64,000 bases of DNA from Haloterrigena turkmenica DSM 5511 (GTDB lineage Archaea > Halobacteriota > Halobacteria > Halobacteriales > Natrialbaceae). How positions within the stretch are numbered: position 1 is the stretch's first letter; every line of letters starts with the position of its first letter. A program made the translations under genes and the position numbers. Location: assembly GCF_000025325.1 (NCBI RefSeq), contig NC_013745.1, positions 248,001 through 312,000 of the forward strand, written 5' to 3'. Positions 1 to 64,000 of the stretch are shown here, piece by piece. Under the pieces are notes generated by a model, which saw only the letters and a program-made list of their open reading frames with translations, was not told the DNA's origin and searched no databases.

Positions 1-653
1 GTACTAACGCCCATCGTTCTGGACGCCTCTACGTAGGAGTTTTCGCGGATCGTCAGCACCTGCGATCGAATGGACCGAGCAAGCCCAGCCCAGTAGTTGA
101 TCGTGATGAGAATGCCGATCACGACGGCGCGCTCCGGCGAGACGACGACCGCCAGCACCATGATGAGCGGGAGGCCGGGAATCGACATCGCGACGTCCGA
201 GAACGTCGTCAGAACGCGGTCGGTCGTCCCCCCCTTGTATCCCGCGACTGTTCCGATCAGAACTGCGAGCCCCGTCGCAAAGACGCCGCCCGACAAGATC
301 ATGACGAGCATCTCGGGTGTCGCGTGGATCGCCATGGCCAGGATGTCCTCACCGGAATTCGTCGTTCCGAGCGGTGCCTCCATCGTCTGGAACGGTTGCA
401 GACTCCGCTCCGACTGGTTCGTGCTCGGCGACCGGTAGAGCCACGTGCCGACGGTGCCGATGAAGACGTATACGGCCAGGATGGATGCACCGAGACGCGT
501 CCGGTTGTCCTCCCACGCGACGAGCCCCGGTTTGTAGACGAACTCCCGGTAGAAGTCTCGCAATCGGTCCGCCGTCGTGACTTCGACGTCGGACTGCGCG
601 GCACCGAACGAGAACTCCTCTTCCGACTCGGTCGTGGATTCAGTATGCTTCAC
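1..653 (-). CDS. ABC transporter permease, DppC/OppC family (3' end cut by window edge)
   Basis: Second inner-membrane permease of a binding-protein-dependent importer. The frame opens at a GTG (651-653) that overlaps the end of the upstream permease gene by 14 bases and stays open to the window edge, giving about 217 residues without a stop. The N-terminus is an acidic cytoplasmic stretch, followed by a hydrophobic segment (ASILAVYVFIG). The end of the visible part (RSQVLTIRENSYVEASRTMG) matches the EAA loop that contacts the ATPase in this family. The ATPase genes should lie left of the window. By position it belongs with the next two genes. Its substrate is inferred from the neighbouring mannan-degrading enzymes to be manno-oligosaccharide rather than peptide; this is not proven. 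Confidence 0.88.
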   Translation of the reverse strand, partial: MKHTESTTESEEEFSFGAAQSDVEVTTADRLRDFYREFVYKPGLVAWEDNRTRLGASILAVYVFIGTVGTWLYRSPSTNQSERSLQPFQTMEAPLGTTNSGEDILAMAIHATPEMLVMILSGGVFATGLAVLIGTVAGYKGGTTDRVLTTFSDVAMSIPGLPLIMVLAVVVSPERAVVIGILITINYWAGLARSIRSQVLTIRENSYVEASRTMGVS

Positions 654-1638
654 TGGAATCACCCGATTTGACACGAGGATCGACGAGTCCGTACGTCAAG
701 TCAGCGATGTAGACCGACAACACGAGCGCGGTCGTAATGACGAGGAAGATTCCCATCATGAGCGGGTAATCCCTGTTGATGAGGGCCTCGAACATGTAGT
801 ATCCGATCCCCGTGTACGTAAAGACCTCCTCGAGGATCACCGATCCGCCAAGGTTGAACCCGATGAGCGTCAGGAACCCGGTATACATTGGCAGAATCGC
901 GTTCCGGCCGACGTATCTAACGGCGATTCGGCGGTCAGAGAGTCCCCGCAGTCGCGCGACCCGGACAAAGTCCTCGCCGAGCACCTGAATACTGTTACCT
1001 CGCATCGCGAGCGTCTGCAGGCCGACCTGCGTGATCACGATCGATGCGATCGGGAGCGCCGCGTGGTACAACACGTTCCCCACGAACTGGAGCGACAGGC
1101 TGGGGGAGACGCCTGGGCTCGTTCGGTACCGCGCGGGGAAGATACCGAACTTGTACGAGAACACGACCACGAACAGGATGCCGAGCACATAGAAGGGAAC
1201 AGACGAGAGCAGAATCGACAAACCGCTCGAGACCGTGTCGAACCTAGACCCTTCCTTGTACGCGATGAGCGCGCCCCAGACGACGGCGATCGCAAACAGG
1301 ACGATAGTCGCCGTCACCATAACGAATACCGTCCACGGGAGCGCATCGGTGATGATACTGGAGACGGGCTCTCTAAAGTAAAACGACTCCCCCAGATTCC
1401 CGGACAGGAGCGACGACATGTACTCGTAGTACTCGACGTAGATCGGTTGGCTCTCCTCCTGTCGGGACTGGATGATGGAGTCGATGCGCGCAGGATCGAC
1501 GCCCTGTCGGACCAATCGCGCCCTGAGCATCTCTAACGGGCCGCCGGGAATCGCCCGTATCAGCCCGAAGGTGAGCGTGACAGTGAACCACAACGTAAGC
1601 ACTGCACGCCCAGTCCGCTTGACATAGTAATTATTCAT
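640..1638 (-). CDS. ABC transporter permease, DppB/OppB family
   Basis: 332-residue membrane permease, normal length for the family. It has an N-terminal membrane segment (VLTLWFTVTLTFGLIRAIPGG, a DppB hallmark), a large external loop, and then about five further membrane segments. The EAA loop (GEDFVRVARLRGLSDRRIAV) lies near residues 220-240. It starts at an ATG preceded by a TATA-like element at about -27, so it can be transcribed separately from the binding-protein gene 69 bases upstream as well as with it. It is translationally coupled by overlap to the DppC-like gene. It forms the membrane channel with that protein. Confidence 0.93.
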   Translation of the reverse strand: MNNYYVKRTGRAVLTLWFTVTLTFGLIRAIPGGPLEMLRARLVRQGVDPARIDSIIQSRQEESQPIYVEYYEYMSSLLSGNLGESFYFREPVSSIITDALPWTVFVMVTATIVLFAIAVVWGALIAYKEGSRFDTVSSGLSILLSSVPFYVLGILFVVVFSYKFGIFPARYRTSPGVSPSLSLQFVGNVLYHAALPIASIVITQVGLQTLAMRGNSIQVLGEDFVRVARLRGLSDRRIAVRYVGRNAILPMYTGFLTLIGFNLGGSVILEEVFTYTGIGYYMFEALINRDYPLMMGIFLVITTALVLSVYIADLTYGLVDPRVKSGDSSEAY

Positions 1639-1659
1639 GGGTAGGACTGCGTAATACTA

Positions 1660-1670
1660 CTAAATAAGGT
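1660..1670 (-). promoter_or_regulatory. TATA box for the permease genes
   Basis: On the minus strand this reads ACCTTATTTA, centred about 27 bases before the permease ATG at 1638. That spacing is expected for a leaderless archaeal promoter. It sits in the 69-base gap after the binding-protein gene, so the permeases may have their own start site. Confidence 0.45.
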
Positions 1671-1707
1671 TTTTGGTTGAATGGTATGCGGTTGCATCGC
1701 AATTCCT

Positions 1708-3471
1708 CTATCCGTCGTATTGCAGTTCTCCCTGACGAATGAGCCAGAGGTTCGGCCACCGAACCTGCGAAACCTCGGCACCCTGTTCGGGAACGGACCA
1801 CTCGTCGGTGGCAAGGAACGCCTGTTCTTGCTTTTCCATGACGGGGATCATGGGAAGGTCCACATTGGTCACCCACGCCTGTTCGATCGAGATCTCGCGG
1901 GTTGTCGCTTCGTCGGAGGTTTCGGACAGTTCCTTGAGGCGATCGCTAGGGTTCACCGTCATCGTTTCTGACCCGGTCCGAGAGGGGACGGTGACGTCGC
2001 CGTTGCTCCCGCCGCGGTTCTCGTTGGCGGGGTCGTAGTTGTACGAGAAGTTGCGGTAGTGCTCGAGGAGCTGGTGGTGAAGCGAGAAGTATGGGAACGA
2101 CGCCCGACCCCCACCGGGAAGCCACCCGCCGGCCGAGAGGACGAAGTCGCCATTCGGCCAGACCGTTCCGTTCAGCGCGCTGAAATTCCGAGAATCGACC
2201 TGAGACTCGAATCCGAAGTCGTTCAGTTGATCGACGATCGTCTGGGTCGCGGTGACCCAGTCGGTCCACCCAGACGGGACGGTGATGGGAAGTTCGACTA
2301 CGTCTCCGCTATTATCGACCCACGTATCGCCGTCCTTCGAGTAGCCGGCGTCACGGAGGATCCGGTTGGCATCGTCGGTCTGTCGTTCGTTCACGCCATA
2401 GTCCTCGAACGAGTCGTAGGCGTCGTCGAGCCACCGTTCCTGGTCGTCCGAGGGAATTCCAGTGAGCAGCGGTGGCGCCTGCTTCAGCGTCTCGCCAACG
2501 TTCTTGACGATGGCCTCTCGGTCTAGCACGTGCGCGATCGCCTGACGAACGGCTCTGTCGCCCGTGTGCTCGTGGTCATGCTGCGGAATCAATCCGTATC
2601 CGACCTTCCCCGGAATGGTCTCCATCTGGATGTGATCGGGGAAGTTATTCACGACGTTCGGCGGGGCGAACACCATCACGGAGTCAAGTTCGTTCGCGCC
2701 GATCGCCTGATGAACGGCTGTGTTCCCGTCGAGGTAGCGGAACGCGACCCGATCAAAGTTGATGTTGCCTGAGTCGGGGTGGTTGTCCCGCTTCTCGAGA
2801 AGAATCTGCTGATTCCCGCGCTCTGAAACAGTGAACGGGCCGTTGGCGATGACATCCTTGTAGGCGTGGCTCTGGATTTCGCTTTGGGCCTGCTCAGCAT
2901 CATCCTCGAACATGTCGACGTACTCCCCGAACTCGCTCTCTTTCAGGGTCATGAACCGCTGTCCCAACGAATTGAATTCGACAATTCGGGGGTTAACGTC
3001 TCCAGCGAGGTTGAGAACGACGGTCTGGTCGTCCGCTACTTCGATATCTTCGGTGAACTGATCGATCGTTCCGCCGGTCAACCTCGCGAGGCGCAGCTGC
3101 GTCGCGACATCACCGGCCGTGACGTCGTCGCCGTCTTCCCAGGTGACGCCGTCGCGAACGGTCATTTCGAACGTCTTGTCGCCGAACTCCCAATCCTGGA
3201 TGAGGTAGGGAGTGAACTCGCCTTTTGCGAAGTTGAAATTCGCAAATCGGTCGAAAAGCAGGTAATGCGAGTACTGAGAGTAACTCGTTGGATTGAGCGG
3301 GTTATACTGAATCTTCGTCGGAACCTGATTCGTATAGCTGACATGGGTGCCGTCCCCGGATCCGGTTCCGCCCGTACAGCCCGCCAGTGCAGCGGCGCCT
3401 GAGGCGCCTGCGCCCTGCAGGAACGCACGGCGATCGATATGACTAACGTAATCACGGTTATTGTCTGTCAT
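1708..3471 (-). CDS. ABC transporter substrate-binding lipoprotein, SBP_bac_5 family
   Basis: 587-residue extracellular solute-binding protein of the DppA/OppA type. The N-terminus has a twin-arginine motif (DRRAFLQG, residues 13-20) followed by a short hydrophobic stretch and a lipobox ending at Cys32 (ALAGC). It is therefore Tat-exported and lipid-anchored, the normal haloarchaeal pattern. The mature part has the usual family features (YNPLNPTSY; VTWEDGDDVTAGDV; residues about 100-125). Most relatives are annotated as peptide binders, but bacterial SBP_bac_5 proteins next to mannanases bind mannobiose or longer manno-oligosaccharides. The genes from 6970 to 15657 make that role likely here. 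It is transcribed with the two permeases. Confidence 0.92.
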   Translation of the reverse strand: MTDNNRDYVSHIDRRAFLQGAGASGAAALAGCTGGTGSGDGTHVSYTNQVPTKIQYNPLNPTSYSQYSHYLLFDRFANFNFAKGEFTPYLIQDWEFGDKTFEMTVRDGVTWEDGDDVTAGDVATQLRLARLTGGTIDQFTEDIEVADDQTVVLNLAGDVNPRIVEFNSLGQRFMTLKESEFGEYVDMFEDDAEQAQSEIQSHAYKDVIANGPFTVSERGNQQILLEKRDNHPDSGNINFDRVAFRYLDGNTAVHQAIGANELDSVMVFAPPNVVNNFPDHIQMETIPGKVGYGLIPQHDHEHTGDRAVRQAIAHVLDREAIVKNVGETLKQAPPLLTGIPSDDQERWLDDAYDSFEDYGVNERQTDDANRILRDAGYSKDGDTWVDNSGDVVELPITVPSGWTDWVTATQTIVDQLNDFGFESQVDSRNFSALNGTVWPNGDFVLSAGGWLPGGGRASFPYFSLHHQLLEHYRNFSYNYDPANENRGGSNGDVTVPSRTGSETMTVNPSDRLKELSETSDEATTREISIEQAWVTNVDLPMIPVMEKQEQAFLATDEWSVPEQGAEVSQVRWPNLWLIRQGELQYDG

Positions 3472-3498
3472 TATCCACTCTGAGGTGGAGTCTCATTA

Positions 3499-3510
3499 GT
3501 AATAAAAGTA
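3499..3510 (-). promoter_or_regulatory. TATA box for the binding-protein gene
   Basis: Minus-strand TACTTTTATTAC lies about 30 bases before the ATG at 3471 and gives a near-leaderless transcript. It is the only good TATA match close to this start. Confidence 0.5.
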
Positions 3511-3511
3511 T

Positions 3512-4074
3512 GGTAACTTTGGAGAGGTATCGCTACTGAGGGATGCGATCGCGATATCGGGCTCTCATCGACGCAGCAACCGGATATGCAATTGCGCTTT
3601 CGAGAGGATTTCGCGGGCGATCGACGACCGTCGGCGTCCGTGAGGCGTCGGTAAGTGTCCAATGTGTGTTTACACGCGCGAGCGTAATAGAACAGTTCGT
3701 TCCTCGAGCGGCGTTTCACGATAGCAAACACAGTGGTAATCTATACCGACGAAATCACGTTATGGGATATCGAGACAGTGTCACCTACGGGAACGGTCGA
3801 TGTGGAAACGCCGTGCCGAGCATTTCCACGGTACTATCGTCCGGATATCTGCGCCACGAAACGCACGGCCCCGTATGTTTGACGGAGTGAAACAACTCGC
3901 GGGATGGCCGTGACGTTTTGTACTAGTACTCTCCTGCCATCTGCGCCGTCGGAATGCGGTTGGGACCGGCCGGGTTCGGCGCGTCCAATGGGTGATGATC
4001 GAAAACGAGTCCGTTCGTGTAACACGATCGATCGTAAGTGGTTTATCGAGTGGGGGTGAGAAAATTTAGCAAAC
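3512..4074. other. Divergent intergenic region
   Basis: About 560 bases between the ABC operon and the divergent dehydrogenase gene. No convincing coding frame is present. It holds the promoter of the ABC operon on the left, a 7+7 inverted repeat at 3802-3829 and a weak TATA-like element (GTTTATCG, about 4037-4044) before the dehydrogenase gene. The length is generous for a simple divergent promoter and leaves room for regulator sites. Confidence 0.5.
3802..3829. repeat. Inverted repeat GTGGAAA-N14-TTTCCAC
   Basis: Perfect 7-base arms (3802-3808 and 3823-3829) separated by 14 bases, in the gap between the ABC operon and the dehydrogenase gene. It could be a regulator site, for example for the IclR protein encoded nearby, but no second copy was seen in the locus. 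Confidence 0.35.
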
Positions 4075-5148
4075 ATGGAGAACATGACGCTGACGGTCGG
4101 TCTGGTCGGGTTAGGGACGCACGGAGCGAATCACGTGAGAATACTCAAAGAACTCGGTCACGATGTCCTCGGGGTAGATGCAGATACGGCGACGAGAGAG
4201 ACGTTTCAGGAACGACACGACGCGACGACGTTCGAGAGTCTCGAGAAGCTGTATGAACAGGATCCGGACGCGGTAATCATCTCAGCGCCGAACAAGTTCC
4301 ACGAGACGGCGGCGATAGACGCACTCGAGGCGGGCCATGACATCCTGCTCGAAAAACCGCTCGCACACGATTTGGAGAGCGCAGAGCGTATCGCCGACGT
4401 AGCGAACCGGACCGGAAACATCTGCATGGTCGGGTACCACCACCGCTATCGGAACATCTGCCAGGTCGCCAAATATTACGTCGAGGACGGCTATCTGGGC
4501 GAAATCACTCACGTTGACGCCCAATTCGTGCGACGGCGTGGCGTTCCCGGTCGAGGGACGTGGTACACGTCGAAGGATATCGCCGGAGGCGGCGCGCTGA
4601 TGGACGTCGGCGCACACCTGCTTGACTTGCTCCTTTTCTGGACTGACTGGCCGACGATCACCGACGCGATGGCGACAGCCCGATCGAACTTTGGCCAGCA
4701 CGATGACTACTCGTACCTCCACATGTGGGGAGAGGACGACCGAGGCAAGATGTATGACGTAGAGGATTCCGTCACGGCATTTTGCGAGTTCGACTCCGGA
4801 ATGACCGCGGACATTCAGGTCGCGTGGGCGGCGAACATGGAATCGTCACACAGCTATCAAATTCAGGGGACGGAAGCGGGCATGACGGTCGATATTACGA
4901 ACACGTTACAGGAAGTCGAGCCGGAGGTTGATCAGCGGAACGATCTCCGGCTGTACGAGGCTCGGTCGGGACGGTGTGACCATTTCGTCGACAGCGAAGT
5001 CATCGTCTCGTTGAACGATCCGTACCGTGACGAGTTGGAGACGTTTCTGGACGCGGTCCGCTCTGGCGAGCGGCCGGAGATGACGAACGTCAAACAGGCG
5101 CTCGACGTGCAGCGTGTCATCGACCGTCTCTACCGGACGAGTCGGTGA
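4075..5148 (+). CDS. Gfo/Idh/MocA family oxidoreductase
   Basis: 357-residue NAD(P)-dependent sugar dehydrogenase. The Rossmann nucleotide loop is GLVGLGTHGANH (residues 9-20). The family EKP signature is at residues 93-95 (LLEKPLAHD). The C-terminal half has the alpha/beta substrate domain (GGGALMDVGAHLLDLLLFW) with the catalytic Asp/His pair of the family. An in-frame ATG at 4084 is an alternative start. Family members oxidise aldoses or inositols, or act as sugar oxidoreductases. In this locus the useful reaction would be D-mannose (or galactose) to the aldonolactone, which would feed UxuA. That assignment is inference from context. It lies directly before the IclR regulator. Confidence 0.9.
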   Translation: MENMTLTVGLVGLGTHGANHVRILKELGHDVLGVDADTATRETFQERHDATTFESLEKLYEQDPDAVIISAPNKFHETAAIDALEAGHDILLEKPLAHDLESAERIADVANRTGNICMVGYHHRYRNICQVAKYYVEDGYLGEITHVDAQFVRRRGVPGRGTWYTSKDIAGGGALMDVGAHLLDLLLFWTDWPTITDAMATARSNFGQHDDYSYLHMWGEDDRGKMYDVEDSVTAFCEFDSGMTADIQVAWAANMESSHSYQIQGTEAGMTVDITNTLQEVEPEVDQRNDLRLYEARSGRCDHFVDSEVIVSLNDPYRDELETFLDAVRSGERPEMTNVKQALDVQRVIDRLYRTSR

Positions 5149-5222
5149 CCTACCGCGTTCGCTACCCGTAGTCGGCTCGGAATCGTCCTCGCCGTACTGG
5201 CTCACGATCGAGAGGTGAGCAT

Positions 5223-5229
5223 GTTTAAC
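5223..5229 (+). promoter_or_regulatory. TATA box for the first IclR gene
   Basis: GTTTAAC centred 28 bases before the ATG at 5254. This spacing supports 5254 as a leaderless start rather than the in-frame GTG at 5215 or ATG at 5221. Confidence 0.45.
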
Positions 5230-5253
5230 TATCCGTGGATCCTAGTAGCAGGT

Positions 5254-6048
5254 ATGCCAGAAGAAGCCTCCGGGGGATACGGGAAAACGATCCAGTCCGT
5301 CGAGTCAGCGCTCGAGGTCGTCGACGTCATCCGCCGGAAGGAGCGGGCGGGCGTCACGGAGATCGCGAACGAACTCGATCGCTCCAAGAGCACGGTCCAT
5401 CACCACGTAGCGACACTGACCAAACACGACTACCTCGACAAAGTTGACGGAGAGTATCAGCTCAGTCTCCGGTTTCTCACGCTCGGCGGCCAGGTGCGCG
5501 AGCGTGAACAGCTCTATCACCTCGGAAAAGACGATGTCGAAAAACTCGCACAGGAAACCGGCGAACAGGCGCGCCTCATCGTTGACCGCAACGGATTCGG
5601 CATTACGCTCTATCAGGCGACTGGAGACCGCGTCACCGAGCCGATAACGCACGTAGGCAGTATCGAGGAACTCTACTGCACCGCGGCCGGTAAAGTGTTT
5701 CTGGCAGAACTATCGGACGCCGAATTAGATTCGTATCTCAGTGAAACTTCCTACACCCCGTACACCGAGGAGACGATCACCGACAGCGACGAGCTCCGAG
5801 AGGAACTCGAAGAAATCCGTGATCGGGGGGTAGCGTTTGATGATGAAGAACGGTACGAGGGGTATCGGTGCGTCGCCGCCGCTATCAGCACCGAGGCGAG
5901 AGAACCGTTCGGAGCGCTCAGCGTCTCCGCGCCGGTCGAGCGAATGGGCGAAGAGCGGTTCCGCACTGATGTGCCGAATCAGCTCCAGAACGTCGCCGGC
6001 GTCGTCGAGATTAATACCACGTATTCGGAGTGGACGGACATACTCTAA
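5254..6048 (+). CDS. IclR family transcriptional regulator (mannan locus)
   Basis: 264 residues. The N-terminal winged helix-turn-helix (about residues 8-70) includes SVESALEVVDVIRR and the recognition region IANELDRSKSTVHHHVATL. The C-terminal IclR effector domain follows (about 85-260), with LYCTAAGKVFLAEL and GVAFDDEERYEGYRCVAAAI typical of the family. The start was chosen by a TATA box 28 bases upstream and by homologous N-terminal length. IclR proteins of haloarchaea commonly control sugar catabolic operons, and this one is placed between the dehydrogenase and hydrolase genes. It is the obvious candidate regulator of the locus; the effector is unknown. Confidence 0.93.
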   Translation: MPEEASGGYGKTIQSVESALEVVDVIRRKERAGVTEIANELDRSKSTVHHHVATLTKHDYLDKVDGEYQLSLRFLTLGGQVREREQLYHLGKDDVEKLAQETGEQARLIVDRNGFGITLYQATGDRVTEPITHVGSIEELYCTAAGKVFLAELSDAELDSYLSETSYTPYTEETITDSDELREELEEIRDRGVAFDDEERYEGYRCVAAAISTEAREPFGALSVSAPVERMGEERFRTDVPNQLQNVAGVVEINTTYSEWTDIL

Positions 6049-6337
6049 AGCGACCGGGACGCCATCGAGTGCAGCGTTTCTATTACAACCATACATTCGT
6101 AAAGGGGCGCTACGATAATCCGTCTATAGACAACTATTACAAAAATACGATCGTAAATCATCACGATCAGATCCCACCTGAGCACAACTCGAGTGAGCAG
6201 CAAGCGATCACGGGACAGAGGTATTTCGTTTGACTGTAGGAAACATAGGGAGGGGGTGAACTACCTCCATTCTAGTAGAGCAAACAATCGAACTACTGTC
6301 AGTTGATCATGGCTTCGCTACTCGCGACAGTAGATTC
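6049..6337. other. AT-rich intergenic stretch
   Basis: About 290 bases between the IclR gene and the UspA gene, clearly AT-richer than the flanking genes. No coding frame or recognisable repeat was found. Confidence 0.5.
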
Positions 6338-6345
6338 TTGTATAG
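6338..6345 (+). promoter_or_regulatory. TATA box for the UspA gene
   Basis: TTGTATAG centred about 24 bases before the ATG at 6365. It decides that ATG over the upstream in-frame start at 6338, which lies inside the element itself. Confidence 0.45.
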
Positions 6346-6364
6346 TCAGTTCGTTGGCCTCCCC

Positions 6365-6823
6365 ATGCGACGTGGATTAGTACTCGCCGAAGACACTGAG
6401 AAAGGCCGAAAACTACTCGCCGAAGCAGCCGCGACCGCTCGCGGTAGCGATTGCGGGCTGATCGTCCTGTCCATTATCCACCCGGAATCGTTCGCAGCGA
6501 ACGTCGAGACGCTGGAAGCGATGGGAGACGTCGAAGATACACACTACGACGAGCATAGCGTCCTCGACGCCGAGCGAAACGCCGTTCAGTCCGTAGTCAA
6601 TGACGCTATTGACGGCGACAACATAGAGATCACATACCGTGTGAGCGTCGCTTCAGACAGTGAATATGTCGAGACAGTCCTTCAGACTGCCCAGGAGACT
6701 GATTGCGATCATCTGTTCACGTGTGGCACTCAACGCACCCCGACCGGAAAAGCAATCTTCGGTGATCGGACACAGCAACTCCTCTTGGAGTTCTCCGGAC
6801 CCGTGACGGTGGATCTCGACTGA
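6365..6823 (+). CDS. Universal stress protein (UspA family)
   Basis: 152 residues, a single Usp domain with a Rossmann-like fold. The start at 6365 gives the expected first beta strand (MRRGLVLAEDTEKG). The C-terminal nucleotide-binding signature is TCGTQRTPTGKAIFGDRTQQ, the G-2x-G-9x-G(S/T)-like pattern of ATP-binding Usp proteins. The last strand is GPVTVDL. Its role in stress or energy signalling is not resolvable. It is a monocistronic unit between the regulator and the beta-mannosidase genes. Confidence 0.88.
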   Translation: MRRGLVLAEDTEKGRKLLAEAAATARGSDCGLIVLSIIHPESFAANVETLEAMGDVEDTHYDEHSVLDAERNAVQSVVNDAIDGDNIEITYRVSVASDSEYVETVLQTAQETDCDHLFTCGTQRTPTGKAIFGDRTQQLLLEFSGPVTVDLD

Positions 6824-6969
6824 ACTGCCAGCTCAGTAGTCCCTCGGTCGGACAAGAGTCCCACAGTGATTGGCCGGTTACTGTTGTCCCCCTATCTCGA
6901 TTAAAATGCAGCGGAGATCCCATCCCGGGTACCGGTAGCATTATTACGCTCTATTGATACAGTTCGGTT

Positions 6970-9507
6970 ATGCGGATAGAGTCGCTCAACGGTAGCTGGA
7001 AGTTACGTCAGTCGGATACCGATCGCTGGTTAGATGCGTCGGTTCCCGGCGGAGTCTATACGGACCTCCTCAACGCAGGTGAAATCCCCGATCCGTACGA
7101 CGACGACAACGAACTCGACCTCCAGTGGGTCGGGACGTCCGACTGGGTGTATCGACACACCGTGACGCTCGACGATGACTTTCTCGACGAGGAACGCGTA
7201 CGCTTGCGCTGTGCCGGCCTTGACACTATCGCGACGGTACGCATCAACGGCACGGTCGTGGGCGAAGCCGCTAACATGCACCGCAAGTACGAGTTCGACG
7301 TCGGTGATGCCCTCACTCCCGGGGAGAACCAGGTCGAAATCACGTTCCACTCTCCGGTCGAGTATAGCGTTCGTCACTCAGAGAATCACGGGTATCAGGT
7401 TCCAACACTTCGATATCCGGTCGATCAGCCGGGACGGAACTTTATCCGGAAAGCCCAGTGCCATTACGGGTGGGACTGGGGGCCGTGTCTTCCGACCTCG
7501 GGAATCTGGCGAGACATCGACCTCCTCGCCTACTCTGAACCGCGGATCGAGTACACGAAGACTGTACAGGACCACGACGGCAACAGCGTCAGCCTCGACG
7601 TGACCGTTGGCCTCGACGCACCGGCCGACGGTGACGTATTGCTCGCTGCCGAGGTCGCAAATACGGCGACACATAAAGTCGTAGATGTCGTCGAGGGGCA
7701 CAATGAGGTTACGATCACCCTCGACGTTTCAGATCCCGATCTCTGGTGGCCTAATGGGTACGGCGACCAACCGCTTTACGACCTCATCATAGCCGTCGAC
7801 ACGAAACCCGAGTCGGTTGCGGACGACACGGACGCGGTGACAGCCGACGGCGGCGTGACGACGGCCGCCTCGTCGCTCCTGCCCGACCCGGCTCACGAGA
7901 CGTCCACTCGCATCGGGTTCCGAGAGCTCGAACTCGTCCGCGAACCGGACGGGGAGGGCGACGGCGAGTCGTTCACGTTCGAGGTCAATGGGGTATCGGT
8001 GTTCGCGAAGGGTGCCAACTGGATCCCGGCGGACGCGCTGTACGGACGGATCACGCGCGATCGATACGAATCGCTGCTCGACAGCGCGATCGAGGCCAAC
8101 ATGAACATGATTCGTGTCTGGGGCGGCGGTTACTACGAGCGAGACGGGTTCTACGAGGCGTGCGACGAGCGGGGACTGCTCGTCTGGCAGGACTTCATGT
8201 TCGCCTGCGCACTGTACCCGAGCGACGACGATTATCTGGCGTCCGTCGAGGAGGAGGTCCGGTACCAAGTTCGCCGGCTCGCCGACCACCCGTCGATCGC
8301 GCTCTGGTGTGGAAATAACGAAGTCGAAATGGGCCTTGAAAGCTGGTTCGATGACGCCGACGAACTGGAACAGTTGAAGGAGGACTACGAGACGCTGTTC
8401 TACGACGTGATCGGCGATACCGTTGCTGAAGAGGACGAGACACGGACGTACTGGCCCGGATCACCATCCAGTGGCACCGGGAGGCAAGACCCCTACCCGG
8501 CGAACAAGGGCGACATCCACTACTGGGACGTCTGGCATGACGGCGCGGACTTCGAGGAGTACGAGACGGTCGAACCGCGATTCGTCTCCGAGTTCGGATA
8601 CCAGTCATTCCCCTCGGTCGACGCCCTCTCGTCGGTGCTCCCCGACAACGAACTCAACCCGACCGCGCCGCTGATGGAACACCATCAGCGACACGAGGAG
8701 GGAAATCGGACGATCCTCCAGCGGATGGCGGCGTTGTTCCGCATCCCGTTTAGCTTCGCAGACTTCGTCTATCTCAGTCAAGTGCAGCAAGGACTGGCGA
8801 TGAAGGTCGCCATCGAACACTGGCGGCGGCTGAAACCCGATTGCATGGGGACGCTCTACTGGCAGTTGAACGATCTCTGGCCCTGCGCGTCGTGGTCATC
8901 TATCGAGTACGGCGGCGACTGGAAGGCGCTCCAGCACGTCAGCCGCCGTATCTACGCACCGGTCCTGCTCTCGACGACGATGACGGACGACGGCGACGAG
9001 GTCGAAATCTGGCTCACGAACGACGAACGCGACCACCTGAAAGGGAATGTCGCTGTCGAAGCATACACTTTCGACGGGGAACGCATCGACGGGACCGACG
9101 AGCGCGTCTCGGTCGCGGCGCTCGACAGCGCCCGCGTCGCGACCGTCAACGCGGATCGATTACTCGGCGACATCCCACGGGAGGAGGCATTCCTCCGCGT
9201 CACTTTCGACGGGAGCGACGAGACGTATCCGGCGTTCACGTTCTTCGAGGAGTACAAGCACCTCGAACTCCCGGAGCCGAACTTCGACGTCGCTGTCGAC
9301 AGGAACGAGGTGACGATTAAGGCGGACGCCGCCGCCCTGTTCGTCGAACTGAACGTCCCGCTCGACGGCCAGTTCTCGGACAACTACTTCCACCTGACGC
9401 CTGGCGAAGAGCAAAGGGTCGCGTTCAACGCCGCGGACCCACCCGACGATCTCGAACGGCGACTCACTGAGGAACTGTCGCTGAACCACCTCCGTGCAAC
9501 CTACTGA
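6970..9507 (+). CDS. Beta-mannosidase, glycoside hydrolase family 2
   Basis: 845 residues with no signal peptide, so cytoplasmic. It releases mannose from the non-reducing end of beta-1,4-manno-oligosaccharides. The N-terminal sugar-binding jelly roll starts LNGSWKLRQ, with the family mark HYGWDWGP near residue 165. An immunoglobulin-like domain and the TIM barrel follow. The acid/base Glu451 is in GNNEVEMG and the nucleophile Glu541 in SEFGYQSFPS. The segment GTLYWQLNDLWPCASWSSI is diagnostic of beta-mannosidases within GH2. A TATA-like CATTATTA lies about 30 bases upstream. It follows import by the ABC transporter. An exo-glucosaminidase is a less likely alternative. Confidence 0.95.
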   Translation: MRIESLNGSWKLRQSDTDRWLDASVPGGVYTDLLNAGEIPDPYDDDNELDLQWVGTSDWVYRHTVTLDDDFLDEERVRLRCAGLDTIATVRINGTVVGEAANMHRKYEFDVGDALTPGENQVEITFHSPVEYSVRHSENHGYQVPTLRYPVDQPGRNFIRKAQCHYGWDWGPCLPTSGIWRDIDLLAYSEPRIEYTKTVQDHDGNSVSLDVTVGLDAPADGDVLLAAEVANTATHKVVDVVEGHNEVTITLDVSDPDLWWPNGYGDQPLYDLIIAVDTKPESVADDTDAVTADGGVTTAASSLLPDPAHETSTRIGFRELELVREPDGEGDGESFTFEVNGVSVFAKGANWIPADALYGRITRDRYESLLDSAIEANMNMIRVWGGGYYERDGFYEACDERGLLVWQDFMFACALYPSDDDYLASVEEEVRYQVRRLADHPSIALWCGNNEVEMGLESWFDDADELEQLKEDYETLFYDVIGDTVAEEDETRTYWPGSPSSGTGRQDPYPANKGDIHYWDVWHDGADFEEYETVEPRFVSEFGYQSFPSVDALSSVLPDNELNPTAPLMEHHQRHEEGNRTILQRMAALFRIPFSFADFVYLSQVQQGLAMKVAIEHWRRLKPDCMGTLYWQLNDLWPCASWSSIEYGGDWKALQHVSRRIYAPVLLSTTMTDDGDEVEIWLTNDERDHLKGNVAVEAYTFDGERIDGTDERVSVAALDSARVATVNADRLLGDIPREEAFLRVTFDGSDETYPAFTFFEEYKHLELPEPNFDVAVDRNEVTIKADAAALFVELNVPLDGQFSDNYFHLTPGEEQRVAFNAADPPDDLERRLTEELSLNHLRATY

Positions 9508-9630
9508 CGACGGGCGCCGCGTGAAACTGAGAACGCTGTCCGTGACCGAGCACGAGCGCGCTACTCCGGGAACCACCGACCGTCGCGCCGCGTCCGTAGC
9601 GAGAGTGACCGCGAAGTCGACGCCGGCGTC

Positions 9631-10656
9631 TCACTCGGTCGCGTCGAGCAGGCCGCGAATGTACCCGCTGGCGAACAGCTTTCCGGAGAGGTGATACCCG
9701 GGGGTCGAGTTGTCCTCGCCGGCCATCGTCGGGACGTGGTCCGGGCGAATCGGACCGTCAAAGCCGACGTCTCGATACGCCTGAATCGCGCCAGCCATGT
9801 CGGTCGGTCCGTCATCGTGCCACGTCTCGACAAAGCCGTCGGCACCACCCTCGACGTCGCGGATATGGACGAAGTTGATCCGATCGCCGAACCGCTGAAT
9901 CGTCGCCGGGACGTCGACGCCCATCGCCGCGAAGTTGCCCTGGCAGAACGTGATGCCGTTGTACGGCGAGTCGACGACGTCGAGTGTGCGCTCGTAGGCC
10001 TCGGGCGAGTTGATGATCCGCGGCATTCCACGGAGGTCCCCAATCGGCGGATCGTCGGGGTGTAGTCCGAGTTTGACGCCCGCCTCCTCGGCGACCGGAA
10101 CGACGCGTTCGAGGAAGTACTCCAGGTTCGCCCAGAGGTCGTCCGCCGTCGTTGAGCGGGCCGCGGCAGGCGCAGGCCCGCGGCGCATCTGCTCATCACT
10201 GTAGGAAGTGGTGAGCGAGTCGCCCCGACTCGGCGTCGTGACCGAGGTCCGGGCCCACCGGAGCCCCGCCATCCAGTCGTAACAGACGACATCGACGCCG
10301 AGTTTCCCGAGATTCCGAAGGAACCGACAAAACTCGTCAATCTCGTCGTCCCGGCCGTCCATCGCGAGGCGCGTGGTGTCGGTCAGCGGGACGCTCCCCT
10401 CGAACACGGCGGGTTCGAGCCCGTGATCGCGGTACCGGTTGACGACACGGAGCAGTTCGTCGTACTGCGATGGACGCCGCCCGTCGCCGAGTTCGAGCGA
10501 GTGATACACGGCGTGGTTGATGCCGATCTGCTTTGCCTTGTCCCACCGTTCGTCGGGTTCCGGCGGGAGAACGAGCGAAAGTTGCATGCGAGTGCTCTGT
10601 ACGAACAGATTCGCCCGAACGCTTAGTTCTTGTCCTGTCGTTGTGTCCGATGGCAT
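9631..10656 (-). CDS. uxuA: D-mannonate dehydratase
   Basis: 341 residues. It converts D-mannonate to 2-keto-3-deoxy-D-gluconate with a divalent metal. The TIM-barrel motifs of UxuA are in order: GVKLGLHPDDPP, the metal-binding Cys in GITFCQGNF, the His in NFVHIRDV, and WHDDGPTDM with RPDHVPTM near the C-terminus. An alternative start at 10587 (MQLSLVLPP) would fit the usual N-terminus. The upstream ATG was kept because a TATA box lies about 29 bases before it. Bacterial UxuA serves glucuronate breakdown, but no uronate isomerase or mannonate oxidoreductase is near. Its place between beta-mannosidase and mannanase genes suggests it handles mannonate made by direct oxidation of mannose. Confidence 0.93.
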   Translation of the reverse strand: MPSDTTTGQELSVRANLFVQSTRMQLSLVLPPEPDERWDKAKQIGINHAVYHSLELGDGRRPSQYDELLRVVNRYRDHGLEPAVFEGSVPLTDTTRLAMDGRDDEIDEFCRFLRNLGKLGVDVVCYDWMAGLRWARTSVTTPSRGDSLTTSYSDEQMRRGPAPAAARSTTADDLWANLEYFLERVVPVAEEAGVKLGLHPDDPPIGDLRGMPRIINSPEAYERTLDVVDSPYNGITFCQGNFAAMGVDVPATIQRFGDRINFVHIRDVEGGADGFVETWHDDGPTDMAGAIQAYRDVGFDGPIRPDHVPTMAGEDNSTPGYHLSGKLFASGYIRGLLDATE

Positions 10657-10677
10657 CTGTACCGTTAGTTCCCCTTC

Positions 10678-10690
10678 GAAAATATTTATT
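10678..10690. promoter_or_regulatory. Shared divergent promoter core of uxuA and the first GH5 gene
   Basis: The AT block around AAATATTTAT works in both directions. It lies about 29 bases before the uxuA ATG on the minus strand and about 38 bases before the GH5 ATG on the plus strand. The whole gap is 66 bases, so the two genes very likely respond together. Confidence 0.5.
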
Positions 10691-10722
10691 ACATATGTCG
10701 GTGAATCCGAAACGCACTATCT

Positions 10723-11943
10723 ATGGTACGAAGACGCACGATTCTCTGCAGCGGCGGTGCGGTCGCCAGCGGACTCACTCTCCCCGGGTTCGCGGCACCG
10801 GCGTCCGACGAAGCGTCGAACCGACCGGACGGCTTCCTCGCGACCGACAGAACGTCGTTTTCGGTGGACGGCGAGTCGCAGTACCTCGCTGGAACGAACA
10901 ACTTCTGGCTTGCAGACGTCTGGACGACCAGAGACGAGGTCGACACCATGCTCGACCGGGCGACTGATCTGGGGCTCAACACCGTCCGAACGTGGGCATT
11001 CTGCGCCGGACGCAACGGCCACTGCTTCCAGCCGTCCGAAGGCGAGTACGACGAGTCCGCCTTCGAGCATCTCGATTACGTGATCGAGGCTGCAGCGGAC
11101 CGGGGGCTCCGTCTAATCCTCCCACTCGCGAACAACTGGGGAGCGTACGGCGGCATGGAACAGTACGTCGAATGGTCCGAGACGGCCGAGAAGCACGACG
11201 ACTTCTACACCGACCTCGAGACGCGGCAGCTGTACCGCGACTTCGTCGAAACGGTCGTGACGCGAACGAATTCCATCTCCGGAGTCCCGTACGCTGAAGA
11301 TACGACCATCGCGATGTGGGAACTCGGAAACGAGCCGCGCGCCCAGACGAAGGGCGTCGACGTACTCGGAGACTGGATCGAGGAGATGTCGGGGTTCATC
11401 AAGCGCCTCGATCCGAACCACCTCGTGTCGACCGGTATGGAAGGGTTCTACGACGGCGACGGCGACGACTGGCTCCGCGATGGCTCTCAGGGAACCGCAT
11501 ACGTGGACCACCACCGAATCGACACCGTCGACGCGTGCTCGTTCCACCTCTACCCCGACCACTGGGGCGTCAACCCCGAGTACGGTACCGAATGGATCGA
11601 GGACCATGTCAGAGACGGCCACGAACGGGTCGGGAAGCCCGTCTACCTGGGTGAGTTCGGCATCCAGGTGGATCGGAACGCGAGCGACGCGCGACAGCAG
11701 ATCATCCGTCGGAACAGCATTTACGACACCTGGTATGATAGACTCGACGAACTGGACGCCGACGGGGGCGTCGTCTGGCAGCTCACTCTGAAAAAGCGGG
11801 CCCCGTACGACGATGGCTTCTACGTGTTCCCCGGAGACGACCGCACGATACGACGGATAGAACGGTTCGCGAACCGGATGGATGCCGAATCCGGTCGTCC
11901 GCTCCACGCGGACTGGAAGCGACGCCGCGCAAGACGCAATTGA
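10723..11943 (+). CDS. Secreted endo-beta-1,4-mannanase, GH5 (GH5_7-like)
   Basis: 406 residues. The N-terminal signal has an arginine cluster (MVRRRTIL) and a hydrophobic run to about residue 28, consistent with Tat export without lipidation. The catalytic barrel shows LGLNTVRTWAF, the subfamily-7-like LANNWGAYGGMEQYV, acid/base Glu204 in WELGNEPR and nucleophile Glu311 in YLGEFGIQ. These are marks of plant/fungal/bacterial GH5_7 mannanases, which cut internal bonds of mannan and galactomannan. There is no carbohydrate-binding module. It is divergent from uxuA with a shared promoter region. Confidence 0.93.
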   Translation: MVRRRTILCSGGAVASGLTLPGFAAPASDEASNRPDGFLATDRTSFSVDGESQYLAGTNNFWLADVWTTRDEVDTMLDRATDLGLNTVRTWAFCAGRNGHCFQPSEGEYDESAFEHLDYVIEAAADRGLRLILPLANNWGAYGGMEQYVEWSETAEKHDDFYTDLETRQLYRDFVETVVTRTNSISGVPYAEDTTIAMWELGNEPRAQTKGVDVLGDWIEEMSGFIKRLDPNHLVSTGMEGFYDGDGDDWLRDGSQGTAYVDHHRIDTVDACSFHLYPDHWGVNPEYGTEWIEDHVRDGHERVGKPVYLGEFGIQVDRNASDARQQIIRRNSIYDTWYDRLDELDADGGVVWQLTLKKRAPYDDGFYVFPGDDRTIRRIERFANRMDAESGRPLHADWKRRRARRN

Positions 11944-12070
11944 CGGCGTGATCAGAGCGGCGGAGACTAAACATCCTCAGCCGGTCCGCAACCGCTTTCG
12001 AAATAGTTGATTTAACTCAATCATAATGTTTAATAGAGATGTTATTGAATCACCTATTGGAGTTAGAAAG

Positions 12071-13402
12071 ATGTACAACCGACGTGAAGTACTTAAGTCC
12101 ACTGCGATTGGGACGACGATCGGTTTAGGTGTACTGGCGAGCAGCACAACGACGACTGCGGCGGGCGCATCGTTCGGTGACGGCGTCAATCTCCAACCCG
12201 CGTACTACTGCGGTGGCGACCAGAACCTGGGGTGGGACCTGATGAACGACCATCCTGATATCGAGACCGTCCGTATCGAGATCGAACCGCCGAGTGGCGG
12301 CGAGACGAGTGCGGACTTGGCCGATATCCGGCGCTGGATCGACGAGGCGAACGCTAACGGGTATCAGGTCATCGCGACCTATCACCACTGGCCGAACAAC
12401 GGTTCCGGAGACCCACAGGACCTGCAGGACGCCGCGGACTGGTGGGTGCAAAACTACGACTATCTCTCGCAGAACTCCTCGTTTGTGATCAACCTCCACA
12501 ACGAGTGGGGGACCCACGACGTATCGGCGCAGGAGTACGGCAACGCCTACGACAGCGCGCTCAGCAGACTGCGTGATAGCGCCTACGACGGGACGGTGAT
12601 CTGCGACGTGCCCGGGTACGGGCAGGAGCCCCAGATCGCTGCCGACAGCGTCGATTACATCAGCGACGACGACATCGCGTTCTCTGTGCACGTGTACGCG
12701 AAGGCGTGGAACCAGTACGCCGGGGAGCCGCTACAGATGTCGCACCTCGATTACCTTGATACGAACCAGCCCCATCCATGCCTGATCGGCGAATTCGGCC
12801 CGCTCGGCCCGGACGATCGGACGGACTGGTCCGCCGTCGTCGACCACGCTAAGTCGCTGGGCTGGCCAGTGCTCGGGTGGGCCTGGAACGGCGACGGCGA
12901 GTCCGACCCCATGAACATGACCGCCCCGTTCTGGGGCGACGACTGCGGTGCGACGTCCTACTCGAAAACCTCGTACTTCAGCACCGTGTACGACAAGCTG
13001 GGCGGCGGAAGCTCCGGCGGCGGCGGTGGAGAGACGACGGCTCACTACCTGAACGCCGAGTACTACTCGCTCAACAGCGTCTCGACGTCAACGAGCCGAT
13101 CGGGGTATTGGGGCGACGCGTACGTCACTGGCTTCGACAGCTCGGGCGACTCCGTCACAATGGACTTCGACGCGGCGGCGAGCGGGCAACGGACTGTCAA
13201 GATCCGATACGCCGCGCCACACGACGACAAAGAGTGTAACCTGTACATCAACGGGCAGTCCGTCGGGCAGGCATCGCTCCCATACACGACCTCGTTCCAG
13301 CAGACGACCGCGGGGAGCTATCAGTTCGACGCGGGCTACAACGAGATCACAATAGAGAACGGCTGGGGCTACTATGATATCGATGCGGTAGTCGTTGAGT
13401 GA
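12071..13402 (+). CDS. Secreted GH5 hydrolase with C-terminal CBM35-like module (probable mannanase)
   Basis: 443 residues from the ATG at 12071, chosen because it places a Tat motif at the N-terminus (NRREVLKS). A longer frame from 12026 is possible. The GH5 catalytic domain is about residues 40-315, with acid/base Glu145 in LHNEWG and nucleophile Glu241 in LIGEFGP. A glycine/serine linker (GGGSSGGGGGE) follows. The last about 115 residues form a beta-sandwich ending ENGWGYYDIDAVVVE, closely resembling mannan-binding CBM35 modules. It is distinct in sequence from the neighbouring GH5 protein. The product is an extracellular glycanase held on its polymer, most likely mannan by context. Other beta-glucan substrates cannot be excluded. 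Confidence 0.88.
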   Translation: MYNRREVLKSTAIGTTIGLGVLASSTTTTAAGASFGDGVNLQPAYYCGGDQNLGWDLMNDHPDIETVRIEIEPPSGGETSADLADIRRWIDEANANGYQVIATYHHWPNNGSGDPQDLQDAADWWVQNYDYLSQNSSFVINLHNEWGTHDVSAQEYGNAYDSALSRLRDSAYDGTVICDVPGYGQEPQIAADSVDYISDDDIAFSVHVYAKAWNQYAGEPLQMSHLDYLDTNQPHPCLIGEFGPLGPDDRTDWSAVVDHAKSLGWPVLGWAWNGDGESDPMNMTAPFWGDDCGATSYSKTSYFSTVYDKLGGGSSGGGGGETTAHYLNAEYYSLNSVSTSTSRSGYWGDAYVTGFDSSGDSVTMDFDAAASGQRTVKIRYAAPHDDKECNLYINGQSVGQASLPYTTSFQQTTAGSYQFDAGYNEITIENGWGYYDIDAVVVE

Positions 13403-13900
13403 GAACTGGCCTGAGACCACCTGTACGGACCGACGAAATATCGTGTGACGCTGGACGGAAGACCTAATGGGCATCGCCGTTCGTTCATGACGGTATTCAG
13501 AGGTGGGAAAGGAGGTAAGACGTAACGGCTTCAACGTGTTCCGGGCCCGAAACCACACTCTTTCGTCCCAGTATTGGCTACTTCGATCCGAGCTTCTCGA
13601 GAGATTCGGTGTCGAACGGGCTCGATCGATCGTTCGTAGCTGAGTACACGAAACCGAGCGACGGCCCGATACCAAAAACGGCCACAGACGACGCTGAGCC
13701 CACAAGGATTACCATCATTGCGCGGTTATTTTTCCGGGACTGCTCAAGGTGGCCGCGGCTCTCCTTCGCGACCAAAATGGGAAATACTATCGTACGAACG
13801 CTGATCTGCGTGTCTCTGACCGGCGGAAGGTACACATCGACATGTCCTCTCATAACACATTGCACAAGGCTTAAGTGAATGGTTGTGATTGGGAATCATA
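13403..13900. other. Intergenic stretch between GH5 and GH27 genes
   Basis: About 500 bases. A minus-strand frame (13578-13865) with one hydrophobic segment exists, but it lacks a recognisable promoter, start context or family. No gene is called. Confidence 0.4.
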
Positions 13901-13921
13901 TGAGTGTGTTACAGACACTCA
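13901..13921. promoter_or_regulatory. Inverted repeat TGAGTGT-N7-ACACTCA at the GH27 promoter
   Basis: Perfect 7-base arms (13901-13907 and 13915-13921) end 17 bases before the ATG at 13939. They overlap the AT-rich element (CAAATAGAG) that would serve as TATA box. The position suits an operator that blocks transcription. The binding protein is unknown; the IclR protein at 5254 is the local candidate. Confidence 0.45.
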
Positions 13922-13938
13922 AATAGAGAGATGAAATC

Positions 13939-15657
13939 ATGAACGAAAGAAATGAATATGAACCCGAAGGTGCAGCGGAGAGAGTAGACGACGATGATTC
14001 GATTACACCACCAATAACGCGACGGTCCGCGATGAAAGTGGCAGCGGCGACGGGAGCCAGTAGTCTCCTCGCGAACTCGACGGTTACCGCCGACGACAAC
14101 AGCGACCGGAGCGAGAGTGCAGACAAGACATTGGTGGAATCCCCACCGATGGGATGGAACAGCTGGAACACGTTCTACTGTGACATCGACGAGGAATTGA
14201 TCAAGGACGCCGCCGATGCAATGGCCGAAAGCGGGATGAAAGAAGCGGGCTACGAGTACGTCTGTATCGACGATTGCTGGATGGCACCCGAACGCGACGC
14301 GAACGGGAAACTCCAACCAGATCCCGAGACGTTTCCGAACGGCATCAGTGCTCTCGCCGATTATGTTCACGACAAAGGCCTCAAACTGGGTATCTACGAA
14401 TCAGCGGGGACGACGACGTGTCAGGGCCTTCCCGGCAGCCTCGGTTACGAAGAAACCGATGCACAGACGTTCGCTGACTGGGGAGTTGACTTCCTCAAAT
14501 ACGATAACTGCGGGGACCATTACGGCCTATCGGCGGTTGAGCGCTATACGCGAATGCACAACGCGCTCGAAGCCGTTGATCGGGATATTATTTTCAGCAT
14601 CTGTGAATGGGGAGATAACGATCCGTGGATGTGGGCCCCAGAGGTAGGCGGCGACCTCTGGCGGACAACTGGCGATATTAAACCCCTCTGGAGGGCCCAA
14701 GAGGATCTGTGGGGGAACGGCATTATCGACATCATCGATCAGAATGAGCCCCTCGCCGAATACGCCGGTCCCGGTCGCTGGAATGATCCGGACATGCTCG
14801 TGGTCGGCGTGGACCTGCCGGAGTATCCAAACCTAACCGAAGCGGAAGACCGAACGCACTTCGGCATGTGGGCGATGATGGCCGCGCCGCTCATGGCTGG
14901 TAACGACATTCGCAATATGTCCGACGAGACTCGCGATATTCTCACTAACGACGAGGTGATCGCGATCGATCAGGATCCGGCGGGCAATCAGGCGACGCGG
15001 ATTCAACACATCAGGGGTGAGGACGGTCTCTCACGTTCAGTCTGGGCGAAAACACTCGCGAATGGGGATCGAGCAGTCGGGTTACTGAATCGTAGCGATA
15101 GGAGAACGACAGTTACGACCAGTGCTCAGGCGGTCGGACTTGAAGCTGCCTCTTGCTACGTTGCTCGCGATCTCTGGAACGGAACCGACTGGCAGACCGC
15201 CGGTCTTATTAGTGCATCGGTTCCGTCACATGGGCTTGCATTATTCCGGGTCAGTAGTGGTAACCCGGACGGTACCAACCCATTCGCAACGGTTTCACTC
15301 GGCGATACTGAAGCGACAGTCGCACCGGGTGAGGCAGTCACTCGATCGCTGACATTCACTAATTATTCGCCAATGGCAATCGATAGCGTTCACGTCACCT
15401 GTGATTCGCCCGATGGCTGGGAATCCGAGCCCACCTCAACGACGTTTACCGATATCGCGGCCGGACCAGCGATTTCGGGTGCATCTGGTCCGCAAAACGA
15501 CGCCGCAACTGACTGGATGATACGCCCCCCAAGAGATGCACCGTCCAAAGACTACGAACTTAGCGTAACCGCAGAATACGCAGATGGAGTCTCTATTGCA
15601 GAGCCATTTACCGTAACTGTCGAGAATAACACTGGCCATGACTCTGATCCTGACTGA
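13939..15657 (+). CDS. Secreted alpha-galactosidase, GH27, with C-terminal NEW3-like domain
   Basis: 572 residues. A Tat motif (TRRSAMKVA, about residues 29-37) lies behind an acidic extension. The GH27 barrel begins PPMGWNSWNTF. The nucleophile is Asp189 in LKYDNCG and the acid/base Asp285 in RWNDPDMLVVG, as in human and plant alpha-galactosidases. A beta-sandwich follows the barrel, and the last about 115 residues are an immunoglobulin-like NEW3 domain (VTRSLTFTNYS). It removes alpha-1,6-galactose side groups from galactomannan and so helps the two GH5 enzymes. Its codon use is less GC-extreme than in the neighbours. Confidence 0.94.
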   Translation: MNERNEYEPEGAAERVDDDDSITPPITRRSAMKVAAATGASSLLANSTVTADDNSDRSESADKTLVESPPMGWNSWNTFYCDIDEELIKDAADAMAESGMKEAGYEYVCIDDCWMAPERDANGKLQPDPETFPNGISALADYVHDKGLKLGIYESAGTTTCQGLPGSLGYEETDAQTFADWGVDFLKYDNCGDHYGLSAVERYTRMHNALEAVDRDIIFSICEWGDNDPWMWAPEVGGDLWRTTGDIKPLWRAQEDLWGNGIIDIIDQNEPLAEYAGPGRWNDPDMLVVGVDLPEYPNLTEAEDRTHFGMWAMMAAPLMAGNDIRNMSDETRDILTNDEVIAIDQDPAGNQATRIQHIRGEDGLSRSVWAKTLANGDRAVGLLNRSDRRTTVTTSAQAVGLEAASCYVARDLWNGTDWQTAGLISASVPSHGLALFRVSSGNPDGTNPFATVSLGDTEATVAPGEAVTRSLTFTNYSPMAIDSVHVTCDSPDGWESEPTSTTFTDIAAGPAISGASGPQNDAATDWMIRPPRDAPSKDYELSVTAEYADGVSIAEPFTVTVENNTGHDSDPD

Positions 15658-15849
15658 TCGATCAATGGGCTTCCAAACCGAATCCGATCACGCTTTCCGA
15701 CCGACCAGAACGGGATACTCGAGGCACAAGCAGGGGTGGAGCCGACTCGAAGTCGAACAGAATCGACCAGAGAATGGAAAGAACTCGGCAACGTTGAAGA
15801 GTAATCGAGGAGGGTGAATCGAAGATAGTGAGACGATTTCGAATGACGG

Positions 15850-15975
15850 CCCAAGGGAGTCGTCCGAGAGCAAGCCCTCGAGGGTCCGACGGTAGTTGCC
15901 GTTCCCTTTGCCGCCCTTCGACTTCGATCAAAGGAACGCCTCGAGCGGGTCACCGACCGGTGTCTCTGCGTTCAC
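15850..15975 (-). pseudogene. Possible remnant of a tyrosine recombinase N-terminus
   Basis: The minus-strand frame from a GTG at 15973-15975 reads DPLEAFL, then a TGA (15928-15930), then GNGNYRRTLEGLLSD. This resembles the start of the SAM-like N-terminal domain of haloarchaeal XerC/D-type integrases, where a GNYRR-type motif opens the first helix. Everything beyond is lost. The stretch 15658-15849 and the bases up to the IS element at 16145 hold nothing else recognisable. Confidence 0.3.
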
Positions 15976-16144
15976 GCGCGATCACCGCCTCGTGTCCTGT
16001 TTCGGTGGATTGTTCGTGAGCCGGAAATAGACATATATCTTATAAAACAATACTAATCAAGTGTGTTCGACGGAAGCAATTCCTCCACTGAGGTCTGACT
16101 CCGAGTGCAGCACACAGATACTTTCTGGAATATAATCATATACG

Positions 16145-16884
16145 GCACTGTCTAGTTGAGCCAGTTTGAGAAGCGAGCAGGTCGTTGAGTGAATTGGTTA
16201 GGATGCTCGCAGACCTGCTCAGCGAGGGCTACGAGGCGGATTTAGAAGAATCTTGGGAGAATGAGCGGACGGCGATTGCGTCAGGGCGTTCGCCGTCCGG
16301 CTCCACGCGACCGGTTGTTCGCTTCGAGAGACACAAGCGATTCTTCGCTTACTCGGCTTCAAACGGTCTCATCAAGCAATTTGGCACTGGATATATCGGC
16401 TAGCTAACAGCGTACCAGACCCGCCGACGGCGCAGCCGTCGCGGGTCGCGGTTGATGAAACCGCTATCAGGATTAACGGCGATCGATCTTGTCTGTATAC
16501 TGCAATAGACCTCGGCACGAAACTCATTCTCAACGTCGCGCTCTTTGGGCGGCGAGGTACCGATCCAGCTGCTGTGTTTCTGCATGGATTTACCGAGAAA
16601 CACGATCTCTCCGAGACTGAGTTTCTCGTTGATGGCTACGACTGTCTGACTGCCCTCTCCCGGTTAGGATTGAGCTGTCACCCCGACTACGTCGATCGAA
16701 ATCACATCGAAAAGTGGTTTTACATGCTCAAAATGCGGATCGGCCGCTTCCACAACTCGTAGGTGGGCAGTCGGGCGATCGTCAGAGAGTGACTTGAACA
16801 GTTTGTACACTACTATAACACACAGCGACCGCACCAGTCACTCAACAGACAGACGCCAGCAGAGGTGCTAAACTAGACAGTGTC
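16145..16884 (+). mobile_element. IS6-family insertion sequence, full length but inactivated (copy 1)
   Basis: About 740 bases bounded by imperfect terminal inverted repeats with the shared core CACTGTCTAGTT. The left end starts near 16145 and the right end near 16884. It encodes one DDE transposase. No 8-base target duplication is visible at the ends, so the flanks have changed or the insertion is old. Two other relics of the same element lie at 22195-22611 and 40307-41152. Confidence 0.85.
16185..16876 (+). pseudogene. IS6-family transposase, one frameshift and two nonsense codons
   Basis: The first frame runs from a TTG at 16185 (ATG 16203) as ADLLSEGYEADLEESWENER. A frameshift near 16275-16285 moves the reading to RAFAVRLHATGCSLRE and on to the end. 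The DDE residues remain: Asp in VAVDETAI, Asp in FLVDGYD and Glu in NHIEKWF. After FHNS a TAG (16760-16762) replaces an expected Trp, and ten codons on a TGA (16790-16792) replaces another Trp in REWLEQ. The tail HYYNTQRPHQSLN and the true stop at 16874-16876 are intact. The protein cannot be made, so the copy could move only with help in trans. Confidence 0.88.
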
Positions 16885-16935
16885 GAATCGATAAACCAGT
16901 ATTTTTTGCAACATTCTTCGAAAGTTAGATTAATA

Positions 16936-18015
16936 ACGGGACAGCACTCGTCGGAGACTGAGGATTGAAAAGACGACCATATACGGATCGTTCAGGATCA
17001 AGATGTCAAAACCTCAGGAGCGGGTTTCGAAGACGTACAGCTCGTCCACGAAGCGCTTCCGGAACTTCATTACGAGGCTATCGATACGTCTATCGAATTT
17101 TTGAGACACGAGTTATCTGCTCCAATCTTCATCGAGAGCATGACCGGAGGTCATCACAACACCACGGAAATCAATCGTGCACTGGCTTGCGCTGCCGGCG
17201 AGACGGGTATCGCTATGGGACTCGGAAGCCAACGAGCCGGCCTCGAACTCGACGATGACAGCGTCCTCGAGTCGTACACTGTCGTCCGGGATGCCGCACC
17301 CGATGCGTTCATCTACGGAAATCTCGGCGCTGCACAACTTCGCGAGTACGACCTCGAGGTAGTCGAGGGCGCAGTTGAGATGGTCGAGGCAGACGCGCTC
17401 GCAGTCCATCTGAACTTCCTCCAAGAGGCCATCCAACCTGAAGGCGATGTCGATGGTCGGAACTGTCTGGCGGCCATCGACCGCGTAGCTGCGGATCTTT
17501 CGGTGCCCGTCATCGTCAAGGAAACAGGGAACGGAATTTCCGGGAAGACTGCCCGAAAGCTAGCCGAGGCGGGAGTTGACGCGATCGATGTCGCCGGAAA
17601 AGGCGACACGACGTGGTCCGGCATCGAAGCCTACCGCGCAGCCGCGGCGAACGCACCGCGACAGAAGAAAGTCGGCACACTGTTCCGGGCGTGGGGAATC
17701 CCGACCGCTGCAAGCACGATCGAGTGCGTAGCCGAACACGATTGCGTGATTGCGAGTGGCGGCGTACGAACGGGACTGGACGTGGCAAAAGCAATCGCGT
17801 TAGGTGCACTCGCGGGCGGACTGGCCAAACCGTTCCTGAAACCGGCTACTGACGGCCCGGACGCCGTTATCGAACGAATCGAGGATCTGATCGCCGAACT
17901 GCAGACGGCAATGTTTGTCACTGGCTCGGAGTCGATCAGGGACCTTCAGCGGGCGGAGTACGTTTTGCAGGGAGACACACGCGAATACATTGCCCAACGT
18001 CCCAGCAGAGAGTAG
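16936..18015 (+). pseudogene. idi: Type 2 isopentenyl-diphosphate isomerase with early in-frame stop
   Basis: FMN-dependent IPP/DMAPP isomerase of the archaeal isoprenoid pathway. The frame carries the whole family sequence, including KDDHIRIVQ at the N-terminus, IESMTGGH, the FMN-site run [10 protein letters not shown] and [24 protein letters not shown] at 16966-16968 stands exactly where relatives have Arg before KDDH, which suggests CGA to TGA. No ATG or GTG follows it before the conserved core, and the first usable start is a TTG at 17101. A protein from there (304 residues) would lack the N-terminal Arg/Lys/His residues that bind the substrate diphosphate. The gene is either newly dead, with another copy elsewhere, or the base is wrong. 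Confidence 0.8.
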
Positions 18016-18328
18016 CAGTTCGGCGTGGGCACGTGCGTCACCGCTACTGACCGCGAGAGCGTTCGGTTGAGTTCGCGAACGAGGCACATAAGGGCGAGTT
18101 CACGCGACTGTTTCCACAAATGGCGTGAACGCACGAATGGACCGTCTGTCTACTCGAGTCGGGAGTCCACCATCTCGTTTTGGCTTCGTTGACTAGAGAA
18201 TTCGTTACCGATCGAACGTGTATTTTGAGCGGTGAGAACTCGAGGAATTTGATTAGCGGGTGTATCCCGGACTGGTAACGAACCAACCGCAGTACCACTG
18301 AACGAATCGCGTCGGTCGGGAGAAACAG
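18016..18328. other. Intergenic, nothing recognised
   Basis: About 310 bases between the convergent isomerase and EamA genes. A minus-strand frame across it shows no family resemblance. Confidence 0.5.
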
Positions 18329-19336
18329 TTAGTCACTCGGCTGTTGGTAGTTTTGTGAGTCATCCGTTTTCTTGTACAGATTGCCTCGGACGCAGACTTC
18401 ATCGCGTTCGAGCGATCGACTATCGACGTCCGCGTTCCAGGTAGACCGGAGAAGCCGCCAGAGCGGTCGGATATTGCAAAGCGCGAATCCGACGACGATG
18501 AGCGCGAATCCGACAACGGTCGCCACGGTAATTTGCTCACCGAGGAGTGCTGCACCGAAAATCGCCGCCACAACGGGTGACGCGTAGTTGATCAGACTGA
18601 CGCTCGTCGCACCGATTCGATTCAGTAAGGTGAAGTAGAGGAGGAACCCTCCCGCCGTAGCGAAGATGCCGAGATAGACGAGTGCGGCGGCCGCTGATGG
18701 CGTCCACGCCACGTCTCGGAACGATGCGCCCGAATAGGCGTAGGCTGTGACGTGCAGGAATATCGCGCCGGTGCCCATCGACCACGCGTAGAGGGACATC
18801 GTCGGGAGAGCGGCCGTCCAACGTTCCGTCAGCACGGAGCCGAGCGCGAAGACGACTGCGGCCGCCAACAGCAGTCCGACACCGAGGAGTTGTCCGTCGA
18901 AGGACCCACCGGCGATTGCGATCGCGATTACGCCGGCGAGCCCGGCACACAGACCGATGACGTCCGTGACGTAGATGCGTTCCGTCGGGAGGAGACGGAT
19001 GGCGATAATCGGAGTGATGATCGGTGTGAAACTGATGATGATCGCGGCGACACCGCTGGTAACGTAGCTCTGGCCGATGAAGGCGAACGCGAATTGCGCT
19101 CCGATGACGAGGATGCCGTTCGAGAGGATGAGAGCCATGTCCGCTCTAGTCCGGGGTAGCCACTGGTTTCGACTGAGTAGCACGACTCCAGCGAAGATGA
19201 GCGCAGCGATGTCTAATCGGGCCGCCGCGAACAGAAGCGGTGGCAGGGTTTCTAGCCCAATTTCGATCGCTGTGAAGGCTGTTCCCCAGACGAACGCGAG
19301 CGCGCTGAACAGCAACGCGTCTTCCATCTTTCTCAT
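18329..19336 (-). CDS. EamA family (drug/metabolite superfamily) transporter
   Basis: 335 residues with ten predicted membrane segments in two five-helix EamA repeats. The first repeat is about residues 8-140 (FVWGTAFTAIEIGLE) and the second about 150-290 (MSLYAWSMGTGAIF, GATSVSLINYASPVVAAIFG). The C-terminal tail is charged. The start at 19336 (MRKMEDALLF) places the first helix at the N-terminus; a longer frame reaches 19381. The substrate is unknown; members export metabolites or amino acids. It stands alone, convergent with the broken isomerase gene. Confidence 0.88.
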   Translation of the reverse strand: MRKMEDALLFSALAFVWGTAFTAIEIGLETLPPLLFAAARLDIAALIFAGVVLLSRNQWLPRTRADMALILSNGILVIGAQFAFAFIGQSYVTSGVAAIIISFTPIITPIIAIRLLPTERIYVTDVIGLCAGLAGVIAIAIAGGSFDGQLLGVGLLLAAAVVFALGSVLTERWTAALPTMSLYAWSMGTGAIFLHVTAYAYSGASFRDVAWTPSAAAALVYLGIFATAGGFLLYFTLLNRIGATSVSLINYASPVVAAIFGAALLGEQITVATVVGFALIVVGFALCNIRPLWRLLRSTWNADVDSRSLERDEVCVRGNLYKKTDDSQNYQQPSD

Positions 19337-19654
19337 TGTATCATTGCGTAGTAGGTGACCGTTCCAAAGTCGGTATAACACCTACACGTGGTCCAGATAA
19401 ACCGTTTGCGGAATCTATGATAACACCCCACACCGGCTGCACATCTACCGTTATGTCGGCCGATGAGCGGAATTCGAGAGTCGAGAGCGATCACTCACTA
19501 GTTGCGCCTCGAGGCGACGCTCGTGTCGTTCAAGCCTCGAATACGGCGTCATTCCGGATTACGACTCTTAGTTCTGCTTTGCCAATGCACGGCTGAGGCG
19601 ACACTCGCCGAGCCAGTTCGAGGAGTGAGTCGTCCGTGAAGTCGAGTCGGATGG
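19337..19654. other. Intergenic, nothing recognised
   Basis: About 320 bases between the EamA start and the end of the broken dehydrogenase gene. There is a TATA-like GTATAAC about 40 bases before the EamA ATG (19372-19378). No coding frame was recognised. Confidence 0.4.
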
Positions 19655-20805
19655 CTACTCACACCCTCCGCAGCGCGTGCTATGGGACGAATCGAGAAGG
19701 GTTGGGAGCGTGACGGACAGCGGGACACCGACGTAGCAACCGTACTCGCGCATTACCGTGATCTCGTCGACGTCGAAGAACGGGGACGGCTGCTCTAGGT
19801 GGAAGACGGCACGATCGTCTTGACCGTCTGCTGTTCCGGTTACCTCCGCCGAAAGGATGGTCTGCGGCGTCCACTCCGTTTCAGGCGACAGGTCTTCGGG
19901 GGACTTCCACTGCGTTTCGAGCTCCAGTCCCTGATTCTTTACCTGCTGTTGCATAACTTCGACGGGGTCGACCTCCGTGCCGTCGACCTCGAGGCTATCC
20001 GTCTCGAACGCGTTCGATGCGTGAAGCGTCCGCTCGTAGCGCTTCCATTCGTCGTGCCACGCGCCGCGCGTAATGATGCGGTCGACGTTCTTTTCCTGAG
20101 CGATCGGAGCCTTCGGGAAGGTGACCGGTTCGGGGTGAGAGATGACGTACGTCTCCGCTTCGCCGATCGGATCCGGGGAACTCGTACGTCCGTTGTTCGC
20201 TGAACGCAGGGAGGTCGTTGATGACCTTCCCACTTCGCCCGTTCGTCGACGTCGGGGTCGTGTTCGTAAGTGACCGTGTCCGTCAGTCCGGGCGTCGTCT
20301 GAGTGAGGAGACGCCACATCCCCCGGTAGAAATTGACGTCTTCGACGTCGTCGAATTCGTCACAGGCGGCCATTCCGAGCGCAATAGTACTGACGAGACC
20401 ACCGTTGGCGAACCAGAGGGAGTTCCCCGCTTCGGCGAACTCCTCGGATCGGTCGAGTACCTCCTCGAAGTCGAACGCGTTCAGATCGACGCCCGTGAGA
20501 TCGCCCACCTCTTGCATCGCATCGAGGACGTTCTCTTCGAACGGATAGGGCAAGCCGTTGACGACGTAGTCGGCCCCCTCGAGAACCCGCGCGATATCGT
20601 CCGTGTCGGTCGCGTCGACGGATTCGAACCGAAATCGGTCGTCGTCGATGACCTCGAGGAGGCGACGCGCGTTTTCTTCGTCAGCGTCCGCCACGACGAT
20701 TTCGTCGAAGTCGCTCGTCTGATGGAGGTCGTAGACGCAGCCCGCTGCCATCGTTCCTGAACCGCCTAGCACGACAGTCTTGCTACTCGTATACCGATTT
20801 AACAA
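19655..20805 (-). pseudogene. Saccharopine dehydrogenase family gene with two frameshifts and a lost C-terminus
   Basis: The minus-strand start at 20805 gives an intact Rossmann domain (VVLGGSGTMAAGCVYDL) and the following DFEEVLDRSEEFAEAGNSLW. One extra base near 20226 shifts the frame; the shifted frame reads VINDLPAFSEQRTYEFP. A second extra base in the G-run at 20175-20178 shifts it again to DPIGEAETYVISHPEPVTF, which continues to about 19680. The end runs into an unrelated tail (SSHSTRCGGCE), so the final part of the family domain is missing. With two insertions 50 bases apart no full protein is possible. Family members act on lysine-pathway or other amino-acid substrates; the ancestral role is unknown. 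Confidence 0.85.
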
Positions 20806-20938
20806 CCGACCTGAACCGGCTTAAAACTAGGGGAAGACGCGGAACGATTCGTTTGCTACCTTGCTGCATTTCGGTGAGGCCATTGCTCGATAACCTCTCT
20901 CCCGAAATCTCTTTGTTGGTCCAGTACAGTATCTCTGT

Positions 20939-21367
20939 ATGGCGATCGTGGCAGCAATTGACGATTCGGAGGGAGCAGCAACCGTTCTCGAAGAAGCGCA
21001 GACGTTAGCGGCTAATTTCGATGAGGACGTGCATGCGGTTCATGTTCTCGAGCGGTCGGAACTCGTCAAAGTTCTCGAGAAAGACGTCGAGGGACAGGAT
21101 CTGACCGATAACTACGAGGTACAACAGATCGGAGAGAATATCGTGTCCCGGGCGACGGGTGATTCGACACTGCCAGAACCCATCGTATCGGTACGCGTCG
21201 GAAATCCCGCGGCCGAGATCACGGCGTACGCTGAGGAGCAGGATGCGCGATACGTCGTCATCGGTGGACGGCAGCGGTCGCCGACCGGGAAGGCGCTGTT
21301 CGGAAGCGTAACACAGGAGGTGATATTCGAGTCGCCTGCGCCGGTCGTTAACGTCGCCCTCGACTGA
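20939..21367 (+). CDS. Universal stress protein (UspA family)
   Basis: 142 residues, one Usp domain. The first strand is MAIVAAIDDSEGA, the helix after it EEAQTLAANF, and the ATP-binding signature GGRQRSPTGKALFGSVTQEV, followed by the final strand PVVNVALD. Full family length with a clean start. It is only distantly like the Usp protein at 6365. It is expressed alone by position, divergent from the broken dehydrogenase gene. Confidence 0.9.
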   Translation: MAIVAAIDDSEGAATVLEEAQTLAANFDEDVHAVHVLERSELVKVLEKDVEGQDLTDNYEVQQIGENIVSRATGDSTLPEPIVSVRVGNPAAEITAYAEEQDARYVVIGGRQRSPTGKALFGSVTQEVIFESPAPVVNVALD

Positions 21368-22194
21368 TTCTTGCGGAGTAGTTGCGGAGTTCACGCGCTA
21401 TCTCCGGTGAGGCGGTTAGTACTGAGGGAAGATACGGCCGACCCGCAGTCTCGAGTGAACCCGTGGTCGTCGACGATTTCATGTATCCGTCTACCTCGGA
21501 GAACATCCACTATCCCCAGGGTTTTAAAATTCTGAAATTAACGCTAGTCGGGACCTTTGGTCGTGGTCCTGTTCACACGCCTCTACAAATACCTGGTTTT
21601 GTATGACGAAACGATAGGTAAGAACCCCGATACTGGTATTTGACTCGTTCTCATCCAAACAATAGTGGTGAAACTGTTTCTGCATGCCGTGTCTGCGCTG
21701 AGAGAGGGTGAAGAGTGATTTAGGGCCGGTCTCAGTTGTCACGTTGTTTCGCATCGTAGAACGATATCGATTCGGCCGCTCAATTGGTACCACGGCCATT
21801 ACCGACGGGGGTTCTCACCTGTGTTAGTCCCCCACCGCTGGTAGCGGACGGCTCAAACTTCCCACCCAACAATACAGCAGCCGTTAGCCCGTGGGCCAGC
21901 GCCATCGCCGTAAGTGGTGTAGCAAACTAGCTGAGACGAGCGATCTCGACTATTACCTCTCGAAATACGTAGCTCGAGAATCCGAATTCGACGACTAGGT
22001 TACAAGCATATGGTTGTAATTAGTACCATGTAATTACCCATATATAGGAAATATGATTGATGTATTCGTGGGATATCGGCTGACCGACAGCGTGGAAAAC
22101 CACTGGTATCGATGAGAGCGGTACGGTGTGTTACTTATCAGATATGATGCTTTTGAGGACGGCTCCATTTCGAGTCGCAATTGGTGATAGATAT
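21368..22194. other. AT-richer intergenic stretch before the second IS6 relic
   Basis: About 830 bases of mixed composition. Short frames on both strands are broken by stops. A minus-strand stretch ending at 21780 has a composition like a transposase tail, but no family could be named with confidence. Confidence 0.4.
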
Positions 22195-22611
22195 GATAGT
22201 ATTCTCGAGAACTGGTCTTGGAGATATTCTACAATAAGATCGAGTGGAAGTTGATGCTCAACGTTGCAGTCTTCGGTCATTGGGATACTGATTCAGCAGT
22301 TGCAGTCCTACAGCAATTGACCGAGCAACGCAATCTCTCCGATACGGTTTTTTCCGTCGATGACTACAGCGATCTGACTGTCCCTTCCTGGTCAGAACTG
22401 GCGGCCACCTCGAGTGTGACGACCAAAACCACATCGAAAAGTGGTTCATACGTTCGAGATGCGAGTCGATCGCTTCCACAAGCCCTAGAGAGACAGTCGC
22501 CCGAGCGTCAGGGAGTGACTTGGATAGTTTGTACAGCACTATAGCATATATTAACCACAGTATTCACTCAACGGTCAGACGTCAATGAAGGTGCCAAACT
22601 TCTCACTATTA
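22195..22611 (+). mobile_element. IS6-family relic, 3' half only, heavily decayed (copy 2)
   Basis: It aligns with the second half of the element at 16145. LNVAVFGHWDTDS matches LNVALFGRRGTDP, NLSDTVFSVDDYSDL matches DLSETEFLVDGYDCL, and the DNA around GATCGGTTG/ACATCGAAAAGTGGTT keeps the Glu of NHIEKWF. The left part, including the first catalytic Asp, is missing. Frameshifts and stops are scattered through it. The right end (AGGTGCCAAAC) matches the terminal repeat poorly. Confidence 0.75.
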
Positions 22612-23520
22612 GTCGATAGTATGACCAATCGCCGTTGTGAGTTCAACGAGTAACTCACAGAAGCGGTTGTTGAGTGCCGCTTGTAGTTGTCTCCGGTACT
22701 CCGCAACAGAATTTAGCTCTTGCTGAGGCGCAGCGCCCACGTCGATTCCCGTTCGGTGGGGCCGCCGCGACCGAACGCGCGGGATTCTCGTCCGGCGCAC
22801 CCGCCGGCGTGCGTAAGGTTAGTACCGCCGGTGACCTATCTCACTTCGTCGTCAAGACCGGCGAACGCGAGCAGTTCCCTACTCACGAACCATTACAGGC
22901 GTATGTATGTAATAAATTCTGTGGCATATGCTACGACACGTATCTCATAGCGGAGATTACCGTTCTGGTTCTATCGATTCACGCCGCCAAGAACTGTTAT
23001 ATCGGCAACGAGAACCGCCATCACTCGATATTCCCGACTACCAAACAGATATTCTCATCGCGGACGACCATATCGGGTTTCGATCTGACAATCATCGTGA
23101 TTCAATAGACCGGCAATGAACCGATACGAAAGCCGACAGCAGCGATCCGGTGTGAGAGCGTCGTTATCCGGAACCGCTCGAGCAGTTTCTTATGGCCCCA
23201 GCGGATGAACTCGTGTTCGCCACTGGGGATCACCGCGTTCGAGGCCTCGCGGCCCTCCCGTAGTCGCCGCTGTCGCGGGGATGACCGACTCTTCGACCGA
23301 TTACACGGCATAGCGCTCGAGAACGCTTCCCCTAAGAATTTTTCAGAAACGATCTCCGCCATCGACAAGATAGGTCCAATAGGTTCAATAGGTCCAATAG
23401 GCTCTATTCGTCAGCACGTAGTATGTCGCCGTGCGTTCGACCATACGAGAGGTCGATTCGATGGTCGTCGAACCAACCGACATCTATAACCTTAAGTGAT
23501 AATCCGTCACATATCCGCGT
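22612..23520. other. Intergenic stretch without assignable genes
   Basis: About 900 bases up to the GH105-type gene. A 144-residue plus-strand frame at 22674-23108 has a composition unlike other proteins here (basic, glycine/alanine patches, then hydrophobic) and no family match. It contains the short tandem repeat at 23370-23405. Confidence 0.4.
23370..23405. repeat. Four tandem 9-base units ATAGGTCCA-like
   Basis: The units are ATAGGTCCA, ATAGGTTCA, ATAGGTCCA and ATAGGCTCT, end to end. This is a small array of the kind produced by slippage. If translated it reads IGPIGSIGPIGS, but the frame around it has no other support. Confidence 0.7.
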
Positions 23521-24570
23521 ATGCCTATGGAACGTCTGCTAGAAGAACTGCTTCCAACCGTCGCCGAGTACACGATCGACCTCGATTTCGAGGATTTCAT
23601 CCAGGGAGAACGGCCGATGGTGCTCCGCGGCCTGCTGGCGACGGACGACGACGAACACACCGAGATCGCTGAGCGATATATCGACTGGGCCGTCCGATCG
23701 CAGTCGAGCGACGGGCTGATGGCCTACGGATCGATCGACGTCGTCCCGGAGTGGGACGAACACCGCATCTTCCGTCCCATTCCGGACGCCGGAGCTGTCG
23801 CCGTCCTCGCACTCGAGGCCTACGAGAACGGCGGTCCCGACTCCTATCTCGACGCCTGCCGACGACAGTTCGAGTACCTCCACGAGGACGCGCCTCGGAG
23901 CGAGGACGGGGGGATTACCCACCACATGGACGACATCGAACTGTGGATCGACGCCATCTACATGATGTGTCCGTTCATGGCCCGCTACGGCCAGCTTACG
24001 GACACGCCCGAAGCGATCGACGAAGCCGTCGACCAGATTCTCGTTCACGCGAAGCGCCTCCGTGACCCCCATAGCGACCTCTACCGGCACATCTGGCGCG
24101 AGCAGCCCAACAGCTACCCCGACGGTTCGCTCTGGCTGCGCGGCAACGGCTGGTTCGCCACGGGCGTCCTCGACACGTTAGACTACGTGCCCGAAGACCA
24201 CCCCGAGCGAGATCGCCTCGAGGAACTCGTCCGTGACCACCTCCTGAGCATGGCCGAGTATCAAGACGCCAGCGGCTTCTGGCACCACCTCATCGACGAC
24301 GACACGATGTATCTGGAGACCTCGGGGACCCTCCAGTACGCCTACGCCTTCACCGAGGCCGTCGATCGCGGCCTGCTCGAGGAGGAGTACCGCGAGGTCG
24401 CCGAGGACGCGATCGGTGCGGCCAAGACGGTCGTGACCCCCGACGGCGCGGTCCAGCGCAACGCGGCGATGCCCGGCGGTCCGGAGGCTCCGCAGGCGAT
24501 CAACCTCTACGGACAGGGCTGGTTCCTGATCGCCGGCAAGCGGGTCCTCGAGTCGGACGCTGACGTCTGA
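23521..24570 (+). CDS. Glycoside hydrolase family 88/105-type (unsaturated uronyl hydrolase)
   Basis: 349 residues with no signal peptide, so cytoplasmic. It has the (alpha/alpha)6-barrel motifs of YteR/YesR: LWIDAIYMMCPFMARYG around residues 142-158 with the catalytic Asp, DPHSDLYRHIW, LWLRGNGWFATGVLD and LETSGTLQYAYAF. These enzymes hydrate the 4,5-unsaturated uronate at the end of oligosaccharides made by polysaccharide lyases. No lyase is in the window, so the substrate is open. A CTTAAGTG element lies 27 bases upstream of the ATG at 23521; an ATG two codons later is an alternative. Confidence 0.88.
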   Translation: MPMERLLEELLPTVAEYTIDLDFEDFIQGERPMVLRGLLATDDDEHTEIAERYIDWAVRSQSSDGLMAYGSIDVVPEWDEHRIFRPIPDAGAVAVLALEAYENGGPDSYLDACRRQFEYLHEDAPRSEDGGITHHMDDIELWIDAIYMMCPFMARYGQLTDTPEAIDEAVDQILVHAKRLRDPHSDLYRHIWREQPNSYPDGSLWLRGNGWFATGVLDTLDYVPEDHPERDRLEELVRDHLLSMAEYQDASGFWHHLIDDDTMYLETSGTLQYAYAFTEAVDRGLLEEEYREVAEDAIGAAKTVVTPDGAVQRNAAMPGGPEAPQAINLYGQGWFLIAGKRVLESDADV

Positions 24571-24742
24571 TTAGGGACTCGCGTCCTTCGTTAGTAACGC
24601 CGAAACGATCGCTGACACGCCCGAACCGATGGTCTCGAGGTGCCGTCCATCGACGGACGACACCTCGCAGCGACCGAGGAAAAGCGAAAGTAGTGCGCTT
24701 GAGCGGTCAGTTCGCAGTTCGAAGTCGTTGACCGAGCGTGGA

Positions 24743-25543
24743 TTACAGGTGACTGCGCAGCACCTCGTTCATCGTCTCGACCGGTGCGTCCTCGCCCGTC
24801 CACGTCTCGAAGGCGTCGACGCCCTGGAACAGCAGCATCCAGGCGCCGTCAATCGTCTGGGCGCCAGTGGCTGCCGCGTCCTTCAAGAACCGCGTCTCGA
24901 GCGGCTTGTACACCGCGTCGAATGCCACGAGGTCCCCGTGCCAGGCGTCGGCCGGCGCGACCGACTCGTCGGACTCCAGCCCGACGCTGGTCGCGTTGGC
25001 GACGACGTCGGCGTCGGCCATCAGGTCGGGAAGGGCCTCGAGCCCGTGACCGGTCGCCCCCGGGACCTCGTCGGCGAGGTCGTGAGCCTTGGACGCCGTC
25101 CGATTGGCGATCTGTACGTCAGCACCCGCGTCCTCGAATCCGAAGGCCAGCGCCCGGGCGGCGCCGCCGGCGCCGACGACGACCGCGCGAGTGTCTTCGA
25201 GATCCACACCGTGGTGCTCGAAGGCACGGAGGGTCCCGGTCATGTCGGTGTTGTATCCCACGGGCCCGTTCTCAGTGAAATCGATCGTGTTGACCGCCCC
25301 GACCCGTTGGATCTGCTCGTCCGGCTCGGCGAACTCGAAGGCGTCGTGTTTGAACGGCAGCGTGACGGTCAGACCGTCGACACCGAGCGCTTCCGCGCCG
25401 CGAAACGCCTCTTCGATCCGATCAGGATCGGCCTCGAAGGTGACGTACTTGGCGTCGATTCCGCGCTCGCGGAAGGCGGCTTCGTGCATCGGCGGCGACA
25501 GTGAGTGCTCGACGGGGTTTCCGATGATACCGTAGACGTCCAT
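24743..25543 (-). CDS. aroE: Shikimate 5-dehydrogenase
   Basis: 266 residues. It reduces 3-dehydroshikimate to shikimate with NADPH in aromatic amino-acid synthesis. The start at 25543 gives MDVYGIIGNPVEHSLSP, the classical N-terminus; the open frame extends further up without homology. Catalytic Lys is in LPFKHDA and Asp in NTDMTG. The nucleotide loop is VVGAGGAARALAF and the C-terminal helix includes LLFQGVDAFETWTG. A TATA box 26 bases upstream agrees with a leaderless transcript. Monocistronic by position. Confidence 0.96.
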   Translation of the reverse strand: MDVYGIIGNPVEHSLSPPMHEAAFRERGIDAKYVTFEADPDRIEEAFRGAEALGVDGLTVTLPFKHDAFEFAEPDEQIQRVGAVNTIDFTENGPVGYNTDMTGTLRAFEHHGVDLEDTRAVVVGAGGAARALAFGFEDAGADVQIANRTASKAHDLADEVPGATGHGLEALPDLMADADVVANATSVGLESDESVAPADAWHGDLVAFDAVYKPLETRFLKDAAATGAQTIDGAWMLLFQGVDAFETWTGEDAPVETMNEVLRSHL

Positions 25544-25563
25544 ATCACTGCCTGCTGTGGCAA

Positions 25564-25574
25564 GAAAAATAATC
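25564..25574 (-). promoter_or_regulatory. TATA box for aroE
   Basis: The minus-strand GATTATTTTTC is centred about 26 bases before the ATG at 25543. It decides this start over the upstream in-frame ATGs, which lie within or before the element. Confidence 0.5.
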
Positions 25575-25742
25575 ATGCCGATTTGCCACAGCGAGGAGCG
25601 GAACGACGATCGTCGTTCCTCAAGCCGCCGATTTGTCGTCCAATCCGCACCGATCATAGTCATCCGAAGGGAATTCGAAACCGCGGTGGCCAACACAAGT
25701 CGACATTGCCCTCGAGAAAGCGGTACGTTCGAGCGATTCGGC

Positions 25743-25891
25743 TCAGGCATGGGTATCCGGCGGCATCAGGTACGCTGCGTACTGGCACTCCTCGCAGTTC
25801 AACACGTTCGATAGCAGGAACTCGTGCCACGAGATTCCTTTGCGGAGTCTCCCGCCACAGCGCGGACATTGAGTGGGTTTTCGGGCACCAT
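25743..25891 (-). pseudogene. Small zinc-ribbon gene, probably frameshifted
   Basis: The minus-strand frame ending at 25743 reads TQCPRCGGRLRKGISW, then NVLNCEECQYAAYLMPPDTHA, with two CxxC knuckles about 24 residues apart as in small haloarchaeal zinc-finger proteins. Upstream in that frame a TAG precedes any start codon. An ATG (25889-25891, MVPEN) is present one frame off, and a single-base change in the T-run near 25878 would join the two. Either the gene is broken there or the called frame is part of something else. Confidence 0.4.
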
Positions 25892-26449
25892 TCTTCGTCT
25901 ACGGCCGTGGACTACGGTCTCGTACATAATAGTTGGTGTTTGATAACATACCACAAAGAGACGAGAAAGATAGAACGGTATCGAGTGCGAACGCCGACAC
26001 TGAGTGTCGGTTCGCACCGTTGTGGGAGTAGTTATTTAGACGCGTGCAACAGAAACTTCCAGCGGAATCCGGGACAGTTGCGGGTCCGATCGAGGCGGCC
26101 GGAACGTTCGGCAGTAGCGGTCATCTAGCCGGCAATCGCGCAAAGATAGCGATTATATAACGTTATGGATTTATCCCGAATTTTATCAACTGTCAGCGGC
26201 TGTCCAGAGTTTTCAGAGGTCTACAGTCTTCTGAGAACACGTTTCGACGGCGGTAACTACGGTATCGGGACCGTCCGCCGTAACGGGAACAACAAAACGA
26301 ATTCCCGTCACCACCAAATATTTGTATATGGAAACTATTTTATGTGTTCGAGTGTGGCGTAGCCCACTATACGACCCGATCGAAGACCGTTCGAACGGAT
26401 GTCGATCCAGTTATCTACTCGGCCCTCGAGAGTTATCACGAACAGATCG
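25892..26449. other. Intergenic, nothing recognised
   Basis: About 560 bases with short shadow frames only. No repeat or RNA gene was recognised. Confidence 0.45.
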
Positions 26450-26665
26450 TTATGCGGAGAGATCGCGCTGGAGCGCCCGATACTCCGCGCCGAACTGTAG
26501 CCGATCGTTTCTCGAGAGTTTGATATCATTTGCCGCCAAGAGTTCGAGCATCCGTTCGATCTCGCATCCGTACCACATCGCGAGGACGCGGACGTTCTTC
26601 TGGGCGTAATCGTAGTTGCGCGCGAGAACCCGTGGATTCAACGGATCGACCGTGAGCGATGTCAT
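26450..26665 (-). CDS. Small protein of unknown function (71 residues)
   Basis: Not a family I recognise. It starts MTSLTVDPLNPRVL and is predicted mostly helical (RMLELLAANDIKLSRNDRLQ), acidic to neutral, with no membrane segment or metal motif. Support comes from a TATA box (26691-26700) about 30 bases before the ATG, the spacing of a leaderless haloarchaeal gene, and from protein-like composition in an otherwise non-coding 1.8 kb stretch. A basic tip near RNDRLQFGAEYRALQRD could bind nucleic acid, but that is a guess. Confidence 0.5.
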   Translation of the reverse strand: MTSLTVDPLNPRVLARNYDYAQKNVRVLAMWYGCEIERMLELLAANDIKLSRNDRLQFGAEYRALQRDLSA

Positions 26666-26690
26666 TGTGTATTTGATTGGTATAGAGTGA

Positions 26691-26700
26691 CATAAATCTA
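26691..26700 (-). promoter_or_regulatory. TATA box for the 71-residue gene
   Basis: Minus-strand TAGATTTATG, about 30 bases before the ATG at 26665. Confidence 0.4.
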
Positions 26701-27400
26701 GGGAGGAGGTCGCGCCGGGTCATCGGCGACGGTCGCTTGCTCTCCCGATCGACTAGTAACTTCCCGCGACGAGGGGCGATTCGGTCCGTTTCTCACCGGA
26801 CGGATTCGGTTCATCGCTACGATGTCCTCCGTTAGCGGTAGAGACACTTCTTCCTAGACATGACATGTTTTATAATTTGACCCTCAACAATACATATTTG
26901 TGTTTTGAAACGCGTGTATTCCGAGTCCTTCTTAAAACAATGTCCAGTAGTCGTGATGAAAGTCAAATAATGAGGTATTGATATAGGTCGATAATCAAAT
27001 AGTGCGGATGTACTTCGCCCATATCACTGTATATCGGAGATGCCACCTCTGTACCGATCAATTGAGCCAAAACAGGCAGTTATTCAAGGATTATTGGCCA
27101 GTAATGGAGCTATACGAAGCGGTATCTGATAGTTCTCTGATCAACTATTCTACTGAACCACAGATCGGCAATCAGTCTGGAACGTAGAATTATCTACTTT
27201 GAAGCATGGGTTTGACCGGTGCGTTTCGGTCAGATGGATATCGAAGCTGATAGATACAGTCGGTGCCGTATCGGTACGCCGCCGAAGCGCTACGCGACGA
27301 AATCGCTACCACTGGACGACGCGCGATTCCGTGGCGGAAGAGTACTCGAGACCGCGACCGAATCGGTAAACCTACCGTCCTGGACGGAAGAGAGCCGATA
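26701..27400. other. AT-rich intergenic stretch
   Basis: About 700 bases, the part from 26870 to 27230 markedly AT-rich compared with the genes around it. A 61-residue frame at 27002-27187 (two Cys in a CHLC motif) has no promoter or relatives that I recognise. It may be the scar of a lost element. Confidence 0.4.
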
Positions 27401-28120
27401 ATGCGACTCGCACGGATCGAAACGTCCGACGGACCGGTTATCGGAGAGTACGAAGACGGCCACGTACACGCCGACGAGACGTACGAAGTCGGCGTCGACG
27501 GAGAGCTGCTCCCGCCCTGTGATCCCTCGGCGCTGTACTGCGTCGGCCGCAACTACGCGGAGACGCTCGATCAGATGGACTACGAACGGCCGGAAGAACC
27601 CGACTTCTTCATCAAACCGCCCGCCTCCCTGTTGGGCCACGAGGAGCCGATTTCCTATCCGGAGTTCACGAACGAACTGACCTACGCCGGCGAGCTCGCG
27701 GCGGTCATCGACGAGCCCTGTCACGACCTCTCGACGGATGAGGTTCCGGACGTCGTCCGCGGATACACGATCATGAACGACGTGGACGCGCTGGATCAGC
27801 AGGGGCGGACTGCGCGAAAGGCGTTCGACGGCTCCGGCCCCCTCGGTCCGTGGATCGAGACCGACGTCGACCCGACCGGTATCGACATGTGGACGGACGT
27901 AAACGACGAGCGGCGACAGGAAGCGAACACGGAGCTCATGCTGTTCGATCCCTACGAAGTGGTCTCGTATCTCTCGAAACGGTTCACGTTCCGCCCGGGC
28001 GACGTCGTCGCCTTCGGCAGTCCCGCGAATCCCGGACTCATCGAGCCCGGCGATACCGTCGAGATCACCTACGAGAACGTCGGGACGCTGCGCAATTCGG
28101 TCGTCGGCGCCGAGGAATAG
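27401..28120 (+). CDS. Fumarylacetoacetate hydrolase family protein
   Basis: 239 residues from the ATG at 27401 (MRLARIETSDGPVIGEYEDG); the frame upstream of it lacks homology. The FAH core begins LYCVGRNYAETLDQM, the metal-binding acidic residues lie in TYAGELAAVID, and GYTIMNDVDALDQQG and FTFRPGDVVAFGSP follow. Members hydrolyse C-C bonds of 2-oxo or 2,4-dioxo acids or decarboxylate oxaloacetate-like acids. In haloarchaea they are linked to sugar acid and aromatic degradation. The substrate here is open. Confidence 0.88.
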   Translation: MRLARIETSDGPVIGEYEDGHVHADETYEVGVDGELLPPCDPSALYCVGRNYAETLDQMDYERPEEPDFFIKPPASLLGHEEPISYPEFTNELTYAGELAAVIDEPCHDLSTDEVPDVVRGYTIMNDVDALDQQGRTARKAFDGSGPLGPWIETDVDPTGIDMWTDVNDERRQEANTELMLFDPYEVVSYLSKRFTFRPGDVVAFGSPANPGLIEPGDTVEITYENVGTLRNSVVGAEE

Positions 28121-28301
28121 TACCAGTAGCGGTTCGATTTCTTCCGGAAGCAGATCGACTCGAGGCGCCACGGCGATTCGCTGCTCTCGGGACGGGCGGC
28201 CACGCGTCGCTGTTCGGAATCGATCGTTCATCGGATATTCGCTCGGGTTGGAGCCGCGAATTCACCCTCGAGTCGGCCCGCAAAAGAACGGCGCGGGACG
28301 G

Positions 28302-30038
28302 CTAGAAGAGTCCCGAGAAGATAACGTAGCTAAACAGGGTGGCGACGATTCCGACCCCGACCGCGTAGTAGATGAGCGGGATCAGGTTCAATCGCATGAC
28401 TCGGCCCTCGCTGCCGACGAGGCCGACGGTCGCCAACGCGGCCACGACGTTGTGGATCGCCACGAGGTTCCCGATGGCGCCGCCGACGGCCTGCGCGCCG
28501 ACGATGATCTGGGTCGGCAGTCCGAGCTGTGACGCGGCCTCGAACTGGAATCCGCCGAAGGTGATGTTCGACACCGTGTTCGAACCGGCCATCGCGGCAC
28601 CGAGCGCACCGATGAGCGCGGCGATGAACGGATAGGCAGGGCCGACAGCGGCGGCGGTCGCCTCCGCGAGCACGAAGATCATGCTCTCGGTCGCGTCGGT
28701 GTGCGCGCCGGACTGGAGCATCACCTGCACCATCGCGATGACGAACACGAGCGCGATGAGCGGGGCGATGAGTTTCTGTATCGCTTCGCTCCAGGCGTTT
28801 TTGACCTCAGTACCGGACATGCTGTACAGGGGGATCGCGATCAGCGCACAGATGAACAGCCAGAAGCCGGGCACGTACACCCAGTCGATGCCCCCGCTGA
28901 GACCGGTACCGAGGATGTCGTTCCACTGCGTACCGAACTGCTGGAGGACGGACGGGAGCGGGTCGACAACTCGCGTGACGACGAGCAAGATGACCAGCAG
29001 AATGTACGGCGCCCAGGCGCGAAGCAGCGACATGTCGGTTCTGGCGACGCCGCCGTCGGCGGCGGTCACGTCGCCGGCGCCGCCGCCCACTCCGGGTGCG
29101 TTGGCCTGGCCGGGTTCGATCGTCCCGACCCAGTGGTCCGGCCACTCCTCGCGGTCCGGGAAGTCCCACTCCTCGTCGGGCACGAAGTAGCCCGCCTTCA
29201 GGGTGCCGACGACGATCGCGCCACCGACCATCGCGCCCATCAGGCTCGGGAACTCGGCGCTGACCTGTGCCGACAGCCAGTAGGGAACGACGAACGCGAT
29301 CCCGGAGAACAGACACAGCGGCGCGACCTCCCAGGCCGGTTGCAGACTGCGTTCGTCCGTGTCGCCGAAGAAGTAGACGACCATCCCGACCGCGAACAGC
29401 GGCATGACGAATCCGACGAGGGAGTGGTAGGTCGCGGCCCAGACGGCGACCTGTAGGGAGAACTCCTGGACGGTGAATCCGCCCTCCGTGATCGCGGTGC
29501 TCGTGGCCTGGGTAGAGCCGAGCGGATCCTGAATCCCGATGACGATCGGCGTGCCGACCGCACCGTACGTGACGGCGAGGATGTGACCGACCAGTCCGGC
29601 GATCACGGCGGCCAGCGCCGGGAACCCGAGCGCCAACAGGAGCGGCGCGACGACCGCCGCCGGCGTCCCGAAGCCGGCCGCGCCCTCGATGAACGCCGCC
29701 AGGAAGAAGCCGATCAGGACGATCTGTACTCGGCGGTCGTCGCTGATCGTCGCGAATCCCCTGTTGATCCGATCGAAGGCCCCGGCCTGCATCAGCGTAT
29801 AGAGGAGCAACAACGCGCCGAAGACGATCCAGAGGATCTGTATCGCCGTCATCACGCCGACCGCCGAGGCGGCGAAGAGATACTCCCCCGGCATGTCCCA
29901 GACGAAGAAACCGACGAGCAGCGCGGCGATGTACGCGATCGGCATCGCACGCGTCGCCGGCCACAATAGCCCCACGAGCAACACCCCGGCGAGCAGGAGC
30001 GGCGTCGCCGCCAGCGCGAGTTCGACCGCGCTAGCCAT
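28302..30038 (-). CDS. lldP: L-lactate permease
   Basis: 578 residues, an integral membrane protein with about 13-14 segments, normal for LldP/LctP. The family run [25 protein letters not shown] is near residues 115-140, and [15 protein letters not shown] near the end. It moves lactate, and in bacteria also glycolate, with protons. Translation uses a strong Shine-Dalgarno (GGAGGTGAT) four bases before the ATG, unusual next to the mostly leaderless genes here. A TATA element at 30141-30150 would give a leader of about 80 bases. It is divergent from lutC-lutB, with which it forms a lactate unit. Confidence 0.96.
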
Positions 30039-30042
30039 CTAA

Positions 30043-30051
30043 ATCACCTCC
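30043..30051 (-). promoter_or_regulatory. Strong Shine-Dalgarno site of lldP
   Basis: Minus-strand GGAGGTGAT, a nine-base perfect complement of the 16S tail, four bases before the ATG at 30038. It fits a leadered transcript from the TATA element AATTATAAAT at 30141-30150. Confidence 0.75.
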
Positions 30052-30467
30052 GGCAGACCGTCCGAGCAGCGGTGCTTCGAAGACTACCCTGATGCCATCA
30101 TTGGTGGAGCCTGGCATGGGTGGTAAACTGTTCAGATAGTATTTATAATTGTCGACTGTTATCATGTGGTGTACCATCATCGACGGCGTGAACGAGCAAT
30201 AGGCGTTGATGCTCGAAGAGCCTAGTTCATCAACCGAATAGTATAATGAACGTCTCTGATCGACCGGACGTCGAAGCGATACCAGTCGAAGCAGATCTCG
30301 AGCGAGCGAAAAGCTGTATTGATAATACAGGTCGACTTTCGACGCGACATCCTCGGGTGGTGAGCGAGCGCCGATCGAAACGCGTCCGACCACCGTTCCT
30401 CATCGAAGCGGTACTCGCGTCGAAAACGAGGGGAACAATGAAATAGCCGGCCTCGGTGGTTTCGGGT
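30052..30467. other. Divergent lactate promoter region
   Basis: About 415 bases between lldP and lutC. It holds the lldP TATA element (30141-30150, minus), the 17-base palindrome at 30314-30330 and a weak GAAATAGC element about 28 bases before lutC. No gene is called; a 66-residue plus frame at 30246 lacks support. Confidence 0.5.
30314..30330. promoter_or_regulatory. Palindrome CTGTATT-GAT-AATACAG, probable operator
   Basis: Perfect 7-base arms around a 3-base centre, between the divergent lldP and lutC genes. The right half TGATAATACAG (11 bases) recurs at 37582-37592 directly before the ATG of the second IclR gene. That suggests one regulator for both places. Confidence 0.55.
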
Positions 30468-30992
30468 ATGACAGTCGACGTACAGACGACGCGGGAGCGG
30501 TTCGAGGAGTCGCTCGCCGATCTCGAGGTGCCAGTGACGCGCACCGAACCGACGGACCTCGAGTCCACGCTCGAGGAGATCGTCCGCGAGCCGGTGATCG
30601 GAACGCCCCTCGAGTTCGATGCGGTCTCGCTGCCCAACTGGATCGACGACGCGCCGACGCCGGCGACGCTCGAGGCGGCGACGACGAGCGTCACGTCGGC
30701 CTCGCTCGGCATCGCCGACTACGGGAGCGTCGTCCTGCCCGCGCGGCCGGACGGGAGCGAACAGGTCAGTCTCTTCCCGGAACTGCACGTTCCGATCCTC
30801 CGGGAGTCGGACCTCGTGCCGGACATGCCGACGGCGATCGATCGCCTCGGACCCGTACTGCGAGACGGCGGCAGCGCGATCCTCGCGACGGGACCCAGCG
30901 CGACGGCCGACATGGGAGCGCTCGTCCGCGGCGCGCACGGACCAAAGGCAGTCCACGTCGTCCTGCTCGAGGACGGTGAGACCGATGAGTGA
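30468..30992 (+). CDS. lutC: LutC/LldG-type lactate utilisation protein (LUD domain)
   Basis: 174 residues. The LUD domain includes ASLGIADYGSVVLPA, SLFPELHVPILRESDLV and the C-terminal GPSATADMGALVRGAHGPKAVHVVLL, as in LutC/YkgG. It is a subunit of the NAD-independent L-lactate dehydrogenase complex. The ATG at 30468 was chosen over the upstream frame because the homologous part begins at once. Its stop overlaps the start of the next gene by eight bases, which couples the two. Confidence 0.92.
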   Translation: MTVDVQTTRERFEESLADLEVPVTRTEPTDLESTLEEIVREPVIGTPLEFDAVSLPNWIDDAPTPATLEAATTSVTSASLGIADYGSVVLPARPDGSEQVSLFPELHVPILRESDLVPDMPTAIDRLGPVLRDGGSAILATGPSATADMGALVRGAHGPKAVHVVLLEDGETDE

Positions 30993-33210
30993 CGCCGACG
31001 GCCGCCGTTCGAAGGCGGCGCACATCCGCCGCCTGCTCGAGACGGAGGGCGACGCGGTCGAGGAGAACACCATCGGGTTCAACCGGGGCCGATATGAGTC
31101 GGTGGCTGACCTCGAGGACTACGAGGAGCTCAAATCCGAGGCGCGGGCGATCAAGGAGAACGCCATCGAGCGGCTGCCGGAGCTGATCGACGAACTAACC
31201 GCGACCGTCGAGGACAACGGCGGGACCGTCTATCTCGCCGACGACGCCGCCGACGCCAACCGCTACATCAGGGAGGTCGCGAGCGAGAAGGACGCCGATC
31301 GGCTCGTCAAATCGAAGTCGATGACCACCGAGGAGCTCGAGGTCAACGAGGCCCTCGAGGCCGACGGCGTCGACGTCGTCGAGACCGACCTCGGCGAGTG
31401 GGTGTTACAGGTGGCCGACGAGGCGCCGTCGCACATCGTCGCGCCCGCGATCCACCGATCTGAAGCGGACATCGCCCGGCTGTTCAACGAGCGGTTCAAT
31501 CCGGAGGAGCCCCTCGAGACCGCCGAGGAGCTGACCGCGTTCGCCCGCGAGCGGCTGGGCAGGCTCATCCGCGAGGCGGACGTCGGGATGACCGGCGCGA
31601 ACTTCATCACCGCCGACTCGGGGACGATCGCGCTCGTCACGAGCGAGGGCAACGCCCGCAAGTCGGCCGTCGTCCCGGACACGCACGTCGCGGTGGCGGG
31701 CGTCGAGAAGATCGTCCCCAGCGTCGAGGATCTGTCCCCGTTCATCGAGTTGATCGGGCGCTCGGGCACGGGCCAGGACATCACCTCCTACATCTCCTTG
31801 CTGACGCCACCGGTCGAGTCGCCCGTCGTCGACGTCGACGAGCCCGACGTCGCGTTCGCGGACCGCGACGACGACCGGGAGTTCCACCTCGTGTTGATCG
31901 ACAACGGCCGCATGGCCATGCGCGAGGACGACCAGCTGCGGGAGACGCTCTACTGCATTCGGTGTTCGGCCTGCGCCAACTCGTGTGCGAACTTCCAGTC
32001 AGTCGGCGGCCACGCCTTCGGCGGCGAGACCTACTCGGGCGGCATCGCGACCGGCTGGGAGGCCGGCGTCCACGGCTACGACAGCGCCGCCGAGTTCAAC
32101 GACTTCTGTACGGGCTGTTCGCGCTGCGTCAACCAGTGTCCGGTGAAGATCGACATTCCGTGGATCAACACCGTCGTCCGCGACCGGCTCAACCGCGGAG
32201 GCGAAGCGGGACAGTTCGAGTTCCTGGTCGAGGGGCTCACGCCCGACGAGGAACCGGGCGGGATCGACCTGCAGAAACGACTGTTCGGCAACTACGAGGC
32301 GCTCGCGAAACTCGGGAGCGCGACCGCGCCCGTCTCCAACTGGCTCGCCGCCGCCGGACCGGCGCGAACGGTCCTCGAGCGAGTCGCCGGCGTCGACAGT
32401 CGGCGCGAACTGCCGGAGTTCAAGCGCGAAACGCTTCGAGACTGGTTCGAGAGTCGGGGGTCACGGGTCGATGCGGCCGACGCGAAACGGGAGGTCGTCC
32501 TCTATCCCGACACCTATACGAACCACGTCGACGTCGACCGCGGCAAGGCGGCGGTCCGGGTCCTCGAGGCGCTGGACGTTCGCGTTCGGATCCCCGCGGT
32601 GCCCGAGAGCGGCCGCGCGCCGCTCTCGCAGGGGATGATCGACACTGCGGACGAGCGCGCCAGCCGGGTCTACGCCGCCCTCGCCGAACACATCGATGCG
32701 GGCCGGGACGTGGTCGTCGTCGAACCGTCGGACCTCGCGATGTTCCGCCGGGAGTATGAGAAGCTGCTGCCCGAGGCGTCGTTCGAGCGCCTGCGCGAGG
32801 GCAGCTACGAGGTGCTCGAGTACGTCTACGGACTGCTCGAGAACGGCGCCGACGCCGACGCGCTCGGCGGCGCCGACGCCGAGATCGCCTACCACTCCCA
32901 CTGCCAGCAGCGGACCCTCGGCCTCGAGCCGTACACGACGACGGTCCTCGAGGAGGTCGGCTACGACGTCCTCGAGAGCGACGTCGAGTGCTGCGGGATG
33001 GCCGGCAGCTTCGGCTACAAGTCCGAGTACTACGAGCTGAGCGTGGACGTCGGCGACCGCCTCCGCGAGCAGTTCACCGAGCCCGAGGCGCGGGATCGGA
33101 TCGTTGCCGCGAGCGGCACCTCCTGTGAGGACCAGCTCGGCTCGCTGCTCGAGCGCGACGCCGTCCACCCGGTGGAACTGCTCGATCCGCGGCGGCGAAG
33201 CGGTCGCTGA
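30985..33210 (+). CDS. lutB: LutB-LutA fusion: LUD, ferredoxin and CCG domains in one protein
   Basis: 741 residues. Residues about 40-300 are the LUD domain of LutB (MTGANFITADSGTIALVTSEGNARK). Two 4Fe-4S clusters follow: CIRCSACANSC from Cys324 and CTGCSRCVNQCPVKID from Cys375. The last about 270 residues are a CCG/heterodisulfide-reductase-like domain, which in bacteria is the separate LutA protein. It has HSHCQQRTLG and Cys669-Cys670 in VECCGMAGSFGY. The complex oxidises L-lactate to pyruvate and passes electrons to the membrane chain. The start at 30985 lies inside the lutC stop region. The fusion explains why no separate lutA is present. Confidence 0.92.
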   Translation: MSDADGRRSKAAHIRRLLETEGDAVEENTIGFNRGRYESVADLEDYEELKSEARAIKENAIERLPELIDELTATVEDNGGTVYLADDAADANRYIREVASEKDADRLVKSKSMTTEELEVNEALEADGVDVVETDLGEWVLQVADEAPSHIVAPAIHRSEADIARLFNERFNPEEPLETAEELTAFARERLGRLIREADVGMTGANFITADSGTIALVTSEGNARKSAVVPDTHVAVAGVEKIVPSVEDLSPFIELIGRSGTGQDITSYISLLTPPVESPVVDVDEPDVAFADRDDDREFHLVLIDNGRMAMREDDQLRETLYCIRCSACANSCANFQSVGGHAFGGETYSGGIATGWEAGVHGYDSAAEFNDFCTGCSRCVNQCPVKIDIPWINTVVRDRLNRGGEAGQFEFLVEGLTPDEEPGGIDLQKRLFGNYEALAKLGSATAPVSNWLAAAGPARTVLERVAGVDSRRELPEFKRETLRDWFESRGSRVDAADAKREVVLYPDTYTNHVDVDRGKAAVRVLEALDVRVRIPAVPESGRAPLSQGMIDTADERASRVYAALAEHIDAGRDVVVVEPSDLAMFRREYEKLLPEASFERLREGSYEVLEYVYGLLENGADADALGGADAEIAYHSHCQQRTLGLEPYTTTVLEEVGYDVLESDVECCGMAGSFGYKSEYYELSVDVGDRLREQFTEPEARDRIVAASGTSCEDQLGSLLERDAVHPVELLDPRRRSGR

Positions 33211-33364
33211 CGATAGCTGCTGCTGGTTCTCGTTTCGATGCGTCTCGAGAGGGCATCCCACTAGTTTGCGAATCCGGAATCGGCTCGTGAATGGGTGCCA
33301 GCGTGTGAATCCGAGTTTCGCGCGAGTCCGAGTTCGCGAAACCGCCCCTGAATCGGGGAGGCGA

Positions 33365-36355
33365 CTACGATCCCGTGAGGAGGTCGTTCACCTTCTCGAT
33401 CGGATGTGGCGGTCTCTCGTCTCGAGTTTCTTGATCGCCGATCTGACTCCGGCAGGACGCGCCGGGCGCGACCGGCATTCCGTCGCTCTCGTCTAACTTC
33501 TCGTAGAGCCGCTCGCCGATCGCCTTCGAGAGGTCGTAGTGTTCGGCCTCGTAGCCGAACGAGCCGGCCATCCCGCAGCAGGTAGAGTCGATCGGGTCGA
33601 CCGCGTAGCCGGCCCGCCGGAGGACGCCGACGGCGTGGTGGTCCTTCCCGGTCGCCTTCTGGTGGCAGTGGCCGTGATACGCGAGCGTCTCCTCGGTCTC
33701 GTCGAGGGGCAGTCGCTCGAGGAGCCGGTACTTGTCGATGTACTCGCTGATGCCGTAGGCGTGGGCGGCGACGGTCTCGGCCTGCGGCGTGCTCACCAGA
33801 TCGCGGTACTCGTCCTGGAAGACCACCGCGTCGGACGGTTCGACCGCGACGACGTCGTACCCGTCCTCGATGTACTCGGCGAACAGGTCGACGTTCGTTC
33901 GGGCGCGATCCTCGGCCGCGTCGAGCATGCCGACCGAGAACGCCGCGCGGCCGCTCGGCGCGACGTCCTCGGGGATCTCGACGTGGACGCCGGCCGACTC
34001 GAGCACGCGCACGGCGGCTTTCCCGGGCCGGGTGTAGTTGTAGTTCGTGTAGGTGTCGGGGAACAACACCACCTTCCGGTGGGCCGCTTCCGGGCTCACC
34101 CGCGACCCGCGCCGGGCGAACCACTCCTGGAGGGACTCGCGCTCGAAGGAGGGCAGCGTCCGCTCGGGCGCGATGCCGGCGACCTTCTCCATCACGAGGC
34201 GACTGCCAGGCAGTTGCTTCCCGGCGTTGGCCAGCGGCGCGAGCGCGCTTCCGAGCTTCGAGACCGTATCGATGTTGCCGAACAGCCGCTCGCGCAGCCC
34301 GATCCCCTCCCGCTCGTGGTACTGGTGTTTGGTCTCGGCCTTGAGTTTCGCCAGATCGACCCCGGTCGGACAGTCGCTCTTGCAGCCCTTGCAGCCGACG
34401 CAGAGGTCGAGCACCTCCTCCTGGAAGCGCTCGGAGTACATTTCTTCCTCGTCGATCTCGCCGGAGATCGCTGCCCGGAGCATGTTCGCGCGACCGCGGG
34501 TCGTCGCGATTTCGTCTTTCATCCCCCGGTAGGTCGGACACATCACGTCGTCGGTCTGCCGACAGGTCCCACAGCCGTTGCAGAGTTCGACGAGCTGCGA
34601 GAACCCGCCCTCGTCGGTGAAGTCCAATTTCGTCTGGGGCTCGATCGACGTGTAGCCCGCACCGTACCGGAGGTTCTCGCGCATGTCGGTCGGGTTCTCG
34701 TCGGTGTAGACGACCTTGCCGGGGTTCATCCGCCAGTCGGGGTCGAAGACCGACTTGACCTCCTGGAACGCGGCCCAGAGGTCCTCGCCGTACATCTTCG
34801 GATTGAACGCCGTGCGGGCGAGCCCGTCGCCGTGCTCGCCGGAGAACGAGCCGTGGTGTTCGACGACGAGGTCCGTCACGTCCCCGGAGATCGACTGCAT
34901 CGCCTGGACGCCCTCGTCCTCCTTCAGGTTGAGGATGGGCCGGATGTGGAGCGTGCCGCTGCCCGCGTGGGCGAAGTACGCCGCCGAGGTGTCGTGGTCG
35001 TCGAGGATCCCCATGAACTTCTGGACGTACTCGGCGAGTTCCTCGGGCGGAACCGTCGCGTCCTCGATGAACGGGTACGGCTTCGGATCGCCCTCGAGAC
35101 TCATCAGCAGCGGAATGGCCGCCTTCCGGAGCTTCCAGAGGTCCGCCTGCTCGTCCTCGGTGTAGGCCTCGAGGGCTTCGAAGGCGTCGCCCTCATCGAC
35201 GAAGTGGGCGTTCGTCCGCCCGATCGCCGCTTCGAAGTCGTCGTGGAGTTCGGAGTCATACTCCAGCATCAGCGCCGCCTCCGTCCCGTCGGGGATCGGC
35301 GCCTCGTAGCGGGAGAACTGCTCGGACTCCCGGGCGAGCCTGAACACCTCGCTGTCCATCAGTTCGACCGCGCTGGGATCGAACTCGAGGGCCTCGGGGA
35401 CGGCCTCGAGCGCGTCGATCAGATCGTCGAAACAGTAGAGCACGAGCGCCGTTTCCTCGGGGAGGGTCACAAGACTGAGCTCCGCTTCGACGATCACGCC
35501 GAGGGTGGACTCCGCGCCGACGAAGAGCTTCGAGAGGTTGATGACCGTCTCTCCGTCCTCGTTCTCGTAGATCACCCTGTCGAGGTTGTAGCCGGAGACG
35601 GTGCGCTTGAGGTCCGGATAGCGGGCCTCGATCTCGTCGGCGTTCTCCTCGACGAGCGCGCGAACGGTTCGGTAGATCTCCGCCTCGCGGTCGCCCCTCG
35701 AGACGATCTCCTCGTACTCTTCGGAGTCGAGGACGACTTCGCGGGTGTGGATCAGCGAGCCGTCGGCGAGGACGACGTTCAACTCCTCGGTGTAGGCGTC
35801 GGTGATTCCGTAGCGAACGGAGTGGGCGCCGGTCGAGTTGTTCCCGATCCCGCCGCCGATCGTCGCGCGGTTCGATGAAGCAGGATCCGGCGCGAACTTG
35901 AGGCCGTACTGTGCGAGGTGGTCGTCGAGGTGGTCCTGGACGACACCCGGTTGGACGCGCGCCCGTTTCTCCTCGGCGTCGACCTCGAGGATGTCGTCCA
36001 TGTAGGTCGACAGATCGAGCACGACGCAGCCCGGCCCCACGGTCTGTCCGCCGAGGGACGACCCGGCGCCGCGGGCCATGATCGGGACGTCGTGCTCGGC
36101 CGCGACGCGGATAGCGTTTCGCACGTCCTCCGTGTCCCGCGGGAGAACGGCACCGGCCGGCCGGGCCTGGTAGATGCTTCCGTCGGTCGAGTACAGCACC
36201 TGTGCGTACTCGTCGAACCGAACCTCCCCCTTCATAACCGATCGCAAATCGTCCGCGAGTTCGGCGTACTCGCCGACGTCGCTGTAGTCGTGGTCGAGCG
36301 TATTTCGAAACTCCTCGTAGTTGCTGAGATCGCCCTGTGGCTTTTCAACAGCCAT
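33365..36355 (-). CDS. FAD-linked D-2-hydroxyacid dehydrogenase with Fe-S and CCG domains (D-lactate or glycolate)
   Basis: 996 residues. The N-terminal FAD-binding PCMH domain is about residues 50-280 (MARGAGSSLGGQTVGPG; IGGGIGNNSTGAHS). The FAD-oxidase C domain runs to about 550 (YFAHAGSGTLHIRPIL; HHGSFSGEHGDGLAR). Two Fe-S motifs follow (CNGCGTC from Cys592, CVGCKGCKSDCPTG from Cys652). The CCG domain ends with HGHCHQKATG and STCCGMAGSFGYEAEH. It oxidises D-lactate to pyruvate or glycolate to glyoxylate, so one polypeptide covers the roles of GlcD, GlcF and more. It is convergent with the LutB fusion. D-lactate is favoured by the adjacent glyoxalase, glycolate by the nearby malate synthase. 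Confidence 0.92.
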   Translation of the reverse strand: MAVEKPQGDLSNYEEFRNTLDHDYSDVGEYAELADDLRSVMKGEVRFDEYAQVLYSTDGSIYQARPAGAVLPRDTEDVRNAIRVAAEHDVPIMARGAGSSLGGQTVGPGCVVLDLSTYMDDILEVDAEEKRARVQPGVVQDHLDDHLAQYGLKFAPDPASSNRATIGGGIGNNSTGAHSVRYGITDAYTEELNVVLADGSLIHTREVVLDSEEYEEIVSRGDREAEIYRTVRALVEENADEIEARYPDLKRTVSGYNLDRVIYENEDGETVINLSKLFVGAESTLGVIVEAELSLVTLPEETALVLYCFDDLIDALEAVPEALEFDPSAVELMDSEVFRLARESEQFSRYEAPIPDGTEAALMLEYDSELHDDFEAAIGRTNAHFVDEGDAFEALEAYTEDEQADLWKLRKAAIPLLMSLEGDPKPYPFIEDATVPPEELAEYVQKFMGILDDHDTSAAYFAHAGSGTLHIRPILNLKEDEGVQAMQSISGDVTDLVVEHHGSFSGEHGDGLARTAFNPKMYGEDLWAAFQEVKSVFDPDWRMNPGKVVYTDENPTDMRENLRYGAGYTSIEPQTKLDFTDEGGFSQLVELCNGCGTCRQTDDVMCPTYRGMKDEIATTRGRANMLRAAISGEIDEEEMYSERFQEEVLDLCVGCKGCKSDCPTGVDLAKLKAETKHQYHEREGIGLRERLFGNIDTVSKLGSALAPLANAGKQLPGSRLVMEKVAGIAPERTLPSFERESLQEWFARRGSRVSPEAAHRKVVLFPDTYTNYNYTRPGKAAVRVLESAGVHVEIPEDVAPSGRAAFSVGMLDAAEDRARTNVDLFAEYIEDGYDVVAVEPSDAVVFQDEYRDLVSTPQAETVAAHAYGISEYIDKYRLLERLPLDETEETLAYHGHCHQKATGKDHHAVGVLRRAGYAVDPIDSTCCGMAGSFGYEAEHYDLSKAIGERLYEKLDESDGMPVAPGASCRSQIGDQETRDERPPHPIEKVNDLLTGS

Positions 36356-36374
36356 CGTATGCTTCTTCGTACAT

Positions 36375-36388
36375 CAATTATTATAAAC
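36375..36388 (-). promoter_or_regulatory. TATA box of the D-2-hydroxyacid dehydrogenase gene
   Basis: Minus-strand GGTTTATAATAATTG, centred 28 bases before the ATG at 36355; a strong leaderless-type promoter. Confidence 0.55.
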
Positions 36389-36512
36389 CCTGCCATTATT
36401 TGCATCCGTTACCTGCGAAAGATACACTGATTGGGGACCGACCCGTGTCTCGAGCCGGTCGCCTCGAGCACTGATCAACGACTTTAAGAGAATGGTCGTC
36501 GGGAACTGAGAT

Positions 36513-36881
36513 ATGGAGTTCATCCATCTCAACATCAACGTCGCCGACGCCGACGAGACGATCGAGTTCTACGAACAGTTCGGGTTCGAGGAGAGCTGGG
36601 AGTTCGAAACGCCGGACGGCGAAACGCAAAACCGGTACATCGCGGACGAGAACGGGATCGAACTGCAGCTTTCCGATACCGACGGTGAGACAGAGTTCGA
36701 AGAGGGAACGGCCTGGGACCACCTCGCCATCGGCGTCGACGACGTCGACGAGGTGTTCGCGGAGATCGATCACTACGGCGTCGTCAAAGAACCGGGCGAT
36801 CAGCCCGAGGCCGGTGCTCGAACGGCGTTCGTCTACGACCCGGACGGTCGGAAAGTCGAACTCGTCGAGCCGTTGGACTGA
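36513..36881 (+). CDS. Glyoxalase/VOC family protein
   Basis: 122 residues, two beta-alpha-beta-beta-beta modules. The start MEFIHLNINVADADETIEFYEQFGF is the typical first module, and the second has AWDHLAIGVDDVDEVFAEI. Metal ligand candidates are His5, a Glu in NGIELQL, His in WDHLA, and the final Glu in KVELVEPLD, as in glyoxalase I. It would turn methylglyoxal conjugates towards D-lactate, the substrate of the divergent dehydrogenase. The thiol partner in haloarchaea is uncertain. A TATA box (ACTTTAAG, 36481-36488) lies 28 bases before the ATG. Confidence 0.85.
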   Translation: MEFIHLNINVADADETIEFYEQFGFEESWEFETPDGETQNRYIADENGIELQLSDTDGETEFEEGTAWDHLAIGVDDVDEVFAEIDHYGVVKEPGDQPEAGARTAFVYDPDGRKVELVEPLD

Positions 36882-37568
36882 CTCCGGTGTAGCGCGGCTC
36901 ACGGAGTTCGGTGCGACGCGGATCACTGATTCTACGAGAGTTACCTCCGTCGTCTCTCGCCGTCATCGTATGCCATTCGTGTTCCGTCCGTTCGCCCGTT
37001 TTCCGTCCGGTTCCGCCAGTCTTGCTCACATTTCATCCGTGATCCGTCCATGTTCCGCGATGACGGGGTACGCATCGACAGGAGAACCGACGAGACGCGG
37101 CTATCGGGCCCTCGACGACGCGAACCGCCGACGAGGGAGACGTCCGTTCGGTCGTTCTCTATTCCAGAATCATCGCCGAACCTGAACGCATCGCCCGATT
37201 GAATTACACTGGTACATCTGTAAATAGACGAGATAGTGTCGCCGTGAAACGGAGAGGAACAAAGCGACCGCGGGTGGGCGTTTTCTATTCCAGAACGATC
37301 GATCGGGGAAAACGCCTCTTGCGGTCGACAGGCAGAGATTCGCAATTATCCGCGGTGACGCGCGGTCGGATCCGTTTTCACACAAAACGCGACTATCGGT
37401 CCGACGCCGTTCGAGTCACTGTCCGAAACGATATTGCCCGGAAGCAGCCTGGAGGCGGGCGATGATCGGCGGGAACCGGAGGATCCCCAGTGCGCCGCCG
37501 ACGGAAAACGATAACTGGGGACTCTCCTCGATTCCGGCGGACCCATTGTTTGCTATGTGAGAACAACA
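36882..37568. other. Intergenic stretch with a 23-base direct repeat
   Basis: About 690 bases between the VOC gene and the second IclR gene, without a recognisable gene. It contains two near-identical 23-base segments (37153-37175 and 37279-37301) and T-rich tracts. Confidence 0.45.
37153..37301. repeat. Direct repeat, CGTTYTCTATTCCAGAA-type, two copies
   Basis: Copies at 37153-37175 and 37279-37301 differ at three of 23 positions and share TCTATTCCAGAA and ATCG after it. They are 126 bases apart in non-coding DNA upstream of the IclR gene. They could be regulator sites or traces of a duplication. Confidence 0.5.
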
Positions 37569-37592
37569 CTTATACTTCCCGTGATAATACAG
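37569..37592 (+). promoter_or_regulatory. Promoter of the second IclR gene with overlapping half-operator
   Basis: TATA element CTTATACT (37569-37576) is centred 27 bases before the ATG at 37599 and fixes that start. TGATAATACAG (37582-37592), the same as the right half of the palindrome at 30314, lies between the TATA box and the start. That position would allow autorepression. Confidence 0.5.
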
Positions 37593-37598
37593 TACGGT

Positions 37599-38366
37599 AT
37601 GACGAAACGGGCGAAACACCCGGTCCGGACGACCGAGAAATCGTTGCAAGTCATCGCGGAACTCAATCGGTTGGGGGAGGCTCGAGTGACGACGGTCGCG
37701 AACGAACTCGAGATGGGAAAGAGCGCGGTCCACAACCACCTCAGCACGCTCGAGAAACACGGCTACGTCGTGAAGGACCCGGAGACCAAAACCTACCGTC
37801 TCAGCCTCAAGTTCCTCGATATCGGCGGGCAGATCCGAGCCGAGAGAGACGTCTACAAGGTCGCGGAGCCGAAGGTCGAAGAACTGGCCGAGAAGTCGGG
37901 AGAACTGGTCCACCTCGTCGTCGAGGAGGCCGGCAAGGGCGTCTACCTGTGCCGTTCGAAGGGCGAGCGCGCGGTCGAACTGGACACCTACATCGGCTGT
38001 CGACACCACATGCACAGCACGGCGTTCGGGAAGGCGATCCTCTCTCGGCTCCCGGCGGATCGCGTCGACGCGATCATCGACCAACACGGCCTGCCGCAGG
38101 TGACGCCCCAGACGATAACGTCGCGCGAGAAACTCTTCGAGGAACTCGAGCGGACGAGAGAGCGCGGCTTCGCGGTCGACGACGAGGAGCGACTCGAGGG
38201 GCTTCGCTGTATCGCCGCGCCGATCAAGTTCGATTCGGACGTCATCGGCGCGATCAGCGTGTCGGGGCCGACCGCCCGGATCGACGACGACTGGGAGTCG
38301 AACGAGTTCGTCAGCGAACTCCAGCGAACGGTGAACGTGATCGAGCTCAACAAATACAACGTCTGA
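37599..38366 (+). CDS. IclR family transcriptional regulator (lactate/C2 locus)
   Basis: 255 residues. The winged helix-turn-helix covers about residues 7-70 (VRTTEKSLQVIAELN; recognition region ANELEMGKSAVHNHLSTL). The effector domain covers about 80-250 (MHSTAFGKAILSRL; GFAVDDEERLEGLRCIAAPI). The start at 37599 is set by the TATA box at -27. It lies directly before malate synthase and downstream of the glyoxalase gene. The shared TGATAATACAG element suggests control of itself and of lldP/lutCB; this is inference. Confidence 0.93.
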   Translation: MTKRAKHPVRTTEKSLQVIAELNRLGEARVTTVANELEMGKSAVHNHLSTLEKHGYVVKDPETKTYRLSLKFLDIGGQIRAERDVYKVAEPKVEELAEKSGELVHLVVEEAGKGVYLCRSKGERAVELDTYIGCRHHMHSTAFGKAILSRLPADRVDAIIDQHGLPQVTPQTITSREKLFEELERTRERGFAVDDEERLEGLRCIAAPIKFDSDVIGAISVSGPTARIDDDWESNEFVSELQRTVNVIELNKYNV

Positions 38367-38568
38367 CGACGCGAGCGCTGTCAGCGATCCGTGTCTGACG
38401 TTCTACTTCGCTACGCCCGATCGTGGGTGTCGATCCGGTAGAAACTGCCGACAAAACCGGTTGGAAGTGGGAGATAACTACGATTCGTGCGGTCGACCGT
38501 GATAGGGGCTACCGAGAGAGCGCACCGCACAATATTAATAGTAGGAAAGAATATCGATAATTGGATTC

Positions 38569-39879
38569 ATGAGTACGCACACTGATCGCCTTCACGATCG
38601 GAAGTTCGTTCGAACGTTCTTTACGACGCCGACGGCCGTGAAAGGGGAAGACGATTCCGCCAAGATGCTGCGCCGTGCCGCCCAGCTCAGCGGCATCGAA
38701 GCGCCGGACGTCTGGGTGCCGGACAACGAGGACGCGACGGCCCCCTCGATGCGCGACGAGGGAATCGAGAACATCATCGACGTGCTGTCCGAACACGGCG
38801 CCGACGTCCCCGGCGAGATCCACCCCCGCGTCGTCTGGCACCGCGAGAGCCCTGAGACCCGATACCAGGGCTTCCAGCAAATCCTCGAGCTCGCGGATCC
38901 CGAAAACGGGGCCGTCGAACACCTCGATGGCGTCGTGATCCCGGAGGTCGGCGACATCGACGACTGGAAGAAGGCCGACGAGTTCATCACCATCGTGGAA
39001 AACGAGCACGGGCTGGAAGAGGGAAGTCTGGCCATGTCGGTCATCGTCGAGAGCGGCGAGGCCGAGCTGGCTCTCGGCGACCTCCGCGAGGAGATGGGCA
39101 AACCCTCGAACAACTTAGAGCGGCTGTTCCTCCTCGTCGACGGCGAAGTCGACTACACCAAGGACATGCGCGCGATCACGCCCACGGGCGAACTGCCGCC
39201 GTGGCCGGAGCTGCGACACAACACCTCCCGCGGCGCGAGCGCGGCCGGACTGATCGCGATCGACGGTCCCTACGACGACATCCGCGACGTCGAGGGCTAC
39301 CACGAGCGGATGACCGACAACCAGGCGAAGGGGATGCTCGGAATCTGGTCGCTGACCCCTGGCCAGGTCGTCGAGGCGAATAAGTCGCCGCTCCCGCCGA
39401 AGGAGGGGAGCTGGCTCCTCGAGGTCGACGACCGCGAGATCGAACTCGAAGCGGAGGACGACCACTACGTCTACGAGGGCGACGCGATCGAACTCGAAGA
39501 GGCGGCGGACGACCGGTACAAACTCAGCGTCGGCGGCGACGAGCGCGAACTCGACAGCGACGAACTCTCCCAGGAACTCCTGAATCTGGCCTCCTACATC
39601 CCGAGTCTGAACGACATCGTCGACTCGATGGAGGAGTTCGAAGCGGCCAAGGAAGCCGGAAAGGGCGCGATCGCGATGGAACGATCGGCGACCATCGTCG
39701 TCGACGGAGTCGAGGTCGAGATCAGCAACGACCGAATGTGGGACGAGGCCACCTACCAGGCGGCCCAGACCCCGATCACGCTGTTCCAGGACGTCTACGA
39801 GAATCGACCGGACCAGCACGAGGACTTAGAGGAGATGTACGGCGAGGACCTCGTGGAGCGCGCGATGGTCGTCGGCTGA
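38569..39879 (+). CDS. aceB: Malate synthase, haloarchaeal type
   Basis: 436 residues, close to the length of the short haloarchaeal malate synthase, which is related to HpcH/CitE lyases rather than to bacterial forms A or G. It condenses glyoxylate with acetyl-CoA to malate. Features are FFTTPTAVKGEDDSAKMLRRA, VWVPDNEDATAPSMRDEG with the metal-binding acids, and IHPRVVWHRESPETRYQG. No isocitrate lyase gene is in the window. The glyoxylate may come from the methylaspartate cycle or from glycolate oxidation by the dehydrogenase at 33365. A TATA-like AATATTAATAG lies about 33 bases upstream. Confidence 0.93.
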   Translation: MSTHTDRLHDRKFVRTFFTTPTAVKGEDDSAKMLRRAAQLSGIEAPDVWVPDNEDATAPSMRDEGIENIIDVLSEHGADVPGEIHPRVVWHRESPETRYQGFQQILELADPENGAVEHLDGVVIPEVGDIDDWKKADEFITIVENEHGLEEGSLAMSVIVESGEAELALGDLREEMGKPSNNLERLFLLVDGEVDYTKDMRAITPTGELPPWPELRHNTSRGASAAGLIAIDGPYDDIRDVEGYHERMTDNQAKGMLGIWSLTPGQVVEANKSPLPPKEGSWLLEVDDREIELEAEDDHYVYEGDAIELEEAADDRYKLSVGGDERELDSDELSQELLNLASYIPSLNDIVDSMEEFEAAKEAGKGAIAMERSATIVVDGVEVEISNDRMWDEATYQAAQTPITLFQDVYENRPDQHEDLEEMYGEDLVERAMVVG

Positions 39880-40306
39880 TCGGGAGTCAGAAACAGCCAA
39901 CTACTCCAGTATCGCCGTAGATATTTCGGCACTTGCGGGACGAAGAGCGTATCAAGTTCTGATGAGGTCTCTACGGTACGGTTTCGTCTACCGCGATAAT
40001 ATCGAGATTTAGAAGGAAGGAGTGGCAACTACGTTGGTAAGAATCTCGCTTCGGGAAATCGAATCCGGATTCCTGAGCCTTCAACAGTAAGAATAGCTAC
40101 GATAGGTAGATATTGTGCAATATCTATAATAGGTGAAGTAGATTCAGTAGGTTCAATTTAGCTTTCTTACTACACACAAACCCGCTCAACGGTGCTAAGC
40201 GGCAAAATTTGATGAATTGCGGGGACGGGAGCAGACGACAAATCCTGAATTCGCCTCGATCTCAAAATACAGCGTAGTCAGAGGATGTGAAAACTGTCAC
40301 AGTATG
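39880..40306. other. AT-rich intergenic stretch
   Basis: About 430 bases between malate synthase and the third IS6 relic; no gene or repeat recognised. Confidence 0.5.
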
Positions 40307-41152
40307 GTACCGCCTAGTTTAACACCCCCAGTGGCGATTATTGGTCGAGTGACTAGTACGGACGGTGATAGTTGTAGTAATGTACGAACTGTCCAAGATA
40401 TTCATCGGGCGCTCGGCTACCTTCCTACCCAGGAATTATAGAAACAGTGAATTCGCATTTTGGAGGGGATGAAACCACTTTTCGGTGCGGTTTCGGACAT
40501 TTTAGTTGACCCGACCACTCAGTCCGACTCGCGAGAGGATAGTCCGATAGCCAAATTGATCGACGGGAAACTCATCGTCACAGAGATCGTGTCTCTCACG
40601 GAGTTTCTGCAGAAATGCAGCCGTCGGATCAGTGCCGTGTCGACTAACCAACGAAACATCGAGAATTAACGTTGCCTCGAGGTATATTGCATCGTACAGT
40701 CAAGACCACTCGCCGTTGGTTTTGAGAGCGGTTTCATTAACAGCGACCCGCGACGGCTGTACCGTCCGCAGAACGTGAAGCGTCCTGTTAGCGAGGCGAA
40801 CCTTCGATTCGCCGACCAGTGGAGCGGAAAGCGCTCCAAGCGGCCGCCCGAGAGCGTCGTCTCGTGGACATCGGCGGGTCGCGTCCGCTGTTAGCCGGCC
40901 GATACACCTAGTTTCAAGCCGCACCGTGAGAACGTTCAACGCCTAATTCAGCGAGAATCGTTGTCGTCTCCCGCAGCGAACAACCAGTCTGGCGGAGACG
41001 GACAGCGAACACCCTAACGGGCGTCGTCGACCGCTCGCTCTCTCAAAATTCTTTTAAATCTGCCTCATAGCTCTCGCTGAGCAGGTCTGCGAGCGTCGAC
41101 CAACTCGACGTTACGACCTGCTCGCTTCTCAAACTGGCTCGACTAGACATCG
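40307..41152 (-). mobile_element. IS6-family relic, both ends present, with internal insertion (copy 3)
   Basis: Read on the minus strand it follows copy 1 from end to end. The left terminus (TGTCTAGTCGAGCCAGTTTG) is near 41152, followed by GCAGACCTGCTCAGCGAGAG, and the right terminus (GTTAAACTAGGCGG) is near 40307. The reading frame is destroyed by many substitutions and shifts, more than in copy 1. It is about 106 bases longer because of a foreign stretch at 40765-40870. Confidence 0.8.
40765..40870. repeat. Hairpin-rich 106-base insertion inside the IS6 relic
   Basis: Absent from the same place in copy 1. It holds two adjacent perfect hairpins: GGCGAA-N7-TTCGCC (40795-40813) and GGAGCG-GAAAG-CGCTCC (40821-40837). 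The GC-rich, structured character suggests a small non-autonomous element or a repeat unit, but no second copy was found in the window. Confidence 0.5.
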
Positions 41153-41182
41153 CGGCACGCGACTCTAGGATCGGGACCAACG

Positions 41183-41542
41183 TCAGAACGCGCCCAGATG
41201 ATCGTCCTGTGGTTCGTACAGTCCGCCGGTCATCCGCACCTCGTGGATTTCGTCTAACGTCTCGCCGATCGATAGTCCGCGGTCGGACATCACCGCCGCG
41301 ACGACGCCGATCGGGACGCCGTTCTCGTACTGCTCTTGTAGCTGCCAGACGACGTCCTTGAGACCGTCACTCGTGACGTCCTCGTCTAAATCCAACTGGG
41401 CGTATTCGAACTCTGCCTCGTGACCCGTCACGCGATAGTGACGGCGGTGGAACTCGATGATCTCATTCGGAGCGTCGGTTTGCAGATCGACGTCACACTC
41501 CGGACAGGACGCGACGTACGGTGCCTGATCTTGGGTACTCAT
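41183..41542 (-). CDS. Small zinc-finger/winged-helix-like protein next to the Rieske oxygenase
   Basis: 119 residues; no family named with certainty. The N-terminus has CPECD and, about 20 residues on, HRRHYRVTGH, which could hold one zinc ion. The C-terminal half (GVPIGVVAAVMSDRGLSIGE; DEIHEVRMTGGLYEP) looks like a small winged-helix domain. It lies 58 bases downstream of the Rieske oxygenase gene on the same strand with no evident promoter between, so it is probably co-transcribed. It could be an accessory or regulatory partner. It is not a reductase, since no flavin or Fe-S motif is seen. Confidence 0.7.
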   Translation of the reverse strand: MSTQDQAPYVASCPECDVDLQTDAPNEIIEFHRRHYRVTGHEAEFEYAQLDLDEDVTSDGLKDVVWQLQEQYENGVPIGVVAAVMSDRGLSIGETLDEIHEVRMTGGLYEPQDDHLGAF

Positions 41543-41600
41543 GGGTTCTGGTTCTGATTGTCGTGTTTCAGTGTCGATCGATTATGCAGAGGCGATACCA

Positions 41601-42734
41601 TCACGAGTCGTAGGCTTCCTGCGCGAGCTGGTGGAAGCGGTGGACGGTGTGTTCGTTGGGGCCGAGCTGAGCCTGGGCGAGCGCGCCCGTTCTGAGCCCT
41701 TCCCACTGACGTTCGACTAATTCGAAGTCCTCTTCCTGGAGCTGGCGGCTCGTGCGAACGAACTCGCGCTCTTCCTCGGAGAGTTCGCTGTCGCGGAAGT
41801 AGTAGTCCGCGATGAGCTGGAACCGGTTGGTGTCGATCGGATCGATGATGTAGGTGCCGTAGCCGTCGGCAGTGCCGTACATGTTGACCGTGAAGTTCGG
41901 CCAGAAGTAGTGGAACTGGGCCTCGTGTTCGTCGTGGATCCGCATCTCGTCCTCGACGTCCTCTGCATGGGTGTAGTGGAGCACCCAGTGGTAGTCGTTG
42001 ACTTCGAGTTCGGACTCGTTGAGCGAGATGCCTTTGATCCAGTCCTGGTGGTTGGCCTGGCAGTGGTCGCACTCCGAGTAGTTGCTCGCGAACACCTTCC
42101 AGTTGCACTCGACCTCCGAGACGATTCGGGTGGCGTGTTCGTACTCCCCGAGGGGCAGCGCCTCGAGGCGGTCTTTCATCACGCCGGCCTGTTCGGCCAG
42201 CGGCATCGGATCCTCGCTGAGGTTCACGAAGATCAGCGGGCCGATGGTGTCGACGTGCACATCGTTCAGGGCGTTCTCTTCGGCGTCGAACTTCTGAACG
42301 TCTTCGTCCTCGAGGTCGGGGTTCAGGCCCGCTTCTTCGAAGCTCTTGGGCGTGCTTTTGAGCTCTCCGTCGAGGTCGTACGTCCAGAGGTGGTACGGAC
42401 ACTTGATTCGCTTTGCATCGCCGGGGTCGGTCATCGGCGTGTCCTCGACCATCTTCGAGCCGCGGTGGGCACAGACGTTGTCGAACGCTTTGACCTCGCC
42501 GTCGTGACCGCGAACGACGATCAGTTGGCGATCACCGATCGTCCGGGTGAAGTACTGGCCCGATTCCTTGATACAGTTGGCGTGGCCGGCGTACACCCAG
42601 TACTGGCCGAACACCTTGTCTTTCTCCATCTCGAAGACGTCATCGTCGGTGAAGTACCGGGCCGGCAGCGCGTTCGACTTCTCCGTGATGTCCTCGCTCA
42701 CCGCTTTCGCCTGTGAATCGTCCCACTGCGTCAT
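41601..42734 (-). CDS. Rieske non-heme iron oxygenase, GbcA-like (probable glycine betaine demethylase)
   Basis: 377 residues. The Rieske 2Fe-2S ligands are in CAHRGSK and CPYHLW (about residues 85-108). The mononuclear iron ligands are the two His of NYSECDHCQANH and the Asp of QEEDFELVERQW near the C-terminus, the arrangement of GbcA, which oxidises glycine betaine to dimethylglycine and formaldehyde. The betaine transporter and dimethylglycine-type dehydrogenase in this window favour that role. Carnitine, choline or stachydrine are alternatives. No reductase partner (GbcB) gene is present. A TATA box at 42758-42767 lies 29 bases upstream. Confidence 0.88.
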   Translation of the reverse strand: MTQWDDSQAKAVSEDITEKSNALPARYFTDDDVFEMEKDKVFGQYWVYAGHANCIKESGQYFTRTIGDRQLIVVRGHDGEVKAFDNVCAHRGSKMVEDTPMTDPGDAKRIKCPYHLWTYDLDGELKSTPKSFEEAGLNPDLEDEDVQKFDAEENALNDVHVDTIGPLIFVNLSEDPMPLAEQAGVMKDRLEALPLGEYEHATRIVSEVECNWKVFASNYSECDHCQANHQDWIKGISLNESELEVNDYHWVLHYTHAEDVEDEMRIHDEHEAQFHYFWPNFTVNMYGTADGYGTYIIDPIDTNRFQLIADYYFRDSELSEEEREFVRTSRQLQEEDFELVERQWEGLRTGALAQAQLGPNEHTVHRFHQLAQEAYDS

Positions 42735-42757
42735 ACGTTACCAATAACACAACGAGG

Positions 42758-42767
42758 CCTAAAAACT
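42758..42767 (-). promoter_or_regulatory. TATA box of the Rieske oxygenase gene
   Basis: Minus-strand AGTTTTTAGG, about 29 bases before the ATG at 42734. Confidence 0.45.
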
Positions 42768-42843
42768 GTTGACCTGTGATATTGAACACGATTATAAGTG
42801 GACGACCGATCCGGGGAGAAAGCTCGGCTCGAGAGCGATTCGA

Positions 42844-43224
42844 TCACCGGGATCGATCGTTCGCCGAGGCGATGTCGGGCCGCGTTGACGACCGATGCCG
42901 GTCGTCGCGAGAACGACGACCGAAGGGACTCGGGGAGGAGCGTTCGGAGACGGTTCTCCGTTCGTTTTCCAGCAACGCGACCTGTCCCGGTTCGGAGACG
43001 TAGCGGACGATTCCCGCGTCCTCGAGCATCGGCAGGTGGACGTGCCGGAACGAGAGTTCCATCCGTTCGATCGCGTCGTCCGCGGGTTCGGTCACCTCGA
43101 GCGTCGCGACTTCGCGCGTAAGGTCGTCGAGACCGATCGCGCCGCGATCGAGGACGGCGATTGCGGCCCGTCGAGACGAGTCGACCGGTATCCCGTGTAG
43201 TATGTCCCGGTCGCGGGCATCTAG
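42844..43224 (-). CDS. DUF7344-type winged-helix protein without a visible start codon
   Basis: The minus-strand frame reads DRDILHGIPVDSSRRAAIAV, LDDLTREVATLEV and MELSFRHVHLPMLEDAGIVR, then YVSEPGQVALLENERR. This is the pattern of the small haloarchaeal DUF7344 helix-turn-helix domain, with the hallmark HxHLPxLEDAG. In this frame there is no ATG, GTG or TTG between the domain start and the TAA of the upstream gene at 43333. The only internal start (GTG, 43093-43095) would remove half of the domain. The gene is either damaged, started from a rare codon, or once fused to the upstream gene, which is in the same frame. Confidence 0.55.
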   Translation of the reverse strand, partial: LDARDRDILHGIPVDSSRRAAIAVLDRGAIGLDDLTREVATLEVTEPADDAIERMELSFRHVHLPMLEDAGIVRYVSEPGQVALLENERRTVSERSSPSPFGRRSRDDRHRSSTRPDIASANDRSR

Positions 43225-43332
43225 TCTGTCTCGGCGACTCGTGGATGGAGTGGGTGCCAGAGGGCGGGAACAGCGGGAGAGGGGGCGGTGCGCACTGCTG
43301 GCGCTTCGGGAGTCGTCCCACGGCGGCTCGCG

Positions 43333-44577
43333 TTACTGGTCGTCGGCGACGCTCCCGCGGATCCGGTCGGCGATCTCGTTTCGCGAGGGGTGTCGCGTGG
43401 GTTCGTCCGAGTCGTAGACGCGTTTTACGACGAGATCGAGCAGATTCAGCTGCTCGAGCAGTTCGCGGGTCCGACCGCGCTCGAGGCCGAGATTCCGGGT
43501 GACGTCGTGTAACGTCATGGACGACTCGATCGCGTCCATCAGTTCGTCGATTTCGATGTCGTCGGGAAGACCGATCCCGTCGGCGACGAGCGGTTTCTCC
43601 GGGACGGACGCGGCCGAATCGTCGGCCGTCGCCGATCGATCGAGCTCGCCGTCGGTCGTCGGTTCCCGGTCTTCAGCGGCGGAGCAATCCTGCTGGCCAG
43701 TCGTCGTTTCCGAACCGTCGGTCGTCGCGTCGTCCTCGTCCGGCGCGGTCGTTTCGTAGGACGTCGGCTCGTGGATGCCGGCGTCGATCATATATCGCCG
43801 AACGGTCTCGGACGCGACGTCCATCTCGAGCACCTCCGCCATCGCGGTGAACGTATCGAAGGAGTCGTACAGACACTCTAGATATTCGATGTCGTCGTAC
43901 GGCGGCAGGTCTTCGTTCCGTGCGGCCGCGAGTGCACGCTCGGTCTCGTCGTCGATCGCGATGTCGCTCGTCACCGCGTTCGGAGCCGAATCTGAGGCGG
44001 ATCGATCGCGGGAGTCGGGCGCGCGTTCGTCCTCGCTTTCGGTCGCCGACTCCGGCTTCGACTCGTCGGCCGTTACCGCCCCCTCGAGCGAATCGATCGG
44101 TGCCTCGCGATCCGAGCGATCGCACTCGATGGGAGTAGTCGATTCGCTTACGCTCCCGTCGGGCTCGGTGGTCCCGTTTGCCGTCTCACTGCTCGGCTCC
44201 GCGTTCGCCTCGAGACTGAGGTCGAACGTGACAACGACGGTCCCCTCCGAGGTAACCGTCGCTTCCTCCGTGACGCACGACACGTCCGCGGGCGCGAACT
44301 CGTCGATCTCCGGCACGGCCGACGGCGGAAACTCGAGGAAGAGACCGCCGTTCTCCCCGACCGTCGCCGCTCGTGGTGTCGCTTCGGCCTCGCTGGCCGG
44401 CGCCCCCGCGGCCGAACACAGCGGAACGACGACGTCGATCGCGATGCTCGGTTCATCACCGTCCCCTCGAACCGTCGCGTCGACGCGATGGATCTCGCCC
44501 CCGTTCGCCTCGTATCGTTCGATTATTCGAGAGAGCTTCTCAATCGAGGCACTGACTCCCATGATACCCATAATCAT
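43333..44577 (-). CDS. Haloarchaeal regulator-like protein with acidic linkers and two helix-turn-helix-like segments
   Basis: 414 residues from the ATG at 44577 (MIMGIMGVSASIEKLSR); a longer frame reaches 44667. The N-terminal part is a short helix (EKLSRIIERYEANGG) and beta strands to about residue 60. Long acidic, Ser/Thr-rich linkers follow. A helix-turn-helix-like segment is around AMAEVLEMDVASETVRRYMI, and a second at the C-terminus is around SMTLHDVTRNLGLERGRTRE. I do not recognise a named family. The layout suggests a DNA-binding protein. It precedes the DUF7344-type frame on the same strand. Confidence 0.7.
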   Translation of the reverse strand: MIMGIMGVSASIEKLSRIIERYEANGGEIHRVDATVRGDGDEPSIAIDVVVPLCSAAGAPASEAEATPRAATVGENGGLFLEFPPSAVPEIDEFAPADVSCVTEEATVTSEGTVVVTFDLSLEANAEPSSETANGTTEPDGSVSESTTPIECDRSDREAPIDSLEGAVTADESKPESATESEDERAPDSRDRSASDSAPNAVTSDIAIDDETERALAAARNEDLPPYDDIEYLECLYDSFDTFTAMAEVLEMDVASETVRRYMIDAGIHEPTSYETTAPDEDDATTDGSETTTGQQDCSAAEDREPTTDGELDRSATADDSAASVPEKPLVADGIGLPDDIEIDELMDAIESSMTLHDVTRNLGLERGRTRELLEQLNLLDLVVKRVYDSDEPTRHPSRNEIADRIRGSVADDQ

Positions 44578-44715
44578 CCGTTCATTTGGGATAAGGATAC
44601 ATGAGGAATAGTTCACCCCTTCATATGTCTCCGGGAAAACCCGCCCGAGAGCGGTACTACTCTCCAATTGTCAGGCTACCCGTTATATTGAGGTCTGCCT
44701 ACTCGTGGCACAACA

Positions 44716-44794
44716 TTTTTATACTCTCGCTTGGGCTCCTGATACGAACGCTTCCGGGACGGCGGGCGGCCGGTCCCGGTAGCGGGTATCCGCC
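44716..44794 (+). promoter_or_regulatory. pabB promoter and structured leader
   Basis: TATA element TTTTTATACT (44716-44725) would start transcription near 44748 and give a leader of about 47 bases. The leader contains a perfect stem CCGGGAC (44754-44760) with GTCCCGG (44773-44779). An alternative pairing of GGCGG (44761-44765) with CCGCC (44790-44794) would mask the start codon region. The two pairings exclude each other. Confidence 0.4.
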
Positions 44795-46306
44795 ATGAGC
44801 ACGATCACGGTTATAACCGATAGCGAATCGTTCGCGGAGACTGCCGAGAGCGCACCGGACGGCGCTCGCGTCCCGGTCGAAGTACGCGTCTCCGTCGCCG
44901 ATCCGTTTGACGCTTATTGCAGGGCCCGGACCGACGAGGCCGACGGGTTCTACCTCGAGACGACCGGCGGGCAGTCTGGCTGGGGCTACTTCGGTGTTGA
45001 TCCCGTCGAACGGATTCGAGTAACTTCGAACGCGGTCGATCGGGACGGTGGAAGTCCGACGATCCGAACGATCGACGCGCTCCTCGAGCGCGAGCGGTTG
45101 GTACGCGGAGACTGCTCGGTTCCGTATCCCTGCGGTGCGTTCGGCTGGCTCTCCTACGACGTCGCCAGGGAACTCGAGTCGTTGCCGTCGACGACGAGCG
45201 ACGAACGCGGGTTGCCGCGGCTTCAACTGGGCGTCTTCGACCGGGTCGCCGCGTGGACCGAACCACGCGACAGCGAAACGGAACTACGAGTGACCGCCTG
45301 TCCCGTGGTCGACGACGATCCCGCCGACGCCTACGAGACCGGTCGAGCGGCGGCTCAATCCCTCGCGCAGGCGGCAATCGACGGCAGCGAAGCGGACCGC
45401 AGTCCGCCGGTCGACGCGACCCGGGCCGCGTTCGAGAGCGAGTGCGGTCGAGCGGCGTTCGCCGACCGCGTTCGGCGAGTCAAGCGATACATTCGCGACG
45501 GCGATACGTTTCAAGCGAACGTCTCCCACCGACTCGTCGCCCCGGCGGCCGCCCATCCGGTCGACGTCTTCGACGCGGTCCGACGCGTGAACCCGGCCCC
45601 ATACTCGGGACTGCTCGAGTTCCCGGGCGTCGACCTCGTCAGCGCGAGTCCGGAACTGCTGCTCGAGGTCCGCGACGGTTCGCTCGTCACCGAACCGATC
45701 GCCGGAACCAGGCCCCGCGGGCGGACGCCGGCCGAAGACGAGCGATTGGAGGCCGATCTCCGCGACGACGAGAAGGAACGCGCCGAACACGCGATGCTCG
45801 TCGACTTAGAGCGCAACGACCTCGGGAAGGTCAGCGAGTACGGTTCCGTGTCGGTGACGGACTATCGCCGCGTGGACCGGTACTCGGAAGTCATGCACCT
45901 CGTCTCCCTCGTCGAGGGAACCTTGCGAGACGACGCGAGCATCGCCGACGCCGTCGCGGCGGTGTTTCCGGGCGGCACGATCACGGGCGCGCCGAAGCCG
46001 CGGACGATGGAAATCATCGACGAACTCGAGGCGACCCGCCGCGGCCCCTACACCGGGAGCATCGGGATCTTCGGCTTCGACGATCGGGCGACGCTGAACA
46101 TCGTCATCCGAACGCTGGTCCGCCACGCCGACGAGTACCATCTGCGCGTCGGCGCCGGCGTCGTCCACGATTCCGTTCCCGATCGGGAGTACGACGAGAC
46201 GCTCGACAAGGCACGGGCGCTCGTGACGGCAGTCGACGAGGCCTTGGGTGAGCGGGCGTCGTTCGCCCTCGAGACCGCAACGGACGCGGTCGGTGATGCG
46301 GGATGA
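44795..46306 (+). CDS. pabB: Aminodeoxychorismate synthase component I (TrpE/PabB family)
   Basis: 503 residues. It makes 4-amino-4-deoxychorismate from chorismate for p-aminobenzoate and folate. The chorismate-binding domain is about residues 200-485 with [41 protein letters not shown] and the final [13 protein letters not shown]. The N-terminal [19 protein letters not shown] replaces the LLES tryptophan site of TrpE, which favours PabB. The PIAGT motif (Ala rather than Lys) also occurs in anthranilate synthases, so TrpE is a possible alternative. The stop overlaps the next start (ATGA). Confidence 0.82.
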
Positions 46307-46923
46307 TCCTGGTCATCGACAACTACGATTCATTCGCGTACAACCTCGTTCAGTACGTCGCCGAAGCGATCGCTCCGGAAAGCCCCGCGGCGACGCCGCG
46401 GGACGTCGGCGAGTTCGACGGCGTGATCGTCCGACGCAACGACGAGATCGACCTCGAGGGCATCCACGACCTCGATCCCGACGGGATCGTCGTCTCCCCG
46501 GGCCCCGGGACGCCCGCCGAGGCCGGCGTCTCCGTCGATATCTTCGCCGAGACCGAGTATCCGACGTTCGGCGTCTGTCTCGGTCATCAAGCTCTCTGTG
46601 CCGCTCACGGGGTGTCCGTCGGACGCGCGCCCGACGTCGTCCACGGAAAGACGTCTGCGGTGAACCACGACGGAACGGGGCTGTACGACGGCGTGCCGAA
46701 TCCCTTCGAGGTCGGTCGCTATCACTCGCTGGCGGTCGAACGCGACGACCTGCCGGCGGAACTGATCGAGACCGCCCACACCGACGACGATCGGGGGATC
46801 GTCATGGGCGTTCGCCACGCCGAGTTGCCCCACGTCGGCGTCCAGTTCCACCCGGAGAGCATTCTCACCGAGTCGGGGAAACGCATCGTCGAGAACTTCT
46901 GTACCTCGATCGCCCGCGGCTGA
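46303..46923 (+). CDS. pabA: Glutamine amidotransferase component II (PabA/TrpG)
   Basis: 206 residues, class I amidotransferase giving ammonia to the component I partner. It starts [19 protein letters not shown]. The nucleophile Cys is in [10 protein letters not shown]; the His and Glu of the triad are in [18 protein letters not shown] forms the oxyanion region. It overlaps pabB by four bases, so the two are translated together. The third gene usual in this operon (pabC, aminodeoxychorismate lyase) is absent; the next gene is on the other strand. Confidence 0.92.
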
Positions 46924-46944
46924 ATCAGACCGATCGACGGCCAA

Positions 46945-47946
46945 TCACGCTCGCTCCGCGATACAGGCGACCTTCTCGCCGGCGGTCACGACGGACTCGC
47001 GGGTGAGCGAGTAGATCACGCCGGCATCGGTCGTCGTCACGCACTGGCGTTCCTCGAACGTCGAGGGACAGTACACCGTCCCCAGTTCGGTTCCCGCGGA
47101 CACGCGATCACCGACGGTGACCTCCGGATTCGGTTCGAAGAGCCCCGAAGCGTCCGTGCCGATCCGCCCCTCGTCGTCTCGAAGGATCGTCTGCGACGGC
47201 GTCGGCGCCGGTTCCTCGCGGAGCATCCCCAGTTCGCCGAGGACGTTCCGGAGTCCGCGGACCCCGCGATGTGCCGCGTCGTGATCGATCTGGCGACTGT
47301 TCGAGAGTTCCGGGACGATCGCCGGAATCCCGGCCCGTGCGGCGGCCGTTCGGAGCTTGCCCTGATACGGCTCGTCATCGTCCGCTGCGTCGCCGTCCCC
47401 TGTGCCGTCGTCCGGTTCATCGTCGGACGTCGCGTCGGTCAGGAGATAGTCGGCCCCGAACATCGCCGCGAGGGTCCGTGACTTCCGGTTTCCGGGCTGG
47501 AATCTGACGTGCTCGAGCATGTCCGGGGTCCCGGTGTGCAGATCGATCACGACGTCGGTCGACTCGATCAGCTCCCACAGTTGGGCGACGATCCGTTCCT
47601 GCAGGGTTCCCGCTTCGTCGCCCGGCCAGACGCGATTACAGTTGGAGTTGACCGCGTCGACCGCCTGCGGCGTGACGTACAATCCGTGATCGAACGCGAG
47701 CGAATTGACGACCGGCACGGCGATCACCGTACCGGCGAGATCAGCGGTCAGCAGGTGGTGGTGCAATCGACGCAGCGCGGCCGTTCCGTTGAGTTCGATG
47801 CCGTGCTGTGCAGCCTGCACGTAGGCGGTCGGTCCGGCTCCGCCGTCGTACCGATGGACGGTCACCGCGACGTCCGTCCCGGACGGCAAGCGAGCGAGAC
47901 GGCGTTCAGCGGTCGTATGGGTAACGGTCTCGTACTCCATACTCAT
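46945..47946 (-). CDS. Succinylglutamate desuccinylase/aspartoacylase family metallocarboxypeptidase
   Basis: 333 residues. Zinc ligands appear in AAQHGIELNG (HxxE) and in DLHTGTPDM. NSNCNRVWPGD is a family mark. The middle holds an acidic, probably disordered insertion (DDEPDDGTGDGDAADDD). The C-terminal biotinyl-lipoyl-like lobe (VTVGDRVSAGTELG) is common in this group. It hydrolyses an N-acyl amino acid or similar amide. Ectoine-type DoeB is a relative, but the substrate is not clear here. Confidence 0.88.
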   Translation of the reverse strand: MSMEYETVTHTTAERRLARLPSGTDVAVTVHRYDGGAGPTAYVQAAQHGIELNGTAALRRLHHHLLTADLAGTVIAVPVVNSLAFDHGLYVTPQAVDAVNSNCNRVWPGDEAGTLQERIVAQLWELIESTDVVIDLHTGTPDMLEHVRFQPGNRKSRTLAAMFGADYLLTDATSDDEPDDGTGDGDAADDDEPYQGKLRTAAARAGIPAIVPELSNSRQIDHDAAHRGVRGLRNVLGELGMLREEPAPTPSQTILRDDEGRIGTDASGLFEPNPEVTVGDRVSAGTELGTVYCPSTFEERQCVTTTDAGVIYSLTRESVVTAGEKVACIAERA

Positions 47947-48030
47947 TCAATCCCTCGTTCGAACTTGTAAGTTTGCACGTCTCTCGAAGAGGTGATGTTT
48001 TATGCGACTACACGTTCAGCGATCGGCCGT

Positions 48031-48768
48031 ATGCATCTCGAGCGAGCGACGTGGACGGAGATAGACGCGGTCGAAACGGATCTCGCGCTGCTCCCGGTCG
48101 GGAGCACGGAGCAACACGGCCCGCACGCGCCGCTGGGAACAGACACGCTCAACGCCGAGGCGGTCGCGGAGGCGGCCGCGGAGCGGTACGAGGGGACGGT
48201 CGCGGTCGCGCCCGCGGTCCCCGTCGGTATCGCCGAGGAACACCGGCAGTTCACCGGCACCCTCTGGACCTCGGAGTCAACGTTCAAGGCGTACGTCCGC
48301 GATATCGTCAGCAGCCTCGCCCACCACGGGTTCGATCGAATCGTTCTCGTCAACGGCCACGGCGGCAATACGAGCGCTCTCCAGGAGGTCGCCGGCCGGA
48401 TCACTCGACGCGACGACGCCTATACCGTGCCGTTCACGTGGTTCGACGAGGTCGGCGAACACAGCTCCCGCATGGGCCACGGCGGGCCGCTCGAGACGGC
48501 GCTGGTACAGCACGCGAATCCCGGTGCCGTCCGCGAGGACCGCCTCGAGGAGGCTGCCGAGAACGGGAGCGAGCGCTGGGGCGACTGGCAGGGGCGAGTC
48601 AATCTCGCGTTCGACTCGGCCGAGTTCACCGAGAACGGCGTCGTCGGCGATCCGCGCGAGGCGAGCGCGGAGCTGGGCGAGGAGCTGCTCGACGCGGCGG
48701 CCGACGCGCTGATCGCGTTGCTGAAGACCGTCGCTGACCGGGATCTCGACCGCCCCGCCCACCGGTGA
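48031..48768 (+). CDS. Creatininase family amidohydrolase
   Basis: 245 residues from the ATG at 48031 (MHLERATWTEID). Metal-binding motifs of the family are ALLPVGSTEQHGPHAPLGTD (Glu, His, Asp), NGHGGN and FDEVGEHSSRMGHGG. The family includes creatininase, the F420/riboflavin-pathway ArfB and mycofactocin MftE, so the exact reaction is open. A creatinine-to-sarcosine role would suit the neighbouring demethylation genes, but creatinase is not present. ArfB-like function is an equally good guess. Confidence 0.85.
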   Translation: MHLERATWTEIDAVETDLALLPVGSTEQHGPHAPLGTDTLNAEAVAEAAAERYEGTVAVAPAVPVGIAEEHRQFTGTLWTSESTFKAYVRDIVSSLAHHGFDRIVLVNGHGGNTSALQEVAGRITRRDDAYTVPFTWFDEVGEHSSRMGHGGPLETALVQHANPGAVREDRLEEAAENGSERWGDWQGRVNLAFDSAEFTENGVVGDPREASAELGEELLDAAADALIALLKTVADRDLDRPAHR

Positions 48769-49035
48769 CCGAACCCCGCGACGGCGCGGCCGATTCCCGA
48801 CGCTCGACGAGACGGTCGTCCGTCGTCGGTGTCGCCTCGATATTTTCGCCTCGAGCGTCCGCTTCTTCACATTGATATCGCTGTTATTTCCTCGATCGAT
48901 CGCGGCTCACCGGCGTCGGTCGCGAAACTCCATCCGTTAGAACGCTGACCTTCTGTTGACGATCGATGACCGTCGGCGATAGAGATATCTGTCCATCTCC
49001 GGCGTATCACAACGCTAGTTATAAACACACAAACC

Positions 49036-49204
49036 AGTTTGAGTACGACTACACCGTCGTTCCTGTATCGCGTACGCGTACCTGCCGCCGGAGTACGCTG
49101 AGCCGGGAACCGAGGTCGAGATCCTCTACGAGGGCGAGCGCTACGCGGCGACCGTCCGCGAGGAACCGCTCTACGACCCCGAACGCGAACGCGTGCTGTC
49201 GTAA
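49036..49204 (+). pseudogene. C-terminal relic of a second FAD-GcvT (DMGDH-like) gene
   Basis: The frame ending TAA at 49202-49204 reads AYAYLPPEYAEPGTEVEILY, then YAATVREEPLYDPERERVLS. This matches the C-terminus of the intact gene at 50991 (AYTYLPSEYADAGTSVQIEC, then YDATVRDEPLYDPGRNKIIR). One frame off upstream, EYDYTV matches GDYGYSV, so there is a small indel at about 49063. Nothing of the gene remains before about 49036. It is the end of a lost paralogue lying 1.8 kb before the intact gene. Confidence 0.82.
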
Positions 49205-49922
49205 CGTCGGCGGCCGTTCGACGGCTCCGCCAATCCACGCCGCAGGACGCGTTCTTCTGCCCCGTTGTCGCTTCTCGCTCGTTCTCGCTCGCGTAGCCGA
49301 GCGGGTCTCGATTCCCGGTCTTCGGAGCCACGAGACCACGCCGTCAGTTCTCCGATGGTCCGCTGCGCGTCTCTCGATAGCGATCGGATCCGCTCGGCGT
49401 CGCTTGTAATTCACGATCTCTGATAACTCGAGGCGACGCCGTCGCCGTTCGGCGGCCGAAGCGCGAAACCGGAAAGAGCGTATGAGTTCCGGTTGAGGAT
49501 GAGGACCCGGGGCCGTGGGCGAAACCCGGGAGTCGGGACGGTACCTGGTCACGGTTGCGGATTCTTCCGTCCCGGTTTCGGCACCACCGTTCGGTGCCGT
49601 TCGAAGAGAGCGCACGAAGGCGGATAGGTTTCCACCGCAAATACTACAGGTGTATAAATTAGTCCGCCGAATCCGACGTGATATCGATCGCAGCGAGCGA
49701 TTTGGGAGACGGACGTCTACTGAGGCGAACCCGATTGCGGAGCGTAGTAGCGATCGACACGTGGATTAATTACCCTCGCCGGAAACCCTTTAGTCGACAT
49801 CGCTGCGGGTCGATGCGGTCCGTCTCGACGAGCGACGGCACCGGTACCCGATCGAGGTGTCGGCCGTAGCGGCCCGTCTCCTCGAGCGGACGCGGCCCGC
49901 AGCGATCGGAACGAGATCAGCT
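49205..49922. other. Intergenic stretch before folD
   Basis: About 720 bases, GC-rich but with no credible gene on either strand. A TATA-like GTGTATAAATTAG is near 49650, too far from folD to be its core promoter unless the leader is long. Confidence 0.4.
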
Positions 49923-50816
49923 ATGACACGGATCATCGACGGGAACGAGATCGCGGATCGTATCACTGCGGACCTGGAACCGTGCCTCGAGACGCTCGCG
50001 GACGCCGGCACGACGCCGGGGCTGGCGACAGTCCTGATGAGCGACGACGGCGCGAGCGAGACGTACGTCTCGATGAAACGACAGGCCTGTAACGAACTCG
50101 GAATCGAGAGCATCCACCACGAACTCGATCCGGACGCGCCCGCCGACGCGCTGTTCGATCGGATCGACGAACTGAACGGCGATCCGGCGGTCCACGGTAT
50201 CCTCGTGCAGTTACCGCTCCCGGATCACGTCGACCGGCAAGCCGTCCTCGAGCGGATCGATCCGCGGAAGGACGTCGACGGGTTTCACCCGGAGAACGTC
50301 GGTCGATTGGTCACCGGTACGCCCCGGTTCAAGCCGTGTACGCCCCACGGCATCCAGAAACTGCTCGAGGCGGAGGGCGTCGAGACCGAGGGTGCGGACG
50401 TCGTCGTCGTCGGCCGGTCGAACATCGTCGGGAAACCGATGGCGAATCTCCTCGTCCAGAAGTCCGACACCGGGAACGCGACGGTGACGGTCTGTCACTC
50501 GCGTACGGACGACCTCGCGGCGAAGACGCGGGACGCGGACGTCGTCGTCGCGGCCGCCGGCGTTCCGGAACTGATCGACGGATCGATGCTCTCGCCGGGA
50601 ACAACCGTGATCGACGTCGGCGTCAACCGCGTGGACGCGGACACCGAGAAAGGGTACGAACTCGTCGGCGACGTCGAGTTCGAGAGCGCGGCGGAGAAGG
50701 CCGACGCGATCACGCCGGTCCCCGGCGGCGTCGGGCCGCTCACGATCACGATGCTCCTCTACAATACGATCAAGGCGGCGAGTCTGCAAGCCGACGTCGA
50801 CGTATCGCTCCCCTGA
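49923..50816 (+). CDS. folD: Methylenetetrahydrofolate dehydrogenase/cyclohydrolase
   Basis: 297 residues from the ATG at 49923 (MTRIIDGNEIADRI). It interconverts methylene-, methenyl- and formyl-tetrahydrofolate. The catalytic Lys lies in SMKRQACNELGI. The signatures GILVQLPLPDHVD, PRKDVDGFHPEN and VVVVGRSNIVGKPMANLL, and the final ITPVPGGVGPLTI, are all present. It stands before the DMGDH-like gene and can process the methylene groups that enzyme produces. In haloarchaea FolD provides folate one-carbon traffic instead of the methanopterin route. Confidence 0.96.
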   Translation: MTRIIDGNEIADRITADLEPCLETLADAGTTPGLATVLMSDDGASETYVSMKRQACNELGIESIHHELDPDAPADALFDRIDELNGDPAVHGILVQLPLPDHVDRQAVLERIDPRKDVDGFHPENVGRLVTGTPRFKPCTPHGIQKLLEAEGVETEGADVVVVGRSNIVGKPMANLLVQKSDTGNATVTVCHSRTDDLAAKTRDADVVVAAAGVPELIDGSMLSPGTTVIDVGVNRVDADTEKGYELVGDVEFESAAEKADAITPVPGGVGPLTITMLLYNTIKAASLQADVDVSLP

Positions 50817-50951
50817 CCGGCGACGGAGACGCGGCCGCCCGGTCGAGCCGGTGACGATGCCGCGTTCACAAAACGTATCAACTCTCTTTTCTGTTGTGGA
50901 TTCTCGATTCCGTGAAACGGCCTCGCTCGCCGATTTCACTTAAGGCAGCGG

Positions 50952-50983
50952 TATATTTATGAGAGGGACTGTACCACGTGTGG
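50952..50983 (+). promoter_or_regulatory. Promoter of the DMGDH-like gene with CCACGTGTGG at the start site
   Basis: TATA element TATATTTAT (50952-50960) predicts a start near 50983. The near-palindrome CCACGTGTGG (50974-50983) overlaps that point, eight bases before the ATG. The same ten bases sit just before the FolC-FolP start (62086-62095). Confidence 0.45.
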
Positions 50984-50990
50984 GTATCAC

Positions 50991-53543
50991 ATGAGCACAG
51001 AGAGCTTGCCTTCGAGAGCCAAGACAGTGATCATCGGCGCCGGGGCCGTCGGGTGTAGTATCGCCTACCACCTGACGGAACTCGGCGCAGACGACGTGGT
51101 CGTCGTCGATCAGGGACCGCTCCCGGTGACCGGCGGTTCGTCAACGCACGCACCGGGAATCATGTTCCAGACGTCGCCGTCGAAGATCCAGACCAAGACC
51201 GCCCACTACACGAGCCGACTGCTGAAGGACGCGGGCGTCTACACCGAGGTCGGCGGCATCGAAGTCGCCCGCTCCGAGGAACGGATGGACTTCCTCCGGC
51301 GGCGCGTCGAGTGGGCCACCTCGTACGGACTGCCGGAACCGCAGCTCCTCGAGCCCAAGGAGGTCAGCGAGCGTCTCCCACTGGTCGACGAGGAGGAGAT
51401 CCTCGGCGGCTACTACTCGCCGACCGACGGGCAGGTGGCCGGGACCGACGCGCTGCAGTGGTACATCGAGACGTCGTCGGCTCGGTTCTTCGGCGACACC
51501 GAGGTAACGGACATCGAGACCGGCGGCGGCGAGATCCAGGCGGTCGTCACCGACAACGGCCGTATCGAGTGCGATCGGTGCGTCCTCGCGACGAACAACT
51601 GGGCCTACCAGACCGGTCAGATGGCGGGCCTTGACCTGCCGATCACGCCCGTCGAGCACCAGTACGTCGTCACGGATCCGCTCGAGGAGCTCCGAGGTAA
51701 CGAGGATGCGATCGGCGACGCCACCGCCGGACTCGAGGTCCCCGGCGATAGTCAGATCACGGAGTTCATGGCCCAGCCGCCGGATCGGCCGGTCGGTCGC
51801 GACCAGGACAACTCGCTGTACTTCCGGACGCACGGCGACGGGTACGGACTCGGGTCCTACAACCACGAACCCTTGGTCGTCGACCCGGACGAGATGGGGA
51901 AAAACGACGAGGACAGCCAGGCGTCGGTCCACAGCTTCACCGAGAAACACTGGACGAAGGCGACGCACCCGGACCGCGAGAAGTCGCCCCAGCAGGCGTT
52001 CGACGAACTGCTGCCCGCGACCGAGGGCAAAGACTTCCGCGTCACCGAGAACGGCATCTTCGTCTACACGCCGGACGGGATGCCGGTGCTCGGCGAGACG
52101 GCGGCGGTCGACGGCCTCTGGACCGGGCTGGCGATCTGGTGGACCCACTCCGGCGGCTACGGGAAGATCCTCGCCGAGTGGATGGAGAACGGCGTCCCGC
52201 GGCTCCCGTCCGGACCCGTCGACACGAGCGGCATCCACGTCAACCGGTTCGAACCTCACGCCGGGTGCAAGGACTACTTCACGGACCGCGGCGGCAAACG
52301 GTACGAGCAGGTGTACAGCATCGTCGAACCGCGGTGGCAGCCCGACGACCACCGCGGGCTGCGCGTGAGTCCGTTCTACGGGCAACAGCAGGAACTCGGC
52401 GCCGAGTTCTACCAGAGCGGCGGCTGGGAGACGCCCCAGTGGTACGAGTCCAACGCGGACCTCGTCTCGAAGTACGAGGAGCAGATCCCCGAACGGGACG
52501 GCTGGCAGGGAGTCAACCGCTCCCCGATCGAGGGCGCCGAGCACCTCCACACCCGCGAGAACGTTTCCATGTTCGATATGACGACGTTCAGTTCGATCAT
52601 GGTCGAGGGCGAGGACGCCGGCGACTTCCTCCAGCGGATCTGTAGCAACGACATGGACGTCGATACCGGTCGGGTCCGCTACTCGACGATGCTGAACGAG
52701 GGCGGAACCATCCTCGCCGACATCACCGTCGCCCGACTCGACGAGGACGAGTACATGGTGACGACCGGCGGCGGCAACTCGCCGGGCATCCACGGCTCTT
52801 GGCTCCAGGAGCACGCGCCCGATACCGTCTCCGTCACGGTCGAGGAATCCGCGAAGTGCACCGTCGGACTGTGGGGGCCGAAGTCTCGGCTGCTGCTCCA
52901 GCGAGTCACCGATGCCGACGTCTCTAACGACGAGTTCCCGTACTTCAGTTGCAAGCGGCTCTACGTCGGTGACGTCCCCGTGATCGCGCTGCGGGTCTCG
53001 TACGTCGGCGAACTCGGCTGGGAGCTGTGGGCTCCCTCCGAGTACGGCCAGAAGCTTTGGAACACGCTCTGGGAGGCCGGTCAAGATCTCGACGTCAGGG
53101 CCATGGGCGGCGGCGCCCTCGAGTCGATGCGCCTCGAGAAAGGGTTCCGCCTGTGGGGGACTGACATCGACACGGACGTCAACCCACTCGAGGCCGGCCT
53201 TCCCTTCGCCGTCGACCTCGACACCGAGTTCATCGGGAAGGAGGCGCTCGTCGAGGCCAAAGAGGAGGGCATCGATACCGAGGTCGCCTGCCTGACGCTG
53301 GACGATTCGACCGACGTGATGCTCGGCGGGCGGCCGGTGCTCGCTGACGGCGAGGCCGTCGGCTACGTTCAGGCCGGCGACTACGGCTACAGCGTCGGCG
53401 AATCGATCGCCTACACGTACCTGCCCAGCGAGTACGCCGACGCCGGGACGTCGGTGCAGATCGAGTGCGAAGGGGAGACCTACGACGCGACGGTCCGCGA
53501 CGAGCCGCTGTACGATCCCGGCCGCAACAAGATCATCCGGTAG
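50991..53543 (+). CDS. Dimethylglycine/sarcosine dehydrogenase-like FAD-GcvT fusion
   Basis: 850 residues. The N-terminal FAD domain (about 1-390) begins TVIIGAGAVGCSIAYHLTEL and has GGSSTHAPGIMFQ, the place of the covalently flavinylated His in mitochondrial DMGDH and SARDH. A middle FAO-type domain leads to the folate-binding GcvT domain (about 440-840: MFDMTTFSSIMVEG, SYVGELGWELWAPSEYG, ALESMRLEKGFRLWG). It demethylates dimethylglycine or sarcosine and hands the methyl to tetrahydrofolate as methylene. Which N-methylglycine it prefers cannot be told. It lies between folD and ilvA, with a C-terminal relic of a paralogue upstream. Confidence 0.92.
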   Translation: MSTESLPSRAKTVIIGAGAVGCSIAYHLTELGADDVVVVDQGPLPVTGGSSTHAPGIMFQTSPSKIQTKTAHYTSRLLKDAGVYTEVGGIEVARSEERMDFLRRRVEWATSYGLPEPQLLEPKEVSERLPLVDEEEILGGYYSPTDGQVAGTDALQWYIETSSARFFGDTEVTDIETGGGEIQAVVTDNGRIECDRCVLATNNWAYQTGQMAGLDLPITPVEHQYVVTDPLEELRGNEDAIGDATAGLEVPGDSQITEFMAQPPDRPVGRDQDNSLYFRTHGDGYGLGSYNHEPLVVDPDEMGKNDEDSQASVHSFTEKHWTKATHPDREKSPQQAFDELLPATEGKDFRVTENGIFVYTPDGMPVLGETAAVDGLWTGLAIWWTHSGGYGKILAEWMENGVPRLPSGPVDTSGIHVNRFEPHAGCKDYFTDRGGKRYEQVYSIVEPRWQPDDHRGLRVSPFYGQQQELGAEFYQSGGWETPQWYESNADLVSKYEEQIPERDGWQGVNRSPIEGAEHLHTRENVSMFDMTTFSSIMVEGEDAGDFLQRICSNDMDVDTGRVRYSTMLNEGGTILADITVARLDEDEYMVTTGGGNSPGIHGSWLQEHAPDTVSVTVEESAKCTVGLWGPKSRLLLQRVTDADVSNDEFPYFSCKRLYVGDVPVIALRVSYVGELGWELWAPSEYGQKLWNTLWEAGQDLDVRAMGGGALESMRLEKGFRLWGTDIDTDVNPLEAGLPFAVDLDTEFIGKEALVEAKEEGIDTEVACLTLDDSTDVMLGGRPVLADGEAVGYVQAGDYGYSVGESIAYTYLPSEYADAGTSVQIECEGETYDATVRDEPLYDPGRNKIIR

Positions 53544-53574
53544 CGTTCGACAACCAACAACCACAGATTCAATT

Positions 53575-54819
53575 ATGAGTGAATTTCAGGACCAAGAATC
53601 GTTAGTTCAGTATGCAGACATCGAACGAGCGCGCGACCGCTTCGACGACGAGACGGTCGTCAAGCGGACGCCGGTCGAGCGGAGCACGTCGCTCGGCGAA
53701 ATGGTTGACGCGGAGGTGTACCTGAAGATGGAGCACCTCCAGTGGACCGGCTCGTTCAAGACGCGCGGGGCGTACAACAAGATCAGACAGGCAGTCGACG
53801 ACGGGGCCGACGAGTTCGTCGCCGCGAGCGCGGGCAACCACGCACAGGGCGTCGCCCTCGCGGCGACGAAATGCGGCGCGAACTCGACGATCGTGATGCC
53901 GACGCACGCCCCGCAGGCGAAGATTGACGCGACGCGGAGCTACGGCGCGGCGGTCGAACTGGTCGGGCAAGATTTCCAAGAGGCAATGGCGTACGCACAG
54001 GACTACGCCGCTGACAACGACGTCGAGTTCGTCCACGCGTACGACGATCCGAACATCGTCGCCGGACAGGGGACGCTCGGCATCGAGATCCACGAGGACT
54101 GCCCCGACGTCGATACCGTCGTCGTCCCGATCGGGGGCGGCGGACTCATCAGCGGCGTCGCCACCGCGCTCGACCACCTCTCCCCCGAGACACGCGTCGT
54201 CGGCGTCCAGGCCGAGGGGGCCGCAACCGTCCACGAGAGTCTCGACAAGGGAATCCCGGTCACGCTCGACGAAGTCGATACCATCGCCGACGGGATCGCG
54301 ACCGGCGGGATCTCCGACCTGACGCTCAACCTCATCGAGGACCACGTCGACGAGGTCGTCACCGTCTCCGACGCGGAGATCGCCAACGCGATCCTGCTGC
54401 TACTCGAGCGCGCGAAACAGGTCGTCGAGGGCGCGGCCGCCGCGTCGGTCGCGGCCGTTCTGAGCGATCAGTTGGACGTCAGCGGTGAGACCGTCATGCC
54501 CGTCCTCGGCGGCGGGAACCTGGACATGACGATGCTGCAGACCGTCCTCATCCACGCGCTCACGGAACGGGGACAGATCCTGCGGCTGCGCGTCCGGATC
54601 GACGACATGCCCGGAAAGATGGACGACATCTCGGGCGTCATCGCCGATCACGGAGCGAACATCCAGACGGTCCGGCACGACCGCGCGGTCGAGGACCTCA
54701 CCGTCGGCGAAGCGTACCTGGTGTTTCAAATCGAGACCAGCGGCGCCGAACACGCCGCGGCGATCATCGACGCGATCGAAGCCGAAGGGTACACCGTCGA
54801 GGACGTCAACAGGAAGTGA
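53575..54819 (+). CDS. ilvA: Threonine/serine ammonia-lyase
   Basis: 414 residues, PLP enzyme. The PLP Lys is in WTGSFKTRGAYNK, the substrate loop in ASAGNHAQGVA and the glycine loop in GGGGLISGVATAL. Residues about 325-410 form an ACT domain (RLRVRIDDMPGKMDDISG), as in the single-ACT catabolic type rather than the two-ACT biosynthetic form. It deaminates serine to pyruvate or threonine to 2-oxobutyrate. Placed 31 bases after the DMGDH-like gene, its likely job is to drain serine made from betaine-derived glycine. RidA, encoded at 58399, clears its enamine intermediate. Confidence 0.93.
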   Translation: MSEFQDQESLVQYADIERARDRFDDETVVKRTPVERSTSLGEMVDAEVYLKMEHLQWTGSFKTRGAYNKIRQAVDDGADEFVAASAGNHAQGVALAATKCGANSTIVMPTHAPQAKIDATRSYGAAVELVGQDFQEAMAYAQDYAADNDVEFVHAYDDPNIVAGQGTLGIEIHEDCPDVDTVVVPIGGGGLISGVATALDHLSPETRVVGVQAEGAATVHESLDKGIPVTLDEVDTIADGIATGGISDLTLNLIEDHVDEVVTVSDAEIANAILLLLERAKQVVEGAAAASVAAVLSDQLDVSGETVMPVLGGGNLDMTMLQTVLIHALTERGQILRLRVRIDDMPGKMDDISGVIADHGANIQTVRHDRAVEDLTVGEAYLVFQIETSGAEHAAAIIDAIEAEGYTVEDVNRK

Positions 54820-54915
54820 AAATGTAACGACAGCTTGTGGAAAGAGGCCCTGATTCGATCGATTCGAGGTTTAATTCCCCGATCCGAACGTGTTCGATAC
54901 TAGATTGAAGGGTAG

Positions 54916-54924
54916 GCTTATACC
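54916..54924 (+). promoter_or_regulatory. TATA box before the BCCT transporter leader
   Basis: GCTTATACC predicts a transcript start near 54947, about 16 bases before the small leader frame and 150 before the transporter gene. Confidence 0.4.
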
Positions 54925-54962
54925 GAAGAACGAAGAGAACCAATGAGAGGTAGTCACTAACA

Positions 54963-55091
54963 ATGGTCGGCGAGAACGAGCGTACGAGAATCCGATGGAC
55001 CGAGCGGGGGCGCGGTGCCCCGTCGAACGAGACAATCGAGTGGCGGACGTCCGCCGCCGATCGCGGCGATCGAACAGCGGTGAAACGGTGA
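54963..55091 (+). CDS. Possible 42-residue leader peptide coupled to the BCCT gene
   Basis: The frame starts MVGENERTRIRWTERGRG and ends TAVKR, basic and without hydrophobic segments. Its TGA (55089-55091) lies inside the Shine-Dalgarno sequence of the transporter gene, whose ATG is six bases further on. A transcript from the TATA box at 54916 would begin about 16 bases before this ATG. The arrangement suggests translational coupling. The peptide need have no function of its own, and non-coding leader is the alternative. Confidence 0.35.
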   Translation: MVGENERTRIRWTERGRGAPSNETIEWRTSAADRGDRTAVKR

Positions 55092-55094
55092 TCC
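55087..55094 (+). promoter_or_regulatory. Shine-Dalgarno site of the BCCT gene
   Basis: GGTGATCC, eight bases complementary to the 16S tail, three bases before the ATG at 55098 and overlapping the stop codon of the leader frame. Confidence 0.6.
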
Positions 55095-55097
55095 ACG

Positions 55098-56756
55098 ATG
55101 GCGCGAGCTGAATCAAACGGACCGATCGGACAGTTCCTCGAGGAACTCGACACGCCAGTATTCGCGGTCGGCTTCTTCATCGCCGCCGCAGCAGTGATCG
55201 CGTTCGTCCTCTGGCCGGAGGCCGCGTCGGGGTACATGACCAGCGTGAACGATTTCCTGTGGACTGCCGCGGGCTGGTGGTACCTGGTCGCGATGTTCGC
55301 CCTGGTCGCGTTCGCCGGCTTCCTGATATTCGGACCGTGGGGCAACATCAAACTCGGCGATGAGGACGAAGAGCCGGAGTTCACGTTCCTCGCGTACTTC
55401 GCGATGCTGTACTCGGCGGGGATCGCCGCCGGGATCGTGTTCTGGGGCCCCGCCGAGGCGATCTTCCACTACGACACCGTCTCGCCGTTCATCGGCGCGG
55501 AGTCGCAGTCGGCGGGGGCCGCCGTCGGGGCGATCCAGTACACGTTCTTCCACTGGGGCCTCTCCGCGTGGACCGCGTACGTGATCATGGCGCTCCCGAT
55601 CGCGTACTTCGCCTACCGATACGATGCGCCGCTGCGCATCTCGACGGTGATCGCACCGTGGGTCGGCATCGAGAACCTCGACCGCCCGATCGCGAAGGTC
55701 ATCGATATCCTCGCCGTGTTCGCGACGATCGGCGGCGTCGCGACGACGCTGGGACTGGTCGGCAGCCAGTTCCTCGTCGGCGTCGAGTGGATCACCGGTG
55801 TGAGCGTCGGCGATCTCGGGACGATCGCCGTGATTACCGGGCTGACCGTCGCGTTCACGATCTCGGTCGCGCTCGGCGTGGAGAAGGGAATCCGCCGCCT
55901 CTCGTACTTCAACATGGCCCTGTTCGCCGTGGTGACCGTCGCGACTTTCGTCCTCGGGCCGACGACGTACATCATGACCGTCGGCACCGAGGCGCTCGGC
56001 GCGTACATCAACGACTTCGTCACGATGAGCTTCTACACCGGCGCCGCCGAGAACGTCGGCGGCGGCGTCAGCGGCTGGGTCGGCGGCTGGACGGTCTTCT
56101 ATTGGGCGTGGTGGTTCTCTTGGACGCCGTTCGTCGGGCTGTTCATCGCGCGCATCTCGCGCGGTCGGACGGTGAGACAGGTCGTCGTCACGGGCGTCGT
56201 CGCCTCGACGGGCATCACGATTCCGTGGTTCGCCACGATGGGCGGCACCGCGATCTTCCTGCAGGAGAACGGTCGCGCCGACATCCTCACCGTCATCAGC
56301 GAACTCGGTGAGGCCGGCTCCGGATACCCGCTGTTCGAGGCGTTGCCGCTCGGCGGCGTGTTGACGGGTCTGTTCCTCGTGCTCGTGACGACGTTCCTCG
56401 TCACGTCGGCCGACTCCTCGACGCTGGCGCTGGGAATGCTCACGACTGGCGGAAACGAAAAGCCCTCGACGATCAACCGCGTCATCTGGGGATTCCTCAT
56501 CGGCGCGCTCGCGTCGCTGCTGATGGTCACCGGTGGCGTCGACGCCCTACAGCAGGCCGCGATCATCACCGGCGGACCGTTTGCGGTCATCGCGTTACTC
56601 GCCGTCGCAGCGATGATCGTCACGTTCAGCAGTCATCGACCGCTGTTCCTCCGCGAAGAGGACAACGTCTCGCTCCCGTCTCCCGAGCCCGAGACGTCCG
56701 ACCGCGATGCCGCCGACGCTGATCCATCCGCCGACGCCGATCCGTCCGACGACTGA
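55098..56756 (+). CDS. BCCT family betaine/carnitine/choline transporter
   Basis: 552 residues with twelve membrane segments. The BCCT signature is present in full: GWTVFYWAWWFSWTPFVGLF, then ARISRGRT. The start of the core (LAYFAMLYSAGIAAGIVFWG) and the helix GIRRLSYFNMALFAV agree. The GAGI-type motif reads SAGIAAG here; sodium-coupled betaine carriers usually have GxGIG-like sequences. The acidic C-terminal tail (DRDAADADPSADADPSDD) is about 45 residues long. It takes up quaternary amines, most likely glycine betaine, either as compatible solute or as food for the demethylation genes around it. Confidence 0.95.
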   Translation: MARAESNGPIGQFLEELDTPVFAVGFFIAAAAVIAFVLWPEAASGYMTSVNDFLWTAAGWWYLVAMFALVAFAGFLIFGPWGNIKLGDEDEEPEFTFLAYFAMLYSAGIAAGIVFWGPAEAIFHYDTVSPFIGAESQSAGAAVGAIQYTFFHWGLSAWTAYVIMALPIAYFAYRYDAPLRISTVIAPWVGIENLDRPIAKVIDILAVFATIGGVATTLGLVGSQFLVGVEWITGVSVGDLGTIAVITGLTVAFTISVALGVEKGIRRLSYFNMALFAVVTVATFVLGPTTYIMTVGTEALGAYINDFVTMSFYTGAAENVGGGVSGWVGGWTVFYWAWWFSWTPFVGLFIARISRGRTVRQVVVTGVVASTGITIPWFATMGGTAIFLQENGRADILTVISELGEAGSGYPLFEALPLGGVLTGLFLVLVTTFLVTSADSSTLALGMLTTGGNEKPSTINRVIWGFLIGALASLLMVTGGVDALQQAAIITGGPFAVIALLAVAAMIVTFSSHRPLFLREEDNVSLPSPEPETSDRDAADADPSADADPSDD

Positions 56757-57031
56757 CCGACCGCCGCTCGGCCGATCGATTTCGATTTCGGTGCCGGACG
56801 CTGTCGCGGCGTTCGTCCGGCGGGTGACTGCCGACCGGGAGCGGGGATGATACCGACGACGATCGGCTCGCTTCGTCTCTTCCGGTTCCAGTAGCTATCC
56901 GTCTCCAAGCCACTGCACGGCTACACGGTCACGCGACGTATTGCAGTCACGCGGAGTAGCGACGGCGAGCCCGCAACGCAGCCGATCGGCGATGAAAATC
57001 AGTCGTCGGCGTTACGTCGGTACCGCGAGCC

Positions 57032-58270
57032 TCACCCGTAGATCGGGAACTCCTCGCAGAGGTCGTCGACCCGCGACGAAACGCGATCGGCGACCGCGTC
57101 GTCATCGGGCGCGTCGAGCACGTCGACGATGAGATCGGCGACGGTCTCCATCTCGGCCTCCTCGAGGCCGCGGGTCGCGAGCGCGGGGGTACCGACGCGG
57201 ATTCCGTTGGTCACCATCGGCGATCGCATCTCGCCGGGGATGGTGTTCTTGTTGACGACGATGCCGACGTCGCTCAGCGCTTCCTCGGCTTCCGTCCCCG
57301 TCAGATCGGGGTGGGAGTCGCGCAGATCGACGAGCAGGAGGTGTTTGTCGGTCCCGCCGCTGACCAGCGAGAGCCCCTGTTCGTCGAACACCTGGCCGAG
57401 GCGCTTCGCGTCGGCGCCGATCCGTTCGGCGTACGCTTCGAACTCGTCGGTCCGGTCCTCTGCGAATCCGACCGCCTTGCCGGCGACGTTGTGCATCAGC
57501 GGTCCGCCCTGCGCGCCGGGGAACACGGCGGAGTCGACGTCGTCGGCGTGCTCCTCGTCGCACATGATGAGCCCACCGCGTCCGGCGCGAATCGTCTTGT
57601 GGGTACTCCCGGTGACGAAGTCCGCGTGCTTGGCCGGCGACGAGTGAACGCCGGCCGCGATGAGACCGGTCACGTGAGCGATGTCCGCGAGGTGGTAGGC
57701 GGCGATCTCGCCGATGCGGTCGTACTCGAACTCGCGCGGGTAGGCCGACGAGCCGCTGACGATCATGTCCGGCTCGACCTCGCGGACCTGTTCCGCGACG
57801 GCGTCGTAGTCGATGTACCCCGTCTCGGGATCGTCCTTGTACTGCTCGACGTCGTAGAGCTGACCCGAGAAGTTCACGTTGTAACCGTGCGAGAGGTACC
57901 CGCCGTGTGACAGCGACAGCGAGAGGATCGCGTCTCCCGGCTCGAGGACCGCGAAGTAGACCCCCATGTTCGCCTGCGCCCCGCCGTGTGGCTGGACGGT
58001 GGCGTGGTCCATCTCGAAGAGCGCTTTCGCGTGCTCGATAGCGAGTTACTCCACCGTATCGACGTGCTGGCACCCACCGTAGTACCGACTGTCGGGATAT
58101 CCTTCCGCGTACGTGTTCGTCAACACGCTTCCCTGCGCCTCGAGGACGGCTTTCGAGACGTGGTTCTCCGAAGCGATCATCCCGAGCGTCGATTCCTGCC
58201 GTTCGCGTTCGAGCGAGACGGCCTCGGACACGCTCGGCGCTATCCGGTCGAGTGGCTGTTCGAACGACAT
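57032..58270 (-). pseudogene. glyA: Serine hydroxymethyltransferase interrupted by one in-frame TAA
   Basis: It converts glycine plus methylene-tetrahydrofolate to serine. The start at 58270 gives [20 protein letters not shown] and [22 protein letters not shown], then TAA (58046-58048), and the same frame continues LAIEHAKALFEMDHATVQPH with no shift. Relatives have Gln at this place, so a CAA to TAA change is the simplest explanation. The PLP Lys region (VTGSTHKTIRAGRGG) and the C-terminus (LCEEFPIYG) are intact, total 412 sense codons. The second half has its own ATG (58010-58012), but a protein from there lacks the N-terminal active-site residues. The gene is newly inactivated, or the base is an error. 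Confidence 0.88.
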
Positions 58271-58365
58271 ACGCCGAGTGGAACGGATTCGAGTGAGTAT
58301 CTTGCGTGTGTGTAACACACCCCCACAAGATGTAACTCCGCTAACCGGACGTGGAACGGAGCCGA

Positions 58366-58374
58366 CATTTAAGA
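58366..58374 (+). promoter_or_regulatory. TATA box of ridA
   Basis: CATTTAAGA, about 29 bases before the ATG at 58399. It fixes this start over in-frame codons further up. Confidence 0.5.
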
Positions 58375-58398
58375 GACCCGAACTGGTACCCCAGTGTG

Positions 58399-58776
58399 AT
58401 GCGAACCGTCAGCACCGACGACGCACCGGCAGCCGTTGGCGCGTACAGTCAGGCGACCAGAACCGACGACGTCCTCATCACCGCGGGACAGCTCCCGCTG
58501 ACGGCGGACGGCGACCTGTTAGACGACGAATCGGTCGGCGACCAGACGCGGCAGTGTCTGGAAAACGTCGCGGCGATCCTCGAGGCGGAGGGCCTGTCGA
58601 TGGACGACGTCCTCAAGACGACCGTCTTCCTCGACGACATCGACGACTTCGAGGAGTTCAACGAGGTCTACAGCGAGTTCTTCGACGAGGAACCGCCTGC
58701 TCGGAGCGCGGTCGAAGTCGGCCGCGTCCCCAAGGGCGCGGCGATCGAGATCGAAGCGATCGCGGCCGCCGAATAG
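58399..58776 (+). CDS. ridA: RidA family enamine/imine deaminase
   Basis: 125 residues. It hydrolyses 2-aminoacrylate and similar enamines released by PLP enzymes such as IlvA. Family marks are [41 protein letters not shown] and the Arg/Glu site in [20 protein letters not shown]. The start is set by the TATA box. It is divergent from glyA and close to ilvA, as expected when serine is being deaminated. Confidence 0.93.
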
Positions 58777-59046
58777 ACGACCGCGGCGAGCACCGGACCG
58801 AAATCGACCCGTCTGTCCCACCTTTTCGTTCCGTCGACTACGGTTAGCTCAGCGAGAGCAAGAAACACGACCGTCCGAGCGTCCGTATTCGCGGTCTGAC
58901 AGTGACCGGGCGATACGGATGGTTCGATCGCGGCTCTCCGGTCTCGAGTCTCTCGGGTTCGTAGAACGGATGCGATCGATCGCCATCTGGGACGGACTGA
59001 CGACTCATCACGGCGGACAACTGCGGCTGACGCGTCCGGTCGATCG

Positions 59047-59330
59047 CTACTCGAGACGTCGGTCGTCGTCGGGCTCATTCGCCGGGACCTCTCCGTCTAC
59101 GGGCCGTCGAGTCCTTACGGGTGCCGGTACGATTCGTCGGTACGTCACTACGCCGGTGATCGTGCCAACGAGATAGATCCACGCGCGGAGCGACGGGTCC
59201 GGCCCGCCGAAGAGCGCGTTCGCGACGTACGGACCATTCGCTGTCTGGTAACGCTTCGATCCCGAACAGATCGTTCTCGGCAGGCGGTTCGCCGCGCTTT
59301 CGCGGACGGCTTTCAGAACGAACTGGTACG
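59047..59330 (-). pseudogene. Decayed C-terminal piece of a membrane protein
   Basis: The minus-strand frame ending TAG (59047-59049) contains one clear hydrophobic helix (RAWIYLVGTITGVVTYRRIV) after NGPYVANALFGGPDPS, then a polar tail. Upstream, protein-like sequence continues in another frame (GEPPAENDLFGIEALPDSEW), so at least one frameshift separates the parts. The family was not identified. The flanks 58777-59046 and 59331-59529 show nothing else. Confidence 0.35.
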
Positions 59331-59529
59331 CGAATTACACGTCGAATCGTTCCGTGTGCTTCACAACGATATCAGTGTTATCCGTCCGTCGACCACGTCT
59401 CGAGACTCGAGGCCCGTCGCCGTCGAGACGGTATCTGACGGCGATTCGTCTCAGGTACACCGGAACCGGTCCCGTGACTCGCGGGAGTTCGACGGAACCG
59501 AAGAGAACGCTATCGAAGGTCTGAACCTA

Positions 59530-60507
59530 TCAGTCGTCCGCAACGGCCGTTGTGTCATCGTCGTCGGCAGTGAGTTCCTCACGGCTGTCGACGGGCTCAC
59601 TGGGATTCGCCTGATCCAGTTCCGTCGCGGCTCCGAGTTGAGCGTCGGTCGCGTTCGGATCGACGACTCTCGTCTGTCCGCCCTCGGTCGTGATCTCGTC
59701 CTCGAGGTGCAACCGTATCGCTTCCGCGAGGGCGTCCGCCTCGAGCGGCTGGCCGCGCTCCTTGAGGTCCGCTTCGGTCGCGTCGGCGGGGATGTTGAAC
59801 GCTCGTTGCGTGATGATCGGCCCCTGATCGAGATCCGTCGTCACGTAGTGGGCGGTGACGCCGGCGATCCGGACGCCCTCCTCGAGGGCCTGCCGGTAGG
59901 CGGCCGCGCCGGGGAACGCCGGCAGCAGCGAGGGGTGGACGTTGATGATGCGGTCCTCGTAGCGGAAGACGACCTCCGGCGAGAGGATCCGAATGTAGCG
60001 GGCCAGCGCGATGAGGTCGATCTCGTACTCCGCGAGGAGGTCGAGAAGCTCGTCCTCGTCGGGCGTGCCATTCTCGTCGCCGATGTCGTGGAACGGAACG
60101 TCGTATTCGGCCGCGAGCGGGCGGAGCGTGTCGTGGTTTCCGATGACGACCCCGATGTCCGCACCGAGTTCGTCGTTCTCCCAGCGCTCGAGCAGGGCCT
60201 CCAGGCAGTGGCTCTCCTTGGTGACGAGGACGGCGATGGACCGGTCCTCGCAGTTGGACGGGAATCGCACCGTGACGTCGACGCCGAACTCGTCGCCGAG
60301 CGCGTCGAGGTCCTCGCGGAGTTGTTCCCGCGAGACCGACATCTCGGACGCGTCGACCTGCATACCCATCCGAAACGTTCCTTCCCGCACGGCCTGATCC
60401 AGGTCGACAATGTCGACGTCGCGTTCGAACAGCAGCGACGTCACGTCGGCGATGATCTCCGAGTTGTCGTTGCCGACGATCGTGATCTCGGTCCGCTCGC
60501 GGGTCAT
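59530..60507 (-). CDS. purU: Formyltetrahydrofolate deformylase
   Basis: 325 residues from the ATG at 60507 (MTRERTEITIVGNDNSEI). It hydrolyses 10-formyl-tetrahydrofolate to formate and tetrahydrofolate. An N-terminal ACT-like domain (about 5-85) precedes the formyltransferase fold with the catalytic Asn-His in INVHPSLLPAFPG and Asp in TTDLDQGPIITQ. The acidic tail after about residue 285 is a haloarchaeal extension. In a genome fragment that turns betaine methyls into formyl-folate it regenerates free tetrahydrofolate. Confidence 0.93.
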   Translation of the reverse strand: MTRERTEITIVGNDNSEIIADVTSLLFERDVDIVDLDQAVREGTFRMGMQVDASEMSVSREQLREDLDALGDEFGVDVTVRFPSNCEDRSIAVLVTKESHCLEALLERWENDELGADIGVVIGNHDTLRPLAAEYDVPFHDIGDENGTPDEDELLDLLAEYEIDLIALARYIRILSPEVVFRYEDRIINVHPSLLPAFPGAAAYRQALEEGVRIAGVTAHYVTTDLDQGPIITQRAFNIPADATEADLKERGQPLEADALAEAIRLHLEDEITTEGGQTRVVDPNATDAQLGAATELDQANPSEPVDSREELTADDDDTTAVADD

Positions 60508-60795
60508 CGTTCCCACCTCCGAGACCCGTCCTCGGTCGCGGTCGTCGACTGCGCTCGGTCGATCCCGGTGGCGCGTACTGATCGGTCTACCCGGTCCGTC
60601 GCCGCGGCGGACGACGCATACTGTGCTAGTGACATCCACTCTCCTGTTCCCGATCGCCGTTAATGAACCTTGGTTCTCCTGATATCGGTCGAATAGGACG
60701 TGTTTGCCGACCAACTCTTCAAGTCAGATAACAGACAATATGAAAAGCAGCGTGAGAATCGATCGGCGACCGTCTCCGATCGGGACCGAGGGTGA

Positions 60796-62007
60796 TCAGG
60801 CCTCCGTTCGGAGGTAGTCGACGACGGCGGCCGGCTCGTCGTCGAGGCCGCCGCCCTGTGCGAACGTCGGTCCGCCGCCGCCACCGCCGCCGAACGTCGC
60901 CGTGACGTCGTCGACGAGTTCGCTAGCGTCCGTCTCACCGGTCGTACCGACGACCACGAACGCGCTTCCGTTCACGCCGGTCAGCGCAACCACGTCACCG
61001 ATATCGCCCGCGAGCTCCCGCACGCGGTCTGACACGTCGTTGGGACCGATGCCGTCGATATCGAGCTCGCCGACGACCCACTCCTTGCCGTCCTTCGAGA
61101 CGGTGTCGTCGCCCAACGACTCGAGGCGTTCCTCGAGCAGGCGGTCGCGCAGGGCGTCGACCTCCGCCTCGAGGGTCGCGTTCTCTTCAACGACGGCGGT
61201 CGCTCGCTCCGGAAGTTCCTCGACGCTCGTCTCCAGCGTCCGGGCGGCGCGAGTCGCGGCTCGCGTCTCGTCGAGTTGCGCGCGAACGGCGGTCGGGCCG
61301 ACCGCGTACTCGACGCGTACGAGGCCCGATCCGGGGTTGGACACCTCGAGGACCTTGACGGGTCCGATCTCGACGGTGTTTTCGACGTGCGTCCCGCCGC
61401 AGGCGGCGATGTCCCAGTCGTCGATCTCGACGACGCGGACGGTATCAGTCGTCTCGGCCGCGCCGGTTTCGTTGAAGACGATCTCGTCGCGGTCCCGCGC
61501 CTGCGCTGCATCCATCTCCCGCCAGGAGACGTCTCTTGACTCCCAGACGACCTCGTTGACCATCCGCTGGAGGGTGAGCGCGTTCACCTCGTCCGGGTCG
61601 CGATCGGTCTCGAAGTCGATGCGGCCCTTCTCCGCGTCGATGTCGAACCCGCCGTAACCGTGGTCGTCGAACAGTTCGCGACCGGCGCCGTACAGCACGT
61701 GACTGGCGGTGTGCGCTCGCATACAGTAGGTCCGAAACTCGTCGTCGATCGAGCCGGTCACGTCGTCGCCCGTCTCGAAGTCGGGCGCCGTCGCTAGTGT
61801 GTGAACGGTCTCGCCGTCGCGCGTCTGCACGTCGACGACGTCGATCCCGTTCAGCGTCCCGCGATCGGCCGGTTGGCCGCCGCCTTCGGCGTAGAAGTAC
61901 GTTTCCTCGAGCCGGACGTTGGTCCCATCGACCGACCGTACCGTCGCCTCGAACTCCGTCACGTACGGCTCGTCCGGTGCGCGATTACCTGTCGATTCAG
62001 AAGCCAT
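60796..62007 (-). CDS. alaX: Alanyl-tRNA editing protein AlaX (long form with DHHA1 domain)
   Basis: 403 residues from the ATG at 62007 (MASESTGNRAPDEP). It clears serine or glycine wrongly attached to alanine tRNA. The editing domain has the zinc motifs HTASHV and CGGTH, plus ETYFYAEGGGQPADRG at the N-terminus. A coiled coil (about 255-300) and a C-terminal DHHA1/C-Ala-like domain with a glycine-rich loop (TFGGGGGGGPTFAQGGG) follow, so this is the long AlaX form. It is separate from the synthetase, as no aminoacylation motifs are present. It is divergent from folC-folP. Confidence 0.93.
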   Translation of the reverse strand: MASESTGNRAPDEPYVTEFEATVRSVDGTNVRLEETYFYAEGGGQPADRGTLNGIDVVDVQTRDGETVHTLATAPDFETGDDVTGSIDDEFRTYCMRAHTASHVLYGAGRELFDDHGYGGFDIDAEKGRIDFETDRDPDEVNALTLQRMVNEVVWESRDVSWREMDAAQARDRDEIVFNETGAAETTDTVRVVEIDDWDIAACGGTHVENTVEIGPVKVLEVSNPGSGLVRVEYAVGPTAVRAQLDETRAATRAARTLETSVEELPERATAVVEENATLEAEVDALRDRLLEERLESLGDDTVSKDGKEWVVGELDIDGIGPNDVSDRVRELAGDIGDVVALTGVNGSAFVVVGTTGETDASELVDDVTATFGGGGGGGPTFAQGGGLDDEPAAVVDYLRTEA

Positions 62008-62015
62008 TGTGCTGA

Positions 62016-64000
<1,985 letters not shown>

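Follow-up and report, generated by a model that had tools for sequence, protein, structure and literature searches.

UxuA is a hexuronate enzyme, and in the hexuronate pathway UxaC-UxuB-UxuA its family yields 2-keto-3-deoxygluconate (KDG). A mannonate dehydratase was suggested for mannose in 2011 (PMC3102087), and the available text of a 2024 paper on Natronoglomus mannanivorans (PMC10963439) predicts a route from mannose through mannonate and KDG into the semi-phosphorylative Entner-Doudoroff (ED) pathway, citing AldT of Thermoplasma as an enzyme that oxidises free mannose to mannonate. An oxidative mannose route is thus not new, contrary to a sequence-only reading of the DNA studied here, which had held that no haloarchaeal pathway of this form was described. 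Two bacterial operons are also close to parts of the locus, as far as the available text of each paper goes. The AtOGE operon of A. tumefaciens contains an oxidoreductase, a TIM-barrel eliminase and a Gfo-type reductase; GlycDH, a flavoenzyme, carries out the first oxidation there, and the putative hydratase is another TIM protein (PMC10628242). The lgdA-B1-B2-C operon of Bacillus smithii contains two dehydrogenases (LgdC belonging to the Gfo/Idh/MocA family), two sugar phosphate isomerase-like proteins, a sugar-type ABC importer and a regulator, and acts on another substrate (PMC7676230).

The locus described here belongs to a replicon of 413,648 bases in Haloterrigena turkmenica, and was analysed in a stretch of 64,000 nucleotides, referred to as the window (Table 1). 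The genes and positions named in the sequence-only reading were borne out, each gene matching its named family in Pfam, and their grouping is non-random: the same order recurs in H. salifodinae, whose table lacks the first GH5, and the core order is shared by genomes G191 and G242, no GH27 being found in the stretch from G242. The universal stress protein gene between the IclR and GH2 genes is also kept in close relatives. The ABC importer is present as claimed but is incomplete in the window, with OppC across the edge and two ATPases to the left. Similarly, the claim that no isomerase is nearby holds inside the window but depends on where its edge falls, because a cellobiose-2-epimerase-like gene lies approximately 6 kb to the left.

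Table 1. Genes of the mannan locus and its surroundings (window positions unless prefixed L009).
Feature	Position	Strand	Family match or remark
Classical SDR	L009:5466-6284		Closest to glucose 1-dehydrogenase 1rwb, 170.1 bits
Cellobiose-2-epimerase-like gene, AGE family	L009:11014-12273 (window-relative -6986 to -5727)		Left of importer
Two oligopeptide-type ATPases	L009:15506-17622		After OppC, left of window
OppC-type ABC permease	3..674	-	PF00528; cut by window edge, end within L009 17622-18400
OppB-type ABC permease	640-1638	-	PF00528/PF19300
Family 5 solute-binding protein, twin-arginine N-terminus	1708-3471	-	PF00496 (SBP_bac_5)
Gfo/Idh/MocA dehydrogenase, DH4075	4075-5148	+	Pfam; nearest solved relatives DgpA C3-dehydrogenases
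IclR-family regulator	5215-6048	+	Pfam
Universal stress protein family	6338..6823	+	PF00582
GH2 beta-mannosidase, mannosidase Ig domains	6970-9507	+	PF22666, PF17753, PF17786
UxuA-family mannonate dehydratase, clade M	9631-10656	-	PF03786, NF003027, tree
First GH5 mannanase, Tat-type secreted	10723-11943	+	PF00150
Second GH5 mannanase with CBM35, Tat-type secreted	12026-13402	+	PF00150, PF16990
GH27 alpha-galactosidase with NEW3 domain, Tat-type secreted	13939-15657	+	PF16499, PF17801, PF10633

Twin-arginine N-termini are visible in the solute-binding protein, both GH5 enzymes and the GH27 enzyme; the Pfam TAT model matches the solute-binding protein alone, under its cut-off. No signal peptide was seen on inspection of the GH2 N-terminus. 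The nearest PDB entries are mannanases 8gf3, 3pz9 and 1rh9 for the first GH5, and 2whj, 1wky and 1bqc for the catalytic part of the second; we take the two to be GH5_7-like and GH5_8-like, respectively. At the level of sequence, interpretation of this region as a galactomannan utilisation locus is supported. The mannanases and GH27 enzyme would cut galactomannan outside the cell, manno-oligosaccharides would enter via the Opp-type ABC system, and mannose would be released by the GH2 beta-mannosidase.

According to the available text, the beta-mannan cluster of Natronoglomus AArc-m2/3/4 has GH5_7, GH5_8, a GH2 beta-mannosidase, IclR, a mannonate dehydratase and a GH109-like (Gfo/Idh/MocA) dehydrogenase in common with H. 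turkmenica (PMC10963439), and the cluster in genome G344 contains an orthologue of DH4075 (65% identical). The differences are that Natronoglomus also has GH26 and an additional UxuA, and that an extended SDR stands next to its clade-M UxuA; this SDR is probably the gene given as 'UDP-glucose 4-epimerase' in that paper. In turn H. turkmenica has GH27, the AGE gene, and a second Gfo/Idh/MocA protein (DH2) and a TIM-barrel protein (TIM243) in the locus, whereas G344 has no AGE match at E<=1e-40 and the word 'galactosidase' is absent from the main text of PMC10963439.

The sequence-only reading had mannose oxidised to mannonate by DH4075 and dehydrated by UxuA. The UxuA half is plausible, while the dehydrogenase half is doubtful. 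UxuA exceeds the cut-offs of PF03786 (251.5 vs 23.7 bits) and of the NF003027 mannonate dehydratase model (217.8 vs 191), and is below that of the TIGR00695 equivalog (150.2 vs 199.55). Residues H199, C238, H264 and D306, the metal ligands (His of HPDD, Cys, His of FVH and Asp of RPD), are present in 77/77 alignment rows and align with 1tz9 and 3ban. The gene is intact and under purifying selection (dN/dS 0.134 and 0.072 in two comparisons), being conserved as strongly as its neighbours, which rules out a dying relic in H. turkmenica. It has decayed in two Natrialba species (dN/dS 0.32 for the longest open piece), and the loci of G144, G184 and G341 lack it. From mannonate UxuA would form KDG, which would enter the semi-phosphorylative ED route, whose tail is intact in the genome, the copies of KDG kinase and KDPG aldolase beside the mannan locus being fragments. 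The intact KDG kinase homologue is a 332-residue PfkB gene (L011:17229-18227). Its identity is 94% with the G191 PfkB gene and 83% with the fragment recognised by the haloarchaeal KDG kinase model; KDPG aldolase has two full-length family matches (C1:2713196 and C2:167796).

It could be proposed that this UxuA serves glucuronate rather than mannose, as the genome does contain a glucuronate isomerase (UxaC). However, that isomerase gene is carried by a different replicon, where a separate UxuA paralogue and a GH2 are close by, and in a survey of 58 distinct loci of 60, which were hand-picked from the matches listed and weighted to the best scores, UxaC was near UxuA at 0/15 clade-M loci vs 10/44 rows elsewhere (Fisher P=0.052), the rows being related species and one locus (L116) being counted in two groups. 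We therefore regard a role in glucuronate use as highly improbable. (Dropped before counting were L098, an unplaced long branch, and L112, the same locus as L069; the tree is without three fragments of <280 residues.) In the same survey an extended SDR was near UxuA in 9/15 clade-M loci vs 4/44 rows elsewhere (P=0.0002). A lactonase sometimes stands beside UxuA in other haloarchaea, but such genes are no marker of a mannose route because they are also near UxuA outside clade M (2/15 and 5/23 rows). Overall we lean towards UxuA acting on mannonate derived from mannan.

The identity of DH4075 is a separate matter. Among solved structures its best match is DgpA (118.9 bits), followed by 6a3f (71.0; entitled 'putative dehydrogenase' in the database, and which we take to be levoglucosan dehydrogenase), with the C1-type relatives aldose-aldose oxidoreductase (57.8) and GFOR (56.8) below DgpA. 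Among profiles, UDP-GlcNAc 3-dehydrogenase (118.1 bits) ranks above the haloarchaeal xylose 1-dehydrogenase Gfo6 (NF041392; 58.5 vs a cut-off of 350), and the protein is under the cut-off of every curated NCBIfam model listed, the C3 profiles included. C1- and C3-dehydrogenases both occur in the Gfo/Idh/MocA family, so these scores do not prove the position oxidised; on balance, DH4075 is more likely a glycoside or sugar C3-dehydrogenase than a C1-dehydrogenase. AlphaFold models were set aside (mean pLDDT 52.5 for DH4075 from a 10-row alignment, and 33.3 for the SDR from a single sequence).

The company that DH4075 keeps also argues against a mannose 1-dehydrogenase. TIM243 has AtOGE (8BVK) as its best solved relative (89.4 bits), and all five metal and catalytic residues of AtOGE (His132, His134, Asp163, His189 and Glu233) are kept in it as H126, H128, D156, H182 and E221 and are invariant in 22/22 family members, although its dN/dS is the highest among ten genes (0.39 vs G191 and 0.17 vs G242). 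In the 14 genomes whose loci contain DH4075 at >=60% identity we found IclR in 14, GH2 in 13, TIM243 in 12, an importer gene in 11 (including G105, where the match is a partial solute-binding protein at 30%), DH2 in 9 and an intact UxuA in only 6. At 50-59% identity, 4/6 loci examined (from 12 listed) had the module without GH2 or UxuA. Judging from these matches, the conserved unit consists of a pair of Gfo/Idh/MocA dehydrogenases and a TIM-barrel protein resembling AtOGE. This composition differs from that of the AtOGE operon in that H. turkmenica combines two Gfo/Idh/MocA proteins with a single TIM protein, and does so in the mannan locus of an archaeon, and from the lgd operon, as the importer here is of Opp type. 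In H. turkmenica no equivalent was identified of the additional TIM protein that those two operons have for hydration. Among the matches listed in a search of mostly open-access literature, no paper described a 3-keto-glycoside module in archaea.

Oxidation of free mannose at C1 by DH4075, giving mannonolactone or mannonate for UxuA entirely within the window, is nevertheless favoured by the presence of both genes in the locus, both under purifying selection, and by the lack of a close copy of the UxuA-adjacent extended SDR in H. turkmenica, G191 and G242. With UxuA kept and no close copy of this SDR found, DH4075 is the sole dehydrogenase in the window locus that could supply mannonate, and the same overall route is predicted for the Natronoglomus cluster, with its DH4075 orthologue (PMC10963439). 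Against this, it is with the eliminase-like protein, DH2 and the importer that DH4075 co-occurs rather than with UxuA, and the first two accompany it also at loci in which UxuA is missing or broken. In G184, DH4075 is found without any match to UxuA at E<=1e-20, and four genomes with the SDR (G271, G344, G104 and G105) have DH4075 as well. The nearest solved relatives of DH4075, moreover, are C3-dehydrogenases. We thus consider C1 oxidation by DH4075 decidedly unlikely. More likely, DH4075 would work with DH2 and TIM243 in a sequence of C3 oxidation, beta-elimination at the glycosidic bond, hydration and reduction. Elimination destroys the C2 centre, so by chemical inference a mannoside would yield the same 2-hydroxy-3-keto-glucal as a glucoside, and after hydration and reduction mannose units would become glucose without kinase, isomerase or mannonate. 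That imported manno-oligosaccharides are in fact broken in this way in addition to GH2 cleavage, with reduction by DH2, in parallel to UxuA, seems very unlikely.

Mannonate might instead come from another dehydrogenase: the classical SDR to the left of the window is one candidate, a main glucose dehydrogenase of the genome another. The SDR has a glucose 1-dehydrogenase as its closest solved match and exceeds the NF005559 (PRK07231) cut-off (238.3 vs 215), but it adjoins a galactonate dehydratase and has a GH4 and a further importer in its vicinity, which suggests that it serves galactose. AldT is likewise a classical SDR; it was not identified in the H. turkmenica locus, and the SDR here lists glucose 1-dehydrogenases first. 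A route of this kind was proposed for Natronoglomus (available text of PMC10963439), and for H. turkmenica we consider it possible, if on the unlikely side.

Alternatively, the AGE protein may be the main handler, converting reducing-end or free mannose to glucose for the ordinary oxidative route and leaving UxuA a secondary role. Its best NCBIfam match is cellobiose 2-epimerase (NF041848, 199.0 bits, short of the cut-off of 800), and it also matches 8h1k, which we take to be the Runella mannose 2-epimerase. The gene is rare (22/391 genomes) and yet occurs in 8/14 genomes with DH4075 at >=60% vs 14/377 others, and it is kept in the two Natrialba species with decayed UxuA and in G144, G184 and G341. 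Within those 14 genomes AGE is present in 8 and an in-locus extended SDR (>=73%) in 4, with both in none (hypergeometric P 0.015, ignoring kinship and leaving out SDRs of 55-56% in G184 and G341). A strict either/or is weakened by G161 (DH4075 at 59%), which has both, and by operons with a different AGE subfamily, UxuA and SDR. The scores under NCBIfam cut-offs and the conservation of UxuA in H. turkmenica weigh against AGE as the main handler, as does the lack of any GH130 match in the genome, which rules out a mannosylglucose phosphorylase partner; we consider this role unlikely. Elsewhere, the gene nearest to D-mannose isomerase is on C2 and is below that model's cut-off, and PMI_typeI_C has no match in the genome, a model that also misses the haloarchaeal control.

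In our judgement the chances are about even that this locus is a variant form of a type of mannan locus already known, in which UxuA acts downstream and a 3-keto-glycoside module lies alongside; the cellobiose-2-epimerase-like protein, encoded next to that module, may additionally turn the reducing-end mannose of manno-oligosaccharides into glucose. If true, the dehydrogenase missing from the predicted archaeal mannose pathway would, in other species, probably be the SDR beside UxuA, which, if that identification is right, the available text of the Natronoglomus study annotates as a UDP-glucose epimerase (PMC10963439). DH4075 would then be assigned instead to a module for 3-keto-glycosides within a polysaccharide locus of a haloarchaeon.

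Oxidation of mannose to mannonate, which the sequence-only reading of this locus took to be an undescribed route, had already been predicted in print for Natronoglomus (PMC10963439, 2024). According to the published cluster description, the mannan cluster of that genus comprises GH5_7, GH5_8, GH26 and GH2 genes, a GH109-like dehydrogenase, an IclR regulator and two mannonate dehydratases, and mannose is predicted to pass via mannonate and 2-keto-3-deoxygluconate (KDG) into the semi-phosphorylative Entner-Doudoroff route; the strain is reported to grow on mannan but not on mannose (PMC10963439). A mannose role for mannonate dehydratase was suggested as early as 2011, in a passage of PMC3102087. 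The pathway is plausible in Haloterrigena turkmenica, though published before.

Every member of the gene set proposed from sequence alone matched its family in Pfam. Among solved structures the first GH5 enzyme is closest to mannanases (8gf3, 246 bits; 3pz9; 1rh9), as is the catalytic part of the second (2whj, 1wky, 1bqc), which also carries a CBM35; we take them to belong to GH5_7 and GH5_8, respectively. Mannosidase Ig domains are present in the GH2 protein. UxuA scores 217.8 on the NCBIfam subfamily model for mannonate dehydratase, above its cut-off of 191, but falls short of the TIGR equivalog model; its residues H199, C238, H264 and D306 are invariant in 77/77 aligned rows and align with 1tz9 and 3ban. 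The genome consists of 7 contigs totalling 5,440,782 bases, among them C1 (3,889,038), C2 (698,495) and C3 (413,648 bases), which holds the window (C3:248001-312000) and is presumably pHTUR02. The genome report for strain 4kT gives 5,440,782 bp, made up of a 3,889,038 bp chromosome and six plasmids, the largest of 698.5 kb (PMC3035258). G+C content is 57–63% in the locus, mostly lower than in the window past 28 kb (59–68%, one block 55%). A type 2 isopentenyl-diphosphate isomerase match at window 17101-18015 lacks the first 51 profile positions; either the start is miscalled or the gene is truncated.

The first step of the pathway had been assigned to DH4075, the Gfo/Idh/MocA dehydrogenase at window 4075-5148(+). 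Homology and gene company speak against its being the mannonate-forming enzyme, and this assignment is probably wrong. Its best solved relatives are DgpA glycoside C3-dehydrogenases, at 118.9 and 106.2 bits, with aldose-aldose oxidoreductase at 57.8 bits and GFOR at 56.8 bits; DgpA is described as oxidising puerarin to 3''-oxo-puerarin. The importer genes are split by the window edge, with OppC and then two oligopeptide-type ATPases to the left, followed by the genes tabulated below.

Genes of the left flank (stretch L009 = C3:230001-248400; subtract 18000 from an L009 position for the window-relative position)
Feature	L009 position	Placement
TIM243, 243-residue AP_endonuc_2 TIM-barrel protein	14380-15111	left of the two ATPases
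DH2, second Gfo/Idh/MocA protein	12434-13558	left of TIM243
AGE-family protein	11014-12273	left of DH2

The best solved relative of TIM243 is AtOGE (8BVK), the A. tumefaciens O-glycoside beta-eliminase, which is described as catalysing Mn-dependent elimination on 3-keto-O-beta-glucosides and as splitting 3'-keto-cellobiose too; 5/5 of its metal and catalytic residues are retained. PMC10628242 compares the A. tumefaciens, PUE and levoglucosan operons, and the DH4075-TIM243-DH2 set is similar to these. DH4075 occurs at ≥60% identity in 14/391 class genomes, and in the stretches examined these loci contain IclR (14/14), GH2 (13/14), TIM243 (12/14), an importer gene (11/14, G105 being counted on a partial 30% match), DH2 (9/14) and intact UxuA (6/14). 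The Natronoglomus orthologue (65% identity) adjoins IclR, GH2 and UxuA. In both Natrialba species UxuA is frameshifted and has lost its end (L012:15505-16522, L013:15642-16407), while the DH4075, DH2, TIM243, GH2, CBM35-type GH5 and importer genes align nearly full length; genome G184 carries DH4075, yet nothing in it matches UxuA at E≤1e-20. Of the 12 matches listed with DH4075 at 50–59% identity, six loci were examined, and four of these (L152-L154, L157) have DH2, TIM243 and importer genes but neither GH2 nor UxuA. The module is thus kept where UxuA is broken or absent, which places DH4075 with TIM243, DH2 and the importer. Counting against a glycoside-C3 module, DH4075 reaches no curated C3 profile at its cut-off, no hydratase partner was identified, and the dN/dS of TIM243 is the highest among ten genes against both G191 and G242. 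The putative 3-keto-glycoside module is the new element here, and lies beyond the window apart from DH4075.

The same order is found on Haloterrigena salifodinae pHTS138 (AGE, DH2, esterase, TIM243, importer, DH4075, IclR, stress protein, GH2, mannonate dehydratase, CBM35 protein, alpha-galactosidase), where the gene table of the locus has no counterpart of the first GH5. The GDSL esterase, intact there (L165:4879-5916), survives in H. turkmenica only as pieces with a gap mid-gene between DH2 and TIM243 (L009:13567-14196, window-relative -4433 to -3804). A HEAT-repeat protein recurs next to the Opp-type importer in relatives (L158:6137-7039, L160:17107-18063, L062:13584-14558); no gene is called at that position in H. 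turkmenica.

Four UxuA-family genes are present in H. turkmenica. One paralogue lies near a GH2 and the sole glucuronate isomerase of the genome, a second is close to GH115, and a third is grouped with genes for aldehyde dehydrogenase and DHDPS. A tree built from 74 UxuA rows places the window copy within an 18-row clade (clade M, support 96/80). In a neighbourhood survey of 60 fetched UxuA loci, glucuronate isomerase was near UxuA at 0/15 clade-M loci and in 5/15, 5/23 and 0/6 rows of three other groups, while an extended SDR (≥45% identity) lay within 300 bases of UxuA at 9/15 clade-M loci and in 3/15, 1/23 and 0/6 rows, respectively; no row of the survey had both. A gluconolactonase-type gene was present at 4/15 clade-M loci and also elsewhere (2/15 and 5/23 rows). 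Among 15 named plasmid records that match the SDR, five were inspected, and the UxuA-SDR pair is present in 5/5. Halobacterium noricense has consecutive AGE-family, mannonate dehydratase and SDR genes (L166:3745-7948), with a lactonase gene next and then a regulator and importer; its AGE-family protein is closest to the D-mannose isomerase model (197.4 bits, below the cut-off of 600) and shares 68–78% identity with its counterparts in Natrinema versiforme and N. salinisoli. Mannose is therefore probably what the UxuA-SDR set acts on. D-mannose-isomerase-like, UxuA and SDR genes are consecutive in N. versiforme (L164:3838-6957) and N. salinisoli (L169:3729-6888). The SDR itself resembles solved extended SDRs only distantly, whether uronate dehydrogenase or NDP-sugar epimerases. 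The 'UDP-glucose 4-epimerase' of the published Natronoglomus cluster probably corresponds to this UxuA-linked SDR (L069, UxuA 8790-9932), which would make it a candidate mannose dehydrogenase.

No close SDR copy was found in H. turkmenica (best match E=6.2e-35, against E=1e-106 and better for orthologues beside UxuA) or in G191, and G242 does not figure among the genomes matched at E≤1e-25. The window UxuA is nevertheless under purifying selection (dN/dS 0.134 against G191 and 0.072 against G242, within its neighbours' range), so mannonate is probably made in H. turkmenica by an enzyme other than a close SDR copy. One gluconolactonase-family gene lies on the same replicon, ~190 kb from the locus.

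The cellobiose-2-epimerase-like AGE gene occurs in 22/391 genomes: 8/14 with DH4075 at ≥60% versus 14/377 others (Fisher P=6e-8, kinship ignored). Its protein is closest to 8h1k (215.8 bits), presumably the group of the Runella mannose 2-epimerase, then to cellobiose 2-epimerases (205.1 bits and lower), and could convert reducing-end mannose to glucose. A second AGE-family gene on C2 (L171:8913-10139) adjoins an aldo/keto reductase and is closest to D-mannose isomerase (190.4 bits, below the cut-off of 600). In the H. turkmenica genome there is one ROK match and none to GH130 or to PMI_typeI_C, the latter a weak absence as the model misses the haloarchaeal control as well.

Left of the AGE gene are KDG kinase and KDPG aldolase fragments (L009:9668-10660); their counterparts are intact neighbours in G191 (L159), and H. 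turkmenica has intact copies of both elsewhere. Further left are GH32, a glucose-1-dehydrogenase-like SDR, galactonate dehydratase, another importer and GH4. The stretch L009:1-6284, with GH4, the sugar importer, galactonate dehydratase and the glucose-1-dehydrogenase-like SDR, looks like an oxidative galactose set, and this putative set could serve the galactose freed by GH27.
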